Positions 1 to 64,000 of a DNA stretch of 64,000 bases are shown here, piece after piece (position 1 is the first letter of the stretch; the number at the start of each line of letters is the position of its first letter). The stretch comes from Methyloligella sp. Lineage in GTDB: Bacteria; Pseudomonadota; Alphaproteobacteria; Rhizobiales; HXMU1428-3. The DNA lies in NCBI GenBank assembly GCA_021604645.1, contig BQJJ01000004.1:62001-126000 (forward strand). The letters run 5' to 3'. The notes under the pieces are model-generated. The model searched no databases. It was not told where the DNA came from and saw only the letters and a program-made list of their open reading frames with translations. Both the position numbers and the translations under genes were made by a program.

Positions 1-1
1 C

Positions 2-751
2 CAAGTTGGTTTTGTTGGGTGCGCAAGCCTTGAGAAGCTTGCAGAATTTTTCAGCTATGTGAGTGGTGAGACGGGAAGTTTTCTTGTTGCATTTGAAATG
101 ATTTGCCGGACGGGTATTGAATTTGTTCTCAAGCATGGTTCTCAAAAAGCAGAACCACTAGAAAAGGACTTTCCCTGGTATGGGTTGATTGAGCTTGAGA
201 GCACCAAAGACGGTTTGCTTGAGGGGGTGATGGAAGATGTTTTGGGAGGTGCGCTAGAGCGAGGTTTGATCGAGGATGGTGTGATTTCTTCTTCTGAAGC
301 GCAGCGGAAAAAGCTGTGGGCGTTACGAGAAGAAATGTCTGCGATGCAAAAACCTGAGGGTGGCTCGATTAAGCATGATGTATCAGTTCCGGTGGCAGCT
401 ATTCCGGAATTTATTCACAAAGGAAATGAATTGGTTGAGCGCATGATCCCAGGGGCGCGGCCTGTTCCCTTTGGGCATTTTGGGGATGGGAACATTCATT
501 ACAATATTAGTCAGCCGGTTGGTATGGACAAACAAAGCTTTCTTGATGAGTGGGAACCTCTAAGCAATGCCGTTTATGACTTGGTGCTTGGATTTGGTGG
601 CTCCATCAGCGCGGAGCATGGGATTGGTGTGATGAAACGTGATTTATTAGCTCAGAAGAAAAGCTCTGTTGAGATGGATTTGATGCGGTCAATTAAACAG
701 AGCTTAGACCCCGATAATATTATGAACCCGGGTAAGGTGATAAGTCTCTAA
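2..751 (+). CDS. FAD-linked oxidase, C-terminal part (GlcD / D-2-hydroxyglutarate dehydrogenase-like), cut by window edge
   Basis: The frame is open from base 2, so the gene starts before the window; 249 residues are visible. The visible part matches the C-terminal cap of FAD-binding oxidases (FAD-oxidase_C), which oxidise 2-hydroxy acids such as glycolate, lactate or 2-hydroxyglutarate. Seen directly: the HFGDGNIHYN motif, whose His residues sit near the substrate or metal site in this family, SAEHGIG, and the closing LDPDNIMNPGKV. The FAD-binding N-terminal domain lies outside the window, so the substrate cannot be decided. A GTG at 59 opens a long frame but is internal, because coding similarity continues upstream of it. 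A structured repeat begins straight after the TAA stop. Confidence 0.85.
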   Translation, partial: QVGFVGCASLEKLAEFFSYVSGETGSFLVAFEMICRTGIEFVLKHGSQKAEPLEKDFPWYGLIELESTKDGLLEGVMEDVLGGALERGLIEDGVISSSEAQRKKLWALREEMSAMQKPEGGSIKHDVSVPVAAIPEFIHKGNELVERMIPGARPVPFGHFGDGNIHYNISQPVGMDKQSFLDEWEPLSNAVYDLVLGFGGSISAEHGIGVMKRDLLAQKKSSVEMDLMRSIKQSLDPDNIMNPGKVISL

Positions 752-867
752 TTTCTCTCACGGGCTATTCTGCTGCTTCGCTGCAGGCCCTCCGAGGGGC
801 GGCGCTTGCACCGGGCAGCTGCGCTGCCATGTCCCACTGCTTGTGAGAAGCAGTGCTCCTTCTTCGG
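752..867 (+). repeat. Long structured intergenic repeat, copy A
   Basis: Begins one base after the preceding stop codon with the box TTCTCTCACGGGCTATTC, followed by a GC-rich hairpin region, the box CTCCGAGGGGCGGCGC, a GGCAG/CTGCC stem (814-828), a closing stem CACTGCTT (835-842) with AAGCAGTG (848-855), and the end box CTCCTTCTTCGG. The same order of boxes recurs near 7.7, 51.1, 54.8 and 63.7 kb. Not a known family that I can name; rhizobial mosaic palindromic repeats are the nearest concept. Confidence 0.8.
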
Positions 868-899
868 ATCTTGAGATTGTGTTTCTCTCTTTCTCACTC

Positions 900-960
900 T
901 TTCTATCTCAGGCTATTGCTTTTTAGTGGTGCTTTAGGTTGTTCACATGCAACCGCGCCG
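900..960 (+). repeat. Short two-stem hairpin repeat, copy A (with degenerate 5' box)
   Basis: A degenerate 5' box (TCTATCTCAGGCTATT) leads into TTTTTAGTG and then a hairpin at 928-959: outer stem GGTGC/GCGCC (one G-U pair), bulge TTTA, inner stem GGTTG/CAACC, loop containing TTCACATG. It lies between a plus-strand gene and the convergent hlyD-type gene. Confidence 0.7.
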
Positions 961-998
961 AGGCTGATGTTGTTTGTTTTCAGCTTATTTGCTGTCTT

Positions 999-2318
999 TT
1001 ACGGCTCGCGCATGGTGCGGCGGATTTGGTCTGTTAGGGGCTGGAGGAGATATTCAAAGACCAATCTTGATTTTGTTTGAATGAAGACTTCTGCATTCAT
1101 GCCCGGGACTAATTCTATGTTCTTAATTCTTGCCATCTGATCTTTTGGCAGCTCAACATGAACCTTGTAATAAGGAGGTGTGTTGGGTTGATCTTGCGTG
1201 GTTTCTGCAGAAACGAGGGTCACTATGCCAGTGACTTCAGGAGTTGTGCGTTGGTCAAAGGCGCTTAGGTGGACATTTGCTTTTTGGCCTTTAAAGACCT
1301 GATCAATATCTTGCGGGTTGACCCTTGCCGCGAATATTAACTCTGAATTTTGCGGGACGATCATTAATACAGGGTCGCCTGGGGCGACGACACCGCCGAT
1401 TGTGTGTACCGCTAATTGATGAATGATGCCTGATTTTGGCGCGATGATGGTCATTCGCTTTAGTTTATCGGCAAGGGCTGTTCTTTGTTCGGTTAGTTGA
1501 TTGGCCTGTGTTGTTGTTTCTCTTAGCTCAGTTAGGATTGATGAGAGATGATCTTTTTCAACTTGCAGGATTTGAATTTCTGTTTCGCTGATTTGCACTT
1601 TGGTGCGGGCGGTTGAGGCGACAAGTTCACCGGCTTCACCTTGCAACCTGGCTTCTTCTCTTTGCAGTGCCAGTATTCTATTTTGTGGGACAAGGCCTTT
1701 GTCTTGCAGGGATTGTAGGTCGGTTAATTCTTTGCGAATGAACGTTAGTTGGCTTTTTTTCGACGCAACTTGCGCTGTGATACCTTTGATGGCTTCGTTT
1801 AGTTGCTCGGTTCTTTGTTTTAGCTGAGATGTTTGCCCTGAAATAGAAGCTTGGCGCGCTTTGAGTAGATTGGTTTGCCCCTTTAAAATTTTTGCTATTT
1901 CAGCTGAGTTCTCAGCTTTTTTTACAAGCATTTCGGGAAAAGTAATTGTTTGTTTTTTATCTCTCTCTGCGCTGAGGCGTGCTTTTCTAGCGAGTTGTTC
2001 GTTTAGATTAGCGTCGAGTGAGGCAAGGTTGGCGAGGTCTTTTGTTGTGTCTAGGCGCAGTACAGTTTGGCCTGCTTCGACTTTGTCACCATCTTTCACC
2101 AAAATTTCAGAAACAATGCCGCCTTCAAGGTGTTGCACTCTCTTCAAGTTTGATTTTACGGTGATTTGTGCTGAGGCGATAACTGCCCCTTGAAGAGAAG
2201 CAAATGCTGCCCAGCCGCCAATGCCACCAAGTAGTAATAAAAGAAAGAAAAGCCCTAAGCGCTGGTACTTTTTGATTTCTTGATCTGGCGTGTTTTGAGG
2301 TAGGTCTTTGATGCTCAT
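999..2318 (-). CDS. HlyD-family membrane fusion protein of a type I secretion system
   Basis: A 439-residue periplasmic adaptor that links an inner-membrane ABC exporter to a TolC-like outer-membrane channel. It has a short cytoplasmic tail, one membrane helix at about residues 21-40, a barrel-sandwich (biotinyl/lipoyl-like) segment with HLEGGIVSEILVKDGD near residues 65-80, a long Gln/Leu/Lys-rich coiled coil through about residues 85-270, and a C-terminal beta domain ending with LVPGMNAEVFIQT, typical of the PrtE/AprE/HlyD group. Its ATG overlaps the stop of the upstream ABC gene by four bases (ATGA), so the two are translationally coupled. No TolC gene and no recognisable secreted substrate is in the window, so the cargo is unknown. 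Confidence 0.92.
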   Translation of the reverse strand: MSIKDLPQNTPDQEIKKYQRLGLFFLLLLLGGIGGWAAFASLQGAVIASAQITVKSNLKRVQHLEGGIVSEILVKDGDKVEAGQTVLRLDTTKDLANLASLDANLNEQLARKARLSAERDKKQTITFPEMLVKKAENSAEIAKILKGQTNLLKARQASISGQTSQLKQRTEQLNEAIKGITAQVASKKSQLTFIRKELTDLQSLQDKGLVPQNRILALQREEARLQGEAGELVASTARTKVQISETEIQILQVEKDHLSSILTELRETTTQANQLTEQRTALADKLKRMTIIAPKSGIIHQLAVHTIGGVVAPGDPVLMIVPQNSELIFAARVNPQDIDQVFKGQKANVHLSAFDQRTTPEVTGIVTLVSAETTQDQPNTPPYYKVHVELPKDQMARIKNIELVPGMNAEVFIQTKSRLVFEYLLQPLTDQIRRTMREP

Positions 2319-4060
2319 GATTGCACCTCAGTTTGTTTGTCTTGTTGTGTTGCTTTGTCTTGTGGGTTTGCAAGAATTTTTGAGAGCACTTCATCTCTTG
2401 GACCGAATGCCAATTGTTTTCCTTCTCTTAAAAACAAGACTTTGTCACAGGCTTGCAATGCGCTTGGTCTGTGAGCAACGACGACAATGGTTTGGCCGTT
2501 TTGTTTGGCTGTGGCGATGGCCTTTGTTAAAGCTGCTTCACCTTCAGCGTCAAGGTTTGAGTTGGGTTCATCAAGGATGATGTAACATGGGTCATTAAAA
2601 AGGGCTCTTGCCAGACCGATGCGTTGTTTCTGGCCGCCGGATAATTTGTGGCCACCTTCACCAAGGACCGTGTCATAGCCATCTGGTAGAGAAAGGACGA
2701 GCTCGTGAACATTTGCTAATACAGCGGCTTTGACGATTTTTTCCGGGTCTGGTTCTGGTGTGAAGCGGGCGATGTTTTCTTTTAACGTGCCTGAGAGCAG
2801 TTCAACTGATTGGGGGAGGTATCCCATTGCTGGGCCGAGTTGATCCGGGTTCCATTGATCGAGTGTGGCGCCATCGAGGCGAACTGCGCCGCTTAATGGG
2901 CCCCATGTGCCAATAAGCGCACGTGCTAAACATGACTTACCTGCGCCAGTTGGGCCAAGAACGCCTAAGGCTTCGCCTGGTGTTAATGTGAAATCTACTG
3001 ATCTTAGAACCGGGGTTTTGATGCCAGGTGGTGCGATGAATAGTTTTTCAACTGTGATTTTACCTGTTGGCTCTGGTAGTGCCATTTGTGGCTCTGTTAA
3101 ATCTTCGTCGCCAAGGAACATTTTTAATCGATGATAGGCTTTACGGGCGTTGGCGAAATTGCGCCATTGAGCGATGGATTGATCAATGGGGGCTAGCGCT
3201 CTTGTTAGAATGATAGAGGCGGCGATCATTGAACCTGGAGAGATGAGACCTTCAATCACCAAAACTGCACCGACTGCAAGTGTGCAACTTTGCAAAAGCA
3301 TGCGAACTGATTTTGAAAGGGATGTGAAGGTGCTTGAAATGTTTGAAAGGGCAAGATGTGCTTTGCTGGCATCTGCCTGTAATTTTTCCCAGCGACTTAG
3401 AATGTTTTTTTCCATACCCATGGCTTGCAGAATTTCAGCATTTTGCTTGGTTTCTTCAGCAATCATTGAGGTGTGCATGGATTTTGTCATCGCCTCTTCT
3501 GTACGAGGTTTAGTTAGCACTTCGTTGATGATGGAGAGGATGATTAAGAATAAAGTGGCAAGGACTGAAAAGACACCTAAAACCCAATGCAGCATGAAGT
3601 TGACGGCTAAGTAGATGGGTGTCCAGGGTAGGTCAAATAATGTGCTCGGGCCTTGGCTGCCAACGAAGTTTTTTAAGGTTTCTAAATCTCTAATGGGTTG
3701 GGTGCCGACATTTGGTGTTTGTATGACGGAATGTTTGATGGTGGCGCTGAGGCTTGTGTTTCTTAAATCTGTATTTATTTTATCTGCGATGCGGGCGAGG
3801 ATGCGGGTGCGCACCATTTCTAAAAGGCCAAGAAAGAGGAAGAGGGCGGCTATGAGAATGACTAGGGCCGTTAGGGTCGGTAAGCTTTTAGAAGCCAAGA
3901 CACGATCATAGACCTGGAGCATGAACAGTGGACCGGTTAACATTAAGAGATTGATGAAAAGACTGAAAAAACCAACACTTATGAATGCACCGCGGCATTT
4001 TTCTAAAGCGACGGTAACTTTCGGTTTTGAGGTTAGATTGGTTTTTGTCTTACTCATCAC
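2315..4060 (-). CDS. Type I secretion ABC transporter, permease-ATPase (PrtD/AprD-like)
   Basis: A 581-residue half-transporter: an N-terminal ABC membrane domain with about six helices (residues 20-310), then a nucleotide-binding domain with Walker A GPTGAGKS, signature LSGGQKQRIGLARAL, Walker B CYIILDEP and the switch histidine in VVAHRPS. It lacks the N-terminal peptidase-like domain of HlyB/bacteriocin exporters, so it belongs to the PrtD/AprD subgroup that usually exports proteins with an uncleaved C-terminal signal. It forms an operon with the following HlyD gene (four-base overlap). The tail after the NBD is rich in Gln, Lys and Asp. Confidence 0.93.
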   Translation of the reverse strand: MMSKTKTNLTSKPKVTVALEKCRGAFISVGFFSLFINLLMLTGPLFMLQVYDRVLASKSLPTLTALVILIAALFLFLGLLEMVRTRILARIADKINTDLRNTSLSATIKHSVIQTPNVGTQPIRDLETLKNFVGSQGPSTLFDLPWTPIYLAVNFMLHWVLGVFSVLATLFLIILSIINEVLTKPRTEEAMTKSMHTSMIAEETKQNAEILQAMGMEKNILSRWEKLQADASKAHLALSNISSTFTSLSKSVRMLLQSCTLAVGAVLVIEGLISPGSMIAASIILTRALAPIDQSIAQWRNFANARKAYHRLKMFLGDEDLTEPQMALPEPTGKITVEKLFIAPPGIKTPVLRSVDFTLTPGEALGVLGPTGAGKSCLARALIGTWGPLSGAVRLDGATLDQWNPDQLGPAMGYLPQSVELLSGTLKENIARFTPEPDPEKIVKAAVLANVHELVLSLPDGYDTVLGEGGHKLSGGQKQRIGLARALFNDPCYIILDEPNSNLDAEGEAALTKAIATAKQNGQTIVVVAHRPSALQACDKVLFLREGKQLAFGPRDEVLSKILANPQDKATQQDKQTEVQS

Positions 4061-4195
4061 TCTGTCATTTTTTCTTAGTTGTTTTGCTTAGTTTTAATCT
4101 TAATACAGCCTGTAACCTAGTCGTTATAGGGGCTTTATTGAAGTTAAAAATGATTATTTCAAGTATATTATCAGTTAATGGTTTCTATTTCGTGT

Positions 4196-4912
4196 TTACC
4201 CTTTTTTTGGGGGTGGGATTAGCTGTCTGCTGAAGTGATTGAGCGTTTTATATTCTGGCCCGTTATCGACATCACTTAAGGGTTCTGTTGTTGCCCACTT
4301 CGCAGATGGAAGGTTTTTCAACGTGTCATCGTACGTGTGCTCTGTAGACCACCTTACATTTTTAAAGAGATGATTGAGCTTTGGGCTGCGTTTTTGGCCG
4401 ATGATCCAATAACCGCCATCTCCTGAGGGGCCGATGAGGGCATCTTTGTTTTGAAGTTGTTTAAATGCTTTGGCGATATGATTGGCATTGATTTCCGGGA
4501 TATCTGTGCCGATGATTAGAACCGGGCCAGTACCTATTAATAATCCATTTGTCTTATTCTCTGGTTTTCCAATGTTCTTAAATTGTGTGTGCATTCGAGC
4601 GCCTAAATCCCCATGTCTTTGACTTGACCTCTTCAGGCCTTTAGAGGTTTCTTTTGGCCAGAAGGGGAGATTGATTGCGGTGTCCGGGGCGATGGCGATG
4701 TGGGTTTGCCAACGAGGATCTTTCGATAGGCGGGCGATAATGTGGTTGGTTGTGCGCCGATAAAAGGCTGTTGCTGCTACACCACCAATGTCTTTAGAAA
4801 GCCTTGTTTTGACATTTCCTTGGCGGGGTTCTTTGATCATGATGACGAGATGCTGTGTTGTCTTTTGATTTGAAGACGGTTTTGACATGTTTGGCATGGC
4901 TGATCTTTTCAA
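4196..4912 (-). CDS. Small glycosyltransferase, TIGR04282/DUF2064 family
   Basis: A 238-residue GT-A-like protein. The N-terminal MIKEPRQGNVKTRLSKDIG corresponds to the family's characteristic P-x-x-G-x-VKTRL segment; LIIGTDIPEI and GDGGYWIIG follow at about residues 130-170. The family includes proteins placed in arsenosugar biosynthesis clusters, but many members sit in clusters without arsenic genes. It lies 18 bases downstream of the second glycosyltransferase on the same strand, so the two are probably co-transcribed. No ArsM methylase or ArsS radical SAM gene is nearby, so an arsenosugar role is not supported here. The exact start is uncertain; an ATG a few codons in (MPNMSK...) is possible. 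Confidence 0.8.
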   Translation of the reverse strand: MKRSAMPNMSKPSSNQKTTQHLVIMIKEPRQGNVKTRLSKDIGGVAATAFYRRTTNHIIARLSKDPRWQTHIAIAPDTAINLPFWPKETSKGLKRSSQRHGDLGARMHTQFKNIGKPENKTNGLLIGTGPVLIIGTDIPEINANHIAKAFKQLQNKDALIGPSGDGGYWIIGQKRSPKLNHLFKNVRWSTEHTYDDTLKNLPSAKWATTEPLSDVDNGPEYKTLNHFSRQLIPPPKKG

Positions 4913-4930
4913 GTGAGAGATTTGATATGA

Positions 4931-5656
4931 TTAAGACGTGCTGGATTTTGTATAAATTTGGTAGATTTTTTCTGGTGGTAGGCCGCGATAATAGGCGGCG
5001 AGGCAGTAGAGATTTCTTGTGCTGCGTTTCAAGTAGCCTTCTTTTTTGTATTTTTCGGCGCTTGTAAAGGCTCTTGATTGTAAAATTTTTACAGGGGCGG
5101 GAAGGCGGCGGATGATGTCTGTATCTTCCATAATTGGAAAGTTCGGATAGCCGCCACATGCTTCATAGGTTTGCTTGGAGATTAGCAGGCCTTGATCTCC
5201 ATAGGGAAGAGAGAAAAGTGAGCAGCGTAAAGCGACGAGTTTAGTCAATATTTGGGGAGCAAGGCCTTTATCTTTTAGTGAGAACTTGAAGGCAGCTGCA
5301 TTTGGAGCGGTATTAGGTGTAGGTTCTTCAGGTGTTTTTTGATCTTCTGCTTTGATGAACTTGGTTACTTCAATGTGCCAATCTTCTTCAAGCTCGGTAT
5401 CTGAATGAAGAAAGAGCATCCATTGGTTTTTGGCAGCGTTTGCGCCAGCGTTTAATTGGGGGCCGCGCCCTTTTGTTTCCGGAGTGAGTATCTTTGCGCC
5501 TGCCTCATCTGCCATCTCCACTGTGTCATCAGTTGAGCCTCCATCCACTATGATGACCTCGTTTATAGCACCTTCGAGTAGGGCTGGCATGAGCGAGGCA
5601 AAAGTGGCGGGTAATTCTTTCGCTGAATTTAGGGTCGGTATAATGATTGATAGCAT
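4931..5656 (-). CDS. Family 2 glycosyltransferase, TIGR04283-like
   Basis: A 241-residue GT2 enzyme from the ATG at 5656. It begins directly with MLSIIIPTLNSAKELP, the canonical first strand of the GT-A fold; EVIIVDGGSTDDTVEMA follows, then the metal-binding region FLHSDTEL. A TTG at 5692 would add 12 residues, but ATG at 5656 gives the family's usual N-terminus. The family partner TIGR04282 is the next gene, and the pair is often adjacent in genomes. Together they probably transfer a sugar in making a small glycoconjugate; substrate and product are not visible. Transcription runs away from the divergent radical SAM gene. Confidence 0.85.
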   Translation of the reverse strand: MLSIIIPTLNSAKELPATFASLMPALLEGAINEVIIVDGGSTDDTVEMADEAGAKILTPETKGRGPQLNAGANAAKNQWMLFLHSDTELEEDWHIEVTKFIKAEDQKTPEEPTPNTAPNAAAFKFSLKDKGLAPQILTKLVALRCSLFSLPYGDQGLLISKQTYEACGGYPNFPIMEDTDIIRRLPAPVKILQSRAFTSAEKYKKEGYLKRSTRNLYCLAAYYRGLPPEKIYQIYTKSSTS

Positions 5657-5706
5657 GGAGGGTACATTATCTATTGTTGTTTTGTTGAGCAAGTAAACTT
5701 AGGGGC

Positions 5707-5722
5707 TAGGGTCTAGACCCTA
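5707..5722. promoter_or_regulatory. Perfect 16-bp palindrome in a divergent promoter region
   Basis: TAGGGTCTAGACCCTA is self-complementary across all 16 bases and lies between the divergent glycosyltransferase and radical SAM genes. It could be an operator. A related but imperfect TAGGGTCTACCCC occurs at 19448, upstream of the YdjM-like gene. No regulator can be assigned. Confidence 0.35.
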
Positions 5723-5859
5723 TGTTTAGTTATTCATCATTAAGAATGTGTTGGTAACCGTTTGTCGTGTTATATTTATACGCGAATGTTCTTGATATGT
5801 TCTCATTGAGATTGTACGCTTGTTTTGTTACAGAATGATTATTAACAGAGACGTTTTTT

Positions 5860-6951
5860 ATGAAAAAGACAAGCTTGATTGATCCAAACCGTTTTCGGGG
5901 GCGTGGGACTTCTAGCAATGATGTTGGACGGTTTGAGGTATTTGATAGGGACCTTTATGACGATGGCTGGGATGGGCTAGATAACCTTCCTCCCTTTAAA
6001 ACAGAAGTTCGTCATGAAGAGAGCACGTCTATTATCACTCAAAATAAATCACCTGATATTCCTTTTGACCGTTCGCTTAATCCGTATCGGGGTTGTGAGC
6101 ATGGCTGTCCTTATTGTTATGCGCGGCCAAGTCATTCTTATTGGGGGATGTCTCCGGGGCTTGATTTTGAAACGAAATTGACAGCGCGGGTTAATGCGGC
6201 TGAATTGCTGGAGGAGGAGCTCTCAAAGCCTTCTTATCTTTCTAAGTCGATTTCTCCGATTGCGCTGGGTGGTAACACAGATCCATACCAGCCGATTGAG
6301 CGGGAGTATAAACTCACGCGGCAAATTTTAGAGGTTTTACTTGAGGCGAAGCATCCTTTGACTATTGTGACTAAGTCAGTTTTGGTGCTTCGGGACTTGG
6401 ATTTATTAGCTGAATTGGCTAGGCAAAATTTAGTGCTTGTAGCTTTATCGATCACATCTTTGGATAAAGTTTTAACGAGGCAAATGGAGCCCCGTGCCAG
6501 TGCGCCCCATTTGCGTTTAAAGGCCTTGGATGAATTGCACAAGGCAGGCGTGCCGACAATGACGATGATGGCGCCGATGATCCCGTCTTTAAATGATCAT
6601 GAGATGGAGGGGATTATGGAAGCTGTTCTTACGCGTGGATGCACTGAGGCGAATTATGTTTTGCTTCGACTGCCACATGAAATTAAAGAGTTGTTTCGTG
6701 AGTGGCTTTTGCGTGAAGTGCCTGACCGAGCGGCTAGAGTGATCTCATTGGTGCAATCAATGCGGGGCGGGCAAGATTATAAGGCTGAGTTTGGAACGCG
6801 CATGCGGGGTGAGGGGCCTTATGCTGATTTGTTATCGCATCGTTATAAGTTAGCACTAAAGCGGCTTGGGTTTAATAAAGAACCTATCTCTCTTCGAACG
6901 GATTTATTTGTTCCGCCAGTGCCAAAGGGTGGACAGATGAGATTGTTTTAA
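5860..6951 (+). CDS. PA0069-family radical SAM protein (SplB-like)
   Basis: A 363-residue radical SAM enzyme related to spore photoproduct lyase (COG1533). The cluster motif is CEHGCPYC with cysteines at residues 79, 83 and 86, in the context NPYRGCEHGCPYCYARPSH, which is diagnostic for the PA0069 family. A later segment LGGNTDPYQPIE matches the conserved strand after the cluster. The reaction is not established for this family, and a role in DNA lesion repair is inference only. In many alphaproteobacteria this gene sits directly upstream of rnhB, as here (51-base gap). Confidence 0.92.
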   Translation: MKKTSLIDPNRFRGRGTSSNDVGRFEVFDRDLYDDGWDGLDNLPPFKTEVRHEESTSIITQNKSPDIPFDRSLNPYRGCEHGCPYCYARPSHSYWGMSPGLDFETKLTARVNAAELLEEELSKPSYLSKSISPIALGGNTDPYQPIEREYKLTRQILEVLLEAKHPLTIVTKSVLVLRDLDLLAELARQNLVLVALSITSLDKVLTRQMEPRASAPHLRLKALDELHKAGVPTMTMMAPMIPSLNDHEMEGIMEAVLTRGCTEANYVLLRLPHEIKELFREWLLREVPDRAARVISLVQSMRGGQDYKAEFGTRMRGEGPYADLLSHRYKLALKRLGFNKEPISLRTDLFVPPVPKGGQMRLF

Positions 6952-7002
6952 ATTCTTTGCGTTTTGTGATATTGGCAGTGATTGATATGACAGGCGGGTA
7001 AA

Positions 7003-7665
7003 ATGGCAAAAAAAGAACAAAAAATACTTTCTTCATCTGAAGTAAAAGGTGGGCCGGATTTTCAGTTTGAAACGGAAGCCATGGAAAAATTTGGTGGTTG
7101 TGTTGCTGGCACTGACGAGGCGGGGCGCGGTCCGTGGGCTGGGCCAGTTGTGGCGGGGGCTGTGATCCTCAATCCTGATGATATTCCGGCTGGATTGAAT
7201 GACTCTAAGAAATTAACTGAAGCTAAACGAGAAACTTTGTTTGAGCTGATGACAGAGATGGCGGCAGAAGAGCGGCTTTATATTGGGGTTGGGATTGCTG
7301 ATGTAGTGAAGATTGACAGTGATAATATTTTAAAAGCATCGCTTTGGGCCATGGGGCAATCGGTTGCGGACCTTTCTGTTAGGCCGCGTTCTGTTTTGGT
7401 GGATGGGAATAAGTTACCTGAGTTGCCTATGCCAGCGCTGGCTTTGGTGAAAGGTGATGCCCGATCATTGTCGATTGCGGCGGCGTCTATCATCGCTAAA
7501 GTGACGAGAGACCGGATGATGGTGGCGCTTTCGCAAGAGTTTCCTGCTTATAAATGGGCGTCAAATAAAGGCTATGGAACAAAGGATCACCAGCAAGCTT
7601 TGGCTGAGCATGGGGTGACGATGCATCACAGGCAGTCTTTTAAGCCGATTAAAGCTTTGCTTTAA
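7003..7665 (+). CDS. rnhB: Ribonuclease HII
   Basis: A 220-residue enzyme that cuts RNA in RNA-DNA hybrids and removes single ribonucleotides from DNA. Seen directly: GTDEAGRGPWAGPVVAGAV (Asp-Glu catalytic pair), LNDSKKLT, VLVDGN with the third acidic residue, ASIIAKVTRDRMM, and the C-terminal YGTKDHQQALAEHGVT with an acidic residue. The length is normal for alphaproteobacterial RnhB. An AGGCGGG ribosome site sits just before the ATG. A structured repeat (copy B) starts three bases after the stop codon. Confidence 0.97.
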   Translation: MAKKEQKILSSSEVKGGPDFQFETEAMEKFGGCVAGTDEAGRGPWAGPVVAGAVILNPDDIPAGLNDSKKLTEAKRETLFELMTEMAAEERLYIGVGIADVVKIDSDNILKASLWAMGQSVADLSVRPRSVLVDGNKLPELPMPALALVKGDARSLSIAAASIIAKVTRDRMMVALSQEFPAYKWASNKGYGTKDHQQALAEHGVTMHHRQSFKPIKALL

Positions 7666-7667
7666 TA

Positions 7668-7861
7668 TTCTCTCACGGCTATTCCAAGCGCTTTTAGTTG
7701 CACTTCAGATGCCCACCAGCATCCGTGCTTTAGCGCTTGGGCCCTGCGAGATGTGGCGCTTTTTATGCGATCAGCTTATCCGTACTCGCTCCGTTCGGGC
7801 TGATCTTGTGCGCCAGGCTTCGTCATGTCACTCAGACCGAAGTGGGCTGAGCTCCTTCTTC
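7668..7861 (+). repeat. Long structured intergenic repeat, copy B, with a short hairpin module nested inside
   Basis: Opens with TTCTCTCACGGCTATT three bases after the rnhB stop. The first hairpin arms are CCAAGCGC (7684-7691) and GCGCTTGG (7733-7740). Between them sits a complete short module (7700-7728: outer stem GCAC/GTGC, bulge TTCA, inner stem GATGC/GCATC, loop CCACCA). Copy G at 63.6 kb has the same arms closed by only six bases. Downstream are an ATCAGC/GCTGAT arm pair, the closing stem CTCAGACC (7831-7838) with GGGCTGAG (7844-7851), and CTCCTTCTTC. Confidence 0.8.
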
Positions 7862-7881
7862 ATATGATGAGTTATTCTCTA

Positions 7882-7898
7882 TTTTCTCTCACGGCTAT
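7882..7898 (+). repeat. Solitary 5' box of the repeat family
   Basis: TTTTCTCTCACGGCTAT repeats the opening box of the long element 20 bases after copy B ends, without the rest of the element. It looks like a remnant or the start of a degraded second unit. The remaining bases up to 8029 are AT-rich and hold only the promoter region of the next small gene. Confidence 0.5.
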
Positions 7899-8029
7899 AC
7901 TTTATTTCCCGTAGTTGGTTTTGAGATGGAGAGTGAGATATGTGATTTAGGTGATGGTTTAGGGTTTATTAGCTTTATTGGTATAAATTTAACGGATCTA
8001 TTTAACACTCCTTAACATTTGGAGGGGAT

Positions 8030-8230
8030 ATGAGTGCTTCAATTGCAGCGTCAGCTGTGGCAGCGCAACAGTCGCAAACCCAATTAGCGGTGGCGGCTAA
8101 GATCGCGAAATTTAATGCGTCAGCTGAGAGGTCAGTTGTTGACCTTGTGAATGCTGCTCAAGAAAATTTACAGGCAGTAACTAGTTCAGCCGGACCTGGT
8201 AAAGGTGCCGTTTTAGATATTTCTGTCTGA
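8030..8230 (+). CDS. Small YjfB-like protein (putative motility protein family)
   Basis: A 66-residue alanine- and glutamine-rich protein with a strong ribosome site (GGAGGGG) five bases before its ATG. The pattern SxxAxxxQ-SQTQLAVAAKIAKFNAS followed by VVDLVNAAQENLQ resembles the short YjfB/putative motility proteins of proteobacteria, which have a helical first half and a short Gly/Ala tail ending in a beta-like VLDISV. Function is not known, and the assignment rests on pattern memory only. It faces the Gly-rich gene at 8576 across a shared terminator. No flagellar gene is in the window. Confidence 0.55.
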   Translation: MSASIAASAVAAQQSQTQLAVAAKIAKFNASAERSVVDLVNAAQENLQAVTSSAGPGKGAVLDISV

Positions 8231-8241
8231 GCTAATAAAAA

Positions 8242-8290
8242 ACGGGTCTGAAATGGCGCGTTTTCATGTGTCTTTTCAGGCCCGTCTTAT
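8242..8290. terminator. Bidirectional terminator between convergent small genes
   Basis: Stem ACGGGTCTGAAA (8242-8253) pairs with TTTCAGGCCCGT (8274-8285) with one G-U pair. A-rich sequence lies on the left and a T-rich tail on the right, serving both the plus-strand gene ending at 8230 and the minus-strand gene ending at 8298. Confidence 0.8.
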
Positions 8291-8297
8291 ATTTTAA

Positions 8298-8576
8298 TTA
8301 ACGGCTAATCAGGCTTTTTACTAAGCCAAGAACAACCATGGCAACACCGCCACCAACACCGCCACTTGCGATTTGCGTTAGAATTCCCTGAATGTCCATT
8401 GTGCCAGCTGCACCTAGTAATTCAGGTAGAAGTTGACTTGCTGCGCCGCCTCCTAAAATTCCTGCGATTGAATTACCTAATGTGCCAAGGCTAACATTTT
8501 TTAAAACGCCACCAGCTACGTTGCCGCCAACGGCGCCACCGATTAGATTGATTATAAGTGGTAAATAAGCTTCCAT
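8298..8576 (-). CDS. Small glycine-rich hydrophobic protein, unknown function
   Basis: A 92-residue protein dominated by Gly, Ala, Leu, Ile and Val. It starts MEAYLPLIINLIGGAVGGNVAGG; hydrophobic segments lie at about residues 5-22, 33-55 and 70-88. A second GNSIAGILGGG motif follows the first. The glycine spacing is like that of membrane glycine-zipper proteins, and similar small proteins are widespread and unnamed in alphaproteobacteria. The ribosome site GGGAGGG precedes the ATG. It is probably membrane-inserted; a role as pore or scaffold would be a guess. Confidence 0.7.
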   Translation of the reverse strand: MEAYLPLIINLIGGAVGGNVAGGVLKNVSLGTLGNSIAGILGGGAASQLLPELLGAAGTMDIQGILTQIASGGVGGGVAMVVLGLVKSLISR

Positions 8577-8842
8577 TATTCCCTCCCTTTGGAAATGCTA
8601 TGTGCGATCAATGATATAGGTATTTTTAATTTCTTGCACTAAAATTAGGCAGTTGTGATCCTATATGAGTTATATTTCATTAATCTGTATTTGTAATCTT
8701 TTGTTTTTGAATGTTTTTATTTGTTCCATGTTCTTTGGTATGGGATTAAATTTTCTTGGTGTTGTTTTTCATTACTGATATTTTTCAATGAGTGATATAG
8801 AGGTTTTTAGAGCTGATATTGATTTGAGTGATGGGGGGTAAA

Positions 8843-10246
8843 ATGCCGAATAGTTCGAATTTGGAAGCTGTGCTTGAAAGATTAGATCATGGGCGTGATG
8901 AGGCTTTAAAAAGATTGTTTTCCTTTATCGCTATTGAAAGCATTTCGACAGATCCGGCCTTTAAAGATAATTGTTTGTGTGCTGCTGAGCTTGCTTCTTC
9001 ATATTTGAAAGATGCCGGTTTTTCGAGTGAGGTTGCACCAACGACTGGTCATCCAATGGTTTTGGGGAAATACACCTCAAAACAAAATCCTAACGCGCCG
9101 CATATTCTTTTTTATGGTCATTATGATGTGCAACCGGTTGACCCCATTGAAGAATGGACACGGCCTCCTTTTCAAGCTGAGATTGTTGAGGACCCACTAA
9201 ACGGCCCTGTTATTCATGGGCGTGGCTCGTCTGATGATAAGGGGCAGTTGTTGACCTTTCTTGAGGCCGCTCGGGCTTGGTTTGAGGTGACGGGTGATAT
9301 TCCAATTAATATAACTGTGCTTTTAGAGGGGGAAGAAGAGTGTGGAAGCCCGTCTTTGGATGGGTTTTTGGCTGAACGAGGGCAAGATGTGAAAGCTGAT
9401 TTTGCTCTTATTTGCGATACGCTTCAGTGGGATAAAGATACACCTGCAATTACTTCGATGCTGCGTGGTTTGGCTGGATTTGAAATAAGCGTTGAAGGAC
9501 CAAACCGGGATTTGCATTCTGGGATGTATGGGGGGCCAGCACATAATCCGCTTCGTGCACTGTCGCAAGCAATCTCAGCTCTTTATGATGATGAGAACCG
9601 AGTGATGGTACCTGGTTTTTATGATGGGGTATCAGAACCAGATACTGAGATGTCTGCTCAATGGAAATCTCAGGGATTTGACGAAACTAAATTCTTAAAT
9701 GATATCGGTTTGAAAAAAGCGCATGGTGAGACGGGGTATCAATTGCTTGAACAATTATGGTGCCGCCCAACTGTTGAGATCAATGGTTTATGGGGGGGAT
9801 ATATTGGGCCTGGGCAGAAAACAGTTATTCCGTCTAAAGCTCATGCGAAGTTAACTTGCCGTCTTGTTGCGGGGCAAAATCCAGTGACAATAATTCAATC
9901 ATTGCAAGATTTTTTAAAAGCTCAGTTTGATGAAGATGTGAAGGTGACATTCAGCGAAGCTGATGGAGCGCCGGCCGTTGCTTTTGACCTTAGCAAACCA
10001 CAAATGTCTGTTGCTCGGTCAGCTCTTGAAGATGAGTTTGAAAAGCAGCCGGTTATGCTTGGCTGTGGCGGATCTATTCCGATTGTGGAAGCGTTTATGC
10101 AAAGATTAGAGATGGATTGTTTATTAGTGGGCTATGGCCTGAATGATGACTGTATCCATGCACCAGATGAGAAATACAATCTTTCCAGCTTTCAAAAGGG
10201 GACAAGAAGTTTTGCCCGTATGATTGATGGCTTCTCTTCTATGTGA
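8843..10246 (+). CDS. M20-family dipeptidase (metallopeptidase)
   Basis: A 467-residue zinc peptidase of the M20 family, CNDP/PM20D-like subgroup, which hydrolyses dipeptides or related amides in the cytoplasm. Seen directly: the first zinc-ligand region LFYGHYDVQPVDP, the bridging aspartate in GRGSSDDKGQ, the catalytic EGEEECGSP, the dimerisation-domain segment NRDLHSGMYGGP, and a late GCGGSIPIVE with a final zinc-ligand histidine in CIHAPDEKYN. GTG 8828 and ATG 8831 are in frame upstream, but the ATG at 8843 has a GGGGGG ribosome site at the right distance, so I start there. Confidence 0.93.
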   Translation: MPNSSNLEAVLERLDHGRDEALKRLFSFIAIESISTDPAFKDNCLCAAELASSYLKDAGFSSEVAPTTGHPMVLGKYTSKQNPNAPHILFYGHYDVQPVDPIEEWTRPPFQAEIVEDPLNGPVIHGRGSSDDKGQLLTFLEAARAWFEVTGDIPINITVLLEGEEECGSPSLDGFLAERGQDVKADFALICDTLQWDKDTPAITSMLRGLAGFEISVEGPNRDLHSGMYGGPAHNPLRALSQAISALYDDENRVMVPGFYDGVSEPDTEMSAQWKSQGFDETKFLNDIGLKKAHGETGYQLLEQLWCRPTVEINGLWGGYIGPGQKTVIPSKAHAKLTCRLVAGQNPVTIIQSLQDFLKAQFDEDVKVTFSEADGAPAVAFDLSKPQMSVARSALEDEFEKQPVMLGCGGSIPIVEAFMQRLEMDCLLVGYGLNDDCIHAPDEKYNLSSFQKGTRSFARMIDGFSSM

Positions 10247-10448
10247 CGTTTATTAAAGTAAAAACATTTGATTACAGCCCTACTTTAGAGTGATTTCTTC
10301 ACGTAAATAGCCTGTTTTTAATAAAATATCATAATTTTTCAGAAAAATTCGGTGCTTTGCTTGTAGACGTAGTTGTTGATTTGTGTAGGATGCGCCAAAT
10401 TCATGATCTAAGTGTCATGGCTTATGTATAAAGAAAAGGACTTCAGAT

Positions 10449-11261
10449 ATGACCGCTGTTCAAAATCTTTTAGCGGGGAAGCGCGGCTTGGTTATGGGCG
10501 TTGCTAATAATCGCTCAATTGCTTGGGGCATCTCTAAAGCTGCACGGGAACAAGGTGCAGAACTTGCTTTTACATATCAGGGTGATGCGTTGAAGAAACG
10601 CGTTGAGCCACTGGCTGAGAGTCTTGGGTCTAACCTTGTTTTGCCATGTGATGTAACAGATGAAGCGTCGATTGATGCGACTTTTGATGCATTGAAAGAG
10701 GCATGGGGTACGATTGATTTTGTTGTTCATGCTGTTGCCTTTTCAGATAAAAATGAACTTGATGGCCGTTATGTTGATACGAGCCCTGAGAATTTCCAAA
10801 ACTCATTGAACATTTCTTGTTATTCTTTCACAGCTGTTGCGCAGCGGGCTGAAAAAATGATGAATGAAGGTGGTTCGTTACTGACACTAACTTATTACGG
10901 CGCTGAAAAAGTGATGCCTCACTATAATGTCATGGGTGTTGCTAAGGCGGCCTTAGAGGCCAGTGTTCGTTATTTGGCTGCTGATTTAGGTAAAGATGGT
11001 ATTCGGGTTAACGGTGTTTCTGCTGGGCCAATTAAAACGTTGGCAGCTGCTGGAATTAGTGATTTCCGCTATATTTTGAAGTGGAATGAATATAATTCAC
11101 CGCTTCGCCGGACTGTGACTATTGAAGATGTTGGAAATGCTAGCGTTTACCTTTTGTCTGATTTTAGCAGAGGTGTAACCGGTGAGATACATCATGTTGA
11201 CAGTGGATATCATATAGTGGGCATGAAAAATGAAGATGCACCTGATATTTCAGTGAGCTAA
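10449..11261 (+). CDS. fabI: Enoyl-[acyl-carrier-protein] reductase (NADH), FabI
   Basis: A 270-residue short-chain dehydrogenase that carries out the last reduction in each fatty-acid elongation cycle. Seen directly: the FabI-type nucleotide-binding start GKRGLVMGVANNRSIAWGI, the DVTDEASID strand, and the active-site region YYGAEKVMPHYNVMGVAKAA carrying the catalytic tyrosines and lysine (Y-x6-K). In rhizobia fabI is followed by a phosphoglycerate-mutase-like gene and aroC, the same order as here apart from one inserted lipoprotein gene. AAGGAC lies before the ATG, and a terminator follows. Confidence 0.97.
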   Translation: MTAVQNLLAGKRGLVMGVANNRSIAWGISKAAREQGAELAFTYQGDALKKRVEPLAESLGSNLVLPCDVTDEASIDATFDALKEAWGTIDFVVHAVAFSDKNELDGRYVDTSPENFQNSLNISCYSFTAVAQRAEKMMNEGGSLLTLTYYGAEKVMPHYNVMGVAKAALEASVRYLAADLGKDGIRVNGVSAGPIKTLAAAGISDFRYILKWNEYNSPLRRTVTIEDVGNASVYLLSDFSRGVTGEIHHVDSGYHIVGMKNEDAPDISVS

Positions 11262-11266
11262 TAGGG

Positions 11267-11311
11267 GAGCCTTGTTAAAGAGATAACTTTTTAACAGGCT
11301 CGGCTTTTTAA
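11267..11311 (+). terminator. Terminator after fabI
   Basis: GAGCC-TTGTTAAA (11267-11279) pairs with TTTAACAGGCTC (11290-11301) with one bulged T, followed by GGCTTTTTAAA. Ends the fabI transcript. Confidence 0.75.
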
Positions 11312-11520
11312 AGTTTAAAAACATGTTATTAAGCCCTTTTCCGGATATATTGAGTGCTTTCAATATTATAAGATTGTTTTGTCGATGATTCTTATTTCAT
11401 AGAATTCTTAGTTTTTAGAATTCTTAAGTACATTGATTTTTGCTGAGTTTTGTCTTTGTTGCTTTTGTTTGAAAGACGAACTTATTAGAAAGACAAAATT
11501 TTGTGGGATTGGGCGTTATC

Positions 11521-11958
11521 ATGTCTGTTTTGAAACTTGTTTCTATTAAAAACTTTTTAGCTTTTGTGGTGATTTCTTCACTGAGTGTTTTTGTAGCTGG
11601 CTGTGCTGGTGGCAATCAAGGGCCTCTTAATGTGGATAGTCTTGGTGCAACGGGGGGCATTTCTTCTAAAGTCCTGCGCCGCGGTCAATCAGTTGAAATT
11701 GGCAAGTTTCTGCACTGGAATGGGAATTGCTGGGCGCAAACTATTCCTGGTGTTAAGATTGTGAAACGTCCGAAATATGGCTCTGTTTCTGTGAGTAAGC
11801 GGAATATGATGATCCCTTCAACTGAATGTAAGGGAATTCCGATTAAGGGCACGAAAATGGTTTACCGTGCTCGGCGCAGAGGAAATGATCAATTTTCTTA
11901 TCGTGTGACATCTGGTCCACGAGCTGGTGTCCATACTGTTAATATAACAGTTAAATAA
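11521..11958 (+). CDS. Putative lipoprotein of unknown function
   Basis: A 145-residue protein with a lipoprotein signal peptide: a basic start, a hydrophobic stretch to about residue 27, then the lipobox VAGC followed by AGG. The remainder has an Ig-like, cadherin-repeat flavour: VPRPKYGSV-type strands and the closing GNDQFSYRV...VNITVK, which resembles the G-x-D-x-F-x-Y-x-V signature of bacterial Big/VCBS-type beta domains. Three cysteines follow the lipid cysteine region (NCWAQ, ECKG). ATG at 11521 is chosen over an upstream GTG at 11503 because it gives a normal signal peptide. It is probably anchored in the outer or inner membrane facing the periplasm. Confidence 0.7.
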   Translation: MSVLKLVSIKNFLAFVVISSLSVFVAGCAGGNQGPLNVDSLGATGGISSKVLRRGQSVEIGKFLHWNGNCWAQTIPGVKIVKRPKYGSVSVSKRNMMIPSTECKGIPIKGTKMVYRARRRGNDQFSYRVTSGPRAGVHTVNITVK

Positions 11959-11966
11959 ACGTCTTT

Positions 11967-12623
11967 ATGTCATCTCTCATTGATGAAAAACCTGGTTTTA
12001 TATCTCACTCCATGCCTAAGCTTTATTTGTTCAGGCATGGAGAAACTGATTGGAATGTTCAGAAACGGTTGCAAGGCCGCACTGATACTTCGTTAAATGA
12101 TGTTGGGCGGGGCCAAGCTAGCAGGCATGGTCTTGAATTGAAGGCTGAGCTAACTCGAATTTTAAAAAACTCTCCTTTAAAAAACTCAGATTTAAATGAT
12201 TGGTATTTTGTTTCGAGCCCTTTGAAGCGCTGTAAAGAGACAATGGAGATACTTCTTCATGCTCTTGGGTTTCCTTATCACTCCTATGACACTGATCAAC
12301 GATTGCTTGAAATTAGTTTTGGTGAGTGGGAAGGAAAGAGTTGGACTGAACTGCGCGCAGAAACACCGGATTTGGTTCAAGCGCGGTTTGATAATCCTTG
12401 GGATGTTTGTGGTCCTCAAGGAGAGACTTATACAGAATTAAAGTCTCGTGTCTTTAATTGGTATGAGAGTTTACCTTCCAAAACCATTGCTGTTACTCAT
12501 TCGGGTCCATCGCGCATTATTCGTGATTGTGTTAGTCCAGTTAAAAGAGATGAAATCTTAACTCTGACAAGCCCGCAAGATAAATTTTTGACTATTACTG
12601 ATAATCGTTACGACTGGATTTGA
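11967..12623 (+). CDS. Histidine phosphatase family protein (phosphoglycerate-mutase-like)
   Basis: A 218-residue branch-1 histidine phosphatase. The phospho-accepting motif RHGETDWN lies at about residues 23-30, with QGRTDTSLND after it, the SSPLKRCKET segment, the acidic catalytic region LLEISFGEWEG, and the second histidine in AVTHSGPSRII. Family members hydrolyse diverse phosphomonoesters, so the substrate cannot be told. An ATG at 12012 (MPKLYLFRHG) matches the usual family start better; neither start has a clear ribosome site. It starts eight bases after the lipoprotein gene and is followed by aroC, an order known from rhizobia. Confidence 0.88.
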   Translation: MSSLIDEKPGFISHSMPKLYLFRHGETDWNVQKRLQGRTDTSLNDVGRGQASRHGLELKAELTRILKNSPLKNSDLNDWYFVSSPLKRCKETMEILLHALGFPYHSYDTDQRLLEISFGEWEGKSWTELRAETPDLVQARFDNPWDVCGPQGETYTELKSRVFNWYESLPSKTIAVTHSGPSRIIRDCVSPVKRDEILTLTSPQDKFLTITDNRYDWI

Positions 12624-12770
12624 GTTTTTTTGTTTCTTCTATAAACCAATATTCTAGACTTGCTATGAATTGAAAATTGACCTTGTTTCATTTCGTTTCT
12701 ATAACTAGGCTCTGAACTCAATTGGGCCCTTAGGTATTTTAGGGTTCCCTAAATGTTACGTTTTTAATCT

Positions 12771-12788
12771 GGCTGTTCAGCCTTTTTT
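12771..12788 (+). terminator. Terminator-like hairpin immediately before aroC
   Basis: GGCT-GTTC-AGCC followed by six T residues ends only 16 bases before the aroC ATG at 12805. A second small inverted repeat (TTTAGGG/CCCTAAA, 12738-12753) lies just upstream. There is no room for a promoter between this hairpin and the gene, so it may act as an attenuator, or it terminates the phosphatase transcript with partial read-through. Confidence 0.5.
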
Positions 12789-12804
12789 CGACTTGGATCT
12801 TTTT

Positions 12805-13887
12805 ATGTCTCATAACAGTTTTGGTCATCTTTTTCGAATTACGACATGGGGAGAATCCCATGGGCCGGCAATCGGTTGTGTGGTTGATGGGTGTCCGTCT
12901 AATATTCCAATTACGGCTGAAGAGTTACAGGTTTTTCTGGATAAAAGGAAGCCTGGACAATCTCGTTTTACAACTCAGCGCCGCGAGCCTGATGAAGTGA
13001 AGATCCTTTCTGGTGTGTTTGAAAATGAACAAGGTGATCTGGTGACGACAGGCACGCCAATTTCTTTAATAATTGAGAATACGGATCAGCGCTCGAAAGA
13101 CTATGGGGACATTAAAGATAAATACCGCCCGGGCCATGCTGATTATACTTATATCGAGAAATATGGCATTCGTGATTATCGGGGCGGTGGGCGCTCTAGT
13201 GCACGTGAAACAGCGATGCGTGTGGCAGCTGGTGGTCTTGCTCGCAAGGTTGTACCTGGCATGATTGTGCGCGGCGCTATGGTGCAAATGGGGCCGCATA
13301 AAATTAACCGTGATAATTGGGACTGGGCCGAGGTGAATAACAATCCGTTCTTTGCACCTGATAAAGAAATCGTGGATGTTTGGGCGGACTATTTAGATGG
13401 TTTGCGCAAAAGCGGATCATCGATTGGTGCGGTGGTTGAGGTTGTGGCGGATCATGTGCCCGTGGGATTAGGAGCGCCGATTTACGCAAAGCTTGATCAG
13501 GATATTGCGAGTGCGATGATGAGCATCAATGCTGTGAAGGGCGTTGAGATTGGCGCTGGGTTTGGCTCAGCTGAGCTAACCGGCGAGGAGAATGCTGATG
13601 AGCTTCGCATGGGGAATAGTGGTGTTGAATTTTCTTCAAATCATGCTGGCGGTGTTTTAGGTGGGATTTCTAGCGGGCAGCCTGTTGTTGCCCGTTTTGC
13701 AGTGAAGCCGACCTCTTCTATTTTAACACCGAGGAAATCGATCGATCGCTCAGGCCAAAATGTAGAAGTTTCAACTAAGGGGCGCCATGACCCTTGTGTT
13801 GGCATTCGCGCCGTGCCCGTAGGCGAAGCTATGATGGCGTTGGTTTTGGCAGATCATTATCTGATGCATCGCGGTCAACAGGGGTAG
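12805..13887 (+). CDS. aroC: Chorismate synthase
   Basis: A 360-residue enzyme that makes chorismate from 5-enolpyruvylshikimate-3-phosphate using reduced FMN; last step of the shikimate pathway. Seen directly: the family N-terminus [22 protein letters not shown]-like [21 protein letters not shown], the [15 protein letters not shown] segment, and the C-terminal [17 protein letters not shown]. The length is normal. A TTG at 12793 would add four residues, but the ATG at 12805 gives the expected [10 protein letters not shown] start. The gene may be controlled by the hairpin directly in front of it. Confidence 0.97.
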
Positions 13888-13896
13888 TTATTTTAT

Positions 13897-14574
13897 TTAA
13901 GCTAATTCCTGTGAAATGATTAATTGAGATAAGTAGGATTTTTTATTTTTCAGGAATTGTTGTAAGTTAACAGGGTAACTTTTACTTACAGCTACATCTA
14001 CTGAAGGCTGTTTTTTGAGCTCTTTTCGCCATTTTCGAGTTCTAGGTTTATCCTCCCAAAGCGCAATTTCTTTGACGTCATCTAAATTGTTAAAATATCT
14101 AAAGACAGGTGCGAAACATGCGTCAACGAGAGAAAAATTTTCTCCATTAAAATATGGCGTATTGCTAAGATTCTTTTCCAGATGATTAAAATTTGTGTTT
14201 AGCTTTTTTAATTTTTCTTCGAACTCTGTTTTATTTGGAGCGCTGTATAGTGCAGCAATATTATTTAAGAGAACCGAACTGAATTCTATCCATGATCTAT
14301 TGTTTGCACGTTCAAGGGGAGCCGTTGGATGAAGAGGATTGGGCTGCGTTTCTTCTAGATATTCTAAAATCACAACAGATTCGAAAATGCTAACTTCATT
14401 AATTTTTAAAATTGGCGTTTTACCTAGTGGTGACATTTGTAAAAACCAGTTTGGTTTTTTTGTTAGGTCTATATCAATTCTTTCAAATATTATATTTTTT
14501 TCAGTTAGAGCGATTATCGCTCGCTGTACATAAGGACATAAATGGTGACTGATAAGTGTGAGAGCATGAGACAT
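13897..14574 (-). CDS. Glutathione S-transferase family protein
   Basis: A 225-residue cytosolic-type GST with an N-terminal thioredoxin fold and a C-terminal helical domain. The start LTLISHHLCPYVQRAIIAL carries CPYV, the position of the catalytic cysteine in omega/beta-like GSTs; SPLGKTPIL holds the cis-proline and FESVVILEYLEE the glutathione-binding Glu-Ser pair. It may conjugate glutathione to an electrophile or reduce a disulfide. It is transcribed divergently from a MarR-type regulator, with a large inverted repeat in the 100-base gap, so MarR control in response to a reactive or toxic compound is likely. Confidence 0.88.
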   Translation of the reverse strand: MSHALTLISHHLCPYVQRAIIALTEKNIIFERIDIDLTKKPNWFLQMSPLGKTPILKINEVSIFESVVILEYLEETQPNPLHPTAPLERANNRSWIEFSSVLLNNIAALYSAPNKTEFEEKLKKLNTNFNHLEKNLSNTPYFNGENFSLVDACFAPVFRYFNNLDDVKEIALWEDKPRTRKWRKELKKQPSVDVAVSKSYPVNLQQFLKNKKSYLSQLIISQELA

Positions 14575-14612
14575 TTTTTTTCCCTAAGGTGAAAGTTTGA
14601 TTTTTCAGGAAT

Positions 14613-14659
14613 ATACATGCAGATGCATTTAAATGTCAATTGCATGCATTTGCATGTAT
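14613..14659. promoter_or_regulatory. Probable MarR operator between GST and marR-type genes
   Basis: ATACATGCAGATGCAT (14613-14628) and ATGCATTTGCATGTAT (14644-14659) form a 16-base inverted repeat with one mismatch. Each arm is itself close to a TGCAT-n-TGCA palindrome, giving two operator-like sites 31 bases apart (about three helical turns). The repeat sits between the divergent starts, so one dimeric repressor could silence both genes. Confidence 0.7.
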
Positions 14660-14674
14660 GTGTAGAGTTGTCGA

Positions 14675-15112
14675 ATGACAGATTTAAATGATGAAATTTA
14701 TGAAGCCGCATGGGTTAGTTTAGCTCGAGGACACCAGGGTGTTTTAGGAAGGATTGAAACAGCATTACAATCAGCTGATTTACCACCTTTAAGCTGGTAC
14801 GATGTTCTTTTAGAATTAAGTCGATCTCGGGAGACGGGGGTGCGTGCTTTTGAACTGGAGAGCAGGTTGCTTTTACCTCAATATGGATTATCTCGTTTAT
14901 TAGATCGGATCGAAAAGGCTGGTTATATCGAGAGGCGCGTTTGTGAAGATGATCGTCGTGGGAAACTTTTGTTTATAACCCAGTCTGGTGAGGACATTCG
15001 ACAAAGAATGTGGCCAATTTACCAAAAAGCCATTTTGGATATTCTTGGAAAAAAACTATCTAAAAAAGAGGCTGAGCAATTTGTTCTAACTCTTTCTAAG
15101 CTTAGAGTTTAG
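14675..15112 (+). CDS. MarR-family transcriptional regulator
   Basis: A 145-residue winged-helix regulator. The central LLLPQYGLSRLLDRIEKAG is the recognition helix region and YIERRVCEDDRRGKLLFIT is the wing with the family's conserved D-x-R-G. N- and C-terminal helices would form the dimer interface. Start ATG at 14675. Its divergent neighbour is the GST gene, and the intergenic inverted repeat at 14613-14659 is the obvious binding site, so autoregulation together with control of the GST is likely. Ligand unknown. Confidence 0.9.
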   Translation: MTDLNDEIYEAAWVSLARGHQGVLGRIETALQSADLPPLSWYDVLLELSRSRETGVRAFELESRLLLPQYGLSRLLDRIEKAGYIERRVCEDDRRGKLLFITQSGEDIRQRMWPIYQKAILDILGKKLSKKEAEQFVLTLSKLRV

Positions 15113-15231
15113 AGATGATTTCTTTTATGGAATGATTTTCTTTTCAAATTGGTTGATTAGCTGGTTGTGCTTGTTGGCCGAATTGGTGTATTGATGAAAA
15201 TATAAATACTTAAAAACCAAGAGGTTATTCA

Positions 15232-15969
15232 ATGCCGCTTTATGATAAAATTCTTATTCTTACTGGTGCTGGGCTTTCAGCTGAGTCTGGGCTGGGGACT
15301 TTTAGGGAAGAGAATGGTATTTGGAGCAAGTATAATTTTGAAGAAGTTGCAACGCCAGAGGGCTATGCAGCTGATCCAAAGCGCTGTTTAGATTTTTATA
15401 ATATGCGCCGTGATTTGCATCATAAGGCGACACCGAATACAGCCCATAAAGCGCTTGCTCGGTTAGAAGCTGAGTATCCTGGAGAAGTTGTGATTGTGAC
15501 GCAGAATATTGACAGTTTGCATGAGGCGGCTGGATCACACCGGATTATTCATATGCACGGGCAGATTGACCGTGTGAAATGTAATGATTGTGGCACGACC
15601 TATGACTACCCTTATGGAACCATTGAAGTGAACTCTATTTGTCCATCATGTAATGTGCAGGGGCAACAACGACCTGATGTTGTTTGGTTTGGTGAGATGC
15701 CATATGATTTGGATGAAATTCAAAAAGAGATTGATAGTTGCTTTCTCTTCATTTCAATTGGAACGTCAGGTTCCGTATATCCGGCGGCTGGGTTTGTGAA
15801 CATGGCGAGAAAAGCCGGTGCTCATACTGTTGAATTGAACTTAGAGCCATCAGACGGGGCTGTGCAGTTTCATGAAGCGCATCAAGGAAAAGCAACTGAG
15901 ATTGTACCGCGCTATGTTGATAAGCTGATGCATGAAGCAGCGATCGCACAGAAGAAAGTTGTGCGGTAG
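15232..15969 (+). CDS. cobB: NAD-dependent protein deacylase, sirtuin (CobB-like)
   Basis: A 245-residue Sir2 enzyme that removes acyl groups from lysines using NAD. Seen directly: GAGLSAESGLGTFR (residues 12-25, NAD-binding), QNID (91-94), HMHG with catalytic His109, and a zinc ribbon with Cys117, Cys120, Cys137 and Cys140. The motif YNMRR at about residues 56-60 matches the Tyr/Arg pair of class III (SIRT5-like) sirtuins that remove succinyl or malonyl groups. GAGG lies before the ATG. A repeat (copy C) follows the stop codon by 11 bases. Confidence 0.95.
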   Translation: MPLYDKILILTGAGLSAESGLGTFREENGIWSKYNFEEVATPEGYAADPKRCLDFYNMRRDLHHKATPNTAHKALARLEAEYPGEVVIVTQNIDSLHEAAGSHRIIHMHGQIDRVKCNDCGTTYDYPYGTIEVNSICPSCNVQGQQRPDVVWFGEMPYDLDEIQKEIDSCFLFISIGTSGSVYPAAGFVNMARKAGAHTVELNLEPSDGAVQFHEAHQGKATEIVPRYVDKLMHEAAIAQKKVVR

Positions 15970-15980
15970 GTTTTATCTTT

Positions 15981-16077
15981 TTTCTCTTACGGCTATTGCT
16001 TTTTAGTGGCGCTTTAGGTTGCCCACAAAGCATCCGTATTTTTAATTGTGCTTCAGATGCCCACAAAGCATCCGCAC
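15981..16077 (+). repeat. Structured intergenic repeat, copy C (5' box plus two short hairpin modules)
   Basis: TTTCTCTTACGGCTATTGC leads into TTTTTAGTGGCGC, then an imperfect short module (16008-16036, GGTTGC/GCATCC arms) and a well-paired second one (16048-16077: outer stem GTGC/GCAC, bulge TTCA, inner stem GATGC/GCATC, loop CCACAAA). It lies between convergent cobB and the HxlR-type gene and ends at that gene's stop codon. Confidence 0.75.
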
Positions 16078-16518
16078 TTAATAAAGATGCTCTTCTTCCC
16101 ATTTTTGGATTTTGTCCTGGATGAGGGCTTTGAATTTTTCCGGGTTTTTCTCGAGTAATTTTTTCTTCTCAGCTGGGATATCAAGTCGCTCGCTTAGGTG
16201 ACTGTTTGCCCATAAGACAATTTCCATCATGAGATGAATTAAGTCTTTGCCAACCGGTGTTAGATAGTAAAGTTTTCTGCGTTTGCTATCTGGGTGGGGG
16301 ATGGAGGCTATGACGCCTTCGCATTCGAGTTTCTTTAAGCGGTCAGACAAAATGCTACTTGAAATTTGCTCTTCTGTTTTCAGCATATCTTTATATTCAT
16401 GCACATCTAAAAACATCAAATTACGAATGACCAATAGGGTCCAGTGATCGCCGAGAATATCTAGTGAGCAGGCTATGGGGCAGCCGGTTCTGTTTTTATG
16501 TTCAATTTTAGAAACCAT
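16078..16518 (-). CDS. HxlR-family transcriptional regulator
   Basis: A 146-residue winged-helix regulator of the HxlR (DUF24) type: CPIACSLDILGDHWTLLVIRNLMF at the start carries the family's usual cysteine and the W-x-L-L-V-I-R-x-L motif, followed by ISSSILSDRLKKLECEGVI (recognition helix) and LYYLTPVGKDL (wing). The frame extends further upstream, but the ATG at 16518 gives the standard N-terminus. It is divergent from a two-gene operon (membrane protein and DHFR-like protein). The Cys near the N-terminus could sense electrophiles or oxidants, as in some family members. Confidence 0.88.
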   Translation of the reverse strand: MVSKIEHKNRTGCPIACSLDILGDHWTLLVIRNLMFLDVHEYKDMLKTEEQISSSILSDRLKKLECEGVIASIPHPDSKRRKLYYLTPVGKDLIHLMMEIVLWANSHLSERLDIPAEKKKLLEKNPEKFKALIQDKIQKWEEEHLY

Positions 16519-16530
16519 GAAACACTTGCA

Positions 16531-16570
16531 TAATAGAATTATTATTGATATCACTTTTATTATAGAATTA
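16531..16570. promoter_or_regulatory. AT-rich direct repeats in HxlR divergent promoter
   Basis: ATAGAATTA occurs at 16533-16541 and again at 16562-16570, 29 bases apart (close to three turns), each within a TAATA/TTATA context. This suggests paired binding sites for the adjacent regulator, covering both divergent promoters. Confidence 0.4.
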
Positions 16571-16625
16571 ATTCCCAACTCTGCAAGCTTTGCAATTTTT
16601 AAGTTGGTAAATAGGTAAAAAGACA

Positions 16626-17030
16626 ATGAAGAAACTTGGACTGTTTGTTGCCGCATATTTTGTGATCACTATGGCCTGGGCTTATCCTTGGCATATGGTG
16701 TTTTTTCATGATCTTTATGTGCAATGGGGCGCGTTTCAGCGCGCTGAACCGATTATGCCGCTTGGGGTTGCTGCAATTTTGGTGCAAGGCATTGTTATTG
16801 GCTTTCTTTATTCAAAGCACGATATTGAGAGACGCAAAACATTTTTTGATGGTGTGAAGTTTACGCTTATTATTGGTTTGATGACTTATACGGCGATGGG
16901 ATTTGCAACGGCTGCGAAATTTAAAATAGAGCCTGTATCGGATTTTCTGATTTATCATACAATTTTTCAGGTTGTGCAATTTATTCTGGCGGGTGCGGCC
17001 TTGGGATTGATTTATCGGGAGCGAATTTAA
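16626..17030 (+). CDS. Small four-helix membrane protein, unknown function
   Basis: A 134-residue inner-membrane protein with four predicted helices (about residues 3-20, 45-62, 75-95 and 108-128). Conserved-looking polar residues sit in the first loop (AYPWHMVFFHDLY) and before helix 4 (YHTIFQ). I do not recognise a named family with confidence. Its stop codon directly abuts the ATG of the next gene, so the two are co-transcribed under the divergent HxlR regulator. Confidence 0.8.
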   Translation: MKKLGLFVAAYFVITMAWAYPWHMVFFHDLYVQWGAFQRAEPIMPLGVAAILVQGIVIGFLYSKHDIERRKTFFDGVKFTLIIGLMTYTAMGFATAAKFKIEPVSDFLIYHTIFQVVQFILAGAALGLIYRERI

Positions 17031-17612
17031 ATGAGAAAGTTAACCATTATAACTTTTTTATCACTTGATGGTGTCATGCAAGGACCAAGTAGTCCTGAAG
17101 AAGATCCATCTGATAACTTTACGCAAGGTGGGTGGGCGTCTGATTATTGGGATGAAACGATGCCACATGTTTTGAAGGAAGCAATGAGCGTTCCTTATGA
17201 CATTCTATTTGGCCGTAAGACTTATGATGTTTTTGCGTCTCACTGGCCTGAAGTTGAGAGCCCTGATCCTGTTGCAAAGCTTTTGAATGAAGCTCGAAAA
17301 TATGTTTTTACTTCTTCCGAGAGTGGGCTTGAATGGGATAACTCGGTTTCTTTATCTGGAGATATACGGACAGAAATTTTAAATTTAAAAAGTCAGAGTG
17401 GTCCATTGATACAAGTGCATGGTAGTGGTGAACTTGTGCAATCTCTTTTAAAGCATAAATTGGTAGACGAATTGCGTTTATGGACTTTTCCGGTTCATGT
17501 TGGGCAAGGTAAAAAATTATTCGGTTCTGATTTACCTCGCGCCAATTATAAACTCAAAAAAACGGAAGCATATTCAAATGGTGTGATTATGAGTATTTAT
17601 GAACCACTCTAG
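17031..17612 (+). CDS. Dihydrofolate-reductase-family protein (RibD C-terminal domain)
   Basis: A 193-residue single-domain protein of the DHFR/RibD_C superfamily. Start LTIITFLSLDGVMQGP is the typical first strand; LFGRKTYDVFASHWP and VFTSSESGLEW follow, then LIQVHGSGELVQSLL and VDELRLWTFPVHVGQGKKLF. Such proteins probably reduce a small molecule with NADPH, but substrates are mostly unknown; it is not the folate enzyme FolA. It directly follows the membrane-protein gene with no gap, forming a probable two-gene operon. Confidence 0.9.
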   Translation: MRKLTIITFLSLDGVMQGPSSPEEDPSDNFTQGGWASDYWDETMPHVLKEAMSVPYDILFGRKTYDVFASHWPEVESPDPVAKLLNEARKYVFTSSESGLEWDNSVSLSGDIRTEILNLKSQSGPLIQVHGSGELVQSLLKHKLVDELRLWTFPVHVGQGKKLFGSDLPRANYKLKKTEAYSNGVIMSIYEPL

Positions 17613-17631
17613 TCGTTTGATTTTTGATTGT

Positions 17632-18378
17632 TTATTGAGCAAAACCTTCTACGCCGATGCGCCAGAATTCGATGCCGACGCCGGTGACGAGGATGGCGGC
17701 TGAGATGGCGATCATGATCCACCAGAATTTTTGGGCGGCTTTTCGGGCTGTTTGAACAGCAGCTGGAGATAATGGTTGTTTGTCCCATGAAGGAGGGCCT
17801 TTGATGGCGGCGAGATATTGACCGCCTGCGTGAACGGTTCCTCTTTCACTTAACGGCAGACCTGAGCGCATGGCGATCTCATGGCTGATTTCAGAAAATG
17901 GAAAGGCCGGGTCTGTGGCTTTTTCTTTTGTGTAGCCAAGGATGTGACGCTCTCCATCTTGGGTAACGATGCTACAAGAGCGCATGAGTATAGGAATGAT
18001 GGCTTCTCTATAAATTTCGCTACGGCTTTCAACTGATTTTACGTCCTCGTAGGTGAGGCTGATTGTTTTGTATGGCAGAAGGGGCAAGGGACCGCGCCAG
18101 TTGGGGACAAGGAGGACTGCGTCTTGTTCGTTTAGTTGGATGCGGGTTCGCAGACTTGATAAAATGTGAGCGCCGAGAAACACCATCCAAATCGCAAATA
18201 AAATGGCAAAAAGAAATAAAATGGCGGCGTCATAATAGAAGCCTTTGCTCAACCTCAAGAAAATCATGAAAGGCAGAGAGATAAAAAAGGGAATAAGAAG
18301 CGTAAAAACAGTTATGAGGATAACTTTCCGGCCTCTACTTGCTTCGAATATTCGCATTGTTTTGTCTACGTCTGTCAT
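17632..18378 (-). CDS. Membrane protein of unknown function
   Basis: A 248-residue protein with two adjacent membrane helices (about residues 18-40 and 48-72), a soluble middle part of beta-strand character (LLVPNWRGPLPLLPY...VESRSEIYREA), and a C-terminal helix near residues 220-240. I recognise no family. The ribosome site (AAAGGAG before the ATG) is formed by the reverse complement of a degenerate copy of the dispersed repeat that begins at the start codon, so the repeat has been co-opted as its translation signal. Convergent with the DHFR-like gene. Confidence 0.75.
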   Translation of the reverse strand: MTDVDKTMRIFEASRGRKVILITVFTLLIPFFISLPFMIFLRLSKGFYYDAAILFLFAILFAIWMVFLGAHILSSLRTRIQLNEQDAVLLVPNWRGPLPLLPYKTISLTYEDVKSVESRSEIYREAIIPILMRSCSIVTQDGERHILGYTKEKATDPAFPFSEISHEIAMRSGLPLSERGTVHAGGQYLAAIKGPPSWDKQPLSPAAVQTARKAAQKFWWIMIAISAAILVTGVGIEFWRIGVEGFAQ

Positions 18379-18560
18379 TTTTAGTGCTCCTTTAGGTTGC
18401 TCTCTTTTAGTGTGCCTTCAGTTTCCCACTAGAAACCGGCACAATGTGCTTCGGATGCCCACATAGCATCCGCAAATAGCAACCGTCACATTCGTGCTCA
18501 GTCAGGTTTGCTTTTTAAATGCGGCTTCAGGTTTCCCACCAGAAACCGGCCCAAAGCATC
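18379..18560 (+). repeat. Cluster of short two-stem hairpin repeats, copy D
   Basis: A degenerate unit (18383-18403) followed by three hairpins: 18411-18443 (outer TGTGCC/GGCACA, bulge TTCA, inner GTTTC/GAAAC, loop CCACTA), 18444-18477 (inner GATGC/GCATC, loop CCACATA) and 18523-18551 (outer GGC/GCC, inner GGTTTC/GAAACC, loop CCACCA). GCATC-n-GCAAATAG recurs at 18466 and 18556. This locus, unlike the others, lies between divergent genes. The rest, to 18704, is the msrA promoter region. Confidence 0.75.
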
Positions 18561-18704
18561 TGCAAATAGTTAGGGCCGCGTTATCCGCGCTCATTATTTT
18601 TTTGTGAACCTTTTTTGAGCGGAACGTGATAATTTGTTACTCTTATTAGACACTAAAATCCGTTATGATGAAAAGTGCAAGAGATAAGAATAGGCAGAAA
18701 TAAA

Positions 18705-19337
18705 ATGTTTTATGCAAAAAGCAAAATTGTGGCGGTTTCTAAAGAAGATGCATTAGCTGGGCGGGCAGAGCCACTTGCTGTTGAGCGAACTCATTTTGTA
18801 AATGGCCATGATATGAAGGGGCCTTATCCTGAGACATCAGAGGTTATTTACTTTGGCTTGGGTTGTTTTTGGGGTGCTGAACGCCGCTTTTGGCAGCTTG
18901 ATGGTGTTTGGGTAACAGCTGTTGGGTATGGGGCCGGGTATACGCCGAACCCGACTTACGAAGAAGTTTGCACAGGCAAAACAGGACATAATGAGCTTGT
19001 TATGGTGGTTTTTGAACCTGAAAAGCTGTCGCTAGATGATTTGCTCTCTGTCTTTTGGGAAGCTCATGACCCCACTCAAGGCAACAGGCAGGGGAATGAT
19101 GTTGGTACGCAATATCGCTCTGGAATTTATACAACGTCTGATGAGCAACAAGCGGCTGTTTTGGAAAGTAAGCTTAAATATCAAGCAGCTTTGAATTCAA
19201 AAGGGTTTGGAGCGATTACGACTGAAGTTAAGCCCAACGATGTTTTTTATTTTGCTGAGACCTATCATCAGCAATATTTAGCTAAAAACCCTGGTGGGTA
19301 TTGCGGTTTGAAGGGGACTGATGTGACGTATCGTTGA
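18705..19337 (+). CDS. msrA: Peptide-methionine (S)-S-oxide reductase MsrA
   Basis: A 210-residue enzyme that repairs oxidised methionine (S form). Seen directly: the catalytic GLGCFWGAERRFW, YTPNPTYEEVCTGKTGHNE, the WEAHDPTQGNRQGNDVGTQYRS core, and the C-terminal GGYCGLKGT with a resolving cysteine. Several longer-type MsrAs, like this one, carry about 40 extra N-terminal residues. ATG at 18705 is used rather than an upstream TTG. Promoter elements must lie in or just after repeat cluster D. Confidence 0.96.
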   Translation: MFYAKSKIVAVSKEDALAGRAEPLAVERTHFVNGHDMKGPYPETSEVIYFGLGCFWGAERRFWQLDGVWVTAVGYGAGYTPNPTYEEVCTGKTGHNELVMVVFEPEKLSLDDLLSVFWEAHDPTQGNRQGNDVGTQYRSGIYTTSDEQQAAVLESKLKYQAALNSKGFGAITTEVKPNDVFYFAETYHQQYLAKNPGGYCGLKGTDVTYR

Positions 19338-19492
19338 GTTATCAACATTATTCAGTCCATGTACCTTCTCATCTTTTGAAATTCCCTTCTCTTTGACCTT
19401 AGAATCTGCTTTTTTAAGTTTGGCGACATTTATCAGTCCTTGGTGATTAGGGTCTACCCCAATTCATCTCTTCAACTTTGGGAGCAGTGGAA

Positions 19493-20245
19493 ATGGCTAA
19501 CTTTGCAACTCATTTGGGTGTAGGTACAATTGCGAGTGGCATGGCGGCAACTTTGGCTGTGGCCACAGAGATGATTAATCAGACTGATATTATTACTTTG
19601 GCACTTGCTGGCGCTTTGGGAAGTGTTTTGCCGGATATTGATTTGAAAGATTCTCGCTCATCTCGGATTATCTTTTTTGCGCTTGGCTTGTTTCTCTCTA
19701 TCGTTGTTTTGTTTTGTGTTGTTTCTAAATATTCAATCGTAGAATTATGGATTATCTGGATCGGTACTTTTTTAGCTGTTCGTTATTGCTTGCATAGTTT
19801 GTTCCATAACTTTGCTGTGCATCGAGGGGTGTTTCATTCTTTATTGGCCGGTGTGTTTTTTCTTTTTGCGACAGCAGCTATTTTTCATCATGGATTACAA
19901 TCAGATCCGCGGATCTGTTGGCTTTCCGGCATATTTATGTTGTTTGGTTATATCGTGCACTTATTGCTTGATGAGATTTATAGTGTTGATTTTAGTGGAA
20001 ACCGGGTGAAGCGATCTTTTGGAACAGCGTTGAAGCTTGTTGAGTATCGCAGCCCTGGGGCTTCTTTTTTAATGGGGCTTGCGGTGGTTGGCGTTTTCTT
20101 TTTAACGCCGCCTTTTGCTTCATTTTTTGAAGTGGTGGGAACAACAGATATCTGGACCCACTTATGGGAGCGTATGCTGCCAACAAACGGATGGTTTGGT
20201 TTTGATATTGGCAATATACAAACGGCTATAACACCGGTTGAATAG
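19493..20245 (+). CDS. YdjM-like membrane-bound metal-dependent hydrolase (DUF457)
   Basis: A 250-residue inner-membrane protein of the LexA-regulated YdjM/YbcI group. MANFATHLGVGTIASG opens the protein with the conserved N-terminal His; GSVLPDIDLKDS is the acidic motif, VHRGVFHSLLA the His-rich motif, and YIVHLLLDEIYSVDF the final motif; together these are the presumed metal ligands. Five or so helices. The ATG at 19493 has GGGAGC in front; an earlier start is possible at 19478. Function in the cell is unproven. An imperfect TAGGGTCTACCCC lies 45 bases upstream. Confidence 0.88.
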   Translation: MANFATHLGVGTIASGMAATLAVATEMINQTDIITLALAGALGSVLPDIDLKDSRSSRIIFFALGLFLSIVVLFCVVSKYSIVELWIIWIGTFLAVRYCLHSLFHNFAVHRGVFHSLLAGVFFLFATAAIFHHGLQSDPRICWLSGIFMLFGYIVHLLLDEIYSVDFSGNRVKRSFGTALKLVEYRSPGASFLMGLAVVGVFFLTPPFASFFEVVGTTDIWTHLWERMLPTNGWFGFDIGNIQTAITPVE

Positions 20246-20267
20246 TGTTTTATTCAAACTTGGATTT

Positions 20268-20870
20268 TTATGAGCAATCGTCGCAAGGTATTGAAGATGT
20301 GTATCTGGGTTTTGAGAAGAAGCGCCGATCGAAGGATTTTTTACCTTTTATAAAAAATTCATAAATAGAAGAATGTTTGTAGTAGAGTTCTGTCATTATG
20401 ATGGTTTCATAATTTCTAGCTAAACCATTTGGTAGATTGTTGACGACAGAATTTTTAGCGTGTTTGTTTGTTCCTTTTTTACTCTCACTCCACTTAACAC
20501 GACTTACAGGCGTTCCTGAGTTATTGGGTTGTGTCTCAATAGCGGTCACAACTATATTGAACTCAAGGCTTTCTTTAGTTGTTAACGCTTTAGATCCGAT
20601 CGAAAAAATGTCTGTCAGATCTTGTTTTGTTGCACTTGTGCCTTGCGCGACAAGGTCTGAAATGGTTTCGGTAACTGTTTCTACTTTGTTTTTTGCGATG
20701 TATAGTCGTGAAATTTCCACTGTACCAAAGTAAGTTGCAATCATCAAAGGTAGAATGAAGGAAAATTCAATAGCGGCGGTTCCTTCAGAGTTCTTCTTAA
20801 AGGTGCTGAGCTTTGTGAAGAATTTATTTACAGCCACTTGAAATAGATTTATCGGATGCTTTTTAATCAT
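20268..20870 (-). CDS. TadE-like minor pilin / pilus assembly protein
   Basis: A 200-residue type IV-like pseudopilin. A short basic leader (residues 1-27) ends at EGTAAIEFSFILPLMIATYFGTVEI, the TadE/TadF signature with the processing site before the hydrophobic helix and the key Glu at position +5. The rest is extracellular, ending with Cys-Asp-Asp-Cys near the C-terminus, a possible disulfide. It follows another TadE-like gene by 21 bases, and both oppose the TadG gene. It would be processed by the CpaA peptidase encoded at 24654. Confidence 0.88.
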   Translation of the reverse strand: MIKKHPINLFQVAVNKFFTKLSTFKKNSEGTAAIEFSFILPLMIATYFGTVEISRLYIAKNKVETVTETISDLVAQGTSATKQDLTDIFSIGSKALTTKESLEFNIVVTAIETQPNNSGTPVSRVKWSESKKGTNKHAKNSVVNNLPNGLARNYETIIMTELYYKHSSIYEFFIKGKKSFDRRFFSKPRYTSSIPCDDCS

Positions 20871-20891
20871 GAGATGAAGTTTCCTATTTCC

Positions 20892-21446
20892 TTAACTGGG
20901 TTCTTTGCGAAATGCTGCAAATCCTTGGACTAACCTGTTGTTGTTAGGTAAGTTTCCAAGGCCTAAATTAGGAATTTTTGCAAATAGTTCCCATTCAATG
21001 AATGTTCTTACTGTTGCTATTGTGCCTGCATCTACGGATTCAAACAGAAAATTATCATCCAGACTGCCATCGCCTTTGATATTGAAGGATGTATCAATGC
21101 TGGCAAAATTATCGTAAGTTTTAACTTCAACTTTTATTTTTGATAAGCAATTTGGAATGAATACTACATTGGAGCAAATATCTTCTTTAAATTTTGCTAG
21201 GGTAGCGATACCACCTTGATTGGTTCTTAGCTTTCTCGCGGTATCTGCTGTTGCATGAGCTAAGTTAATCTCAGCCAAAAAGACCAATGAGATTTCAAGA
21301 ATGCTAAAAATAAGCAGAAAGAACGGAAGGCCGATAAATGCAAATTCGACTGCTACAACACCTTCAACGTCTTTTTTGAATTTCTGAACTAATCTTAATG
21401 ATTTGATGTAAGTTCTATTGAAATTTTTCTTTGCGAAGTCGATCAT
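20892..21446 (-). CDS. TadE-like minor pilin / pilus assembly protein
   Basis: A 184-residue TadE-type protein: basic leader, then DVEGVVAVEFAFIGLPFFLLIFSIL with the conserved glycine cleavage site and Glu, then an extracellular domain with a cysteine pair (ICSNVVFIPNCLSK) that may be disulfide-linked. First gene of a two-gene minus-strand operon divergent from the VWA-bearing TadG gene; the 244-base gap at 21447-21690 should hold both promoters. Confidence 0.88.
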   Translation of the reverse strand: MIDFAKKNFNRTYIKSLRLVQKFKKDVEGVVAVEFAFIGLPFFLLIFSILEISLVFLAEINLAHATADTARKLRTNQGGIATLAKFKEDICSNVVFIPNCLSKIKVEVKTYDNFASIDTSFNIKGDGSLDDNFLFESVDAGTIATVRTFIEWELFAKIPNLGLGNLPNNNRLVQGFAAFRKEPS

Positions 21447-21690
21447 TGAGATGCCTTGGGTACTAAGATTACTAAGTAACTCAAATGTTTTATCAAAAAA
21501 ATCTGAAAAATTCGTTTATGTTTTTGCTCAAAAAGACATAAAACAATCTCCTCGTCTCAAAAACGTTTAGAAAAAATAAACCATAGATGGTTGGAAAATA
21601 TTTATTTTTTTCTGTCATCATCTGTCCAGTTTTAAGAAATTTGTTTGGTTCAAATATTGAGCTGGTTGAATTTATTTTGGGTGATGGTTA

Positions 21691-23148
21691 ATGCAGAAAA
21701 TTATTAAAGACATTAAAAGGCTGGTTGGTCATTTTCATAAGAGTGAAGATGGTGCAGTTGCTATGATTTATGGTCCTATGGCAATTGTCTTATTATTGGC
21801 TGCAGGCATTTCTATTGATTACGCGCGTGGTTATTTGGTTAAAAAAGAGATTGCTCGTGCTCTTGATGCGGCAGTGTTAGCCGCTGGTTCATTGCCAGTA
21901 ACGGATAAAAAAGCCATGAAGAAGTTGGCTAGACAGTATTTTAGAGCCAACATTTCAGTTTCAACGAGAAAAGATTATAAACCTACTATTAAGGTTGTTG
22001 TTAAGAATGATGAGGTGACAGCGACTTCATCTGCTGATGTTCCTACTATACTTATGAAGTTGGCTGGCCATGATACAATGGTGGTGAATGAGAAATCTGT
22101 AGTTGGCAGGACTTTAGTGAATATTGAAGTTGCACTTGTTCTCGATAATACCGGATCAATGCGTGGATCGAAGATGAGTTCTTTGAAAACAGCTGCTAAA
22201 ACTTTGGTTGATACTCTCTATAAAACTAAGGGAAGTTCTGAGTACGTTGAGATCGCACTTGTGCCTTTTACGGGAGCGGTGAATGTTGGTAGTGCTAATA
22301 AAAATGCGACTTGGATTGATGTTGACGGAGATTCTGTTGCAGCCCAAGAGGATTACAATGAAAATCAAAAGTATTCTTGGAATTCAACTATAGATGGTTT
22401 GTCCGCATTTGAAGTGTTGGATGAATATAATAAATCTTGGTCGGGTTGTGTGAGGGCTCGTGTCGGAAATGGGAGCAATGGAGATGGTTCAACTGTTGAT
22501 TTAGATTTATGGGATGTGCCTCCTAGTAGTGATGCAAATACGAAATGGGCACCTTTTTTAAAGCCTTTGTACCTTGCTAGTGGAGAAGGTGGTGTCAATT
22601 CTATTCTGAATTATAATTATGGAGATACATGTCCAATACAGCCCATATTGCCATTAACAAACAATGTGAATACTATTAAAGGTGATATTGATGGTATGGT
22701 TGCTGATGGGTGGACCTCTATTCCTGTAGGCTTGGTTTGGGGATGGCGCGTTTTGTCTAGTGCTGAGCCATATTCTGAAGGTGATGCCGAAAGTAATGCG
22801 CAGAATAAAAAAGTGATTGTTGTTTTGACTGATGGTAAGAATAACCACTCTCACTATGATTATAGTGTTTATTCAGCATATGGGATGCCGTCTAAAGGGC
22901 ATTTAGGGTATGGTTGGTTAGGTAATGAATTGGATAATAAGTTAAAGGCGATTTGCACGAATGTTAAGTCGCAAGATATTTTGATTTATTCAATTACTTT
23001 CCAATTAAATGATAGTAATACTCAGAAACTTATGCGGGACTGTGCCACAAGAGAGGATATGTATTTTAACTCTCCTGATGGGTCTTCTTTGCAAGATGCA
23101 TTTAATCAAATTGCTACTGGGTTGCAGCGGCTAAGATTGAAACAATAA
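21691..23148 (+). CDS. tadG: TadG-like pilus assembly protein with von Willebrand A domain
   Basis: A 485-residue protein with an N-terminal TadE-type anchor (SEDGAVAMIYGPMAIVLLLAAGISIDYARG, residues 18-47; the Glu of classic TadE is replaced by a Tyr/Gly context, common in TadG) and a VWA domain whose metal-ion site is DNTGSM at residues 152-157. The long insert of about 120 residues between the VWA strands contains two cysteines (WSGCVRAR, YGDTCPIQP). VVLTDGKNNH is the later VWA strand. It is thought to help anchor or assemble Flp pili at the envelope. Followed by a strong terminator. Confidence 0.9.
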   Translation: MQKIIKDIKRLVGHFHKSEDGAVAMIYGPMAIVLLLAAGISIDYARGYLVKKEIARALDAAVLAAGSLPVTDKKAMKKLARQYFRANISVSTRKDYKPTIKVVVKNDEVTATSSADVPTILMKLAGHDTMVVNEKSVVGRTLVNIEVALVLDNTGSMRGSKMSSLKTAAKTLVDTLYKTKGSSEYVEIALVPFTGAVNVGSANKNATWIDVDGDSVAAQEDYNENQKYSWNSTIDGLSAFEVLDEYNKSWSGCVRARVGNGSNGDGSTVDLDLWDVPPSSDANTKWAPFLKPLYLASGEGGVNSILNYNYGDTCPIQPILPLTNNVNTIKGDIDGMVADGWTSIPVGLVWGWRVLSSAEPYSEGDAESNAQNKKVIVVLTDGKNNHSHYDYSVYSAYGMPSKGHLGYGWLGNELDNKLKAICTNVKSQDILIYSITFQLNDSNTQKLMRDCATREDMYFNSPDGSSLQDAFNQIATGLQRLRLKQ

Positions 23149-23194
23149 GATTGTTAGTTGGTTTTTTTTCTTACTGATTTTTTTATAAGACTGT

Positions 23195-23240
23195 TAAAAA
23201 AGATGGGCGACTTTCTAGTAGAAGTCGCCCATCTTTTTTT
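23195..23240. terminator. Strong bidirectional terminator
   Basis: GATGGGCGACTT (23202-23213) and AAGTCGCCCATC (23222-23233) form a 12-bp perfect stem flanked by A6 on the left and T7 on the right. It ends both tadG and the convergent pilus N-domain gene. Confidence 0.92.
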
Positions 23241-23259
23241 TGAATTAAAAAACGATTTT

Positions 23260-23811
23260 TTATTTAGATTGCTTTAAAGCTCTGTCGATTGTTTGTAGTT
23301 TTGCCTGAAAATTGTTTGTTAATGATTTTATATGTTCTGGATCATCGCCAAGTGTTGGTGTTGGCTGGCAATTTGGAGTGCATGTATAACTCAGGCGAGC
23401 ACCACCTCGTTGGATCCGAACAACGTTACGGCTATCATCATCTACATAAACCCATTTATCAAAAATTCTCTCACCATCTTTATTGAGTAGAATAATATTG
23501 GTTCGTCCATATGATTTACCAGTGATAATGAATGTAGAATTGTTTTGAATAGTGATGTCCGCAATAGCAGGATTACCTATTAATGCGTCAGAAATCTGAT
23601 CTTCTAATTTCACTAAAGTGATTTGATTAAGCGTGATCTTCATTAAAGCATTCGATGTGGAATGCGTGATGATGTTTTGATCATTTTTCTCTTCGGCTTT
23701 GACTTCATTAATTGAGAGTGAGCCTGTTGTCTGGAGAAACAGAGTTAAAATCAGGCAATGAAAAATTTGTCTTTTCATTGAATTTTTTTGAACTGATAAA
23801 GTACTAACCAT
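23260..23811 (-). CDS. Stand-alone pilus-assembly N-domain protein (CpaC N-terminal domain homologue)
   Basis: A 183-residue exported protein. After a signal peptide (to about residue 40) it carries a single T2SS-T3SS_pil_N domain: VKLEDQISDALIGNPAIADITI and FIITGKSYGRTNIILLNKDGERIFD align by eye with the CpaC segment at 26.4-26.6 kb (LPRDVRDVLVSNPEFIDAVL ... DKDGNRIL). No secretin barrel follows; instead there is a C-x3-C pair (CTPNCQPTP) and a helical tail. Such orphan domains occur beside Tad loci in alphaproteobacteria. It may cap or assist the secretin. Start ATG 23811 has AAAGG upstream. Confidence 0.82.
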   Translation of the reverse strand: MVSTLSVQKNSMKRQIFHCLILTLFLQTTGSLSINEVKAEEKNDQNIITHSTSNALMKITLNQITLVKLEDQISDALIGNPAIADITIQNNSTFIITGKSYGRTNIILLNKDGERIFDKWVYVDDDSRNVVRIQRGGARLSYTCTPNCQPTPTLGDDPEHIKSLTNNFQAKLQTIDRALKQSK

Positions 23812-24329
23812 CACACTATAACCTTTTTACTAATCGGAATTGCTCCTTATTAAACTCGCAAAAGGTGAATGATTTCCTTATTTTTGTATGAAAAAGGTAT
23901 TTTTATTATTTTTCATTTTGATTGTTTGGATTTGTGGGAAAGTTATGATTTTTAAAAGTTAAGTTGTTTACTTTTGAAGGTTTAGTTTATTTCGGTCGTT
24001 TTTTAGAAAGTTTCAATAATAATCCATCTTAAAAACTCGTTTTCTCAAGTATATTTGTTTTAATTTCTATTATTTTTCATGTTAATTATTGTTAAATTTA
24101 TGTAATTGCATTTCTTTTCTTCGATTTCCCGTTTTGGCACGTGTTAAAACTTTATATTTATCAATAATTTTTTGTAAATATTTGATTTTATTGACTTTTT
24201 CCTTGTTTTTTTCTTTGAATTTACTGTTTCTTCATAGATTATGGCTATATTCAAAGCTGTTCAGAGGCACTGATCCTTATTAGATGGGTTAGCGCTGTTT
24301 ATATATAAAAATACTCAGGGAGTTACGTA
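23812..24329. other. Large AT-rich divergent intergenic region upstream of flp
   Basis: 518 bases with no supportable gene; very AT-rich. It must contain the promoters of the pilus N-domain gene (minus) and of the flp/cpa operon (plus). A TTGACT at 24191-24196 with TTGAAT 18 bases downstream is a possible but weak promoter. Just before flp, GGGAG at 24318-24322 is its ribosome site. No clear protein-binding palindrome was found. Confidence 0.5.
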
Positions 24330-24500
24330 ATGAAAAATCTAATGGTTCGTTTTATGAATGATGAGTCTGGTGCAACAGCTATTGAATATGGCTTGATCGC
24401 TGCTGGTATCTCAGTTGTAATCATTGGCACAGTGAACAGCATCGGTGGTAAAATTGGTACTGCGTTCACTACTATTAATACTGAAATTGGTAAAAAATAG
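24330..24500 (+). CDS. flp: Flp-family type IVb pilin
   Basis: A 56-residue pilin. A short basic leader with MNDESG precedes ATAIEYGLIAAGISVVIIG, the Flp signature: cleavage after Gly14, Glu at mature +5 and adjacent Tyr (+6). A short soluble tail ends in GKK. It is the major subunit of the Tad pilus and is exported and assembled by the downstream Cpa/Tad machinery after processing by CpaA. GGGAG lies before the ATG. A strong hairpin follows, so flp mRNA is probably more abundant than the rest of the operon. Confidence 0.95.
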   Translation: MKNLMVRFMNDESGATAIEYGLIAAGISVVIIGTVNSIGGKIGTAFTTINTEIGKK

Positions 24501-24542
24501 TATTAGCCAATAATTTTCTGGAAATACTATTTTCTTAAATTA

Positions 24543-24580
24543 GGCACTTATCGTTGTAATCACCGATGAGTGCCTTTTTT
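24543..24580 (+). terminator. Terminator after flp
   Basis: GGCACTTATCG (24543-24553) pairs with CGATGAGTGCC (24564-24574), one G-U pair, followed by TTTTTT. Partial read-through would explain how flp can be expressed at a higher level than cpaA. Confidence 0.88.
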
Positions 24581-24653
24581 ATTCACTGACTTTAATTGAA
24601 ATTAATTTTTTTTTATTATCCTTATGAATTAAAGAAAATGAATAGGTATTAGA

Positions 24654-25154
24654 ATGTTTTACGAGTTATGTGTATTGTTAATTTTTCCGTTTGCATTAAT
24701 CTATGCTGGGATCTCTGATGCGATGTCTTTCACAATATCTAACAAAGTTTCTTTAGCTCTTTTTGTTGGGTTTATTTTACTCGTTCCTTTTTCTGGGCTT
24801 TCTTTAGAAGCAATTGGTAGCCACATTTTGGTTGGTTTTTTAATGCTAGTCATTGGTTTTATATTTTTTGCTCGTGGTTATTTTGGAGGTGGGGATGCAA
24901 AAATAATTGCTGCTTCGTCTTTATGGCTTGGCCCTGAATATACGGTGATGTTTCTCATATTTGCGGCTTTTTACGGTGGGTTACTTTCTGTTATTGTTTT
25001 AAAAATATACACAACACCACTGCCCCCTTTTCTTGCGAAGCAAAAATGGTTGGTGAATTATCAAACGGGAACAGCCGCTGTTCCTTACGGAATCGCGATT
25101 GGTTTATCGGGGTTGAGTATTTATCCTTATTCTCATTGGCTTGGATTGATTTAA
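24654..25154 (+). CDS. cpaA: Prepilin peptidase CpaA (A24 aspartic protease)
   Basis: A 166-residue integral membrane protease that removes the leader of Flp and TadE/G-type pilins. The two catalytic aspartates are in ISDAMSFTISN (about residue 22) and GGGDAKIIAA (about residue 76), the second being the GxGD motif. About five membrane helices; it lacks the N-terminal methylase domain of PilD, as usual for Tad systems. It lies between the flp terminator and cpaB. Confidence 0.93.
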   Translation: MFYELCVLLIFPFALIYAGISDAMSFTISNKVSLALFVGFILLVPFSGLSLEAIGSHILVGFLMLVIGFIFFARGYFGGGDAKIIAASSLWLGPEYTVMFLIFAAFYGGLLSVIVLKIYTTPLPPFLAKQKWLVNYQTGTAAVPYGIAIGLSGLSIYPYSHWLGLI

Positions 25155-25364
25155 GTTTCAATCTCATTGGTTATTATTAGGCGCTTCAATTTGGAGCGCT
25201 TTTTTGTTTGTAAAATTTATATATTTTTTAGGTGGTTACGAATTTGTGATGATTTCTTGAGTCTAAAATTATCAAAAAATGACACTTATTAACCTCCTAT
25301 TGACGATTCCCCCCTTAAGTTTAGTGATGTTTTTGTATTTAGGGCTTAAGGACCTTTGTTAGTT

Positions 25365-26159
25365 ATGAATAAATCTCGCGTACTTGTTTTGGGAATTGCA
25401 TTTGTCTCCGCTATTGGTGCAGCGTTGCTTGCAAAGAATATTGTGGCTCAACCTGAAACTGAGAAAGTGGTTCAAACAGAATTTATGAATACGACCCATG
25501 TTTTGGTTGCTGCACAACCGATCAAGCTTGGGGATATGGTATCTTCAGGGCATTTTAGATGGCAGAAGTGGCCCAAAGACGCATTGAATTCTAATCTTAT
25601 TGATCAGGCTTCGCATATGAATGCGAAGGCGGATTATGACAAAGCAATTGCACGCTCTGCATTTGTTCCTGGTGAAGCAATTAATCCTAGAAAATTTATT
25701 AAAAAGGGTACTGGCGGTATTATGGCTGCGCTTCTAACCTCAGGAATGCGCGCTGTTTCCACGAAGATTAAAGAAGAGACGGCAGCTGGTGGTTTTATTT
25801 TGCCGGATGACCATGTGGATGTAATTTTATCAAGACAAATTCAGGGTGAAGGTCGTGGTAGTAAATTTGTATCCAACACGATTCTCACTAATGTTCGCGT
25901 GCTTGCAATCGGTCAAATGATTGACCCACCTAAGGGAAAACAGACAGCAACCGGCCGAACTGCCACATTAGAATTAAGCCCCGGCCAAGCTGAAATCTTG
26001 ATGCTTGCAAATCAAATGGGAGATGTGTCTTTGGCACTACGTAGTCTGTCGAAAAGAACTCAAGGTGACGGTGATAGCGTGACTAATTTACGTGGTGGAA
26101 AACGGGATACAGTTCGAATGTTTAAGTTTGGTCAAAAGGTTAGAGCTTTTGGCATGTGA
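25365..26159 (+). CDS. cpaB: Flp pilus assembly protein CpaB (RcpC)
   Basis: A 264-residue periplasmic protein: signal anchor (RVLVLGIAFVSAIGAALLAKNI), then an SAF domain (TTHVLVAAQPIKLGDMVSSGHFRWQ) and the RcpC/CpaB domain with GMRAVSTKIKEETAAGGFILPDDHVDVIL, the family's hallmark. It is thought to modulate or stabilise the secretin CpaC at the cell wall. ATG at 25365 is preferred to the upstream TTG. Second gene of the cpaA-tadC run. Confidence 0.94.
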   Translation: MNKSRVLVLGIAFVSAIGAALLAKNIVAQPETEKVVQTEFMNTTHVLVAAQPIKLGDMVSSGHFRWQKWPKDALNSNLIDQASHMNAKADYDKAIARSAFVPGEAINPRKFIKKGTGGIMAALLTSGMRAVSTKIKEETAAGGFILPDDHVDVILSRQIQGEGRGSKFVSNTILTNVRVLAIGQMIDPPKGKQTATGRTATLELSPGQAEILMLANQMGDVSLALRSLSKRTQGDGDSVTNLRGGKRDTVRMFKFGQKVRAFGM

Positions 26160-26235
26160 ATTTCGAGGTGCCTAGTTTGGGGGATATGAACTGGTGCCTA
26201 GTTTATTAGTTTTAGTTTAAAGGTGGTGTTAAGTG

Positions 26236-27831
26236 ATGGGATTATTAATATTAAAACGGGCAAAATTAAGCAAATGTGTATTTGCTTTCTTTGCGTTTGC
26301 CGCAGGGCTAATTGCTCATTCAGCTATGGGGATGGCTGAAAGTGGTTATCAAAGCTTTCACAATGAACATCGCTCTTTACTTAAGGTTGAACGTGTGGCC
26401 AGAGGTGGTGAGACCCGTCATGTTAAAATTGGTTTGAATAAATCTCTTGTGGTTGAGTTGCCGAGAGACGTTCGTGATGTTCTTGTTTCTAATCCAGAAT
26501 TTATTGATGCTGTTCTGCATAGTTCTCGCAGGGCTTATTTAATTGGTAAAAAAGTTGGCGAGGGAAACGCTTTTTTCTTTGATAAAGATGGGAATAGAAT
26601 TTTGACCGTTGAGATCTCTATCTCACGGGATATGTCTGCTCTTTCAGGCATGTATAAGAGAATTTTGCGGGATAGTAAGATCAAAGTTGATATGGTTAAT
26701 GAGCATATTGTTCTAACTGGTTCAGTTCGTACTCCGGTAGATGCTACGAAGGCCGCTGATATCGCTGCACGCTTTGTGAAATCCAAAGAAGAGGTCATTA
26801 ACTTACTTACTACAAGTGGTAATGAGCAGGTTAACCTTCAAGTTAAAGTGGTTGAAATTAAACGCACTGTTGCAAAACGACTTGGGGTGAATGTTGAGGC
26901 TTTTACTTCTGGGAATGGAATTAGTTTTGCTAACCTAACTGACCTTGCTGTGCCGAATAGTTCAACCCTTTTAGAATCTGGTGCACGGGTGCTGGGCTTG
27001 GCAACTTTTCCAGCTTCTGAAGTCGGTCTAAAATCTCAACTTCAGTTTAGCAAGAATGGTAATGGTGTCGGGGCTGCTATCCGGGCTTTAGAAGAAAATG
27101 GAGTTCTTCGAACTTTAGCTGAACCAAATCTAACATCTGTTTCAGGAGAGACGGCTAATTTTTTAGCTGGTGGTGAATTTCCAATTCCGGTTTCCAATGA
27201 TGATGACGGAATTAAAATTGACTTTAAACCTTTTGGTATTGCTTTGGCTTTCACGCCAATTGTTATGGATGAAAAACTCATTAATTTGAAGATTGCTACA
27301 GAAGTTAGTGACATTTCAGAGAAGGGTGCAATTACTCTGAATTCCATAACAATTCCTGCGATTGAAGTGCGCCGTGCTTCGACGACTGTTGAGCTTGGTT
27401 CTGGTGGTTCGATTGTGATTGCTGGTCTGATTTCTGATGCGACAAAGCATAATATTCAGGATGTACCTGGGTTAAAAAGATTGCCTGTTTTGGGGTCATT
27501 GTTTCGGAGCCGTGAGTTTATTAGAGACGAGAGTGAGTTAGTTATTATTGTAACTCCTTATATTGTTCACAGTACTTCATTGAATAAATTAACAAGGCCT
27601 GACCAAGGACTTGGAACCCCTTCTGACCGTAAGGCTTTCTTTAAAGGTCATTTGAATAAATATGATCGCCACAAGCGTATTCCAGTTCGTCAACGCAAAC
27701 CAAAAGTTGTTGAGACGCAGTGGAGCTTGAAGGATGTGTTTAAAACCGAACAAAGACGAGAAAAACCTCGCCGCTCATGGGGACGTAAGTCTCGCCATGA
27801 TGAGGGTGGCCTTGGGTTTATTGTTGAGTAA
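26236..27831 (+). CDS. cpaC: Flp pilus outer-membrane secretin CpaC (RcpA)
   Basis: A 531-residue secretin. Signal peptide (residues 1-35), T2SS-T3SS_pil_N domain (about 50-125), BON-like/N1 domain (about 135-190), and secretin barrel with VRTLAEPNLTSVSGETANFLAGGEFPIP-type core, VELGSGGSIVIAGLI and LPVLGSLFRSREF near residues 380-430. A basic tail after about residue 445 (RRSWGRKSRHDEGG) is longer than in many homologues. It forms the outer-membrane pore for the pilus. AAAGGTGG lies before the ATG. Confidence 0.95.
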   Translation: MGLLILKRAKLSKCVFAFFAFAAGLIAHSAMGMAESGYQSFHNEHRSLLKVERVARGGETRHVKIGLNKSLVVELPRDVRDVLVSNPEFIDAVLHSSRRAYLIGKKVGEGNAFFFDKDGNRILTVEISISRDMSALSGMYKRILRDSKIKVDMVNEHIVLTGSVRTPVDATKAADIAARFVKSKEEVINLLTTSGNEQVNLQVKVVEIKRTVAKRLGVNVEAFTSGNGISFANLTDLAVPNSSTLLESGARVLGLATFPASEVGLKSQLQFSKNGNGVGAAIRALEENGVLRTLAEPNLTSVSGETANFLAGGEFPIPVSNDDDGIKIDFKPFGIALAFTPIVMDEKLINLKIATEVSDISEKGAITLNSITIPAIEVRRASTTVELGSGGSIVIAGLISDATKHNIQDVPGLKRLPVLGSLFRSREFIRDESELVIIVTPYIVHSTSLNKLTRPDQGLGTPSDRKAFFKGHLNKYDRHKRIPVRQRKPKVVETQWSLKDVFKTEQRREKPRRSWGRKSRHDEGGLGFIVE

Positions 27832-27855
27832 TTAAAGTTTGAAGAGGTTAGTACA

Positions 27856-28587
27856 ATGATTTTTAAAATTATGGATAAACAATTGCTTCAAACAAGTGCA
27901 GCTGTTTTGCTCATAGGTGCAGTGGCTTTATTCAGCTCCGCCTGTAAGCATTTTGATCAACGTGTGAGAAAAGATCATTATGCGGGGTCTTTTTTTGGAG
28001 ATCCGACGGTTGATCATCCAATTAGAGTTGCCAAAGATAAGTTGGCGATTTCAGTGTCAGTTCGACGTCATGATGAAAAACTTTCTCCCGCAAAATTAAA
28101 CGAAGTGAGAACGTTTCTTCACTACTATCGTGAGGGGGGTGTTGGAGATATTAAAGTTACATTACCTTCGAATTCACGCCATCAATATGCGGTGAGGAAG
28201 GTGTTGAAGGATATTCAACGTCAGATGGAGAAACTATCTATTGGGCCTGAAGTTGTGGCCGTGACCCGGTATTCAGGCCGTGGTGACCGGTATCCGGTCA
28301 TTCATTTATCTTACAAACGTTATGTTGCTCATGGTCCGGAATGTGGTCAATGGAATAAGAATTTAAATGAGACTGAAAACAACCGTAACTCACCGGATTG
28401 GGGATGTGCACGGCAACGAAATTTAGCAGCTATGGTAGCAAACCCTCGTGACCTTCAAGGACCTCGTGGTTGGAGCCCGAGAGATTCTCGTCGCAGGGAT
28501 ACGATTTGGGATAAATTTGTTAAGGGTGAAGTTACAGCTGCAGAGCGCTCAAGAGATGAACGAGTTGATACTCGTAGTGATAAGTAA
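27856..28587 (+). CDS. cpaD: Flp pilus assembly lipoprotein CpaD
   Basis: A 243-residue CpaD-family protein. Signal peptide with lipobox SSAC (cysteine near residue 35), then VSVRRHDEKLSP and a middle IKVTLPSNSRHQYAVRKVL region and CGQWNKNLNETENNRNSPDWGCARQRNLAAMVANPRDLQGPRG, of which the NxxxWGCAxQxNLAAMVAxPxDL pattern is diagnostic (TIGR02522). Likely an outer-membrane lipoprotein that helps the secretin insert. The C-terminus is rich in Arg and Asp. Confidence 0.94.
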   Translation: MIFKIMDKQLLQTSAAVLLIGAVALFSSACKHFDQRVRKDHYAGSFFGDPTVDHPIRVAKDKLAISVSVRRHDEKLSPAKLNEVRTFLHYYREGGVGDIKVTLPSNSRHQYAVRKVLKDIQRQMEKLSIGPEVVAVTRYSGRGDRYPVIHLSYKRYVAHGPECGQWNKNLNETENNRNSPDWGCARQRNLAAMVANPRDLQGPRGWSPRDSRRRDTIWDKFVKGEVTAAERSRDERVDTRSDK

Positions 28588-28620
28588 TTAATTCTACAAG
28601 TGACTTTAGGGAAATTGGAA

Positions 28621-29913
28621 ATGAGTGATACGGCCTATTCTCAGGATGGAAATCTTCAGGAAACTTCTGATGCAAATGGCGCTTCTGATATGGTTGATGC
28701 CAACCGCAAAGCACGTCCTGTGCCCAGAATTTCAATTCAGGCTTTTTGCGAAGACCAAAAGTTTGTTGATGCAATGCAAAGTGCAAGTAATGACAGACGG
28801 ATGGATAAGGCGCATTTGTCTATGCAGATGGGCGGTGTAAGTGCGGCATTAGAAACTTACCGTGATGGGCCCACTCCAAATTTAATAATTTTGGAGAGTA
28901 AAGCTAACCGTGAAAAACTATTGATGCAACTTGATCAATTAGCTGAAGTTTGTGATGCGGGAACTAAGGTAATTATTGTTGGTCATGTTAATGATGTGAT
29001 TTTATATCGCGCATTGGTTGAACGCGGAGTGAGCGAATATTTGGTTGCTCCGGCTGAGCCCCTGCAAATAATTAGTTCAATTTCTAATTTATACTCTGAC
29101 CCAGATGCCGAACCTCTTGGGCAAATTTTAGCCTTTGTTGGTGCAAAGGGTGGGGTTGGTTCCAGCGTATTAAGTCATAATGTTGCATGGGCTTTGTCTG
29201 AGATTACTAACACGGACGTTGTGATTTCGGATTTTGATTTACCGTTTGGTACCGCTGGTTTGGATTTTAATCAGGATCCATCTCAAGGTATTGCAGAGGC
29301 CTTATTTCAATCTGATCGACTTGATGATGTTATGCTTGATCGATTGTTATCTAAGTGTTCTGACAGATTAAGCTTATTTGCGTCTGCTGGTAATTTGGAT
29401 CAGGAATATGATGTAGAGCGTGAGCCTTGTGATCTTGTACTTGATGTTCTTCGGAAGAATATTCCTAATTCAGTTTTAGATCTGCCGCATGCTTGGACGT
29501 CTTGGTCAAAATACGTTTTGATGCAATCAGATGAAATTATCATAACGGCTACACCAGATTTAGCTAATTTGAGAAACACAAAGAACATTCTTGATTATTT
29601 AAAAGCTAATCGTAAATCGGATGTATCTCCGCGTTTGATTTTAAACTTGGTCGGTATGCCGAAAAAACCTGAAATTTCAGTCGCTGATTTTTCTCAAATT
29701 GTAGAACTGAAACCTTCGGTGGTTATTGATTATGATGCTGAGGTTTTCGGAACAGCAGCGAATAATGGGCAGATGATTGGTGAGTTTTCTCAAAAATCTA
29801 AAGTTGCAAATCAGATTTTGGATTTTGCGTATTTATTGGCAAATGTAAAACCTCCGCAGCAGGAAGAAAAATCGATTTTAAAACCAATTTTAAGCCGAAT
29901 TGGTATGAAGTAG
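28621..29913 (+). CDS. cpaE: Pilus assembly ATPase-like protein CpaE (TadZ)
   Basis: A 430-residue protein with an atypical receiver-like N-terminal domain (about 38-155) and a ParA/MinD-like C-terminal domain. The P-loop region reads AKGGVGSSV (K176 to S182): the first signature lysine is present but the usual second lysine of GKT/S is replaced by serine, as is typical of CpaE/TadZ proteins. FDLPFGTAGLDFNQDPSQG follows. It directs polar placement of the Tad apparatus in Caulobacter. ATG at 28621 is preferred to an earlier start. Confidence 0.93.
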   Translation: MSDTAYSQDGNLQETSDANGASDMVDANRKARPVPRISIQAFCEDQKFVDAMQSASNDRRMDKAHLSMQMGGVSAALETYRDGPTPNLIILESKANREKLLMQLDQLAEVCDAGTKVIIVGHVNDVILYRALVERGVSEYLVAPAEPLQIISSISNLYSDPDAEPLGQILAFVGAKGGVGSSVLSHNVAWALSEITNTDVVISDFDLPFGTAGLDFNQDPSQGIAEALFQSDRLDDVMLDRLLSKCSDRLSLFASAGNLDQEYDVEREPCDLVLDVLRKNIPNSVLDLPHAWTSWSKYVLMQSDEIIITATPDLANLRNTKNILDYLKANRKSDVSPRLILNLVGMPKKPEISVADFSQIVELKPSVVIDYDAEVFGTAANNGQMIGEFSQKSKVANQILDFAYLLANVKPPQQEEKSILKPILSRIGMK

Positions 29914-29926
29914 GAAAGAGTTTGTT

Positions 29927-31444
29927 ATGTTTGGTAAACGCGGTTCTAGTGGAAATGGACAATTTGGGCAAGGTGGCCAGACTGAGCAGGGGCAAGTGCA
30001 CAAGCAGCCTCAGCCTGATGTTGCACCAAAAAAAGTTGAAGTTGCTCCTTCCGTAGAATTGAAGCCAAAACAACAAGTTAAGGTTGTTCCGGAGCCAGCC
30101 CAACCGGTGGTTGAAGCTGAACCAAAGCGTTCTGAGAATTATTACGATGTAAAGACAACGGTTTTTAATGCTCTTATAGATACGATTGACCTTACACAAC
30201 TAGCTAACCTTAACAATGATGCAGCCCGAGAAGAAATTCGCGATATTGTTGGTGAAATCCTTGCTATCCAAAATGTCATTATGCCAATTTCTGAGCAAGA
30301 AGAGCTCATTGAAGATATTTGTAATGATGTACTTGGTTATGGTCCGTTAGAGCCTTTGTTGGCACGTGATGACATTGCGGATATTATGATCAATGGTGCG
30401 CATGATACCTTTATTGAGGTGGATGGTAAGGTACAACATTCGTCTGTTCGTTTTACTGATAATATGCAGCTTCTCAATATTTGTCAGCGGATTGTTAGTC
30501 AGGTGGGGCGCCGGGTTGATGAAACCAGCCCAATTTGTGATGCGCGTTTGCCAGATGGATCTCGTGTGAACGTTATTGTTCCTCCACTTGCTCTTGAAGG
30601 TCCGACTATGACCATTCGGAAATTTAAGAAGGATCGTCTTACACTTCAGCAATTGATGGAATTTAAAGCGATTTCTCCTGAAGGCAAACAGGTTCTCGAA
30701 ATTATCGGTAAATCTCGGTGTAATATCGTTATTTCTGGCGGTACAGGCTCGGGTAAAACAACTCTTTTGAATTGTATGACGGCTTATGCTGATAAAGATG
30801 AGCGTGTGATTACTTGTGAAGACAGTGCTGAACTTCAATTGCAGCAACCACATGTAGTGCGTTTAGAGACCCGCCCTCCAAACCTTGAAGGTGAGGGAGA
30901 GATTACAATGCGTGATTTGGTGAAGAACTGTTTGCGTATGCGCCCGGATCGGATCATCGTTGGTGAGGTTCGTGGCCCTGAAGCATTTGATTTATTACAA
31001 GCAATGAATACAGGCCACGATGGTTCTATGGGAACCTTACACTCGAATAGTCCGCGCGAAGCGATTAGTCGTCTTGAAAGCATGATCTTGATGGGAGGTT
31101 TTGCACTTCCTGCGAAAACCATTCGTGAAATGATTGTTGGCTCAGTAGATGTTATTATTCAGGCTTCGCGTCTGCGAGATGGATCACGGAAGATTACTAA
31201 GATAACTGAAGTTATTGGTATGGAAGGTGAAGTGCCAACTTTACAGGATATTTTTGTTCATGACATCGTAGGTGAGGACGAAAATGGTAAACTTGTCGGC
31301 CGTCATCGCTCTACTGGTATTACACGGCCTAAGTTTTATGAGCGTGCTCAATATTTTGGCGAACATCACCGTCTTACTGAAGTGCTTTCAAATGCTGAAG
31401 TTACTGATGAACATGGTAATCCATTAGGAGAAGCCCATGTTTGA
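29927..31444 (+). CDS. cpaF: Pilus assembly/secretion ATPase CpaF (TadA)
   Basis: A 505-residue secretion ATPase that powers Flp pilus extension (and, in some bacteria, retraction). A Gln/Pro/Lys-rich linker of about 70 residues comes first, then the N-domain and an ATPase core with Walker A GGTGSGKTT (271-279), the Asp box and Walker B region RPDRIIVGEVRGPEA, and the His box TGHDGSMGTLHSNSP. Its 3' end overlaps the tadB start by eight bases. AGGAAAG precedes the ATG. Confidence 0.96.
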   Translation: MFGKRGSSGNGQFGQGGQTEQGQVHKQPQPDVAPKKVEVAPSVELKPKQQVKVVPEPAQPVVEAEPKRSENYYDVKTTVFNALIDTIDLTQLANLNNDAAREEIRDIVGEILAIQNVIMPISEQEELIEDICNDVLGYGPLEPLLARDDIADIMINGAHDTFIEVDGKVQHSSVRFTDNMQLLNICQRIVSQVGRRVDETSPICDARLPDGSRVNVIVPPLALEGPTMTIRKFKKDRLTLQQLMEFKAISPEGKQVLEIIGKSRCNIVISGGTGSGKTTLLNCMTAYADKDERVITCEDSAELQLQQPHVVRLETRPPNLEGEGEITMRDLVKNCLRMRPDRIIVGEVRGPEAFDLLQAMNTGHDGSMGTLHSNSPREAISRLESMILMGGFALPAKTIREMIVGSVDVIIQASRLRDGSRKITKITEVIGMEGEVPTLQDIFVHDIVGEDENGKLVGRHRSTGITRPKFYERAQYFGEHHRLTEVLSNAEVTDEHGNPLGEAHV

Positions 31445-32429
31445 TAATGATATGATCATGTTTGCAGCTATGGGCATGGGGGCATTATCTTTTGCTGTCA
31501 TTATTTTTATACTTCTGGACCCAATTTTATCTGGTTCAAGTAAGGCTGAAAAACGCAAAAAGGCGTTAGCTGGTGGTGCAGCCCAGAAACGAGAAACCCG
31601 TGAAGGGAATACTGAAGCGCGGCGGCGCCAACAAGTCTCTGAAACAATGAAAGAGATTGAAGAAAAAAGTAGAAAACGTGAAAAGGTGACAATGAGATTG
31701 CGTTTGCAGCGCGCAGGATTAGAGACTATGTCGCCTAAATCCTTTTATCTATTTTCTGCAATTGGTGGTGTTGTTTTAGCTTTGGTTTTGCTTGTTGTTG
31801 GTATTCCTATTTACATTGTCCCAGTTGGGTTCTTTGTTGGTGGGGTTGGCGTGCCACGTTATGTGCTTAACTATTTAACTAAAAAGCGCCAAAAATTATT
31901 TATGTCTGAATTTGTAAATGCGATTGATATTATTGTTCGCGGTGTTAAAGCAGGTTTGCCTTTTAATGACTGTATGCAGATTATTACGACAGAAGTTGGA
32001 GAGCCTGTTCGCAGTGAATTTTTAAATGTTGTCGAACAGCAAAGAATTGGTGTGCCTGTTGAACAGGCTATGCAAAAGCTTTTTGAACGTGTTCCTCTAC
32101 AGGAAGTGAATTTCTTTTGTATTGTGGTGACGATCCAACTTTCTGTTGGTGGTAATATTTCTGAAGCCTTGATGAACCTTGCTAATGTTTTACGTGACCG
32201 TCACAAGCTAAGAGCTAAAGTGCAGGCTGTTAGTATGGAAGCGAAAGCGTCAGCTGGTATTATTGGTTCTTTGCCTTTGCTGGTTATGGGCGGTGTTTCT
32301 TTTGCTAATCCAGATTATATGTCTTTGCTGTTTACCCATCCGACTGGTCACATGATACTTATTGGTAGTGCTCTTGTGATGTTGACGGGTGTTTTTGTTA
32401 TGCGCTGGATGATTAATTTTAAAATTTAG
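31437..32429 (+). CDS. tadB: Tad pilus inner-membrane platform protein TadB
   Basis: A 330-residue T2SS_F-domain protein: N-terminal helix (about 8-30), a basic soluble segment with many Lys/Arg/Glu, two helices (about 105-145), the T2SSF soluble domain (FVNAIDIIVRGVKAGLPF ... GGNISEALMNLANVLRDR) and two C-terminal helices. With TadC it forms the membrane platform moved by CpaF. It overlaps cpaF by eight bases, indicating coupled translation. Confidence 0.94.
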   Translation: MFDNDMIMFAAMGMGALSFAVIIFILLDPILSGSSKAEKRKKALAGGAAQKRETREGNTEARRRQQVSETMKEIEEKSRKREKVTMRLRLQRAGLETMSPKSFYLFSAIGGVVLALVLLVVGIPIYIVPVGFFVGGVGVPRYVLNYLTKKRQKLFMSEFVNAIDIIVRGVKAGLPFNDCMQIITTEVGEPVRSEFLNVVEQQRIGVPVEQAMQKLFERVPLQEVNFFCIVVTIQLSVGGNISEALMNLANVLRDRHKLRAKVQAVSMEAKASAGIIGSLPLLVMGGVSFANPDYMSLLFTHPTGHMILIGSALVMLTGVFVMRWMINFKI

Positions 32430-32476
32430 AGTTTGCGGTTGGGTTTGAGTTTTAGTGTTAAATTAGGTGTTTTGTA

Positions 32477-33457
32477 ATGTATGAATTAATTCAACAGGCT
32501 ATGGATCCGCAATTTATTGTGATTGTTCTGACTGCGGTTGCAGCTTTTGCAACTGTCTTAACATTGACGATGCCTCTTTTTGCCAATGACAAATTAAACT
32601 CTCGGATGAAATACGTTTCTGATGAACGTGAAAAGCTGAAGATCCAGCGTCTACAGGAAATGGCCGCTGAAAATGTAAATAAGGGTAATATCCGTCATCA
32701 AAGTAAGTCTGGTACTGAGCGCATTGTTAAGATGTTTAACTTGCGCAAAGCTTTGGAAACGGAAGATCTGGCTTTAAAAATGAAGATGGCTGGTTTGCGT
32801 GGACCAGCTCCGCTTATGACATTTTTGGCTGCACGGTGTTTGCTTCCTGTGGTTGGTTTGGTTGTGGCCGGCTTTTACATTAATTTTGTAAATGATTTTG
32901 GCCTTCAGGGGATGTTGAAATATTGTGTTATTATGGGTGGTGGGTATTTAGGATTTTATTTGCCTAATATTTTTATTTCGAACCTTATACAAAAACGCCA
33001 AGATTCCATTCGGCAAGCTTTTCCAGATGCGCTTGATTTGCTTTTGATTTGTGTTCAGGCTGGTATGTCTATTGAAGCTGCTTTTCGAAAAGTTGCGATT
33101 GAGATTGGTAATCAATCAGCTGAACTGGCTGAAGAGTTGACGCTTACGACTGCTGAAATGTCCTATTTGCAAAATCGTAGACAAGCTTTTGAAAACTTGG
33201 GATTAAGAACCGGTTTGCCTGGTGTTAGGGCTGTGGTTACAAGTTTAATACAGGCTGAAAAATATGGTACGCCTTTAGGAACCGCTCTTAGAGCTATGGC
33301 TGAAGAGTTTAGAGATGAGCGGATGAATGAAGCTGAGAAAAAAGCTGCTGCTTTACCACCTAAATTGACAGTGCCGATGATTGTGTTTTTCTTACCGGTG
33401 CTCTTTGCTGTTATTCTTGGACCAGCGATTATTAAGGTAACAGAAACATCGTTTTAA
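32477..33457 (+). CDS. tadC: Tad pilus inner-membrane platform protein TadC
   Basis: A 326-residue T2SS_F protein parallel in layout to TadB: one N-terminal helix, a basic segment, a helix pair at about 115-165, the conserved QAFPDALDLLLICVQAGMSIEAAF and QAEKYGTPLGTALRAMAEEFRDERM, and a final hydrophobic hairpin LTVPMIVFFLPVLFAVILG. Last gene of the Tad operon here; the TadD-type TPR gene usual after tadC in many genomes is absent from this position. Confidence 0.94.
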   Translation: MYELIQQAMDPQFIVIVLTAVAAFATVLTLTMPLFANDKLNSRMKYVSDEREKLKIQRLQEMAAENVNKGNIRHQSKSGTERIVKMFNLRKALETEDLALKMKMAGLRGPAPLMTFLAARCLLPVVGLVVAGFYINFVNDFGLQGMLKYCVIMGGGYLGFYLPNIFISNLIQKRQDSIRQAFPDALDLLLICVQAGMSIEAAFRKVAIEIGNQSAELAEELTLTTAEMSYLQNRRQAFENLGLRTGLPGVRAVVTSLIQAEKYGTPLGTALRAMAEEFRDERMNEAEKKAAALPPKLTVPMIVFFLPVLFAVILGPAIIKVTETSF

Positions 33458-33481
33458 AAAAAATTATCATTCAAACAAAAC

Positions 33482-33515
33482 AAAAAAGCCGTCATTTTTA
33501 AGTGACGGCTTTTTT
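33482..33515. terminator. Bidirectional terminator of the Tad operon and gcrA
   Basis: GCCGTCA (33488-33494) and TGACGGC (33503-33509), flanked by A6 and T6, with further pairing outward (CAAAC/GTTTG). It serves tadC from the left and gcrA from the right. Confidence 0.92.
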
Positions 33516-33563
33516 GTTTGTAAATTAATTAAAAGCCTCTTTTTAAGACCAGGGCAATTATAA

Positions 33564-34115
33564 TTATTTATTTGCTGCAAGTCTGGCTTTTGTAGCGGCA
33601 ACTGTTTGAGCTTTTGCTTTTGCGCTTTGGCGAGACAGCGGCTGAAAGGCGATTTCAGAGTGATATTCGCAATAGGGCGTTCCGTCAGATTTCTTTTTAC
33701 CGCAGAAGTGAAAGTCACTATCTTGTGGGTCACCAATTGGCCAACGGCATTGACTTTCTTTTAAATCAACAAGGTCAACACGCTCTTCTACCGGAATTTC
33801 CAATTCAACAAATTGAGAACGGAATGGCTCTTCTTTTGGGGTATCTGAAGGTGTTGAAATACTACGTAGAGCTGTGTTGCTGTTTGAAAACAAGCCTAAT
33901 CTAGGTGAATTGTTTTGACGTGTTGCTTTGTGCTTTCTGGCCCTGGCTGGTTTTGCTCTTGAGGTAGTAGCTCTACCTGATAAGCCTAATCTGTGAACTT
34001 TGCCAATGACTGCGTTGCGCGTTACTCCGCCCAAACGACCTGCAATCTGGCTTGCGCTTAAACCCTCTGCCCATAATTTCGTTAAAACTTCAACCCGCTC
34101 GTCGGTCCAGGACAT
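33564..34115 (-). CDS. gcrA: Cell-cycle regulator GcrA
   Basis: A 183-residue GcrA protein. The N-terminal MSWTDERVEVLTKLWAEGLSASQIA and GGVTRNAVIGKVHRLGLSGR form the DNA-binding helix-turn-helix that recognises methylated GANTC sites; the C-terminal part, with LKESQCRWPIGDPQDSDFHFCG and CEYHSEIAF, binds the sigma70 region 2. It regulates cell-cycle genes together with the CcrM methylase. The ATG at 34115 has an excellent GAGGAGG site, so the longer frame upstream is not used. Confidence 0.96.
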   Translation of the reverse strand: MSWTDERVEVLTKLWAEGLSASQIAGRLGGVTRNAVIGKVHRLGLSGRATTSRAKPARARKHKATRQNNSPRLGLFSNSNTALRSISTPSDTPKEEPFRSQFVELEIPVEERVDLVDLKESQCRWPIGDPQDSDFHFCGKKKSDGTPYCEYHSEIAFQPLSRQSAKAKAQTVAATKARLAANK

Positions 34116-34472
34116 GAGTGCCTCCTCAAAATTTAAGCCAAATAATTTCAAACTTTTTAAACGTGCGATTGTCTAAATAGTTCCTTTTTCAGCATGAGCA
34201 CCGCCTCAACACTGAATTAAAATATCAAATAAGAGAGGCTCGAATTTAAGAAATCAGAAGCCTAGGATTATTTGAGTACACGACTAAAAACTGGAAAATT
34301 ACAGAACCTTTAGGTGAGCTGTTCGGACAAAACACAAAATGACCTGATCAACTTTCACCTATGACAAAGATAGCAAAATACTGAAAATACGAATGACTAT
34401 TCAAGAAACGCGTCAATTAAGGATGATGTAAAGCTACACTGATCGAGTTGCTATCTGCAAGGGGAGGAGGAA

Positions 34473-34547
34473 ATGATTTTATGCTTTTCAACAGTCCAAA
34501 TTGTTAGTGTTACGTTTTGGGCACGAGTAAATAAAAAAAAAGGCTAA
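34473..34547 (+). CDS. Possible 24-residue small protein or leader peptide
   Basis: An ATG preceded by GGGGAGGAGGAA, the strongest ribosome-site sequence in the window, opens a 24-codon frame: a hydrophobic core (ILCFSTVQIV-SVTFW) followed by ARVNKKKG and TAA. The pattern of a single hydrophobic segment with a basic C-terminal end suits a tiny membrane peptide. No homology can be judged by eye, and chance is not excluded. It lies 386 bases before argD. Confidence 0.3.
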   Translation: MILCFSTVQIVSVTFWARVNKKKG

Positions 34548-34860
34548 AAATAGATATATCCTTATTTTTATTAAAGAACTTTTCGGTCCGTGTTTTTATT
34601 TTCCCCCTGTTCTTCACTCACTTTACACAAGTTGTTCTTTATTGGGGGGCTTGCCATTTAGTTCGACACTAACAATTTCTCCCTCAATGGTTGTGAGTTG
34701 CTTTTGCACACCCTTTCTTTTAAGGTCTGATCGAGGTTTCAATTTGGTATCTGGCTTTGTAAAAACAGGTTTTCATGAATATAACCTCTTTCAAACCTGT
34801 TCTATGCTGCAAATGTTTGACAGAAAGGTCAGCTAAACGTTAGTATAGCTTAAGTTTTAG

Positions 34861-34883
34861 GCTGCCTTTTGGCAGCTTTATTT
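34861..34883 (+). terminator. Small terminator-like hairpin before argD
   Basis: GCTGCC (34861-34866), loop TTTT, GGCAGC (34871-34876), then TTTATTT. It ends 50 bases upstream of the argD ATG and could close a small leader RNA or attenuate argD. Confidence 0.5.
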
Positions 34884-34933
34884 ATTTGTAGGCTTTCTTT
34901 TATAGGCTTTCTTTAAATAGGTTTTCCGGGAAA

Positions 34934-36127
34934 ATGACGAATAAAATTTTACCGACTTATGCGCGGACCAATATTACTTTTGATCATGGGGATGGATGCG
35001 AATTGGTTGCAACCAACGGTGATCGATATTTGGATTTTGGCGCTGGTATTGCTGTTAATTCTCTTGGGCATGGCCATCCTTTGCTAGTTGAGGCCATTCA
35101 AAAACAAGCTTCGAAATTAATGCATGTGTCCAATCTTTATAAAATTGAAGGACAAGAACGTTTGGCTGACCGGCTTTGCGAAAATACTTTTGCTGATAAA
35201 GTCTTTTTTGCTAATTCCGGAGCAGAGGCCAATGAATGCGCTGTGAAAATGGCTCGGAAGTATCAGTCTTCTATGGGCAATTCTGAACGTTATCGTATTA
35301 TTACTTTCGCCGGCGGATTTCATGGACGAACTCTAGCTATGATCGCAGCTGGTGGACAGGCCAAACATCTTGAAGGTTTTGGACCCAAGGTTGATGGATT
35401 TGATCAAGTGCCTTTAGGTGATAGTGAGGCATTAAAAGAGCTTATCTCAGAAGAGACAGCTGCGCTTATGATTGAGCCTATTCAAGGTGAAGGTGGGATT
35501 AATAGTGCTGATGTTGAGTTCTTGAGAGAGTTACGTTCTCTTTGTGATAGCCAAGGCCTTGTTCTGATATTTGATGAAGTGCAAACTGGGGTTGGTAGAA
35601 CGGGAGCTCTTTATTCTTATGAGCAATTTGGTGTTGAGCCAGATATTTTAACAACAGCTAAAGGGCTTGGCGGTGGTTTCCCTGTGGGAGCTTGCCTGGC
35701 AAAAGATGAAGTTGCGCGCCCAATGATTGCAGGGTCACATGGATCGACTTTTGGAGGTAATCCTCTTGCAATGGCGGCGGCTAATGCTGTCTTGGATGTT
35801 GTGCTTGAACCAGGTTTTCTCGAAGGTGTTAGAGAAAAGGGCTTGGTATTGAAGCAGAAACTTGCTTCGGTGACGGATCAGTTCCCTGAGGTTTTTGATA
35901 TGGTGCGTGGTGAAGGTCTTTTGCTTGGTTTGCACGCAAAAATTCCACCGCAAGATGTTGTTGCGGCTTGTTTTGATGAAAAACTTCTTTGTGTTCCAGC
36001 GGGGGATAATGTTGTTCGTATTTTGCCGCCATTGATCGCAACAGCAAAAGAGTTCGATCAGGCGATTTCTGCTCTTGAACGAGCTGCAACCAGGCTTTCC
36101 AAAGAAATTGGAAACACAACTTCTTAG
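34934..36127 (+). CDS. argD: Acetylornithine aminotransferase
   Basis: A 397-residue class III PLP aminotransferase for arginine synthesis (N-acetylglutamate semialdehyde to acetylornithine). Seen directly: FGAGIAVNSLGHGHP, NSGAEANECAVKMAR (cofactor phosphate region), ITFAGGFHGRT, IQGEGGIN, LVLIFDEVQTGVGRTG with the PLP-ring aspartate, and TTAKGLGGGFPVGA with the Schiff-base lysine. argF follows after a hairpin. argD-argF-hslO is a standard rhizobial order. Confidence 0.95.
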   Translation: MTNKILPTYARTNITFDHGDGCELVATNGDRYLDFGAGIAVNSLGHGHPLLVEAIQKQASKLMHVSNLYKIEGQERLADRLCENTFADKVFFANSGAEANECAVKMARKYQSSMGNSERYRIITFAGGFHGRTLAMIAAGGQAKHLEGFGPKVDGFDQVPLGDSEALKELISEETAALMIEPIQGEGGINSADVEFLRELRSLCDSQGLVLIFDEVQTGVGRTGALYSYEQFGVEPDILTTAKGLGGGFPVGACLAKDEVARPMIAGSHGSTFGGNPLAMAAANAVLDVVLEPGFLEGVREKGLVLKQKLASVTDQFPEVFDMVRGEGLLLGLHAKIPPQDVVAACFDEKLLCVPAGDNVVRILPPLIATAKEFDQAISALERAATRLSKEIGNTTS

Positions 36128-36152
36128 AAATGAGTGATTTTATAAGTTTAGT

Positions 36153-36178
36153 TTAAAAAACGGCTGAGCCGTTTTTTT
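36153..36178 (+). terminator. Hairpin with U-tract between argD and argF
   Basis: AAAAAACGGC-TGA-GCCGTTTTTTT: a short GC stem (CGGC/GCCG) extended by A6/T7 pairing. It ends 55 bases before the argF ATG, leaving little room for a separate promoter, so it may attenuate rather than fully end argD transcription. Confidence 0.65.
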
Positions 36179-36232
36179 AAATTTAGTATTTTTTAAGTGA
36201 TGGAAACGAAATTAAGCCAAAGGAAAGCGCCT

Positions 36233-37165
36233 ATGGCATACCGGCATTTTATTGATCTTGATAGTTTAAGTAGTGAGACAATTTCTCATATATTGTCATC
36301 AGCTTTAGCTATGAAAACAGAGTTTAAAGAATTAAGGCACAAAGCTCCTAAATTGTGTGAGGGGCAAGTCTTGGCTTCTATTTTTGAAAAGCCTTCAACA
36401 CGCACGCGACTTTCTTTTGATGTGGCGATGCGCGATCTTGGTGGTTCTTGCATCACTTTAAGCTCAAATGATTTGCAATTGGGGCGCGGCGAATCCATCG
36501 CGGATACGGCTCGGGTCATGTCTCGTTATGTTGATGCTATTATGCTTAGAACTGACGCTCATCAAAAATTACTGGATTTAGCTGAATTTGCTGATGTACC
36601 TGTGATTAATGGTTTAACTGACCACTCTCACCCTTGCCAAATCATGGCTGATATTCTGACCTTTGTTGAAAAACGTGGATCGATTGAAGGGGCTAAGGTG
36701 GCTTGGATTGGCGATTGCAATAATGTGGCGCTCTCTGCTGTTCATGCTGCAACGAAGCTTGGTTTTTCTCTTTATATTGCGGCTCCTAAGGAATATGGGC
36801 CAACAAAAGCGATGGAAGAGGCAGTGAAGGCTGACCAAAAGGCAAAGAAAAATTCTATTCATTTTGTAGAAAAGTTAGATGATGCGTTTGTTGATGCTGA
36901 TCTGATTATGACGGATACCTGGGTTTCTATGGGTGATGAAGATGAAGAAGTGCGAAAAAAAGTTTTTGCACCTTATCAGGTCAACTCTGAGATGATGAAG
37001 CTTGCTTCTAAAGACGCACTGTTTATGCACTGTTTGCCGGCTTATCGTGGGCGTGAAGTTACAGCTGAAGTGCTTGATGGACCGCAATCAGTTGTGTTTG
37101 ATGAAGCTGAAAATCGGTTGCATGCTCAAAAGGCGATTGTTGCTTGGAGTTTGGGCGCTATATAG
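36233..37165 (+). CDS. argF: Ornithine carbamoyltransferase
   Basis: A 310-residue enzyme joining ornithine and carbamoyl phosphate to citrulline. Seen directly: the carbamoyl phosphate site KPSTRTRLSFD, LRTDAHQ, the HPCQ motif in DHSHPCQIMAD, DTWVSMGDED for ornithine, and FMHCLPAYRGREVT with HCLP. The ATG at 36233 has an AAGGAAAG site at the right distance and gives the family's usual MAxRHF start; an upstream GTG/ATG at 36197/36200 is less likely. Confidence 0.95.
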   Translation: MAYRHFIDLDSLSSETISHILSSALAMKTEFKELRHKAPKLCEGQVLASIFEKPSTRTRLSFDVAMRDLGGSCITLSSNDLQLGRGESIADTARVMSRYVDAIMLRTDAHQKLLDLAEFADVPVINGLTDHSHPCQIMADILTFVEKRGSIEGAKVAWIGDCNNVALSAVHAATKLGFSLYIAAPKEYGPTKAMEEAVKADQKAKKNSIHFVEKLDDAFVDADLIMTDTWVSMGDEDEEVRKKVFAPYQVNSEMMKLASKDALFMHCLPAYRGREVTAEVLDGPQSVVFDEAENRLHAQKAIVAWSLGAI

Positions 37166-37276
37166 GGGGAAGATAGGTAACTCTCAGGTTTAATTTTTAA
37201 TAAACCTGTTGCCAGATTTACTCTTTATATTTTAGGTCAGAGTTTTTTAGATCAAATTTAAAATTAGGAAAATTTC

Positions 37277-38302
37277 ATGAGCGATGAAGAACATGGTTCT
37301 GATGATGATATTGGAACTTCGCATTCAGCAGTTTCTGATGATGGATACATCTTTTTAGATAGTGACATCAAAGATGATGTTGTATTGCCGTTTCAAGCTG
37401 ATGAAGCTGGGGCGCGGGGTCGTTTGGTTCGTCTTGGGAGCACAGTCGATAAGATTTTGTCTGATCATGATTATCCTGATGGTGTTGCGACCTATTTGGG
37501 CGAAGCGATTGCGCTTACTTGCCTTATCGGGGCTTCGCTTAAATTTGATGGCAAGCTGATTTTACAGTCCAAAACGGATGGTCCGATAAGTATGCTTGTG
37601 GTTGATTATACGACGCCGGGTAAATTACGTGGTTATGCGAGCTATAACAAGGCCGCAGTTGCTGAACTTGAAGCGGATGGTGTTGAGCATGAAATCGGTA
37701 GCTGGTTAGGGCGTGGGTATTTGGCCCTTACTGTTGACCAAGGTGCTGATATGGAGCGCTATCAGGGGATTGTTGCTGTGGAGAGAGATTTCCTTGGCAC
37801 AGTTGCTGAAGATTATTTTATGCAATCTGAGCAGATCCCTAGTTTGGTGCGTTTAAATGTTGCGAAACATTATAATGCTGATGCTGGAGATGATGGCAAG
37901 CATTGGCACTGGCGGGCAGGTGGGTTGCTTGTGCAATATCTGACCCGTGAAGGTGGTCATGATTATGATAGTGATGAACCTTTTGAAAATTTTGAAGAAG
38001 ACTGGAACCGGGCAAGGATGCTAGGGGAAACTGTTGAAGCACATGAGTTGCTTGATCCAGAATTAGCGCCTGAACGACTATTGTTGCGGCTTTATCATGA
38101 AGAAGGTGTTCGGATTTTTGATAAAGTGCCTGTTAAAGCTGAATGTTCTTGTTCTCGGGAAAAGGTGCAGAACATGCTTTCGCATTTTTCTTCTGATGAG
38201 CGTGGCAAGATGATTGAAATGACTGGGAAAATTTCTGTGACTTGTGAATTTTGCACGTCGACTTATGAATTTTCAGAGACAGATTTCGAGGCTAAGAGTT
38301 AA
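37277..38302 (+). CDS. hslO: Hsp33 redox-activated molecular chaperone
   Basis: A 341-residue chaperone switched on by oxidative unfolding. The C-terminal redox zinc centre is visible as CSC (in KAECSCSREKV) and CEFC (in VTCEFCTST), the C-x-C ... C-x2-C signature. The N-terminal domain has VATYLGEAIALTCLIGASLKFDG. It has an acidic N-terminal extension of about 30 residues typical of rhizobial Hsp33. Downstream of argF as in related genomes. Confidence 0.95.
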   Translation: MSDEEHGSDDDIGTSHSAVSDDGYIFLDSDIKDDVVLPFQADEAGARGRLVRLGSTVDKILSDHDYPDGVATYLGEAIALTCLIGASLKFDGKLILQSKTDGPISMLVVDYTTPGKLRGYASYNKAAVAELEADGVEHEIGSWLGRGYLALTVDQGADMERYQGIVAVERDFLGTVAEDYFMQSEQIPSLVRLNVAKHYNADAGDDGKHWHWRAGGLLVQYLTREGGHDYDSDEPFENFEEDWNRARMLGETVEAHELLDPELAPERLLLRLYHEEGVRIFDKVPVKAECSCSREKVQNMLSHFSSDERGKMIEMTGKISVTCEFCTSTYEFSETDFEAKS

Positions 38303-38514
38303 GTTTTGCAAGCATTTTAAAAAAATCGCAAAAATCCTTTGAGTTTCAGCAAAGGAGGGCTGGACAGGGGGATAAATTGCCTCTATAAAGCCGTTCATCC
38401 TGTTGTTCTTTAACGGTTCTAACAGTTGATGTTTGAGTGTATGAAGTTAAAGTGGTTTGACTTAAATTGCACTCATATGAATTGCAGGGACTTTCTATTT
38501 TCCTTGCTTGGTAT

Positions 38515-38590
<76 letters not shown>

Positions 38591-38701
38591 CTTTTTCTCT
38601 TTTTATTCTCAGTGAAAACCTTTGGTGATGTGAAATACTCTCTAACCTTCTCATTCTTTTTTGATTTGTGATTTTAGGAATGTCTCTTTACACATTGTAT
38701 T

Positions 38702-39187
38702 ATGATGCAAGAAGCCAACTCCAATCTTATTTTCACTCGCTTAACAGATGTTTCTTCTGATGAACTTCTTTCTCACATGTCTGATCGCCGTGTTGCGGAG
38801 CATATGCCTTTGTTAACTTTCAAGTGGAATAGGCAGGCTGTAGCTGATTTTCTTACGGCAAAAGAGGCGTGTTGGGAGCGGGATGGTTTGGGGCACTGGG
38901 CGTTTCTTCTTGATGATTGTTATGTTGGCTGGGGAGGCTTTCAAAAAGAGGGGGATGAGTGGGACTTTGGATTGGTCTTGAGGCCTGACAAGTTTGGACT
39001 TGGACCTCGTATTGCCCGGAAGGCTCTTTCATTTGCGAGAGCCGATGAGCGCATTCCTTTTGTGACGTTTCTTCTTCCTCCCTCTCGACAGCATCTTCGT
39101 GGATTAGAGCGGCTTGGTGCTCGGTTTTTGAAAACTGTTGACTATGAGGGATATGAGTTTTTGAAATATCGTCTGGAGACGGTTTGA
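38702..39187 (+). CDS. GNAT-family N-acetyltransferase (RimJ/RimL-like)
   Basis: A 161-residue acetyltransferase. The layout LIFTRLTDVSSDELLSHMSDRRVAEHMP is the typical RimJ/RimL beginning; GHWAFLLDDCYVGWGGFQKEGDEWDFGLVL gives strands 2-4; acetyl-CoA binding is by a degenerate KFGLGPRIARKALSFA, in place of the standard Q/RxxGxG/A; LERLGARFLKTVDYEGYEF closes the fold. Acceptor unknown. Lies just after tRNA-Phe and converges with the alpha/beta hydrolase gene with only six bases between stops. Confidence 0.82.
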   Translation: MMQEANSNLIFTRLTDVSSDELLSHMSDRRVAEHMPLLTFKWNRQAVADFLTAKEACWERDGLGHWAFLLDDCYVGWGGFQKEGDEWDFGLVLRPDKFGLGPRIARKALSFARADERIPFVTFLLPPSRQHLRGLERLGARFLKTVDYEGYEFLKYRLETV

Positions 39188-39193
39188 ACTTTT

Positions 39194-40081
39194 TTATTTC
39201 TCTGCTTTTTTTATAAACTCCACCATCTTTTCAAGAATGTTATTTTGTTGTTTCAGCGGTAGGCCGATGTTTAGCATGATATCTATGTGTGAGATGCCAG
39301 GGAGTAGGTTGGCTTCTACTTTTATTTTGTTGTCTTTCAAAGCTTTGGTGAGTGTTTCCATATTCCATTTTTTGACGACTGTATCTTCTTCCCCATGAAA
39401 GAGTAGTGAGGCTGGACTTTTTGAATTGACGAAGGCAACTGGCCGGGCGAGATCTTCATTCTCTATGGTTGAGAATATGTCTTTTGTTGTTGGCCATGTG
39501 ACGGGGTTGAAGGCGTAGGGGCCGGCAAAACCGATAAAACCAGCGGGTTTGAATTTGGGGTTTGCGGCACTATTGAATTTGTTGAGATAGGATTGATCGT
39601 AAGCCATGAGGGCTGCGATGTGAGCGCCTGCGGAATGGCCGATGAGGATGATGGGGCGCTCATCTTTTTTGGCTAAGTTTTGCCAGACCCAATTATAGGC
39701 CAGGGCTGCGTCATTTATGAATTTTGGAAATTTCACTTCAGGGAACAGGCGATAATCCGGGATGATGACATCAAAACCCTTTGAAGCCAATTCTGCGCCA
39801 ATAAAATGATAGATCGATTTCTCACCGCTGTTCCAGCCGCCGCCATAATAGAAAATAAGAATTGGTTTTTGTGTGCTGCCAGTTTTGGGCCTATAATGGT
39901 CGAGGCTTTGGCGGTTTAAGGGGCCGTAGGAAATATTGTTTTTAACGCTTATGTTTTTCTTTGCAATCAGCTGACTGGCCAGGCTCATAGCTTTTGTTTT
40001 TGCTGTTGGGCTGATCATCACAATTGCTATAAAAGTGATTAAAATGGCTAAAAATAGAAAGAAAAAGAACTTCACTGACAT
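39194..40081 (-). CDS. Alpha/beta hydrolase (acetylesterase-like), membrane-anchored or exported
   Basis: A 295-residue hydrolase with an N-terminal hydrophobic anchor (FFFFLFLAILITFIAIVMI). Serine-hydrolase landmarks: oxyanion segment FYYGGGWNSGEKS (an HGG-like motif with YGG), nucleophile GHSAGAH, acid LFHGEEDTVV and the late His in GISHID. The motif set fits the carboxylesterase/BD-FAE group acting on small esters in the periplasm. AAGGGAAA precedes the ATG. Confidence 0.88.
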   Translation of the reverse strand: MSVKFFFFLFLAILITFIAIVMISPTAKTKAMSLASQLIAKKNISVKNNISYGPLNRQSLDHYRPKTGSTQKPILIFYYGGGWNSGEKSIYHFIGAELASKGFDVIIPDYRLFPEVKFPKFINDAALAYNWVWQNLAKKDERPIILIGHSAGAHIAALMAYDQSYLNKFNSAANPKFKPAGFIGFAGPYAFNPVTWPTTKDIFSTIENEDLARPVAFVNSKSPASLLFHGEEDTVVKKWNMETLTKALKDNKIKVEANLLPGISHIDIMLNIGLPLKQQNNILEKMVEFIKKAEK

Positions 40082-40260
40082 GGATTTCCCTTAAGACCTG
40101 CTGGGTTGATGGATTGCGCTTTTAATATATACGATCCTTTTGGGAAAATAGTTTCAAATGAAATTGATCTAATTGTTTTTTTATAAACGGTAAAAAAGGC
40201 AGTCATATTAACATGCTGCCTTTCTTATTTTTGTTTTATCTTTTTAAAATGGGATGGATA

Positions 40261-41127
40261 TTATTTTTGAAATCCAAATTTACCGTTTTGGTTTTGCTGT
40301 TTGTCTTTAGATGTGATCTCTTCAATTGTGTCCCAATGTTCGACAATTTTTCCGTTCTCTATGCGAAATAAATCATAAAAAGAAACATGTTTGCCAAGGA
40401 ATTTTCCTTCAGCTACGGAGAGTACAAAATTTCCTTCTCCTAAGATGATGTGGCTTTTCTGGTATGTCATTGGGGTGCCGGCTTTTGCCATTTTAGCGAG
40501 TGCTTTTCCAAGGGCGTCTAGTCCATCTGAGACATTAGGATTATGTTGGTGATATTTTTTTTTTGATATGTAAGTGGTAATTTTATCGACTTTTCCGTTA
40601 AGAAGGATGTCGTCTATAAAATTTTTAACAAGGGCTTTGTTTTCTAGGGTTTTGTCTAAATCAGTTGGTATTGTTGGCCCGTCTATTTGAGTGCGGCCGG
40701 AGGCTGTTTTGTTTTCAGTTTGCTGTAAATTATCCCAATGCTCGACAATGAGGCCATCTTCGAAACGAAAAATATCAAACCCTATTTTGGGCCCAAAAAA
40801 ATTATATTCTGTGTGTGTGAAAACATAATTTCCATCTCTGAAAGTTCTTACTGTATTTACTTTGGCGCTGCCTTTTGGCAATTGGCTAAGGACTTCACCG
40901 AACCCTGCCAGACCATCTTTAACATTTAAATTATGCTGTATGTATTTTTGTGGATTAATATATGAAACCGGTTTTTGATTTCCAGTCTCGATACTTTTTA
41001 ATAGTTGTTTGACTTTTTCTTTCATTGTGTCTTCCCCCTGTATTTTAGTTAGTGCTTCTGTTGCCAGGGAAGGTGTGACAGCGAATGGGATTAGTGCTGC
41101 AAGAGAGACGAGGATAAATTGTTTCAT
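40261..41127 (-). CDS. Exported protein with two NTF2/SnoaL-like domains
   Basis: A 288-residue protein: signal peptide (residues 1-23), then two repeats of a SnoaL-like fold. Repeat 1 has YIQHNLNVKDGLAGFGEVL and FDIFRFEDGLIVEHWDNLQ; repeat 2 has YHQHNPNVSDGLDALGKAL and YDLFRIENGKIVEHWDTIE, so the internal duplication is obvious. Such proteins (COG4922-like) are predicted isomerases or binding proteins; no reaction is known. Divergent from an HxlR regulator. Its ribosome site AAGGAAG lies inside a hairpin arm (41135-41173). Confidence 0.85.
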   Translation of the reverse strand: MKQFILVSLAALIPFAVTPSLATEALTKIQGEDTMKEKVKQLLKSIETGNQKPVSYINPQKYIQHNLNVKDGLAGFGEVLSQLPKGSAKVNTVRTFRDGNYVFTHTEYNFFGPKIGFDIFRFEDGLIVEHWDNLQQTENKTASGRTQIDGPTIPTDLDKTLENKALVKNFIDDILLNGKVDKITTYISKKKYHQHNPNVSDGLDALGKALAKMAKAGTPMTYQKSHIILGEGNFVLSVAEGKFLGKHVSFYDLFRIENGKIVEHWDTIEEITSKDKQQNQNGKFGFQK

Positions 41128-41134
41128 TAGTTTC

Positions 41135-41173
41135 TTCCTTAAAAGTTTGATTGACTTATTTGCCTTTAAGGAA
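41135..41173. promoter_or_regulatory. Hairpin covering the ribosome-binding site of the NTF2-like gene
   Basis: TTCCTTAAAAG (41135-41145) and CCTTTAAGGAA (41163-41173) pair at 10 of 11 positions. On the minus strand the arm next to the gene contains AAGGAA, the ribosome site of the ATG at 41127. It could be an RNA switch or an operator for the divergent HxlR protein. Confidence 0.45.
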
Positions 41174-41249
41174 CTATTTGTTATATTAGTATTAAAAGTA
41201 AAGTAGGTACCTTTAGGTAACCAATGAAAAGTATAGCAAAGCTATTGAT

Positions 41250-41579
41250 ATGATTAAGAAAAAAGATTTACCAGCTTGCCCTGTTGAAACGGCTTTATTA
41301 CTTATTGGTACACGTTGGGGGCCTTTAATTGTGCGTGATTTGCTCTCTGGTACAAAACGTTTTGGTGAATTAAAAAAATCTTTAGGTGGAGTTTCTCAAA
41401 AAGTGTTAACGCAGAATTTGAGAAGCCTTGAAGAATACGGGTTAGTGAAACGGAAAGTTTACGCTGAGGTTCCGCCGCGAGTGGAATATTCCCTAACTGA
41501 AATGGGTAAATCGATTAAACCTATTCATGATGCTTTGTGGCAGTGGGGAGAGCATTTTAAAGACGATTTAAAGGGGTGA
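41250..41579 (+). CDS. HxlR-family transcriptional regulator
   Basis: A 109-residue HxlR regulator: LPACPVETALLLIGTRWGPLIVRDLLSGTKRFGELKKSLGGVSQKVLTQNLRSLEE is read directly as the family's Cys-containing start, W-x-x-L-I-V-R-D-L helix and recognition helix; VEYSLTEMGKSIKPI is the wing. It is divergent from the NTF2-like gene, with AGGTACCT and AGGTAACC near 41205-41222 as possible binding half-sites, so it probably controls that gene and itself. The conserved cysteine suggests a redox or electrophile cue. Confidence 0.9.
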   Translation: MIKKKDLPACPVETALLLIGTRWGPLIVRDLLSGTKRFGELKKSLGGVSQKVLTQNLRSLEEYGLVKRKVYAEVPPRVEYSLTEMGKSIKPIHDALWQWGEHFKDDLKG

Positions 41580-41589
41580 TGGTTTGCCG

Positions 41590-42486
41590 TTAGAAATCGT
41601 CTTTTAGTTTTTCACTAATGAAGTCTATAAACACGCGGACTTTGGGAGCTAGGTGGCGGTTGTTTGCAAAGATGGCTGTGATTGGTGTGTTTGGTGGATT
41701 GAGAGGATAATCAGTTAGTAGGGGGATGAGTTGCTTCTTTTTCAACTCGTCTTTGATGATCCAGGTTGGCATCATTGCGATACCGATATGCTCAAGCAGG
41801 AGAGTGCGCAGAAAGACTAAACTGCTGACATTAACTCTTCCTTTGATTGGAACGTTTATTTCAGATGCTTCTTTTGTAAAGTTCCATTCTTTTTTGCCTG
41901 GTGCTGTTCTGAATGACAGGCAATTGTGGTTGGCGAGATCTTCAGGGTGTTTAGGAGTGCCGTTTGTTTTTAGATAGGTGGGGCTTGCGCAAAGTACTGA
42001 CTGGCTCATAGTTATTTTGCGGGCAATGAGACTTGAATCTTGAAGGTGTCCCATTCGAATGGCCAGGTCGATACCTTTTTCTAAAATATCTATTCTTGCC
42101 GCACTCATTGAAATGCGGATGTTGACCTTAGGGTGTTTTTCTAAAAACTCAGGTAGAATTGGGACTAGGTAAGTCTGTGCTAAATCTGGCTCTGCAGTTA
42201 TGTAGAGAGAACCAGAAGGCGCTTGGGTTAGGTTGCTGACGGCTAGCTTGGCCTCTCTTACATCCGTTACGATTTGTCTTGCGTGTTGGAAATAGATTTC
42301 CCCTGCCTCGGTTAAGCTTTGCTTTCTTGTGGTTCTATGAAAGAGGCGGGCGTTTAATTCTTCTTCTAATTGGGAAATTTGTTTTGAAACGGAAGAGGGC
42401 GTTTGCCCTAATTGACGAGCTGCTGCTGAAAAGCTGCCTTCTTCTACGACACGTACAAATAGGTGGATGTTGCTTGCATTGCTCAT
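41590..42486 (-). CDS. LysR-family transcriptional regulator
   Basis: A 298-residue LysR regulator: N-terminal HTH with SFSAAARQLGQTPSSVSKQISQLEEELNARLFHRTTR, then a linker helix and the periplasmic-binding-protein-like effector domain (SGSLYITAEPDLAQTYLVPILPEFLEKHP). It belongs to the group that begins MSNASNIHLFVRVVEEGS. Divergent from the cupin gene; the palindrome at 42488-42504 overlaps its own start region, a common place for LysR control of itself and the neighbour. Confidence 0.93.
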   Translation of the reverse strand: MSNASNIHLFVRVVEEGSFSAAARQLGQTPSSVSKQISQLEEELNARLFHRTTRKQSLTEAGEIYFQHARQIVTDVREAKLAVSNLTQAPSGSLYITAEPDLAQTYLVPILPEFLEKHPKVNIRISMSAARIDILEKGIDLAIRMGHLQDSSLIARKITMSQSVLCASPTYLKTNGTPKHPEDLANHNCLSFRTAPGKKEWNFTKEASEINVPIKGRVNVSSLVFLRTLLLEHIGIAMMPTWIIKDELKKKQLIPLLTDYPLNPPNTPITAIFANNRHLAPKVRVFIDFISEKLKDDF

Positions 42487-42487
42487 A

Positions 42488-42504
42488 TGTGAAAATTATT
42501 CACA
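42488..42504. promoter_or_regulatory. Palindrome between lysR-type and cupin genes
   Basis: TGTGAA-AATTA-TTCACA, perfect 6-base arms, two bases in front of the lysR-type start codon. Resembles the T-n11-A dyad of LysR sites (outermost T and A 15 bases apart rather than 13), so it is an operator candidate. Confidence 0.5.
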
Positions 42505-42613
42505 AATCTTATGACAAATCAACTGTTTTGTTCTCTAAAGTATTTAAATATGGTTTCCCCTAGTCGATATCACGGCACCTACACAGCCGGATATATCAAT
42601 TTAGGAGAAAATA

Positions 42614-43117
42614 ATGACTTTGAAACTTACTAAAATTGGTTTTGCGCTAGTAAGCGCAGTGCTTGGTCTTTTGCTTGTTAATGTCAGTGTTGTTAAGGCT
42701 GATAAAATGGCAAAAAAGGACCAAATGGCGAAGATGGAAAAAATGGACAAAATGGCTCATAATCATAACCATCGTTCATTTGATGATTTGAAATTTGAAC
42801 AGGGTCCTAAGGGAATTTCTTTTGCGCTTCTCTGGGGTGATTGGAACAATGGTGGTGATTATGGCATGATTGTTAAAATTAAAGCGGGGCATGTAGCACC
42901 AGATCATCGCCATACTCATGATTACCATGGTGTGACCATTCAGGGCAAATGGGCTCATAGAGGCAAAGATGGTAAGGAAGTTGTTTTAAGTCAGGGTTCA
43001 TACTCAAAGCAAACCGGTACAGAGAACCATGGTGATCGTTGTGTTGGCCCTGAAGATTGCCTTATTCTTATTCACCAGCATGGCAAGAGAGACTTTATTT
43101 TGGCCAAAGAAAAATAA
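42614..43117 (+). CDS. Exported cupin-fold protein
   Basis: A 167-residue protein with a signal peptide (hydrophobic to about residue 29), a repetitive Lys/Met linker (MAKKDQMAKMEKMDKMAHNHNH) that may bind metal, and a single cupin domain: AGHVAPDHRHTHDYHGVTIQGKW carries the first motif with His residues, and CLILIHQHGKRDF the second. Related to DUF4437-type cupins. Probably a periplasmic metalloprotein. Divergent from a LysR regulator that likely controls it; AGGAGAA ribosome site. Confidence 0.82.
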   Translation: MTLKLTKIGFALVSAVLGLLLVNVSVVKADKMAKKDQMAKMEKMDKMAHNHNHRSFDDLKFEQGPKGISFALLWGDWNNGGDYGMIVKIKAGHVAPDHRHTHDYHGVTIQGKWAHRGKDGKEVVLSQGSYSKQTGTENHGDRCVGPEDCLILIHQHGKRDFILAKEK

Positions 43118-43190
43118 GTTGTCTCTCATAAAAACAAGTTGAGTTTCAGTGACAGATTGCTCCGTATAGATTTGTTTGCTGATAAACTGG

Positions 43191-43226
43191 AACGCCGCTT
43201 CAAAGTTTGAAGTGGCGTTTTTTTAT
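43191..43226. terminator. Terminator between cupin and alpha/beta hydrolase genes
   Basis: AACGCCGCTTCAAA (43191-43204) against TTTGAAGTGGCGTT (43206-43219), followed by TTTTTATT. Serves the cupin gene from the left and the convergent hydrolase from the right. Its sequence closely resembles the hairpin at 46281. Confidence 0.85.
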
Positions 43227-44062
43227 TGTTGATTGCTTTTCTGAGCAAATGTCTCTTGCAGGATTTTATTGAACTCTGCTGGTTGTTCCCAAAAAGGAAA
43301 ATGTCCTGAATTCTCTATTGTTTCAATATTGGGGTAAGCTTTGGTGAGGTCATCTATTTGCTCTAGAGTTATGAAGTCGTGATCGCAGGTCACTAATTTG
43401 ACCTTTGAAAGCTTTGGCAGGGATTGGCTAAGATCAAACTTTTTGAGTTTTTGGGCTAAGGTCAAATAAGTTTTTGTGTCGAGAGCAACTTCTTCTTGGG
43501 GAATTGTTTCATGATCCATGACATAGTAGGGAAGCAAAGATTTCATGATCGTGCTTCCTTCTTTTCTTGTTAGTGTCCAGAATAAAAGTTTTAGTTTGTC
43601 TAGTTTAGCAATGCGTTTCATCAAATTTTGAGAACATGCGGCGAATTTTTTTGATGTAACGGGTGTTGGGTTAAGCAGCAGGCAATTTGAAAATTCGCAT
43701 GATGGTTCATTTGAAAGAGATGGGTCTGCTTGTGATGCCAGAAATAGAAGACAACCCCAGGAATGGGCGATGATGTTTAGTGGTTTGTCTTTTGCCAGAT
43801 GGTGTGAGAGCCATTTGAAGTGCTTACAGATGAATTCGGGTGTGAAATTTTCTGCATGGTCTTTGGTTGTTGTGAGTGTTGGTTGGTCGTAGAAAATTAA
43901 AGAGTGGTCTGAACTTAAAGATTTTAATGGTTCAACTAGGTAGTCGTGCGTATATCCTGGACCACCGTGCAGTACGAGTATTGAAGGGTTTTCTAATGAA
44001 CCATGGCCTATTTTTTTTATGGTTGTTAGGCCGAAAGGTGTTTTTATAGTTTCGGTTTGCAT
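43223..44062 (-). CDS. Alpha/beta hydrolase, prolyl-aminopeptidase-like (S33)
   Basis: A 279-residue hydrolase. SILVLHGGPGYTHDYL is the HGGPG oxyanion motif of proline iminopeptidases, AHSWGCLLFLA the nucleophile elbow, CDHDFITLEQ carries the acid, and SGHFPFWEQP the late His. The set fits a small-peptide or ester hydrolase. ATG 44062 is preferred to GTG 44101, which would overlap the upstream LysR gene by 14 bases; either way the two genes form an operon. Confidence 0.87.
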   Translation of the reverse strand: MQTETIKTPFGLTTIKKIGHGSLENPSILVLHGGPGYTHDYLVEPLKSLSSDHSLIFYDQPTLTTTKDHAENFTPEFICKHFKWLSHHLAKDKPLNIIAHSWGCLLFLASQADPSLSNEPSCEFSNCLLLNPTPVTSKKFAACSQNLMKRIAKLDKLKLLFWTLTRKEGSTIMKSLLPYYVMDHETIPQEEVALDTKTYLTLAQKLKKFDLSQSLPKLSKVKLVTCDHDFITLEQIDDLTKAYPNIETIENSGHFPFWEQPAEFNKILQETFAQKSNQQ

Positions 44063-44087
44063 AAGATTTTCTTTGGTTGTGCGAAGG

Positions 44088-45152
44088 TTATATTTTTTCA
44101 CGATCGAATGGTGTCATGGCGAAATAATTTTTATTTTGGTTGATTTGTGCTTCAGGTGGTAAGAGTTCAGCAAGTTTTGTTGGGTGGATAAATTCGTCAG
44201 CAAACCAGGGATAGATTTTTGGATTAAAGATGGATTTAATCCACTCAATGGTTTTTGCTTTTCGCGGTGTTTTTTTAACACCAGAGTGATAGGTCAACCA
44301 AATATCTAGAGTGTTTTGTATTCCCATATCAACGGGAACGACAGGAGCATTTAAAGCTAGAGCATAGGTGGGAAGAGCGCCGATGCCAGCACCTCTTTCA
44401 ATAGCATAAAAAAGAGCGGGGCTATTATTTGTTTTGATGCCGATATGTTCTTTGAAGCTATCCAAGCCCAATAATTGCGCATAGATCTCTTCTTCTTTGA
44501 TACCTTCAGTTTCCATAATAACAAATTTATGGGTGCCTAATTCGTCAAATGTTGGTTTGCCATGTGTTTTGATGTAATCAGCTGAGGCAAAGGGATAGGC
44601 GTGAAGGCTTGCTAATCTTGTCACGATCAGATCAGGATTTGTTGGCTTTTTATATTGTATAGCAAAATCTGATTCTAATCTTAAAACATCATGGCTTTCC
44701 ATTGCGCATTTTACATTCATGATTAGGTTGGGGTAGCGTTTTTGAAAATCGACCAGCCTTGGTATGAGCCAATAGATACCAAGCCCTTCAGATATTGAGA
44801 TACAAACTTCTCCTTCTAGATCTTCATCTTTTTGGGGGCGGTTGTGGATTAAGTCTACAAGAGACTTTTCCATTAGTTCGGCGCTTTCTTTTATGGCGAG
44901 GGCCTCATTTGTGATGATGATCCCTTCAGGCAAGCGGTCGAAAAGTCTTAAGTTTAATGTTTCTTCTAAATGGTTGATACGCCTGACAACAGTTGAGCTG
45001 CTGGTGTTTAACGTGGCGGCAGCTTTTCTGAAGCTTGTTTCTTTTGAGCAAGCAAGGAAAATTCTTATATCGTCCCATGAAACATTATTCAGATTGGGTA
45101 TGTTTTTACTGTGTTCGAAAATTGCAGCACCCCTGTGCAGAATTGTCTGCAT
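44088..45152 (-). CDS. LysR-family transcriptional regulator with extended N-terminus
   Basis: A 354-residue LysR-type protein. The HTH (ETSFRKAAATLNTSSSTVVRRINHLEETLNLRLFDRLPEG) starts only at about residue 38, later than usual, because of a 25-residue lead; a later start is possible but no better ribosome site is seen. The effector domain follows with VCISISEGLGIYWLIPRLVDFQKRYP. The C-terminal 50 residues (PLREAQINQNKN region) also exceed the family norm. It is co-transcribed with the downstream hydrolase, its likely target. Confidence 0.87.
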   Translation of the reverse strand: MQTILHRGAAIFEHSKNIPNLNNVSWDDIRIFLACSKETSFRKAAATLNTSSSTVVRRINHLEETLNLRLFDRLPEGIIITNEALAIKESAELMEKSLVDLIHNRPQKDEDLEGEVCISISEGLGIYWLIPRLVDFQKRYPNLIMNVKCAMESHDVLRLESDFAIQYKKPTNPDLIVTRLASLHAYPFASADYIKTHGKPTFDELGTHKFVIMETEGIKEEEIYAQLLGLDSFKEHIGIKTNNSPALFYAIERGAGIGALPTYALALNAPVVPVDMGIQNTLDIWLTYHSGVKKTPRKAKTIEWIKSIFNPKIYPWFADEFIHPTKLAELLPPEAQINQNKNYFAMTPFDREKI

Positions 45153-45228
45153 CCATCCAATTAATTCCTTGATATGTATATTTACTTCTTATTCATCAGC
45201 ATGCAAGCACTAAGAGATTGGAACTGCT

Positions 45229-45825
45229 ATGAAATCTAATGGCTCTTTATGTGAATATCAGCTTTCTAAGCATGAGTTTGATTTGCTTGCTTCAAGTAAA
45301 AACCGATTTATAAGTGTTAAAATAGCTAAAAATACGGATGCCCCGCGACTTTATCGCTTTATCGAAGATTATTTATGTTTTTCTGGAAGTAAGCTTCAAC
45401 TTATTGAAGATTTGATTTTAAGAAACCAAGGAAGTGTTTTTTTATTTGAAAGACATGGTGAACTTGTTGGTTTTTATGCTTTGCAAATGTTGAATAGTCT
45501 TGGTCTGGAAGCGCTGCTACAGGGGAACTTTGATGGGGCTTATCCTCTTGAGTGCTATTTAGTCAGTGATGATCAACCAATTTCTGGTCTTTATGTGTGG
45601 GCTTATATTGCGCCAGGGCTTGCTGCGAATGGTGTTCGTTATGTGAGCTATGTTCTGCAGCAAGAGAGATTTCAAGGTGTTAATTTTTATGCGCGTCCTG
45701 TGACTGAGGAGGGGGTTAGGGTGACCCTAAATTTAGGATTTGAGCCGTTAGAAGTATCCGACGATGGGCTTTATTGTTATACTCGTTTAGTCAATCGAGG
45801 ATTTCGTTTTTTGGAAGCTGCGTAA
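45229..45825 (+). CDS. Putative GNAT-like acetyltransferase
   Basis: A 198-residue protein of probable GNAT fold: VKIAKNTDAPRLYRFIEDYL is a typical first helix pair, SVFLFERHGELVGFYALQML gives strands 2-3 with the G-F-Y pattern, and LNLGFEPLEVSDDGLYCYTRL resembles the last strands. The acetyl-CoA loop is not clear, so the assignment is tentative. Ends in a short tail. Convergent with the DUF2306 gene. Confidence 0.6.
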   Translation: MKSNGSLCEYQLSKHEFDLLASSKNRFISVKIAKNTDAPRLYRFIEDYLCFSGSKLQLIEDLILRNQGSVFLFERHGELVGFYALQMLNSLGLEALLQGNFDGAYPLECYLVSDDQPISGLYVWAYIAPGLAANGVRYVSYVLQQERFQGVNFYARPVTEEGVRVTLNLGFEPLEVSDDGLYCYTRLVNRGFRFLEAA

Positions 45826-45835
45826 TTTTTATTCT

Positions 45836-46231
45836 CTATCCAAATAGAATTTGATGAGTGAGGCGACCTTCAGTTAGGGCTGCGGGGATGGCTGCGCTCC
45901 AGAGGCCGATGTAATTTCCCATCATGAAGTCGGCGTGGATGCGAATAGCTTTTGGGTGTTTCATATATCTGATGGCATATAGTGCGATGCATATGCCGAT
46001 GATGACCCAAATAGAAATGCCATGTATCCAGCTGAATTTATCTCCAATCCAAAAAGAAGAAATGGCTGTATAGAGCATTAACCCGACCCAAATTTTCCCT
46101 ATTGCTTTGTGAAGGTTCGTTCCTTTTTTTAGTATTAGAACGACAGAGCCAATGATTAGGGATAATGAAGCGGTTGTTAAGTGAGAGATGATCACTGAAT
46201 TGATGATGGTCTCAGGTGGAGCTCCAAACAT
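45836..46231 (-). CDS. DUF2306-like membrane protein
   Basis: A 131-residue inner-membrane protein with four helices. HLTTASLSLIIGSVVLILKKGTNLHKAIGKIWVGLM is the conserved DUF2306 block (H-x-x-x-A...KGTxxHxxxGxxW), and KAIRIHADFMMGNYIGLW is the later His-containing helix. The conserved histidines suggest a cofactor or metal site. Function unknown. Confidence 0.82.
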   Translation of the reverse strand: MFGAPPETIINSVIISHLTTASLSLIIGSVVLILKKGTNLHKAIGKIWVGLMLYTAISSFWIGDKFSWIHGISIWVIIGICIALYAIRYMKHPKAIRIHADFMMGNYIGLWSAAIPAALTEGRLTHQILFG

Positions 46232-46277
46232 TGATTAATTACTTTCCTTGATTTTGCTTGAAGAGTTTTGATGAAAT

Positions 46278-46316
46278 AAAAACGCCGCCTCAAAATTTGA
46301 GGCGGCGTTTTTTGTT
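46278..46316. terminator. Strong hairpin terminator
   Basis: AACGCCGCCTCAAA (46281-46294) and TTTGAGGCGGCGTT (46297-46310) with A4/T6 flanks. It ends the six-cysteine peptide gene on the minus strand. Confidence 0.9.
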
Positions 46317-46601
46317 TTAGTATGTGTTGTGGTGCTTTTTGTATTTCTTGTATTTGTAGATTTTTTTGTGTGGTTTCCAGCTTACACATTTGTTGTGGCA
46401 CTTGTTGCCAATGTGAACGCGCTTCTTTTTCTTGCACTGAAATGGGTAGTCATATTTGTCATAGCATGTGCCCCAAATTACTTTTACTTTGTAAATTGGT
46501 TTACAAACTTTTTTCCATTTGTAGCATGCGGCTGAAGCTCCGCTGGTTGCTCCGAATGATAAGAGGCCGAAAATAGCCAATATGCTAAATAGTTTTTTCA
46601 T
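46317..46601 (-). CDS. Secreted six-cysteine basic peptide
   Basis: A 94-residue precursor with a clear signal peptide (LFSILAIFGLLSFGATSGASA, cleavage near residue 24-25). The mature part of about 70 residues is strongly basic (roughly one Lys in four) with six cysteines at 26, 33, 46, 56, 68 and 72 and a Tyr/Lys-rich tail (IYKYKKYKKHHNTY). No family is recognised. The layout resembles defensin-like or bacteriocin peptides, or a cell-wall/DNA-binding extracellular protein. It has its own GGAGAGAG ribosome site and strong terminator, and lies just downstream of the large cytochrome gene. Confidence 0.8.
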   Translation of the reverse strand: MKKLFSILAIFGLLSFGATSGASAACYKWKKVCKPIYKVKVIWGTCYDKYDYPFQCKKKKRVHIGNKCHNKCVSWKPHKKIYKYKKYKKHHNTY

Positions 46602-46653
46602 TTTCTCTCTCCGTATTGTTTAAGTTAGATTTCTAGTTTTATTTTGCAGAACC

Positions 46654-49600
46654 TTAATTTTTTGAAACATGGAATTTAATAGAAGTTGCGTCATGCACTT
46701 CGCGTTCAGGTTCTGCGTGTTTGTCAATTTCGATACGCAGGCCACGGGTTGCGTATTCTTGGGTGAACTCTTTTTTGATGTGTTCGATTTTCTTTTCATC
46801 AACTTTGTGAGTTCCGAGACCGCCAGCACGACATTGAACAAAGAGTTCTTCTGAACCGGCAGGCTCTGCAAAGCGTAATTTTACTTTGCTTGAGACAGGT
46901 AAGTGACGAACTTCACCTGCTTTCAAGATCGGATTGCCAAGGACAGCTTCTCCGCTCATGGTTGGTGGTAATGTGACGATTGAGCCATCAGCTTGTTTAT
47001 AAATGATGTTCAATTCACATGTCTTGCTAGTTGAAACTGAGAATTTCAACAGCTCGCCAAAGTAGAATTGGTTTTTCTCAACTTTCACGACAAGGTTTAG
47101 ACGTTTGGTCTTTTTCTCGTGACGGTCTTTTGCTGTGAGTGTGACCGGTGTGAACTTAACCTTTTTAACTTTTTCGATGTGTTTGTCTTTGCTGTCTTTA
47201 TGAGCAACTTCAGTTACTGGATGGAAAGCCGATTCAAGGCCTAGCAAACCAATCGCTAATTGTGGGAAGAGTTGCTCATATTGTAAGCGTTGTAGTTTCT
47301 GACCATTATTAAGCAAATCTCTAACGCGCAGGCCTTGGCGCAGGGCGTCATTATATTTACTTGGGATTGATTCAATACGTTTGTTAAATTGATCAATGGT
47401 TTGACCAAATTCCGCTGCAACGCGTTGATGGTTCAATACATCTTGATATTGATCAGCCAAGTAGCCGATGATTTCTCGCGGAGCATAAGCGCCCTCAACC
47501 AGGACTGAGACGTTTTCAAAGCGGCCATCTTCAAGTCTGCGACCGATGCCTAATTGCAAGAGTGCATCCGTGAACGTTTTTTGGTCCTTCTTGTAATATT
47601 TACGAAGAGTTTCCTTGCCTGGATATAGCTCTTTAAGAAACTTCATTTGATTGACAGTGAAGCTTGAAGAGTTTTCTGCAAAAGCTCTCAGTTCATCTCT
47701 TTTAAAGACGATACCGTCAGCGTGACATGACATGCATGAAGCAGCGTTTACAACTTCAACACCAAGCCCTGGAGGACGTGTGTGATCACGTACTACATCA
47801 GTTGGGCCAGACGGGATGAATTTATCTTTTCCGTCTGCCAAATAGTAAGCCTGTAGGCCATTTGGGAGTGAGAAGAAGACTTCGCCACCATCATGAACAA
47901 ATGGTTCAGCATGGTCAGGTAAATTGCGCACGCCAACGGGGCCGAATGGATGTTGTAATAAAGAGCGTTCGCCATCACTACCGCCAAAGTCATATGACTT
48001 CCAATAGTAACCACCGGTTGGCAGGTCATGACGTTCAATCAGACGGTTGTGATCCGAGACGTTTGAGTGGCCTTGTGTGAAGGCAGCCCTGATGACATCC
48101 CCTTTATCGATGTTGCGATTGGCATCAATGCCGATTTGTGTTTCAAGCTCTGTTAGTGTGTTTGGTAAGTGTAGAAGCTTGTTGTAAAGGGGTGCGCGAC
48201 TTGCCGTGAATGCGAACCAGTCACCTTTTACAATTGGTGCTTTTGTGTGAGTGATGTGCTGAATTTGACTGAGCGCATCACCTTTAATGCCAATAACCGA
48301 GTAAGGGTATAGGTTTTCAACTTCTGCCCATTTATGTTCATCCCAGTTTAGGTCGGCAATGTTGATGCGAATGACTGTGCCATTTGTTCCTTCAACAATG
48401 GTTGGTTTATGCAGTTTTGGTGAGTAAGACACAGAGTTAATGAGCTTTGCCACTGCTAACCTGTAATAGTTTTGGCTCGCATTGACTTGTTCATTGGTCG
48501 CTTTTGCTGGTGCTGCATTATAAAGGTGTGTGAGGCTGATATAGCGTGTTGTTTTGCGATCAAACTCAGACACGTTTACCAGATCACTGAGGATAGCTTT
48601 TTGCATAGCTTCCTCTTCCAGGAATGGACGTTCATCTAGTTCAACTGCTTCTTTCTTAGCGTCACCTTCTTCTTCTTCACCGTCAGAGCCAACTTTAATA
48701 AGTTTGGCTTTTTTCTCTTGAGGTTTTAGGTCTTTAATCCATTGAGCCAGGCTTGCCACTTCTTCTTTTGTTGGACGCTCGCCATGTTTTGGCATTGTGC
48801 CATCAACAATTGAGAGGAAGACATCTGATTTTTCCGGTTTGCCAGGTGTGACCAAAGTTGGGTCACTTGCCAGCGTGTTTAGGTTGCTCCAGATGAAGTC
48901 TTTCTTAGCTGCTTCTTTACCACCTGAACCGTGACACGAGCTGCAATATTTTGAGAAGAATTCTTCATTCGTGTTGGTGAGAACATTATCTGTCGAAGCA
49001 ACAACAGGCTCTTCTGTATAAGCTACGGGCTGAATGTTTAATTCAGTTTTTTCCGGCTTTGTGTTGGCCAGATAGCTATAAATAGCTGTGATGTCTTCTT
49101 TGCTGAGCTTGCCCATGTTTTTGACGACTTTGAGCATGCCTTTATCTGTCATTGGCTTGCCGCGCAAAGTTTTGCCTTGGGTCATGGACGTTAGGAATGT
49201 GTCCAGGCCTTTGCGCTTCAATTTTGAGGCTGCGATACCAGGCACAGAAACGCCATTGAGCACAGAGCCCTCAAATGCACGTGATTGATCAAGAGTTTGG
49301 AAAAGGGACGACCTTGGTGTGTGGCATTCAGCACAGTGGGCCACGTGCTCAACCAAATATTTGCCGCGATTATATTGGGCGTCTTTCCCAGCTTGTGGGA
49401 TAAATTGAGAGGGAAGTGCAGCTGCTATTTTCCAGAGGCCAATGCTGTTTCGCAGACTATATGGAAAGGCCAGGTTGTGAGAAATTGATGCGGTAGCAAC
49501 AGCTGGTAGAGTTTTAATGTAAGAGAAAATATCAAAAATATCTTTGCGGCTCATGCCTGCATAAGAACTATAAGGGAAAGAGGGGTAGTAGTGGTCACCC

Positions 49601-49992
49601 TTAGGTGAGACACCTTCTTTTAAAGCTGCGTAAAAGTCTGCTTTTGTCCATTTGCCGATGCCGTGAGTTAAATCAGGTGAGATGTTTGGTGTCACGAATG
49701 TGCCGAATTCTGTTTTGATTTGGTAACCGCCGGATAATTTTTTAGGGTCACCATCTTTACCGTGGCATGAGCCACACCCGGCTACAGTGAACATGTATTC
49801 ACCATTTTTCAGGTCTGATTTTTCTTGTGCCTGTATTGGTTGTGAGATGCTAAATGAAGCAAGACTTAGCGTTAGTAGAGTAAGCATCGTGCTTTTTGAG
49901 CGCTTTTTCTCTTTTCGTACTTCTTTATATATAGGCGGTGATTTCAACGATAGGTTCGTTTTGATTGCAACCTTTAACAAAGACTGTTTCAT
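46654..49992 (-). CDS. Large exported multi-haem cytochrome c protein with DUF4384-like C-terminus
   Basis: A 1112-residue protein with a long basic signal region (hydrophobic about 36-50). Four c-type haem sites: CGSCH (73-77), CAECH (220-224), CSSCH (350-354) and CMSCH (753-757). The first two form a two-domain cytochrome like alcohol or gluconate dehydrogenase subunits; the third is a single mono-haem domain; residues 430-455 are an acidic linker; 465-900 is an unfamiliar region holding the fourth site; about 985-1112 resembles DUF4384. ATG 49992 has a GAGGGA site, so I start there rather than at TTG 50028. Divergent from an OmpA gene. Confidence 0.85.
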   Translation of the reverse strand: MKQSLLKVAIKTNLSLKSPPIYKEVRKEKKRSKSTMLTLLTLSLASFSISQPIQAQEKSDLKNGEYMFTVAGCGSCHGKDGDPKKLSGGYQIKTEFGTFVTPNISPDLTHGIGKWTKADFYAALKEGVSPKGDHYYPSFPYSSYAGMSRKDIFDIFSYIKTLPAVATASISHNLAFPYSLRNSIGLWKIAAALPSQFIPQAGKDAQYNRGKYLVEHVAHCAECHTPRSSLFQTLDQSRAFEGSVLNGVSVPGIAASKLKRKGLDTFLTSMTQGKTLRGKPMTDKGMLKVVKNMGKLSKEDITAIYSYLANTKPEKTELNIQPVAYTEEPVVASTDNVLTNTNEEFFSKYCSSCHGSGGKEAAKKDFIWSNLNTLASDPTLVTPGKPEKSDVFLSIVDGTMPKHGERPTKEEVASLAQWIKDLKPQEKKAKLIKVGSDGEEEEGDAKKEAVELDERPFLEEEAMQKAILSDLVNVSEFDRKTTRYISLTHLYNAAPAKATNEQVNASQNYYRLAVAKLINSVSYSPKLHKPTIVEGTNGTVIRINIADLNWDEHKWAEVENLYPYSVIGIKGDALSQIQHITHTKAPIVKGDWFAFTASRAPLYNKLLHLPNTLTELETQIGIDANRNIDKGDVIRAAFTQGHSNVSDHNRLIERHDLPTGGYYWKSYDFGGSDGERSLLQHPFGPVGVRNLPDHAEPFVHDGGEVFFSLPNGLQAYYLADGKDKFIPSGPTDVVRDHTRPPGLGVEVVNAASCMSCHADGIVFKRDELRAFAENSSSFTVNQMKFLKELYPGKETLRKYYKKDQKTFTDALLQLGIGRRLEDGRFENVSVLVEGAYAPREIIGYLADQYQDVLNHQRVAAEFGQTIDQFNKRIESIPSKYNDALRQGLRVRDLLNNGQKLQRLQYEQLFPQLAIGLLGLESAFHPVTEVAHKDSKDKHIEKVKKVKFTPVTLTAKDRHEKKTKRLNLVVKVEKNQFYFGELLKFSVSTSKTCELNIIYKQADGSIVTLPPTMSGEAVLGNPILKAGEVRHLPVSSKVKLRFAEPAGSEELFVQCRAGGLGTHKVDEKKIEHIKKEFTQEYATRGLRIEIDKHAEPEREVHDATSIKFHVSKN

Positions 49993-50257
49993 TTTAAGTC
50001 CCTCACTCTTTTTTATTTCTTTGGCCAAGAAAACATTATCAGCAGCATATTTGCGGGTAATTTTGTTAATTAAGCTTTTAAAATTTATAGCAAAGCATCA
50101 AAATACCCATTGAATTTATGGTATTATAGTAACCTTTGGATCTTATGGTTAGCAAGTTACAAAGAATTAATTTTTCTCAATGTTGTTAATGAGCTAGTTG
50201 TTTAGGCAGTTTTTTGAACTTCGATTAATTTATGACAAATTTTTAATCTTTAACTTT

Positions 50258-50286
50258 TTGCGCCGTTTATAAAACGGTTGTATAAT
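50258..50286 (+). promoter_or_regulatory. Probable sigma70-type promoter of the OmpA-like gene
   Basis: TTGCGC (50258-50263) and TATAAT (50281-50286) are 17 bases apart. The spacer contains the palindrome CCGTTT-ATA-AAACGG (50263-50277), a plausible repressor site. The remaining divergent region (49993-50405) shows no other clear structure. Confidence 0.5.
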
Positions 50287-50405
50287 CAATCAAATTTCAA
50301 GCAGGCTTAGTGGTTTGCTGTTTTGAGACTATTTCTATCAATCTTGTTTAACGACTTTATGATTTTAGAATGTTTCGTATTTTTTTCAGTTTTGGGAGAG
50401 CTTCT

Positions 50406-51050
50406 ATGAGACGTAAATTTTCGAAATTTTTAGTAGTGGCTGCTTTAGCGACAACATCAACGATGTTTAGCAATCAGATGTTTATAAATCAGGCCTTTGC
50501 TGGAGATGCTTTAAAAACAGAAGATATGGTTCGGGCATTAAAAGCGGCACCGGTGAAACGTTTGACTCGCAGTTTGGGAGCGACAGCCGTTGATAAAGAG
50601 CGGATTAAAAGCCGTGGTTTGGTGATTGAGGTTGCGAAAAAACAAGTTGAAGAGCAAACTCATGAAGACCGTAAAGAAATAACAAAGATCATTAAAAAAT
50701 ATAAATTGCCGACAATCGATCTGACAATTTATTTCAAGTATAACTCAGCTGACATTTCACCATCTTCGATCCCGACTATGATTAAACTTGGCCGCGCTTT
50801 AAGTGACAAAGAACTTAAAGAGGGAACGTTTCTTGTGGCTGGACATACTGATGCCAAGGGTAGTGATCATTATAATCTAACTCTTAGCCAGCGCCGTGCC
50901 AAAGCGGTTAAGCATTTCTTGATGGAGAATTTCTCTATTGGACATGGTAAGCTTGTAGCTGTTGGTTATGGTGAAGAAGAATTAAAGGATTTCCATGATC
51001 CTCATTCTGGTGAAAACCGCCGCGTTCAAGTGACGAACTTAACGCACTAA
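50406..51050 (+). CDS. OmpA-family outer-membrane/peptidoglycan-binding protein
   Basis: A 214-residue exported protein. After the signal peptide (FLVVAALATTSTMFSNQMFINQAFAG) and a Lys-rich linker, the C-terminal OmpA domain is clear: IYFKYNSADISPSSIPTM, LVAGHTDAKGSDHYNLTLSQRRAKAVKHFL and GYGEEELKD...ENRRVQV, including the Asp and Arg that hold diaminopimelate of peptidoglycan. There is no beta barrel, so it is a periplasmic anchor-type protein. ATG 50406 has GGGAGAG upstream. Divergent from the large cytochrome gene. Confidence 0.92.
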   Translation: MRRKFSKFLVVAALATTSTMFSNQMFINQAFAGDALKTEDMVRALKAAPVKRLTRSLGATAVDKERIKSRGLVIEVAKKQVEEQTHEDRKEITKIIKKYKLPTIDLTIYFKYNSADISPSSIPTMIKLGRALSDKELKEGTFLVAGHTDAKGSDHYNLTLSQRRAKAVKHFLMENFSIGHGKLVAVGYGEEELKDFHDPHSGENRRVQVTNLTH

Positions 51051-51204
51051 TTCTCTCACGGGCGATGGCAGCGAAGCTGCCGCCCTACGAGGTGCAGCAC
51101 TAAGTGCTGACGGCCTGCGGCCTACGTTTTTCGTTCCCTGCTGATTATGAGATATAAAAGTGCTTGAAGCTAGCTATAATCAGCGGTGCGTTACTCCTTC
51201 TTCG
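51051..51204 (+). repeat. Long structured intergenic repeat, copy E
   Basis: TTCTCTCACGGGCGAT follows the TAA stop with no gap. Hairpins: GGCAGC-GAA-GCTGCC (51067-51081), CAGCAC-TAA-GTGCTG (51095-51109), GGCC-TGC-GGCC (51112-51122), GCTGATTAT (51140-51148) with ATAATCAGC (51176-51184), then CTCCTTCTTCG (51194-51204). The terminator comes only at 51257, so the element lies in the transcribed 3' untranslated region. Confidence 0.8.
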
Positions 51205-51256
51205 TACAAGGTAGGTTTGGTTTTTTCACTAAGATTTTTAATTTTGTAAATTGGAG

Positions 51257-51290
51257 CCCTCTTTCAAAATTTGAGAGAGGGTTTTTATTT
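51257..51290 (+). terminator. Terminator of the OmpA-like gene, beyond repeat E
   Basis: CCCTCT (51257-51262) and AGAGGG (51276-51281) with inner TCAAA/TTTGA pairing, followed by TTTTTATTTT. Its position implies the repeat is part of the mRNA. Confidence 0.85.
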
Positions 51291-51427
51291 TGGTGTGTTT
51301 TGCATTAGGCTTGATCACATGTTTGTCACGTATTGGTTAGGTGACCGTTATCACGTTTATGTGTACCTCTAAATAATAAGAACATTTAAAATTTGTTTCG
51401 TAGATACCATTTGGGAGTGTTTATCTG

Positions 51428-52948
51428 ATGTCGATGAATATATTTTTTCAATACGCTATGATTGGTCTTGTTTCTCTTTCTGCGCTTTTTATCTTTTTAA
51501 TCGGTTTGCTTTTTATCTATGCAGTTTTTCTTTTCATCATTGATAAGGGGCAGACAAAAGATAGCATCAGACATAACTACCCTGTCATTGGTCGTTTTCG
51601 AACAATTTTTACGGAGCTTGGTGAGTTTTTTAGGCAATATTTCTTTGCCATGGACCGTGAAGAAATGCCGTTTAATCGAGCTGAGCGGGATTGGGTTTAT
51701 AAATCATCTAGAGGGGTTGATAATACTGTTGCGTTTGGATCTACGAAGAATTTAGGCGTCACTGGCACTGTGATCTTTAATAATAGTCCTTTCCCTTTGC
51801 TGGATGAAGATGCGGTCGAGCCGCCTGAAATTGTTTTTGGTCCGCATTGTGCTAATCCTTATTCGTCAAAATCTATCATTAATATTTCAGGTATGAGTTT
51901 TGGTGCGTTATCTGGCCCGGCAGTTAAAGCACTTTCTAAAGGTGCTGAAATGGCTGGTTGCTGGATGAATACTGGTGAAGGTGGGTTGTCTCCTTATCAT
52001 TTGCACGGCAAAGCGGATATTGTTTTTCAAATTGGTACGGCGAAATATGGTGTGCGGGATAAAGAAGGCAAACTTGATCATGCGAAAATGAAAGAGCTTG
52101 GCACATTTCCTTTTATTAAAATGTTTGAAATTAAGCTGAGCCAGGGTGCGAAACCTGGTAAAGGCGGGATTTTGCCTGGAGAAAAGGTAACCCCAGAAAT
52201 TGCTAAAATCAGAGGCATTGCCGTTGGTGAACCCTCGATTTCATTTAATCGCCATCCTGAGATCAATAGCATACCCGACTTAATGAATTTCATTGAACAA
52301 ATTAGAGAACTGACTCAGAAACCTGTTGGCGTGAAAATGGTTGTTGGTTCTGAGGATTGGTTTGATGATTTGGCGGCTGAAATACATAAACGTGGTATTG
52401 CATCAGCTCCTGATTTCATCACTGTTGACTCAGGTGATGGTGGCACAGGTGCCGCACCAATGCCCTTGATTGATAATGTTGGCTTGCCCATTCGTCAGGC
52501 GTTGCCTTTGGTTGTGAATAAGTTGAATGAGGTGGGGTTGCGGGATCGTATTAAAGTGATTGCGTCTGGTAAGTTGATTACTCCAGCTGATGTTGCCTGG
52601 GCTTATTGCGCTGGGGCCGATACGGTTGTTTCGGCGCGCGGGTTTATGTTTGCTTTGGGTTGTATTCAGGCGCTTAAATGCAATAAAAATACGTGCCCTA
52701 CTGGTATCACCACTCACAATGCTAGCTTGCAAAGTGGGTTAGATCCTGCTGAAAAGTCCGTTCGTGTGAAGAATTTCGTGAATAAAATTCATTATGGAGC
52801 TGGTTTGATTGCTCATTCATGTGGTGCGTCGCATGTGCGGGAATTACGCCGGTGTCATTGCCGGATTGTGCAAAATACCGGGGAAGCCAAGCAATTTAAT
52901 GAGCTTTTTCCGGACGTAAGAACTCAACCAGGGGCTCAAATAACTTAA
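51428..52948 (+). CDS. FMN-binding glutamate synthase family protein
   Basis: A 506-residue protein with two N-terminal membrane helices (about 8-40) and a glutamate-synthase central/FMN domain. Seen directly: ISGMSFGALSGPAVKALSKGAEMAG, NTGEGGLSPYH, PVGVKMVVGS, ITVDSGDGGTGAAPMPLIDNVGLPIRQAL, and CNKNTCPTGITTHNASLQ with the iron-sulfur-type cysteines. It lacks the GltB amidotransferase domain. Such stand-alone proteins are widespread in alphaproteobacteria with unknown substrates; they may make or use glutamate or a related amide, or be a membrane-linked oxidoreductase. GGGAGTG ribosome site. Confidence 0.9.
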   Translation: MSMNIFFQYAMIGLVSLSALFIFLIGLLFIYAVFLFIIDKGQTKDSIRHNYPVIGRFRTIFTELGEFFRQYFFAMDREEMPFNRAERDWVYKSSRGVDNTVAFGSTKNLGVTGTVIFNNSPFPLLDEDAVEPPEIVFGPHCANPYSSKSIINISGMSFGALSGPAVKALSKGAEMAGCWMNTGEGGLSPYHLHGKADIVFQIGTAKYGVRDKEGKLDHAKMKELGTFPFIKMFEIKLSQGAKPGKGGILPGEKVTPEIAKIRGIAVGEPSISFNRHPEINSIPDLMNFIEQIRELTQKPVGVKMVVGSEDWFDDLAAEIHKRGIASAPDFITVDSGDGGTGAAPMPLIDNVGLPIRQALPLVVNKLNEVGLRDRIKVIASGKLITPADVAWAYCAGADTVVSARGFMFALGCIQALKCNKNTCPTGITTHNASLQSGLDPAEKSVRVKNFVNKIHYGAGLIAHSCGASHVRELRRCHCRIVQNTGEAKQFNELFPDVRTQPGAQIT

Positions 52949-53045
52949 GCCAGAGGGCCTAAGTGTCTGGAGCTGCATTGCACATTGGCTTCACTTTCGA
53001 TAAGAGTAAATCTTAAATTTATGATATATTTTGAGGGAGTTTTCG

Positions 53046-53690
53046 TTGGGACAGATTTATACACTTGAACCCAAAACCGGTACACCAACTTCATTGGTGA
53101 TGTTTTTGCATGGCTATGGTGCAAATGGTCAGGATTTGATTAGCATTGGTAATGAATGGCAGGATCAATTACCGAATACCGTTTTTGTTAGTGCTGATGC
53201 GCCTGAACCTTGTGCGATGAACCCGTTTGGTGGGTTTCAATGGTTTGACCTTACTATGAGAGATCCCACAGAATATTGGCGCGGTGTGAACAAGGCGGCG
53301 CCTGCTTTGAATGAATTTATTGATGAGCAGCTCAAAGCTTACAGCCTTACTGATGATGCTTTGGGATTGGTTGGTTTTTCTCAAGGGACAATGATGGCGT
53401 TGCATGTTGGTTTGCGCCGTAAGTCTGCACCAGCAGCTATCGTTGGTTATTCAGGAAAATTAGCTGGCCCAGAACACTTGGCTAAAGAAATGACAGTGAA
53501 GCCACCTGTATTGTTGGTTCATGGTGATGTGGATGAGGTTATTCCTGTAGCTGCCCTTAGTGAGGCGGAAACGGCTTTGCTTGATGCCGGGGTTAAGGTT
53601 CGTTCTCATATATCTCGCGGTGTTGGTCATGGGATTGACCTTAGTGGGCTAAAACTTGGCGGTGAACATTTAACAGCTCATTTAAAATGA
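53046..53690 (+). CDS. Phospholipase/carboxylesterase family alpha/beta hydrolase
   Basis: A 214-residue serine hydrolase of the carboxylesterase/phospholipase group (YpfH/EstB-like). SLVMFLHGYGANGQDLI is the oxyanion segment, LVGFSQGTMMAL the nucleophile elbow (GFSQG), LLVHGDVDEVIPV carries the aspartate and GVGHGID the histidine. The likely start is TTG at 53046, which has GAGGGAG six bases upstream; the in-frame TTG at 53031 lies inside that ribosome site. It should cleave short acyl esters. A terminator follows at 53734. Confidence 0.9.
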   Translation: MGQIYTLEPKTGTPTSLVMFLHGYGANGQDLISIGNEWQDQLPNTVFVSADAPEPCAMNPFGGFQWFDLTMRDPTEYWRGVNKAAPALNEFIDEQLKAYSLTDDALGLVGFSQGTMMALHVGLRRKSAPAAIVGYSGKLAGPEHLAKEMTVKPPVLLVHGDVDEVIPVAALSEAETALLDAGVKVRSHISRGVGHGIDLSGLKLGGEHLTAHLK

Positions 53691-53733
53691 ACGTATTTGT
53701 GGCTGTTAAATCACGGAACTTTGAAAACTCTAG

Positions 53734-53780
53734 GAGCGTGTTGATTTTGATGACTATGAAGACACGCTCTAAGTTTTTAT
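53734..53780 (+). terminator. Terminator after the esterase gene
   Basis: GAGCGTGT (53734-53741) and ACACGCTC (53762-53769), then TAAGTTTTTATTTT. The region from 53780 to 54172 carries no gene; its only other structure is the hairpin at 54059. Confidence 0.75.
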
Positions 53781-54058
53781 TTTAGCGAGTTGTTTTTCGC
53801 ATAACCGGTATCCACTTATGCGAGGCACGCTGAAATCTCATCTTTACTTTGTTGTGGGGATGAGACATGCTTTCCTTATGAACAACCTGACTTGTCATTT
53901 TTCTGTGATAGGAGACTGATAAATCGGGGTAGTAGTTTGAATTTGTGTGTTTATTTTTAGCTCGTATTCATTCGTTGCGTCAGTTTTTTTGATGTTGAAT
54001 TTTGTGTTGTGTTAAAATTATACTATAACAAATTTAATGAGGCCGCTTTGCTTATTTG

Positions 54059-54080
54059 GATGAGATAGTCTCATCTTTTT
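54059..54080 (+). terminator. Terminator-like hairpin upstream of the HNH gene
   Basis: GATGAGA-TAG-TCTCATC followed by TTTTT, 93 bases before the HNH start. It could terminate a small RNA begun in the gap or attenuate the nuclease gene. Confidence 0.55.
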
Positions 54081-54172
54081 AGTAAAGACTCTCTGTTTAA
54101 GTAGAGATACTTTGTTTGCGAATACATCTTGCATAACGTGCGGCCTTGCAATCGTGAGGAACGAAGCCTGTG

Positions 54173-54730
54173 ATGAGACAAACGCGTTCACCGGATGCTT
54201 GCCCGGCACTGGTTCTTAATGCGGATTTCAGACCGCTTAGTTATTATCCTTTGTCATTATGGAGTTGGCAAGAGGCAGTGAAATCTGTTTTTCTTGACCG
54301 GGTCAATATTATACAGACCTATGACAAGCAAGTGCATAGCCCTTCTCTTAATATGAACTTACCAAGTGTGGTTGCGCTGAAGAATTATGTGAGCCCCGCT
54401 CGATATCCAGCGTTCACACGTTTTAATTTGTTTTTGCGCGATAAGTTTTCTTGTCAATATTGCGGGAGTGCGGATGACCTTACTTTCGATCATGTTATTC
54501 CGCGCTCGAAAGGTGGCTTGACGCGCTGGGACAATGTTGTTGCCGCTTGTGCGCCTTGTAATTTGCGCAAGAGCAATATGATGCCTGAAGTTGCTGGTAT
54601 GATCCCAATGCAAAAACCATTTCGGCCAACAGTTTTTCATCTTCATAAAAATGGTCGTTTATTCCCGCCGAATTACTTGCATGAAAGCTGGCTTGATTAT
54701 CTCTATTGGGATACTGAGCTTGAGGAATAG
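54173..54730 (+). CDS. HNH endonuclease
   Basis: A 185-residue nuclease of the type widespread in alphaproteobacteria. After LVLNADFRPLSYYPLSLWSW, the HNH zinc fold is CQYCG ... LTFDHVIPRSKGGLTRWDNVVAACAPCNLRKSN: C-x2-C, DH, N and C-x2-C are all present. RPTVFHLHKNGRLFPPNYLHESWLDYLYWD is the usual tail. Start: ATG 54173 after GAGGAA, overlapping an in-frame GTG at 54170. Its role is probably DNA repair or defence; not established. Repeat cluster F starts after the stop codon. Confidence 0.93.
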   Translation: MRQTRSPDACPALVLNADFRPLSYYPLSLWSWQEAVKSVFLDRVNIIQTYDKQVHSPSLNMNLPSVVALKNYVSPARYPAFTRFNLFLRDKFSCQYCGSADDLTFDHVIPRSKGGLTRWDNVVAACAPCNLRKSNMMPEVAGMIPMQKPFRPTVFHLHKNGRLFPPNYLHESWLDYLYWDTELEE

Positions 54731-55071
54731 TTTTTGCGCTTCAGTTGCCCACTACGCAACCGCGCTGTTATATCTCACGGGCTATTCCGCGACTGCATGG
54801 CAGCGCGGGCCCTCCGATGGGGCGCGCAATATCTTTTGAAGCCCTATCGGCTTCAAAATGAGCGGGCTTTGCTTTCGCTTCGCCATGTCCTGGCGCTGAA
54901 GTGGCGCCACTCCTTCTTTTTTTGTCTCATGGCTATTCTTTTTTAGTGGCGCTTCAGGTTACCCACCAGCAACCGCGCTACTAAAGCTCATAGATCTACG
55001 AGGGGCGGTGCTAGGCACCGGACACCTCTGGCGTCATGTACGTGCTCTGAAGGAGAGCACTCCCTTCTTCG
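54731..55071 (+). repeat. Structured intergenic repeat, cluster F (three units)
   Basis: Unit 1: short hairpin 54736-54765 (outer GCGC/GCGC, bulge TTCA, inner GTTGC/GCAAC). Unit 2, 54770-54918: 5' box TCTCACGGGCTATT, stem CGCG-a-CTGC/GCAGCGCG (54788-54807), closing stem TGGCGC/GCGCCA (54891-54909), CTCCTTCTT. Unit 3, 54924-55071: box, short hairpin 54942-54985 with an 11-bp outer stem, CGGTGC/GCACCG (55006-55020), GTGCTCT/AGAGCAC (55042-55060), CTCCCTTCTTCG. From 55072 to 55223 no gene is seen. Confidence 0.82.
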
Positions 55072-55223
55072 TGAATTTAGTTCTTTTGCTTTTTCTTTTG
55101 CTTTTTCTTATGGTTTCTGACACCGAATTGTCGTCATTATTTCTTTGTTTAGAGAGATAGAATTAGGTAAATCTGCATGTTGAAATTTTAGCAAGGTGAT
55201 TGAGGTCACCTTGCTTTGTTTTC

Positions 55224-58019
55224 TTAAGCTGTGGCTTCTTCTAGTTCTTCTTCGATTTTAAGAACATCTTCCAAGGCTTTGCGAATTTGGTATTGGCGCT
55301 CTTTGTTGGTGATTTTGCCGCCGAGGAGATCTGTGACATAGAAAACGTCGATCGCTTTTTCACCATAGGTAGCAATATGAGCGCTTGAGATATCTAGGTT
55401 CAAGTCACTGAGGGTTTTGGTCAGATGGAATAAGAGACCTGGCCGGTCAAGCCCGCGCACTTCGATCACAGTTAGATCGTTAGACAAGCTGTTATCAATG
55501 GTCACATCTGGTGCAACTTTAAAGGCAGATATGCGGCCTCTCATTGTGGCTGGTTTTTGCATCATGTTATTGAGATGTTTTTCACCGCGAATGAGTTGGT
55601 TTAGTGTGTCGGCTATAGTTTGTGCGCGGCGTTGCTCGTCTTCGGCGTGATCGAATTCACGGCTGATGCAGACTGAATCGATTGCCATGCCGTCTTGTGT
55701 AGTTGTTACTTGGGCGTCAATAATATTGGCACCTGAGGCTGCACAACTGCCGGCTAACATTGAGAGTAATTTAGGATGAGCCGTTGTGAAGATGGTGATT
55801 GAAGTGTGAGCTGTAAAGGCATCACTGGAGACTTCAAAGGCCAGTTCTTTTTTTTCTTCTTCAGCTGATTTCATTAATTTGGCATGTTCATACTGGGTGT
55901 TCAGATCTGTTTTTAGCCAATAGGAATCAAATTGCCGTGTAGTGTAATTTTTTAACTGTGCAGGGCTCCATTTTATGGTTGGGTCGGCTTCAGCTTTTTC
56001 GCGGAACTCATTAATTGCCAGGTTCACTTGTGAGCGGTGTGTATCTTCGCTATGTCCGTTTGATAGGTAGAGGTTTGTTTCCTGGTAAAGGGTTCTTAGT
56101 AACTGACCTTTCCAGCCATTCCATGTACCTGGTCCAACAGCGCGGATATCACAAGCGGTTAAGATGACAAGGAGTTTTAGTCGCTCCCGGCTCTGCACGA
56201 TATCTGCAAAATCTTTAATGGTTTGCGGATCGTTTAGGTCTCGGCTTTGAGCAAACGAACTCATGGTTAAATGTTCTTCGATTAGCCATGCAACGATATC
56301 TGTTTCTGCGTCAGTGAGGCCAAGGCGTGGGCATAGTCTTCTAGCAACACGAGCGCCGGCAATTGAATGGTCTTCTTTGCGCCCTTTTGCGATATCATGA
56401 ATGAAAACCGCTACATAAAGAGCGCGCCGGTGAGAAATTTTTTGCATTAAATCATGAGAGAGTGGAAGTTCTTCTTCCCCTTCGCCGCGATCTATCCAGG
56501 CTAGTTCCGCTAGTGAGCGAATGAGGTGTTCATCGACTGTGAAGTGATGATACATGTTAAATTGCATCATAGATGTGATCTTGCCGAAATCGCGAATAAA
56601 ACGACCTAAAACACCGGATTCATTCATGCCGCTTAAAACTTTTTCCGGGTTGTCTTTGGAGCATAAAATATCGAGAAAGATTTTATTAGCAGTTTTGTTT
56701 TTTCTTAAATCCGCATCGATTAAGCGTAGCGAATGGCGGATTTGGCGCATGGCTGTTGGATGCAAGAGTGTGTTGTATTTACTTGCTATGTAGAAGATAC
56801 GGATGAGGTTTACTGGATCGCGTTTGAAAGTGTCTTTGTGGACTGTATTGAGGCGGCCATTCTCAATTCTGAAATCAGAAGATTTTCTAAGCTCTCGTCT
56901 GTTTTTCCAGCCTAAACCTTCAATGAGTTGATTGAGTTTTGGTGCTGCTTTTAATTGTTTCATTTCAAGGTCAGCGCAAAGCACGCGTGTGAGGTTGCCG
57001 ACTTCTTTGGCTGTTAGAAAAAAGTGCTTCATGAAGCGCTCAACCGCTTGCATGCCTTTTCTATCTGAGTAGCCAAGGCGTTCAGCCATAGATTTTTGAA
57101 CTTCAAATGAAATGCGTTCTTCCGGGCGTTTGGTTAGGAAATGTAAGTGGCATCTCACTGTCCATAAGTAATCGTCAGCATGTTTGAAGCTATGATATTC
57201 TTCAGCGGTGAAAACACCAGACGTTGAAATGTTACTGCCGGTTGTTTCAAAGTTTAGATATTTTGCAATCCAATGAAGGGTGTGGAGATCTCTTTGACCG
57301 CCTTTGCCATCTTTAACGTTTGGTTCGACCATATAGCGTGAGGCACCTGACCTTTGGTGGCGTTCATCACGCTCTGTTAATTTTGCTTCGATGAATTCGC
57401 GGGCGGTGCCTTTGATGATTTTTTCTTTGAAACTATCCAGAAATTCTTCATAGAGAGTTTCTTCTCCCCAGAGATATCTGCTGTCGAGCATTGCTGTTCG
57501 GATGGTCATGTCTGATTTGGCAAAGCGAACCGTTTGCTCAATCGAGCGGGTGGCGTGACCGACCTTGAATCCCATATCCCATAAGAGATAGAGCATATAT
57601 TCCACAACGCTTTCTCCCCATGCGGTTTGTTTGTAGGGAAGGAGAAATAGTAAATCGATATCAGACCCAGGGGCGAGAGCGCCGCGACCATAACCGCCCG
57701 TTGCCACCACGGCGATGCGCTCGGCAGAAGATGGATTATGGGCTCTATGAATATGTTTTGTGGTGAAATCGTAGATAACTCGAATTAATTCGTCTTGAAA
57801 ATGTGAAAGTCCTTCAGCACAAAGCCTGCCATCGCCATCTTCGAGCAAGTTGATTTCAGCCTGGGAATGAGCGTGTTTTTTTACCTCACAGAGTTTGGCT
57901 AATACTTCCTGGCGTAATTTACTTTCTTGTTTTTGATATTTGCGCCATAGCTCGGTAATTTCATCTCTTAGCTGATTGGGAGTGAAAAAAGGGGGCTTGC
58001 TTGTGAATAATTTATCCAT
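55224..58019 (-). CDS. glnD: Bifunctional uridylyltransferase/uridylyl-removing enzyme GlnD
   Basis: A 931-residue sensor of nitrogen status that uridylylates or deuridylylates PII. Seen directly: the nucleotidyltransferase centre ATGGYGRGALAPGSDIDLL (about 107-125), the HD hydrolase VFIHDIAKGRKEDHSIAG, and two C-terminal ACT domains with LDRPGLLFHLTKTLSDLNLDISSAHIATYG. Full length. Together with mutS and maeB it makes the classic rhizobial glnD-mutS-maeB cluster. Confidence 0.96.
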   Translation of the reverse strand: MDKLFTSKPPFFTPNQLRDEITELWRKYQKQESKLRQEVLAKLCEVKKHAHSQAEINLLEDGDGRLCAEGLSHFQDELIRVIYDFTTKHIHRAHNPSSAERIAVVATGGYGRGALAPGSDIDLLFLLPYKQTAWGESVVEYMLYLLWDMGFKVGHATRSIEQTVRFAKSDMTIRTAMLDSRYLWGEETLYEEFLDSFKEKIIKGTAREFIEAKLTERDERHQRSGASRYMVEPNVKDGKGGQRDLHTLHWIAKYLNFETTGSNISTSGVFTAEEYHSFKHADDYLWTVRCHLHFLTKRPEERISFEVQKSMAERLGYSDRKGMQAVERFMKHFFLTAKEVGNLTRVLCADLEMKQLKAAPKLNQLIEGLGWKNRRELRKSSDFRIENGRLNTVHKDTFKRDPVNLIRIFYIASKYNTLLHPTAMRQIRHSLRLIDADLRKNKTANKIFLDILCSKDNPEKVLSGMNESGVLGRFIRDFGKITSMMQFNMYHHFTVDEHLIRSLAELAWIDRGEGEEELPLSHDLMQKISHRRALYVAVFIHDIAKGRKEDHSIAGARVARRLCPRLGLTDAETDIVAWLIEEHLTMSSFAQSRDLNDPQTIKDFADIVQSRERLKLLVILTACDIRAVGPGTWNGWKGQLLRTLYQETNLYLSNGHSEDTHRSQVNLAINEFREKAEADPTIKWSPAQLKNYTTRQFDSYWLKTDLNTQYEHAKLMKSAEEEKKELAFEVSSDAFTAHTSITIFTTAHPKLLSMLAGSCAASGANIIDAQVTTTQDGMAIDSVCISREFDHAEDEQRRAQTIADTLNQLIRGEKHLNNMMQKPATMRGRISAFKVAPDVTIDNSLSNDLTVIEVRGLDRPGLLFHLTKTLSDLNLDISSAHIATYGEKAIDVFYVTDLLGGKITNKERQYQIRKALEDVLKIEEELEEATA

Positions 58020-58175
58020 ATGACTTTCTAGGTACGGCTCTTGTGAATGAATGTCTTCTTAAATTGAATAGGTTAATAATTGTTAGAATTAGTCTAGCAT
58101 AAACCTGTTTCTTTTCGCTAGAGAACTCTTAATGTCTTAAGCCTTTGGATAATTTTTTCTTTAAAGGTTTCTCTT

Positions 58176-61001
58176 TTATGGCTTTTGTTGAGAGATTGCT
58201 TTTAATTTATACAGCAAGTCCAGGGCGTTTTTAGGCGTTAATTCATCTGGATTTAGGTTTGATAGCTCGTCTTGTAATTTATCGCCAATAGGGTTTGGTT
58301 TGGCTGTTTCTTCTGTCTCTTCTTCATTTTCAGGGAGTTCCATTGAGAAAAGGGGCAGATCTTCCAATTGGTTTATGCCACCAGATTTCTGATTTTTATT
58401 CTCTAGAACATTGAGGACTTCATTCGCTCGTTTAATGACTGCTTTGGGAAGGCCTGCGAGCTTTGCTACCTGGATACCATAAGAACGGTCAGCAGCTCCC
58501 ATAATGACACGGTGGAGGAAGACGATTTCATCATTCCATTCTTTCACCTCGATGGTGGCGTTTGTCACGCCGGCTAACTTTTCAGACAGGGTTGTTAGCT
58601 CATGATAATGGGTTGCAAAGAGGGCGCGGGTTTTGCTGATGTTATGTAGATATTCAACAGCGGCCCAGGCAATTGAGAGGCCGTCAAAGGTGGCAGTTCC
58701 GCGGCCAATTTCATCGAGGATGACCAGGGATTTCTCAGTTGCTTGATTGAGAATGGCGGCGGTTTCGACCATTTCTACCATGAAGGTTGAGCGTCCACGA
58801 GCAAGGTCATCTGAAGCGCCTACTCTTGAAAAGAGCCTGTCGATCAAACCGATATGAGCGCTGGCTGCGGGAACGAAACTTCCCATCTGAGCCATGATGG
58901 CGATGAGGGCATTCTGCCTGAGGTAGGTTGATTTACCAGCCATGTTGGGGCCGGTGAGGAGCCAAATGTTGGCAGCGCCTTCTTTGTTGTTGTTTTTGGT
59001 TAGACCGCAATTATTTTCAATAAAGGGGCCGGATTTAGATTTGCGTAGTGCTTGCTCGACAACCGGGTGGCGGCCATTTTTAATCGTGAAGGTGCGGCTT
59101 TGATCGATGATGGGCCGGGTGTAGTTTTCTTCTTCGCTTAACAAAGAAAGGCTTAAAATCACATCGAGGTCTGCCAGACTTTCAGCGCACTGGCTGATTT
59201 TGTCACCTGCTTTTTCGGCATCTGAGCTGAGTTCAGAAAAGAGGCTGAGCTCGATGGCAAGGGCTCTTTCCGCGGCTTGAGTGATTTTTGATTCTGTCTC
59301 GATTAGTTCTTCGGTATTGAAGCGAACATTGTTCGCAAGGGTTTGGCGGTGACGAAAGGTTTCACTTAATGGGCCGGTGAGAAGTTGATTGGAATTTAGC
59401 TGGGTGACTTCAACGAAAAATCCAAATTGGTTGTTGTGTCTGACTTTAAGAGATTTGATGCCGGTTGTTTCTCTATAAGTGGCTTGGAGGTTTGCGATGA
59501 TGGTGCGGCTTTGATCGCGTAATGTGCGTTGTTCGTCTAGGCCTTCATGATTGCCTTCTTTTATGAAACCGCCGTCCCTGGCTTGTAAGGGCAAGTCTTC
59601 TGCTAGGTATCTGTCTAATTTATCTTTGAGAGAGCCTGAGGCAAAGAGCAGTGATTTACTGATTTGTTTTATGGTCTCTGGTAGGTGCTCTTGTTTGAAA
59701 TGTTCGAGTTCCTTTAAAACTTCATCGGCAACAAGCAGGCCTGAGCGAATTGCTCCTAAGTCTTTTGGCCCGCCTCGTTTTAAAGAAAGGCGGGAGAGGG
59801 CGCGGGCCATGTCTGGTGTGCGGCGCAGGGTCTTGCGGATGGTATCTCTTGCTGCACTGTTATTATTAAAAAATTCAAGGCTGTTCAGACGGTTATTAAT
59901 TGCAGAGACATCATTTAGCGGTGCGCTTATTTGAGCGGCTAATTGGCGAGATCCGGCTCCTGTTACTGTTCTGTCAAGTGCATCAAAGAGGCTGCCTTTC
60001 TTGGTCATTCGTGTTGATTTTATAAGCTCGAGATTGCCTCTTGTCGCTGCGTCGATGACCATGGTCGCGTTTTCAATTGAACGACTTGGTGGTCTAACAA
60101 GTGGACATTTGCCGATTTGAGTCAGCTCAACATATTTCAGCAACGCGCCTATGGCGGCTAGTTCGCCGCGCCCATAAGTACCGTATCCTTCAAGTTCAGT
60201 GACTTTGAGAGCTGCTTTTAAAGCGGCCTCACCACCAAGGCTGTTAAAGTAAGCGCTTGGAACAGGGGTTTGTACAGCTGGTTGATGGTCTAATATATGG
60301 CGAATGTGGGCTTCATTTTTTAAATTATCTGCAATGAGGAGCTCGCTTGGTGCGAGCTTTGTTAGTTCGCCGCTTAGATCTGAACTTGTGACTTCGCTTA
60401 CCAAAAATTGTCCTGTTGAAATATCAAGACTGGCAAGAGAAAAAAGGTTTTCTTTTCTTGTTTCGTGTGCGGGGTTTTTAAAGAGGGATGTAAGGAAATT
60501 GTTTGAGCCAGGTTCCAATAGGGTGTCTTCAGTGAGTGTGCCTGGTGTCACTAGGCGGGTGACATCTCTTTGAACAACAGCTTTGGATCCTCTTTTTTTT
60601 GCCTCTGCCGGATCTTCCGTTTGTTCAACCACAGCGACTTTAAATCCAGCACGAATGGCTTTTTGTAAATATTCGTCAGCTACTTTTAAAGGGACGCCAG
60701 CCATTGGGATGTCTTTGCCCTGATAGGTGCCGCGTTTGGTGAGGGTTAGTCCAAGTTTTTCAGACGCTTCGATGGCATCATCGAAGAATAGTTCATAGAA
60801 ATCACCGAGTTGATAAAAGAGAATATAACCTGGGTTAACGGCTTTTAATTCTAGGTATTGAGCGATGACGGGTGAGGGCTTTTCAGCTGCTTTAGCTTTT
60901 TTGTTCTCTTTTTGCTTCATTTTATCATTAATTTCAGGAGAACTTTTGCTTTCGATGCCTTTAGTTTCATTGCCTTGGTTTTCTATGTTTTGTGTACTCA
61001 C
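58176..61001 (-). CDS. mutS: DNA mismatch repair protein MutS
   Basis: A 941-residue mismatch-binding ATPase. The mismatch-recognition motif GDFYELFFDDA is intact near residue 70; the ATPase has Walker A LLTGPNMAGKSTYLRQN, and VILDEIGRGTATFDGLSIAWAAVEYL with Walker B and the signature. An extra Lys/Glu-rich N-terminus of about 40 residues precedes the core. The GTG at 61001 is assumed; ATG at 60923 (MKQKENK) is also possible, as neither has a good ribosome site. Terminates before glnD. Confidence 0.95.
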   Translation of the reverse strand: MSTQNIENQGNETKGIESKSSPEINDKMKQKENKKAKAAEKPSPVIAQYLELKAVNPGYILFYQLGDFYELFFDDAIEASEKLGLTLTKRGTYQGKDIPMAGVPLKVADEYLQKAIRAGFKVAVVEQTEDPAEAKKRGSKAVVQRDVTRLVTPGTLTEDTLLEPGSNNFLTSLFKNPAHETRKENLFSLASLDISTGQFLVSEVTSSDLSGELTKLAPSELLIADNLKNEAHIRHILDHQPAVQTPVPSAYFNSLGGEAALKAALKVTELEGYGTYGRGELAAIGALLKYVELTQIGKCPLVRPPSRSIENATMVIDAATRGNLELIKSTRMTKKGSLFDALDRTVTGAGSRQLAAQISAPLNDVSAINNRLNSLEFFNNNSAARDTIRKTLRRTPDMARALSRLSLKRGGPKDLGAIRSGLLVADEVLKELEHFKQEHLPETIKQISKSLLFASGSLKDKLDRYLAEDLPLQARDGGFIKEGNHEGLDEQRTLRDQSRTIIANLQATYRETTGIKSLKVRHNNQFGFFVEVTQLNSNQLLTGPLSETFRHRQTLANNVRFNTEELIETESKITQAAERALAIELSLFSELSSDAEKAGDKISQCAESLADLDVILSLSLLSEEENYTRPIIDQSRTFTIKNGRHPVVEQALRKSKSGPFIENNCGLTKNNNKEGAANIWLLTGPNMAGKSTYLRQNALIAIMAQMGSFVPAASAHIGLIDRLFSRVGASDDLARGRSTFMVEMVETAAILNQATEKSLVILDEIGRGTATFDGLSIAWAAVEYLHNISKTRALFATHYHELTTLSEKLAGVTNATIEVKEWNDEIVFLHRVIMGAADRSYGIQVAKLAGLPKAVIKRANEVLNVLENKNQKSGGINQLEDLPLFSMELPENEEETEETAKPNPIGDKLQDELSNLNPDELTPKNALDLLYKLKAISQQKP

Positions 61002-61313
61002 CGGGGGTTATCTCGCTTTAGGGTCTTTTTCTTAACTATCTTTGAATGGGAACTGACATTATAGAGGGTTCTTCAAAATTACCATAGATAATGGAAATGG
61101 TTTGGGGATTTACTTTGAGACTGTTGTTTTTTGATGGTCCCTTATTCTTCTAATGTAGGGCTATCTTCTTTAAAATTGTTGCTTATATTTTTGCGACAAT
61201 TCTAAAAAAGACCTGTTGTCGTTCAAAATTCTTCGTACTATGGTCTACTTATAACTACGTAGTATCCTTCCATATCAATTTAAGTCACATCAATTTAGGT
61301 TCTTTAAAAAATA
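61002..61313. other. Divergent promoter region mutS / maeB
   Basis: 312 bases without a gene. It contains the 10-base palindrome ACTACGTAGT (61254-61263), 50 bases before maeB. No repeat element or strong hairpin is present. Confidence 0.5.
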
Positions 61314-63584
61314 ATGCCGCAAAAAAACTCTAAAAATAACTTTACGGACCAAGAAGCTTTACAATTCCACGCTGGTAACAAACCAGGCAAGCTTGAAATT
61401 ACACCAACCAAACCAATGGCAACTCAGCGTGATTTGAGTTTGGCTTATTCACCAGGTGTGGCCGTGCCTGTTTTGGCGATCTCAGAAGATGAGCGGACTG
61501 CGTATGATTATACCAACAAAGGAAATATGGTTGGGGTTATCTCTAATGGTACGGCGATTTTGGGACTGGGTAATTTAGGGGCACTTGCCTCTAAGCCGGT
61601 GATGGAGGGGAAATCTGTTCTCTTTAAGCGGTTCGCAGATGTTGACTCAATTGATTTGGAAGTCTCAACAGAAGATGTTGATGAGTTTATCAATTGTGTG
61701 CGCTATTTGGGGCCAGCGTTTGGTGGTATTAACCTGGAAGATATTAAAGCGCCGGATTGTTTTATCATTGAGCAAAAATTACGCGAATTGATGAACATTC
61801 CTGTTTTTCATGATGATCAGCATGGTACGGCGATTATCGCGACCGCTGGGTTGATTAACGCACTGCATTTAAACGGCAAAGATATAAAAGACATTAAGCT
61901 TGTTTGTTCTGGCGCTGGGGCTGCTGCGATTTCATGCGTTGAATTGGCTAAGTCTAAGGGTGTGCCGCACGAGAATGTTCTGATGATTGATCGCAAGGGT
62001 GTGATCTATAAGGGGCGTGAAGGTGGATTGGATCAGTGGAAGTCAGCACATGCTGTTGAAACTGATAAGCGCACATTGGAAGAAGCGCTTGAAGGGGCTG
62101 ATGTATTTTATGGACTTTCGGCTGCTGGAGTAGTGAGCCAGGATATGGTTAAGGGTATGGCTGAGAACCCGATTATTTTTGCTATGGCGAACCCGGATCC
62201 AGAGATTACGCCTGAAGATGTGCTTGCTGTTCGCCCTGATGCAATTATGGCGACAGGGCGTTCTGACTATCCGAACCAGGTGAATAATGTACTTGGTTTT
62301 CCTTATATTTTCCGTGGTGCGCTTGATGTGCATGCAAGCGAGATTAATGAGGCAATGAAAATCGCGGCGGCTGAAGCACTTGCGACCCTGGCAAGAGAAG
62401 ATGTGCCTGATGATGTGGCAGCAGCTTATGGTGGGCAACGTCCGAAATATGGACCTGAGTATATTATCCCTGCGCCATTTGATCCTCGTTTGATCAGCCA
62501 TGTGCCGCCAGCAGTTGCACGTGCTGCAATGGATACAGGGGTAGCGCGGCGCCCGATTATTGATATGGAAGATTACACCGCGAAACTTTCAGCTCGGCTT
62601 GATCCGGTTGCTGGTTGGTTGCATGGCATTTTCCAAAAAGTGAAGAAAAACCCACGCCGGGTTGTTTTTGCTGAGGGTGAAGAAGAGCAAGTTATTCGCG
62701 CAGCGAATACTTTTTATAATATGGGTCTTGGGCATCCTGTGCTTGTTGGCCGTGAAGAAGGAATTTTAGAAGGTTTTAAGAGCGCTGGGATTGAATATCG
62801 CGACGTGTTTGAAATTCAAAATTCACGAGAATCTGAGCATAATGAGCTTTATGCAGATTATCTCTATCAACGTTTGCAGCGGAAAGGTTATGTGCGCCGT
62901 GATTGTTTGAGAATGGTAAATAATGATCGGATTATCTTTGCGTCTTGTATGGTAGCGCACGGTCATGCGGATGCGCTTGTTGCGGGTGTGACGCGAAACT
63001 GGTCTATCGCTTTTGAAGATATTCAAAAAGTATTAGACGCAAAAGAAGGCTCTTGTCCGATTGGTGTTTCGCTTGTTCTTAACAGAGGCCGGGCTGTGTT
63101 GGTGGCGGATACTTCTGTGCATGATATGCCAACGGCTGAAGAATTAGCTGATATTGCTGAAGAGGCTGCGAAAGTTTCTTGTCGCCTTGGCGCTGACCCG
63201 CGAGTGGCGATGCTTGCTTATTCAACATTTGGTCACCCTGAAGGGGAACGTTCGAACCGTTTGAGGGAAGCTGTGAAATTACTTGATCAGCGCGGTGTTG
63301 ATTTTGAGTATGATGGTGAGATGTCTGCTGAGGTTGCGCTGAATGCGGAAGCTATGGAGCAATATCCGTTTTGCCGTTTAACTGACACGGCGAATGTGTT
63401 GATTATGCCAGCGTTCCACTCTGCAAGTATTGCGACACAAATGTTGCAAGAATTATCGGAGGGCACTGTTATTGGGCCGCTATTGGTTGGATTAGAGAAA
63501 TCTGTTCAGCTTGTGCCGCTTGGTGCGAAAGATAGAGACATTGTGAACATGGCAGCGCTGGCTGCTTATGATGTGAACGGGTAG
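61314..63584 (+). CDS. maeB: NADP-dependent malic enzyme with phosphotransacetylase-like C-terminal domain
   Basis: A 756-residue multimodular malic enzyme converting malate to pyruvate and CO2 with NADP reduction. N-terminal domain: YSPGVAVPVLAI, FKRFADVDSIDLEV, DDQHGTAIIATAGLINAL; NAD(P) domain with CSGAGAAAISCVELAKS. From about residue 430 comes a phosphate acetyltransferase-like domain (VVFAEGEEEQVIRAANTF ... ADTANVLIMPAFHSASIATQMLQ), lacking catalytic function and thought to sense acetyl-CoA. Divergent from mutS. Repeat copy G follows. Confidence 0.96.
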   Translation: MPQKNSKNNFTDQEALQFHAGNKPGKLEITPTKPMATQRDLSLAYSPGVAVPVLAISEDERTAYDYTNKGNMVGVISNGTAILGLGNLGALASKPVMEGKSVLFKRFADVDSIDLEVSTEDVDEFINCVRYLGPAFGGINLEDIKAPDCFIIEQKLRELMNIPVFHDDQHGTAIIATAGLINALHLNGKDIKDIKLVCSGAGAAAISCVELAKSKGVPHENVLMIDRKGVIYKGREGGLDQWKSAHAVETDKRTLEEALEGADVFYGLSAAGVVSQDMVKGMAENPIIFAMANPDPEITPEDVLAVRPDAIMATGRSDYPNQVNNVLGFPYIFRGALDVHASEINEAMKIAAAEALATLAREDVPDDVAAAYGGQRPKYGPEYIIPAPFDPRLISHVPPAVARAAMDTGVARRPIIDMEDYTAKLSARLDPVAGWLHGIFQKVKKNPRRVVFAEGEEEQVIRAANTFYNMGLGHPVLVGREEGILEGFKSAGIEYRDVFEIQNSRESEHNELYADYLYQRLQRKGYVRRDCLRMVNNDRIIFASCMVAHGHADALVAGVTRNWSIAFEDIQKVLDAKEGSCPIGVSLVLNRGRAVLVADTSVHDMPTAEELADIAEEAAKVSCRLGADPRVAMLAYSTFGHPEGERSNRLREAVKLLDQRGVDFEYDGEMSAEVALNAEAMEQYPFCRLTDTANVLIMPAFHSASIATQMLQELSEGTVIGPLLVGLEKSVQLVPLGAKDRDIVNMAALAAYDVNG

Positions 63585-63610
63585 GGAAAGAGGTTCTCTC
63601 GGGGTCTTTT

Positions 63611-63783
63611 CTCTCTCACGGCTATTCCAAGCGCATAATCGCGCTTGGGTCTCCGAGGGGCGGTGCTTTTCTTGCGATCAGCTTATCCGTACTCGCTACG
63701 CTCCGTTCGGGCTGATATTGTGCACCGGGCTTCGCGAAGCGCTACGCCATGTCCTGACGCCGAAGTGGCGTCACTCCTTCTTC
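63611..63783 (+). repeat. Long structured intergenic repeat, copy G
   Basis: CTCTCTCACGGCTATT, first hairpin CCAAGCGC-ATAATC-GCGCTTGG (63627-63648), box CTCCGAGGGGCGGTGC pairing with a later GCACCG around an inner ATCAGC/GCTGAT stem, palindrome CTTCGCGAAG, closing stem TGACGCC (63755-63761) with GGCGTCA (63767-63773), and CTCCTTCTTC. Best-preserved full copy. No gene lies from 63784 to 63970. Confidence 0.82.
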
Positions 63784-63970
63784 ATATTGTAAGTTTTGTG
63801 ATTTAGTTTGCGCACAAACAACCTTAATTTTACTTAAAACCGGGTTTTACTTTTGGATGTCTGTTCTTGAGCTTTGGTTTATCTCCATAGGTACCTGCAT
63901 ATTCCACTAATCCGTGTGTCGTGTTTCAGCGACCGGCAGATTTTGACTTTCTGGGAAGGATTATTACGAA

Positions 63971-64000
63971 TGGAATTCGCGCTTACTTTAAAACCAAATG
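63971..64000 (+). CDS. Start of an unidentified gene, cut by window edge
   Basis: ATG at 63971 follows a GGAAGGA ribosome site. Only ten codons (MEFALTLKPN) are visible, too few for identification. Confidence 0.5.

What the first reader, a model, noticed from the sequence alone, without database searches (positions are those of the whole stretch)
752..63783. New modular structured repeat family with compensatory hairpins
Units near 0.75, 7.7, 51.1, 54.8, 54.95 and 63.6 kb share the order: box TCTCTCACGG-CTATT, a variable hairpin, box CCGAGGGGCGG (clear in copies A, G and F unit 3, weaker elsewhere), a closing hairpin, and CTCCTTCTTC. The closing stems differ completely in sequence but stay paired: CACTGCTT/AAGCAGTG, TGGCGC/GCGCCA, GTGCTCT/AGAGCAC, TGACGCC/GGCGTCA, GCTGATTAT/ATAATCAGC, with CTCAGACC/GGGCTGAG showing one mismatch. 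Loops are often GAAG-like. Such covariation implies selection for structure, or a mobility mechanism that needs hairpins. I know no named family with these boxes; rhizobial ABC-type mosaic palindromes are the nearest analogy.
Basis: partly seen in the sequence, partly recalled or inferred. Interest (0 to 1): 0.8.

Follow-up and report, generated by a model that had tools for sequence, protein, structure and literature searches.

The report
Replication-oriented DNA hairpin repeats that swap parts
An uncultured alphaproteobacterium and its sister species carry a dispersed short DNA repeat made of several hairpins that almost always points the same way relative to chromosome copying and whose hairpins are replaced one at a time between copies, which looks like an unrecognised way for small repeats to move or mix during DNA replication.

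Summary
Observation confirmed, and part of something larger. The six window units belong to a family of ~113-nt elements (conserved boxes, four variable hairpins, a mini-hairpin): at least 150 copies here, matches in all 8 genus genomes, no Rfam match in what was scanned. Stem covariation is massive. New: (1) 146 of 150 copies share their contig's majority strand and 144 of 150 lie on the strand with leading-type skew, although genes there split 379:376 and copies between co-directional genes point with them 34 and against them 39 times; an unrelated repeat, B, shares the polarity (51:3 away from A). (2) Here hairpins of one copy are statistically independent (149 haplotypes in 150), while arms of one hairpin are tightly linked; relative G002 keeps some linkage between neighbours. 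(3) At 38 orthologous sites in G002 single hairpins were replaced (11-15 sites per hairpin). (4) Changes in kept stems are mostly one-sided, with no overall G-T excess. So the covariation reflects hairpins exchanged as units more than selection on an RNA. Best reading: mosaic hairpin repeats propagated and mixed through single-stranded lagging-strand template at forks; enzyme unknown (no Y1 transposase or reverse transcriptase found in G002 or G003). Anatomy, polarity and modularity are shown; mechanism is inferred.

The parts
754..866 (+). element A, complete and without insert: box TCTCTCAC, P1 with TATT bulge, mini-hairpin CCGAGGGG, P3, P4, CATGTCC, P5, CTCCTTCTTCG
   Evidence: R1 98.9 bits; starts 2 nt after the ORF 59-751; in relative G002 the orthologous copy has P1, P4 and P5 replaced and P3 changed
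7669..7862 (+). element A with repeat B in P1 and repeat C in P3
   Evidence: R1 66.7 bits; sequence
7700..7728 (+). nested repeat B (GCACTTCAGATGCCCACCAGCATCCGTGC)
   Evidence: pattern
7769..7805 (+). nested repeat C (GATCAGC...GCTGATC)
   Evidence: pattern
7885..7900 (+). 5' fragment of element A (TCTCTCACGGCTATAC)
   Evidence: exact box, no R1 match there; also present in G002
51052..51204 (+). diverged element A with a long P5 loop
   Evidence: R1 41.1 bits
54735..54765 (+). repeat B, free-standing, just before the next unit
   Evidence: pattern
54771..54920 (+). diverged element A, first of a tandem pair
   Evidence: R1 47.9 bits
54923..55071 (+). element A with repeat B in P1, second of the tandem pair
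   Evidence: R1 71.4 bits
54948..54979 (+). nested repeat B
   Evidence: sequence and pattern core 54953-54975
63612..63784 (+). element A with repeat C in P3
   Evidence: R1 90.8 bits
63676..63716 (+). nested repeat C
   Evidence: pattern

Best explanation
Element A is a short dispersed DNA repeat of about 113 nt: conserved boxes separated by variable hairpins (P1, P3, P4, P5) and a mini-hairpin. SHOWN: at least 150 copies; nearly all on the strand with leading-type T/G skew, which by general knowledge is the strand that serves as lagging-strand template; an unrelated repeat, B, has the same polarity; B and C can sit inside A; between two species hairpins have been replaced as whole units at conserved sites, and hairpins of one copy are close to independent while the arms of one hairpin are not. 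INFERRED: A is exposed as single strand on the lagging-strand template at each replication; its non-palindromic boxes, which make the element directional, are what an enzyme or annealing reaction recognises; copies spread and mix there, a stalled or cut hairpin being replaced from another copy through the short boxes flanking it. Covariation is then a by-product of copying intact palindromes, and existing stems decay by ordinary mutation. The enzyme is unknown.
For: Polarity: 146 of the 150 best copies follow their contig's majority strand; 144 of 150 lie on the strand with positive T+G skew at third codon positions averaged over both gene strands, the sign agreeing in 17 of 18 contigs. Independent of genes: 379 against 376 genes on the two strands; copies: 34 co-directional, 39 anti-directional, 52 convergent, 9 divergent, 12 inside mechanical ORFs, 4 at a locus edge; gaps of 60 bp or more as background 150, 147, 88, 104. 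G002: 145 of 150 follow the contig majority (counted by eye). Repeat B: 149:4 in all, 51:3 more than 250 nt from any A box or tail. Modularity: all 10 module pairs at shuffled level in this genome (z -1.5 to 1.6), 149 haplotypes in 150, same with 130 copies after removing near-identical ones (z -1.7 to 1.2), arms of one hairpin z 20-28. Mismatched hairpins are rare also when found by boxes alone, blind to pairing: P1 2 of 77, P5 3 of 131 below 60% Watson-Crick, against 49% and 57% for arms from two copies (model-chosen copies: P1 5 of 140, P3 1 of 143, P4 10 of 149, P5 3 of 150). Replacement in place: 38 one-to-one orthologous pairs, swapped P1 13, P3 11, P4 15, P5 15; boxes b0 2, b2 7, b4 2, b5 3; alignments.
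Against: No mobilising enzyme found: Y1_Tnp in 1 of 8 genus genomes (this one, two genes beside an unrelated repeat), RVT_1 in 2 of 8 (G004, G006); G003 is only 78% complete. No clean empty site: 12 candidates aligned, all with tandem copies or diverged flanks. Repeat C cannot count as independent: 18:0 in all, but none lies more than 250 nt from an A box or tail. In G002 neighbouring modules keep linkage (P3-P4 z 4.3, P4-P5 z 4.2, P1-P3 z 2.0 after removing near-identical copies). Swapped modules have a near copy elsewhere in the same genome no more often than kept ones (P1 19 of 26 against 35 of 50, P5 22 of 30 against 35 of 46, P3 10 of 22 against 48 of 54, P4 16 of 30 against 41 of 46), so the donor copy is not demonstrated. 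Deletion between tandem copies could make chimeras without replication. GT:AC counts differ by helix (P1 51:23, P3 15:33, P4 28:28, P5 16:43). 66 copies start within 60 nt after a co-oriented stop, against 25 whose 3' end lies that near an opposing stop, so position is not wholly independent of genes. The 38 pairs hold 20 double Watson-Crick changes inside kept stems, which selection or hairpin correction could explain.
Confidence: 0.55

Rival explanations
1. A structured RNA (3' UTR element, sRNA or cis-regulator) kept by selection on base pairing.
For: Strong covariation; conserved unpaired boxes; many copies follow stop codons; divergent gaps are avoided (9 copies; 104 of 489 background gaps).
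Against: Orientation ignores transcription (34 against 39); no overall G-T excess (110 GT, 127 AC); in kept stems of orthologues 64 one-sided against 27 two-sided changes, with A-C gained or lost against Watson-Crick 32 times and G-T 14 times; no Rfam match in what was scanned.
Confidence: 0.1
2. REP/REPIN-like non-autonomous element moved by a Y1 HUH (RAYT) transposase on single-stranded DNA.
For: Lagging-strand template is the known target of IS608 and ISDra2 (abstract and passages of PMC6006769); relatives outside the genus include inverted pairs with the boxes outermost (3 of 13 loci by exact boxes; some others with a degenerate partner by eye); exceptions to polarity are mostly 3'-facing inverted pairs (3 of 4 here, 4 of 5 in G002, one pair shared by descent).
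Against: No Y1_Tnp in 7 of 8 genus genomes including copy-rich G002, G003 and G006; the two Y1 genes here stand beside a different repeat; no GTAG in the conserved columns; stems vary freely.
Confidence: 0.15
3. A selected replication-polar signal (AIMS/KOPS-like), wrong-way copies being purged.
For: Polarity of about 97% with balanced gene orientation; AIMS are leading-strand-biased sequences proposed to be under selection (abstract of PMC5993296).
Against: R1 matches range from 23 to 149 in six relatives, the search scoring at most 150; sequence-unrelated repeat B shares the polarity away from A (51:3).
Confidence: 0.1
4. Module mixing is only unequal exchange or deletion within tandem arrays plus correction of imperfect palindromes by intrastrand template switching, without mobility.
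For: Tandem copies occur; some orthologous differences involve them; the donor of swapped hairpins is not demonstrated.
Against: Both outer hairpins can change while P3 and P4 are kept (C4:57011); dispersal and polarity remain unexplained.
Confidence: 0.18

Closest known systems
REP / BIME / REPIN (RAYT-associated)
   Same: Short intergenic palindromic repeats in many copies, some in inverted pairs; single-strand mechanism proposed there (passages of PMC6006769 and PMC3733652)
   Different: Four hairpins with freely varying stems, no GTAG foot, no RAYT beside them, extreme replication polarity
CGTC-tagged palindromic repeats
   Same: Palindromic repeats without a dedicated transposase, some in alphaproteobacteria (passages of PMC3733652)
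   Different: No constant CGTC end; several hairpins, modular
Pneumococcal BOX/RUP/SPRITE
   Same: Small interspersed repeats; BOX is modular (passages of PMC3049150)
   Different: Leading-strand share there is 60.8, 60.9 and 63.3%, mirroring gene bias, against about 97% here with balanced genes
Mitochondrial GC clusters and hairpin elements
   Same: Mobile hairpin-type repeats, by the titles and abstracts listed (PMC4478555, PMC2800124)
   Different: Organelle genomes; not compared in sequence
Rhizobial RIME/ABC mosaic elements
   Different: Sequences not at hand; relationship untested

Membership tests
REP (RAYT-associated) | GTAG (or GT[AG]G) at the foot of the hairpin | tested here: not met
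   absent from the conserved columns of 53 copies
REP (RAYT-associated) | RAYT gene flanked by copies | tested here: not met
   Y1_Tnp found only in G000 of 8 genus genomes, two genes; no exact A box beside them, AATTACGGTGACAGT-type repeats instead
REP (RAYT-associated) | many intergenic palindromic copies | tested here: met
CGTC-tagged repeats | CGTC at one end | tested here: not met
   CGTC occurs in the 3' arm of one P4 type (left arm GACGCC, 46 of 150) and one P5 type (TGACGCC, 22 of 150), not as a constant end
Rfam RNA family | covariance-model match | tested here: not met
   only a tRNA in the window at gathering score; in 9.2 kb with three copies only two chance-level hits at E <= 1
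Replication-polar signal (AIMS/KOPS) | strand bias with replication | tested here: met
Replication-polar signal (AIMS/KOPS) | bias rises toward the terminus; functional need | not tested
   origin and terminus were not located in the 27-contig assembly
BOX-type repeat | boxA-boxB(n)-boxC order with repeated inner module | tested here: not met
   fixed order of different hairpins, no repeated inner module in A1, by eye
Rhizobial RIME/ABC | sequence of the A, B, C palindromes | not testable with these tools
   no published sequence was at hand; the one paper searched for it had no passage

The most novel reading that the evidence does not exclude
The hairpin, not the whole repeat, is the unit of exchange: bacterial replication forks shuttle short hairpin modules (A's hairpins and B) between dispersed copies through single-stranded lagging-strand template, by an as yet unnamed activity, so that hairpins 20-40 nt apart assort almost freely and RNA-like covariation arises with no RNA.
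Probability: 0.33. Interest if true: 0.85.

Novelty: new variant of a known kind. Interest (0 to 1): 0.67.

Why it matters
It gives a worked case in which strong covariation in a bacterial repeat need not mean a structured RNA, which matters for RNA discovery pipelines. A repeat whose direction follows replication in about 97% of copies with no transcription bias would be a natural record of fork-linked insertion, and hairpin-by-hairpin replacement at conserved sites makes the mechanism testable in strain pairs.

Tried and rejected
Rfam: no relevant match (window at gathering score; 9.2 kb at E <= 1). Y1 transposase and reverse transcriptase as drivers: not found in several copy-rich genomes. 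HNH gene 54170-54730 beside two copies: an HNH protein by Pfam; its IscB match is far below the NCBIfam cut-off (43.6 against 175 bits). Terminator hairpins as insertion target: stems of 8 bp or more in the last 50 nt upstream of 14 of 148 copies scanned, against 2 in a control stretch and 5 downstream, a minor trend. Viral origin: 0 exact matches to the 24-base pattern in viral contigs. Clean empty sites: not obtained. Near copies elsewhere as proof of a donor: no difference from kept modules, so dropped. Literature: the box letters occur in 25 papers, of which the 20 listed are on unrelated subjects by title; repeat searches listed no family with these boxes, judged from listings, plus passages of PMC3733652, PMC6006769 and PMC3049150 and the abstract of PMC5993296; absence from print is not proved. 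A term search in PMC2573895 gave no passage on RIME.

Selection notes: A1 took copies with both end boxes, a [CA]CGAG core and up to 122 nt (58 found; 5 odd ones left out by me, 53 aligned), so inserted and diverged copies are under-represented. A2 is the best 150 of 197 matches and is chosen by a model that rewards pairing; the pairing-blind check is. Counts on A2 and A3 lean towards the model structure. The ortholog table uses the 38 of 59 sites with a one-to-one partner. Gene context rests on mechanical ORFs of 90 aa or more. The strand called leading was set from A's majority per contig.

Full report
What is there. The window is C4:62001-126000 of a 3.57-Mb, 27-contig draft genome. The six units are six copies of one element, here called A. 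From 53 copies its consensus is TCTCTCAC-GGC(TATT)[P1]GCC-T-NCGAGGN-G-[P3 CGGNNN..CCG]-[P4]-ATGTCC-[P5]-CTCCTTCTTCG. Immediately outside, T stands at position -2 in 97% of 149 copies and the downstream side is T-rich.

Structure. On A1 the structure I named pairs 92.5% of 1581 cells against 75.9% after shuffling and 31-40% when the partners are slid; 23 of 31 pairs show double changes against 16.5 in shuffles; the number of further pair types (52 against 49.6) is not above shuffles. The mini-hairpin closing pair also covaries: C-G 61 and A-T 31 of 103 own copies with the motif, 46 and 18 of 69 in G002. Selection of A1 rows required the end boxes and a core motif, not pairing.

Copy number and range. 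TCTCTCACGG: 164 in the genome, 3 for the reversed control. R1: 150 matches at E <= 0.01, only 150 of 801 candidates being scored. In the other seven genus genomes R1 gives 150, 149, 143, 135, 46, 32 and 23 matches at E <= 0.001 under the same cap. The short box pattern occurs in 12 of 297 order genomes, 7 of them in the genus (own included; G005 has none) and 5 in two other genera. Of 13 loci from outside the genus (some of them the same place fetched twice), 3 show 3'-facing inverted pairs by exact boxes, others single or tandem boxes; some single ones have a degenerate inverted partner by eye.

Polarity. 146 of 150 copies follow their contig's majority strand and 145 of 150 in G002 (by eye). 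Third-codon-position skew, averaged over both gene strands so that gene direction cancels, puts 144 of 150 copies on the T+G-rich strand; 17 of 18 contigs agree, the exception being thinly sampled C7 with two copies. By general knowledge this is the leading-strand sense, i.e. the lagging-strand template. Genes in the same loci are 379 to 376. Copies between co-directional genes point with them 34 times and against them 39 times, whereas pneumococcal repeats mirror gene bias at 60.8-63.3%. Repeat B shares the polarity, 149:4 in all and 51:3 more than 250 nt from any A box or tail; repeat C is 18:0 but was never found that far from A, so it adds nothing. Exceptions are mostly partners in 3'-facing inverted pairs: 3 of 4 here, 4 of 5 in G002, one pair being shared by descent.

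Modularity. Five modules (P1, box2, P3, P4, P5) are independent at shuffled level in all ten combinations and 149 of 150 haplotypes are distinct; keeping 130 copies after removal of near-identical ones changes nothing. The two arms of each hairpin are strongly linked (z 20-28). G002 shows residual linkage between neighbours (P3-P4 z 4.3, P4-P5 z 4.2). Hairpins with mismatched arms are few, also in a search by boxes that is blind to pairing: P1 2 of 77 and P5 3 of 131 here, 1 of 46 and 3 of 80 in G002, against 39-57% for arms taken from two copies.

Exchange seen between species. G002 is 94% identical in one flanking gene. Of 150 own copies, 59 have an orthologous site in the fetched G002 stretches and 38 a one-to-one partner. 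Hairpins are replaced at 11-15 of 38 sites each, singly or together, while box b0 is identical at 31 and b4 at 27; boxes were scored as swapped at 2 (b0), 7 (b2), 2 (b4) and 3 (b5) sites. At C4:62754 (window 754) the upstream flank is conserved up to and into the first box, P1, P4 and P5 differ, and so does about 130 nt after the element; at C4:57011 P1 and P5 differ while P3 is kept and P4 differs only slightly; at C4:167645 repeat C is present here and absent in G002. Swapped modules have near copies elsewhere in their genome about as often as kept ones or less, so which copy served as donor is not shown.

Why RNA is unlikely. Over 150 copies stems hold 3966 Watson-Crick, 110 G-T, 127 A-C and 188 other cells; an RNA should tolerate G-T. 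In kept stems of orthologues there are 64 one-sided and 27 two-sided changes, 20 of the latter between Watson-Crick pairs; changes between Watson-Crick and A-C number 32, G-T 14. Helices differ among themselves, P1 leaning to G-T and P3 and P5 to A-C, which I cannot explain; related copies are not independent counts.

Mechanism. A palindrome looks the same on both strands, so polarity must come from the non-palindromic boxes acting on one strand. Lagging-template polarity, hairpins, nesting (B inside 16 and C inside 15 of 150 copies) and unit replacement together point to single-stranded DNA at forks. Which activity does it is open: Y1 and reverse transcriptase searches do not supply one.

Verdict. 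The family, its polarity and its modularity are well supported; the fork mechanism is the best inference, not shown.

Noticed in passing
G000 contigs; C3 between about 277 and 323 kb: Third-position GC skew falls into two classes: absolute value about 0.26-0.45 in the loci of C2, C4, C8, C11, C12, C13, C18 and most of C3, and 0-0.2 in C1, C5, C6, C7, C9, C10, C14, C15, C19, C20, while AT skew keeps a sign that fits the element strand in nearly all loci; C3 seems to change class within the contig. Cause unknown.
   Followed up: partly
L209:11400-15710 (G000:C1): Two Y1 transposase (RAYT-like) genes beside a different repeat, AATTACGGTGACAGT.
   Followed up: partly
window 54170-54730: HNH endonuclease gene directly before two element copies; weak similarity to the HNH part of IscB, below cut-off.
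   Followed up: partly
L071:5169-5399, L091:6691-6962, L106:5751-5980: Cohaesibacter-type and Dive100 relatives carry the box and P1/P3-like hairpins at both outer ends of an inverted pair, like a REPIN or MITE.
   Followed up: partly
window 16052-16074: A free-standing repeat B outside any A element.
   Followed up: no
window 38515-38587: A tRNA gene, the only Rfam match of the window at gathering score.
   Followed up: no
own copies, upstream side: Many copies begin 2-15 nt after a co-oriented stop codon of a mechanical ORF, and 14 of 148 follow a hairpin stem of 8 bp or more.
   Followed up: partly
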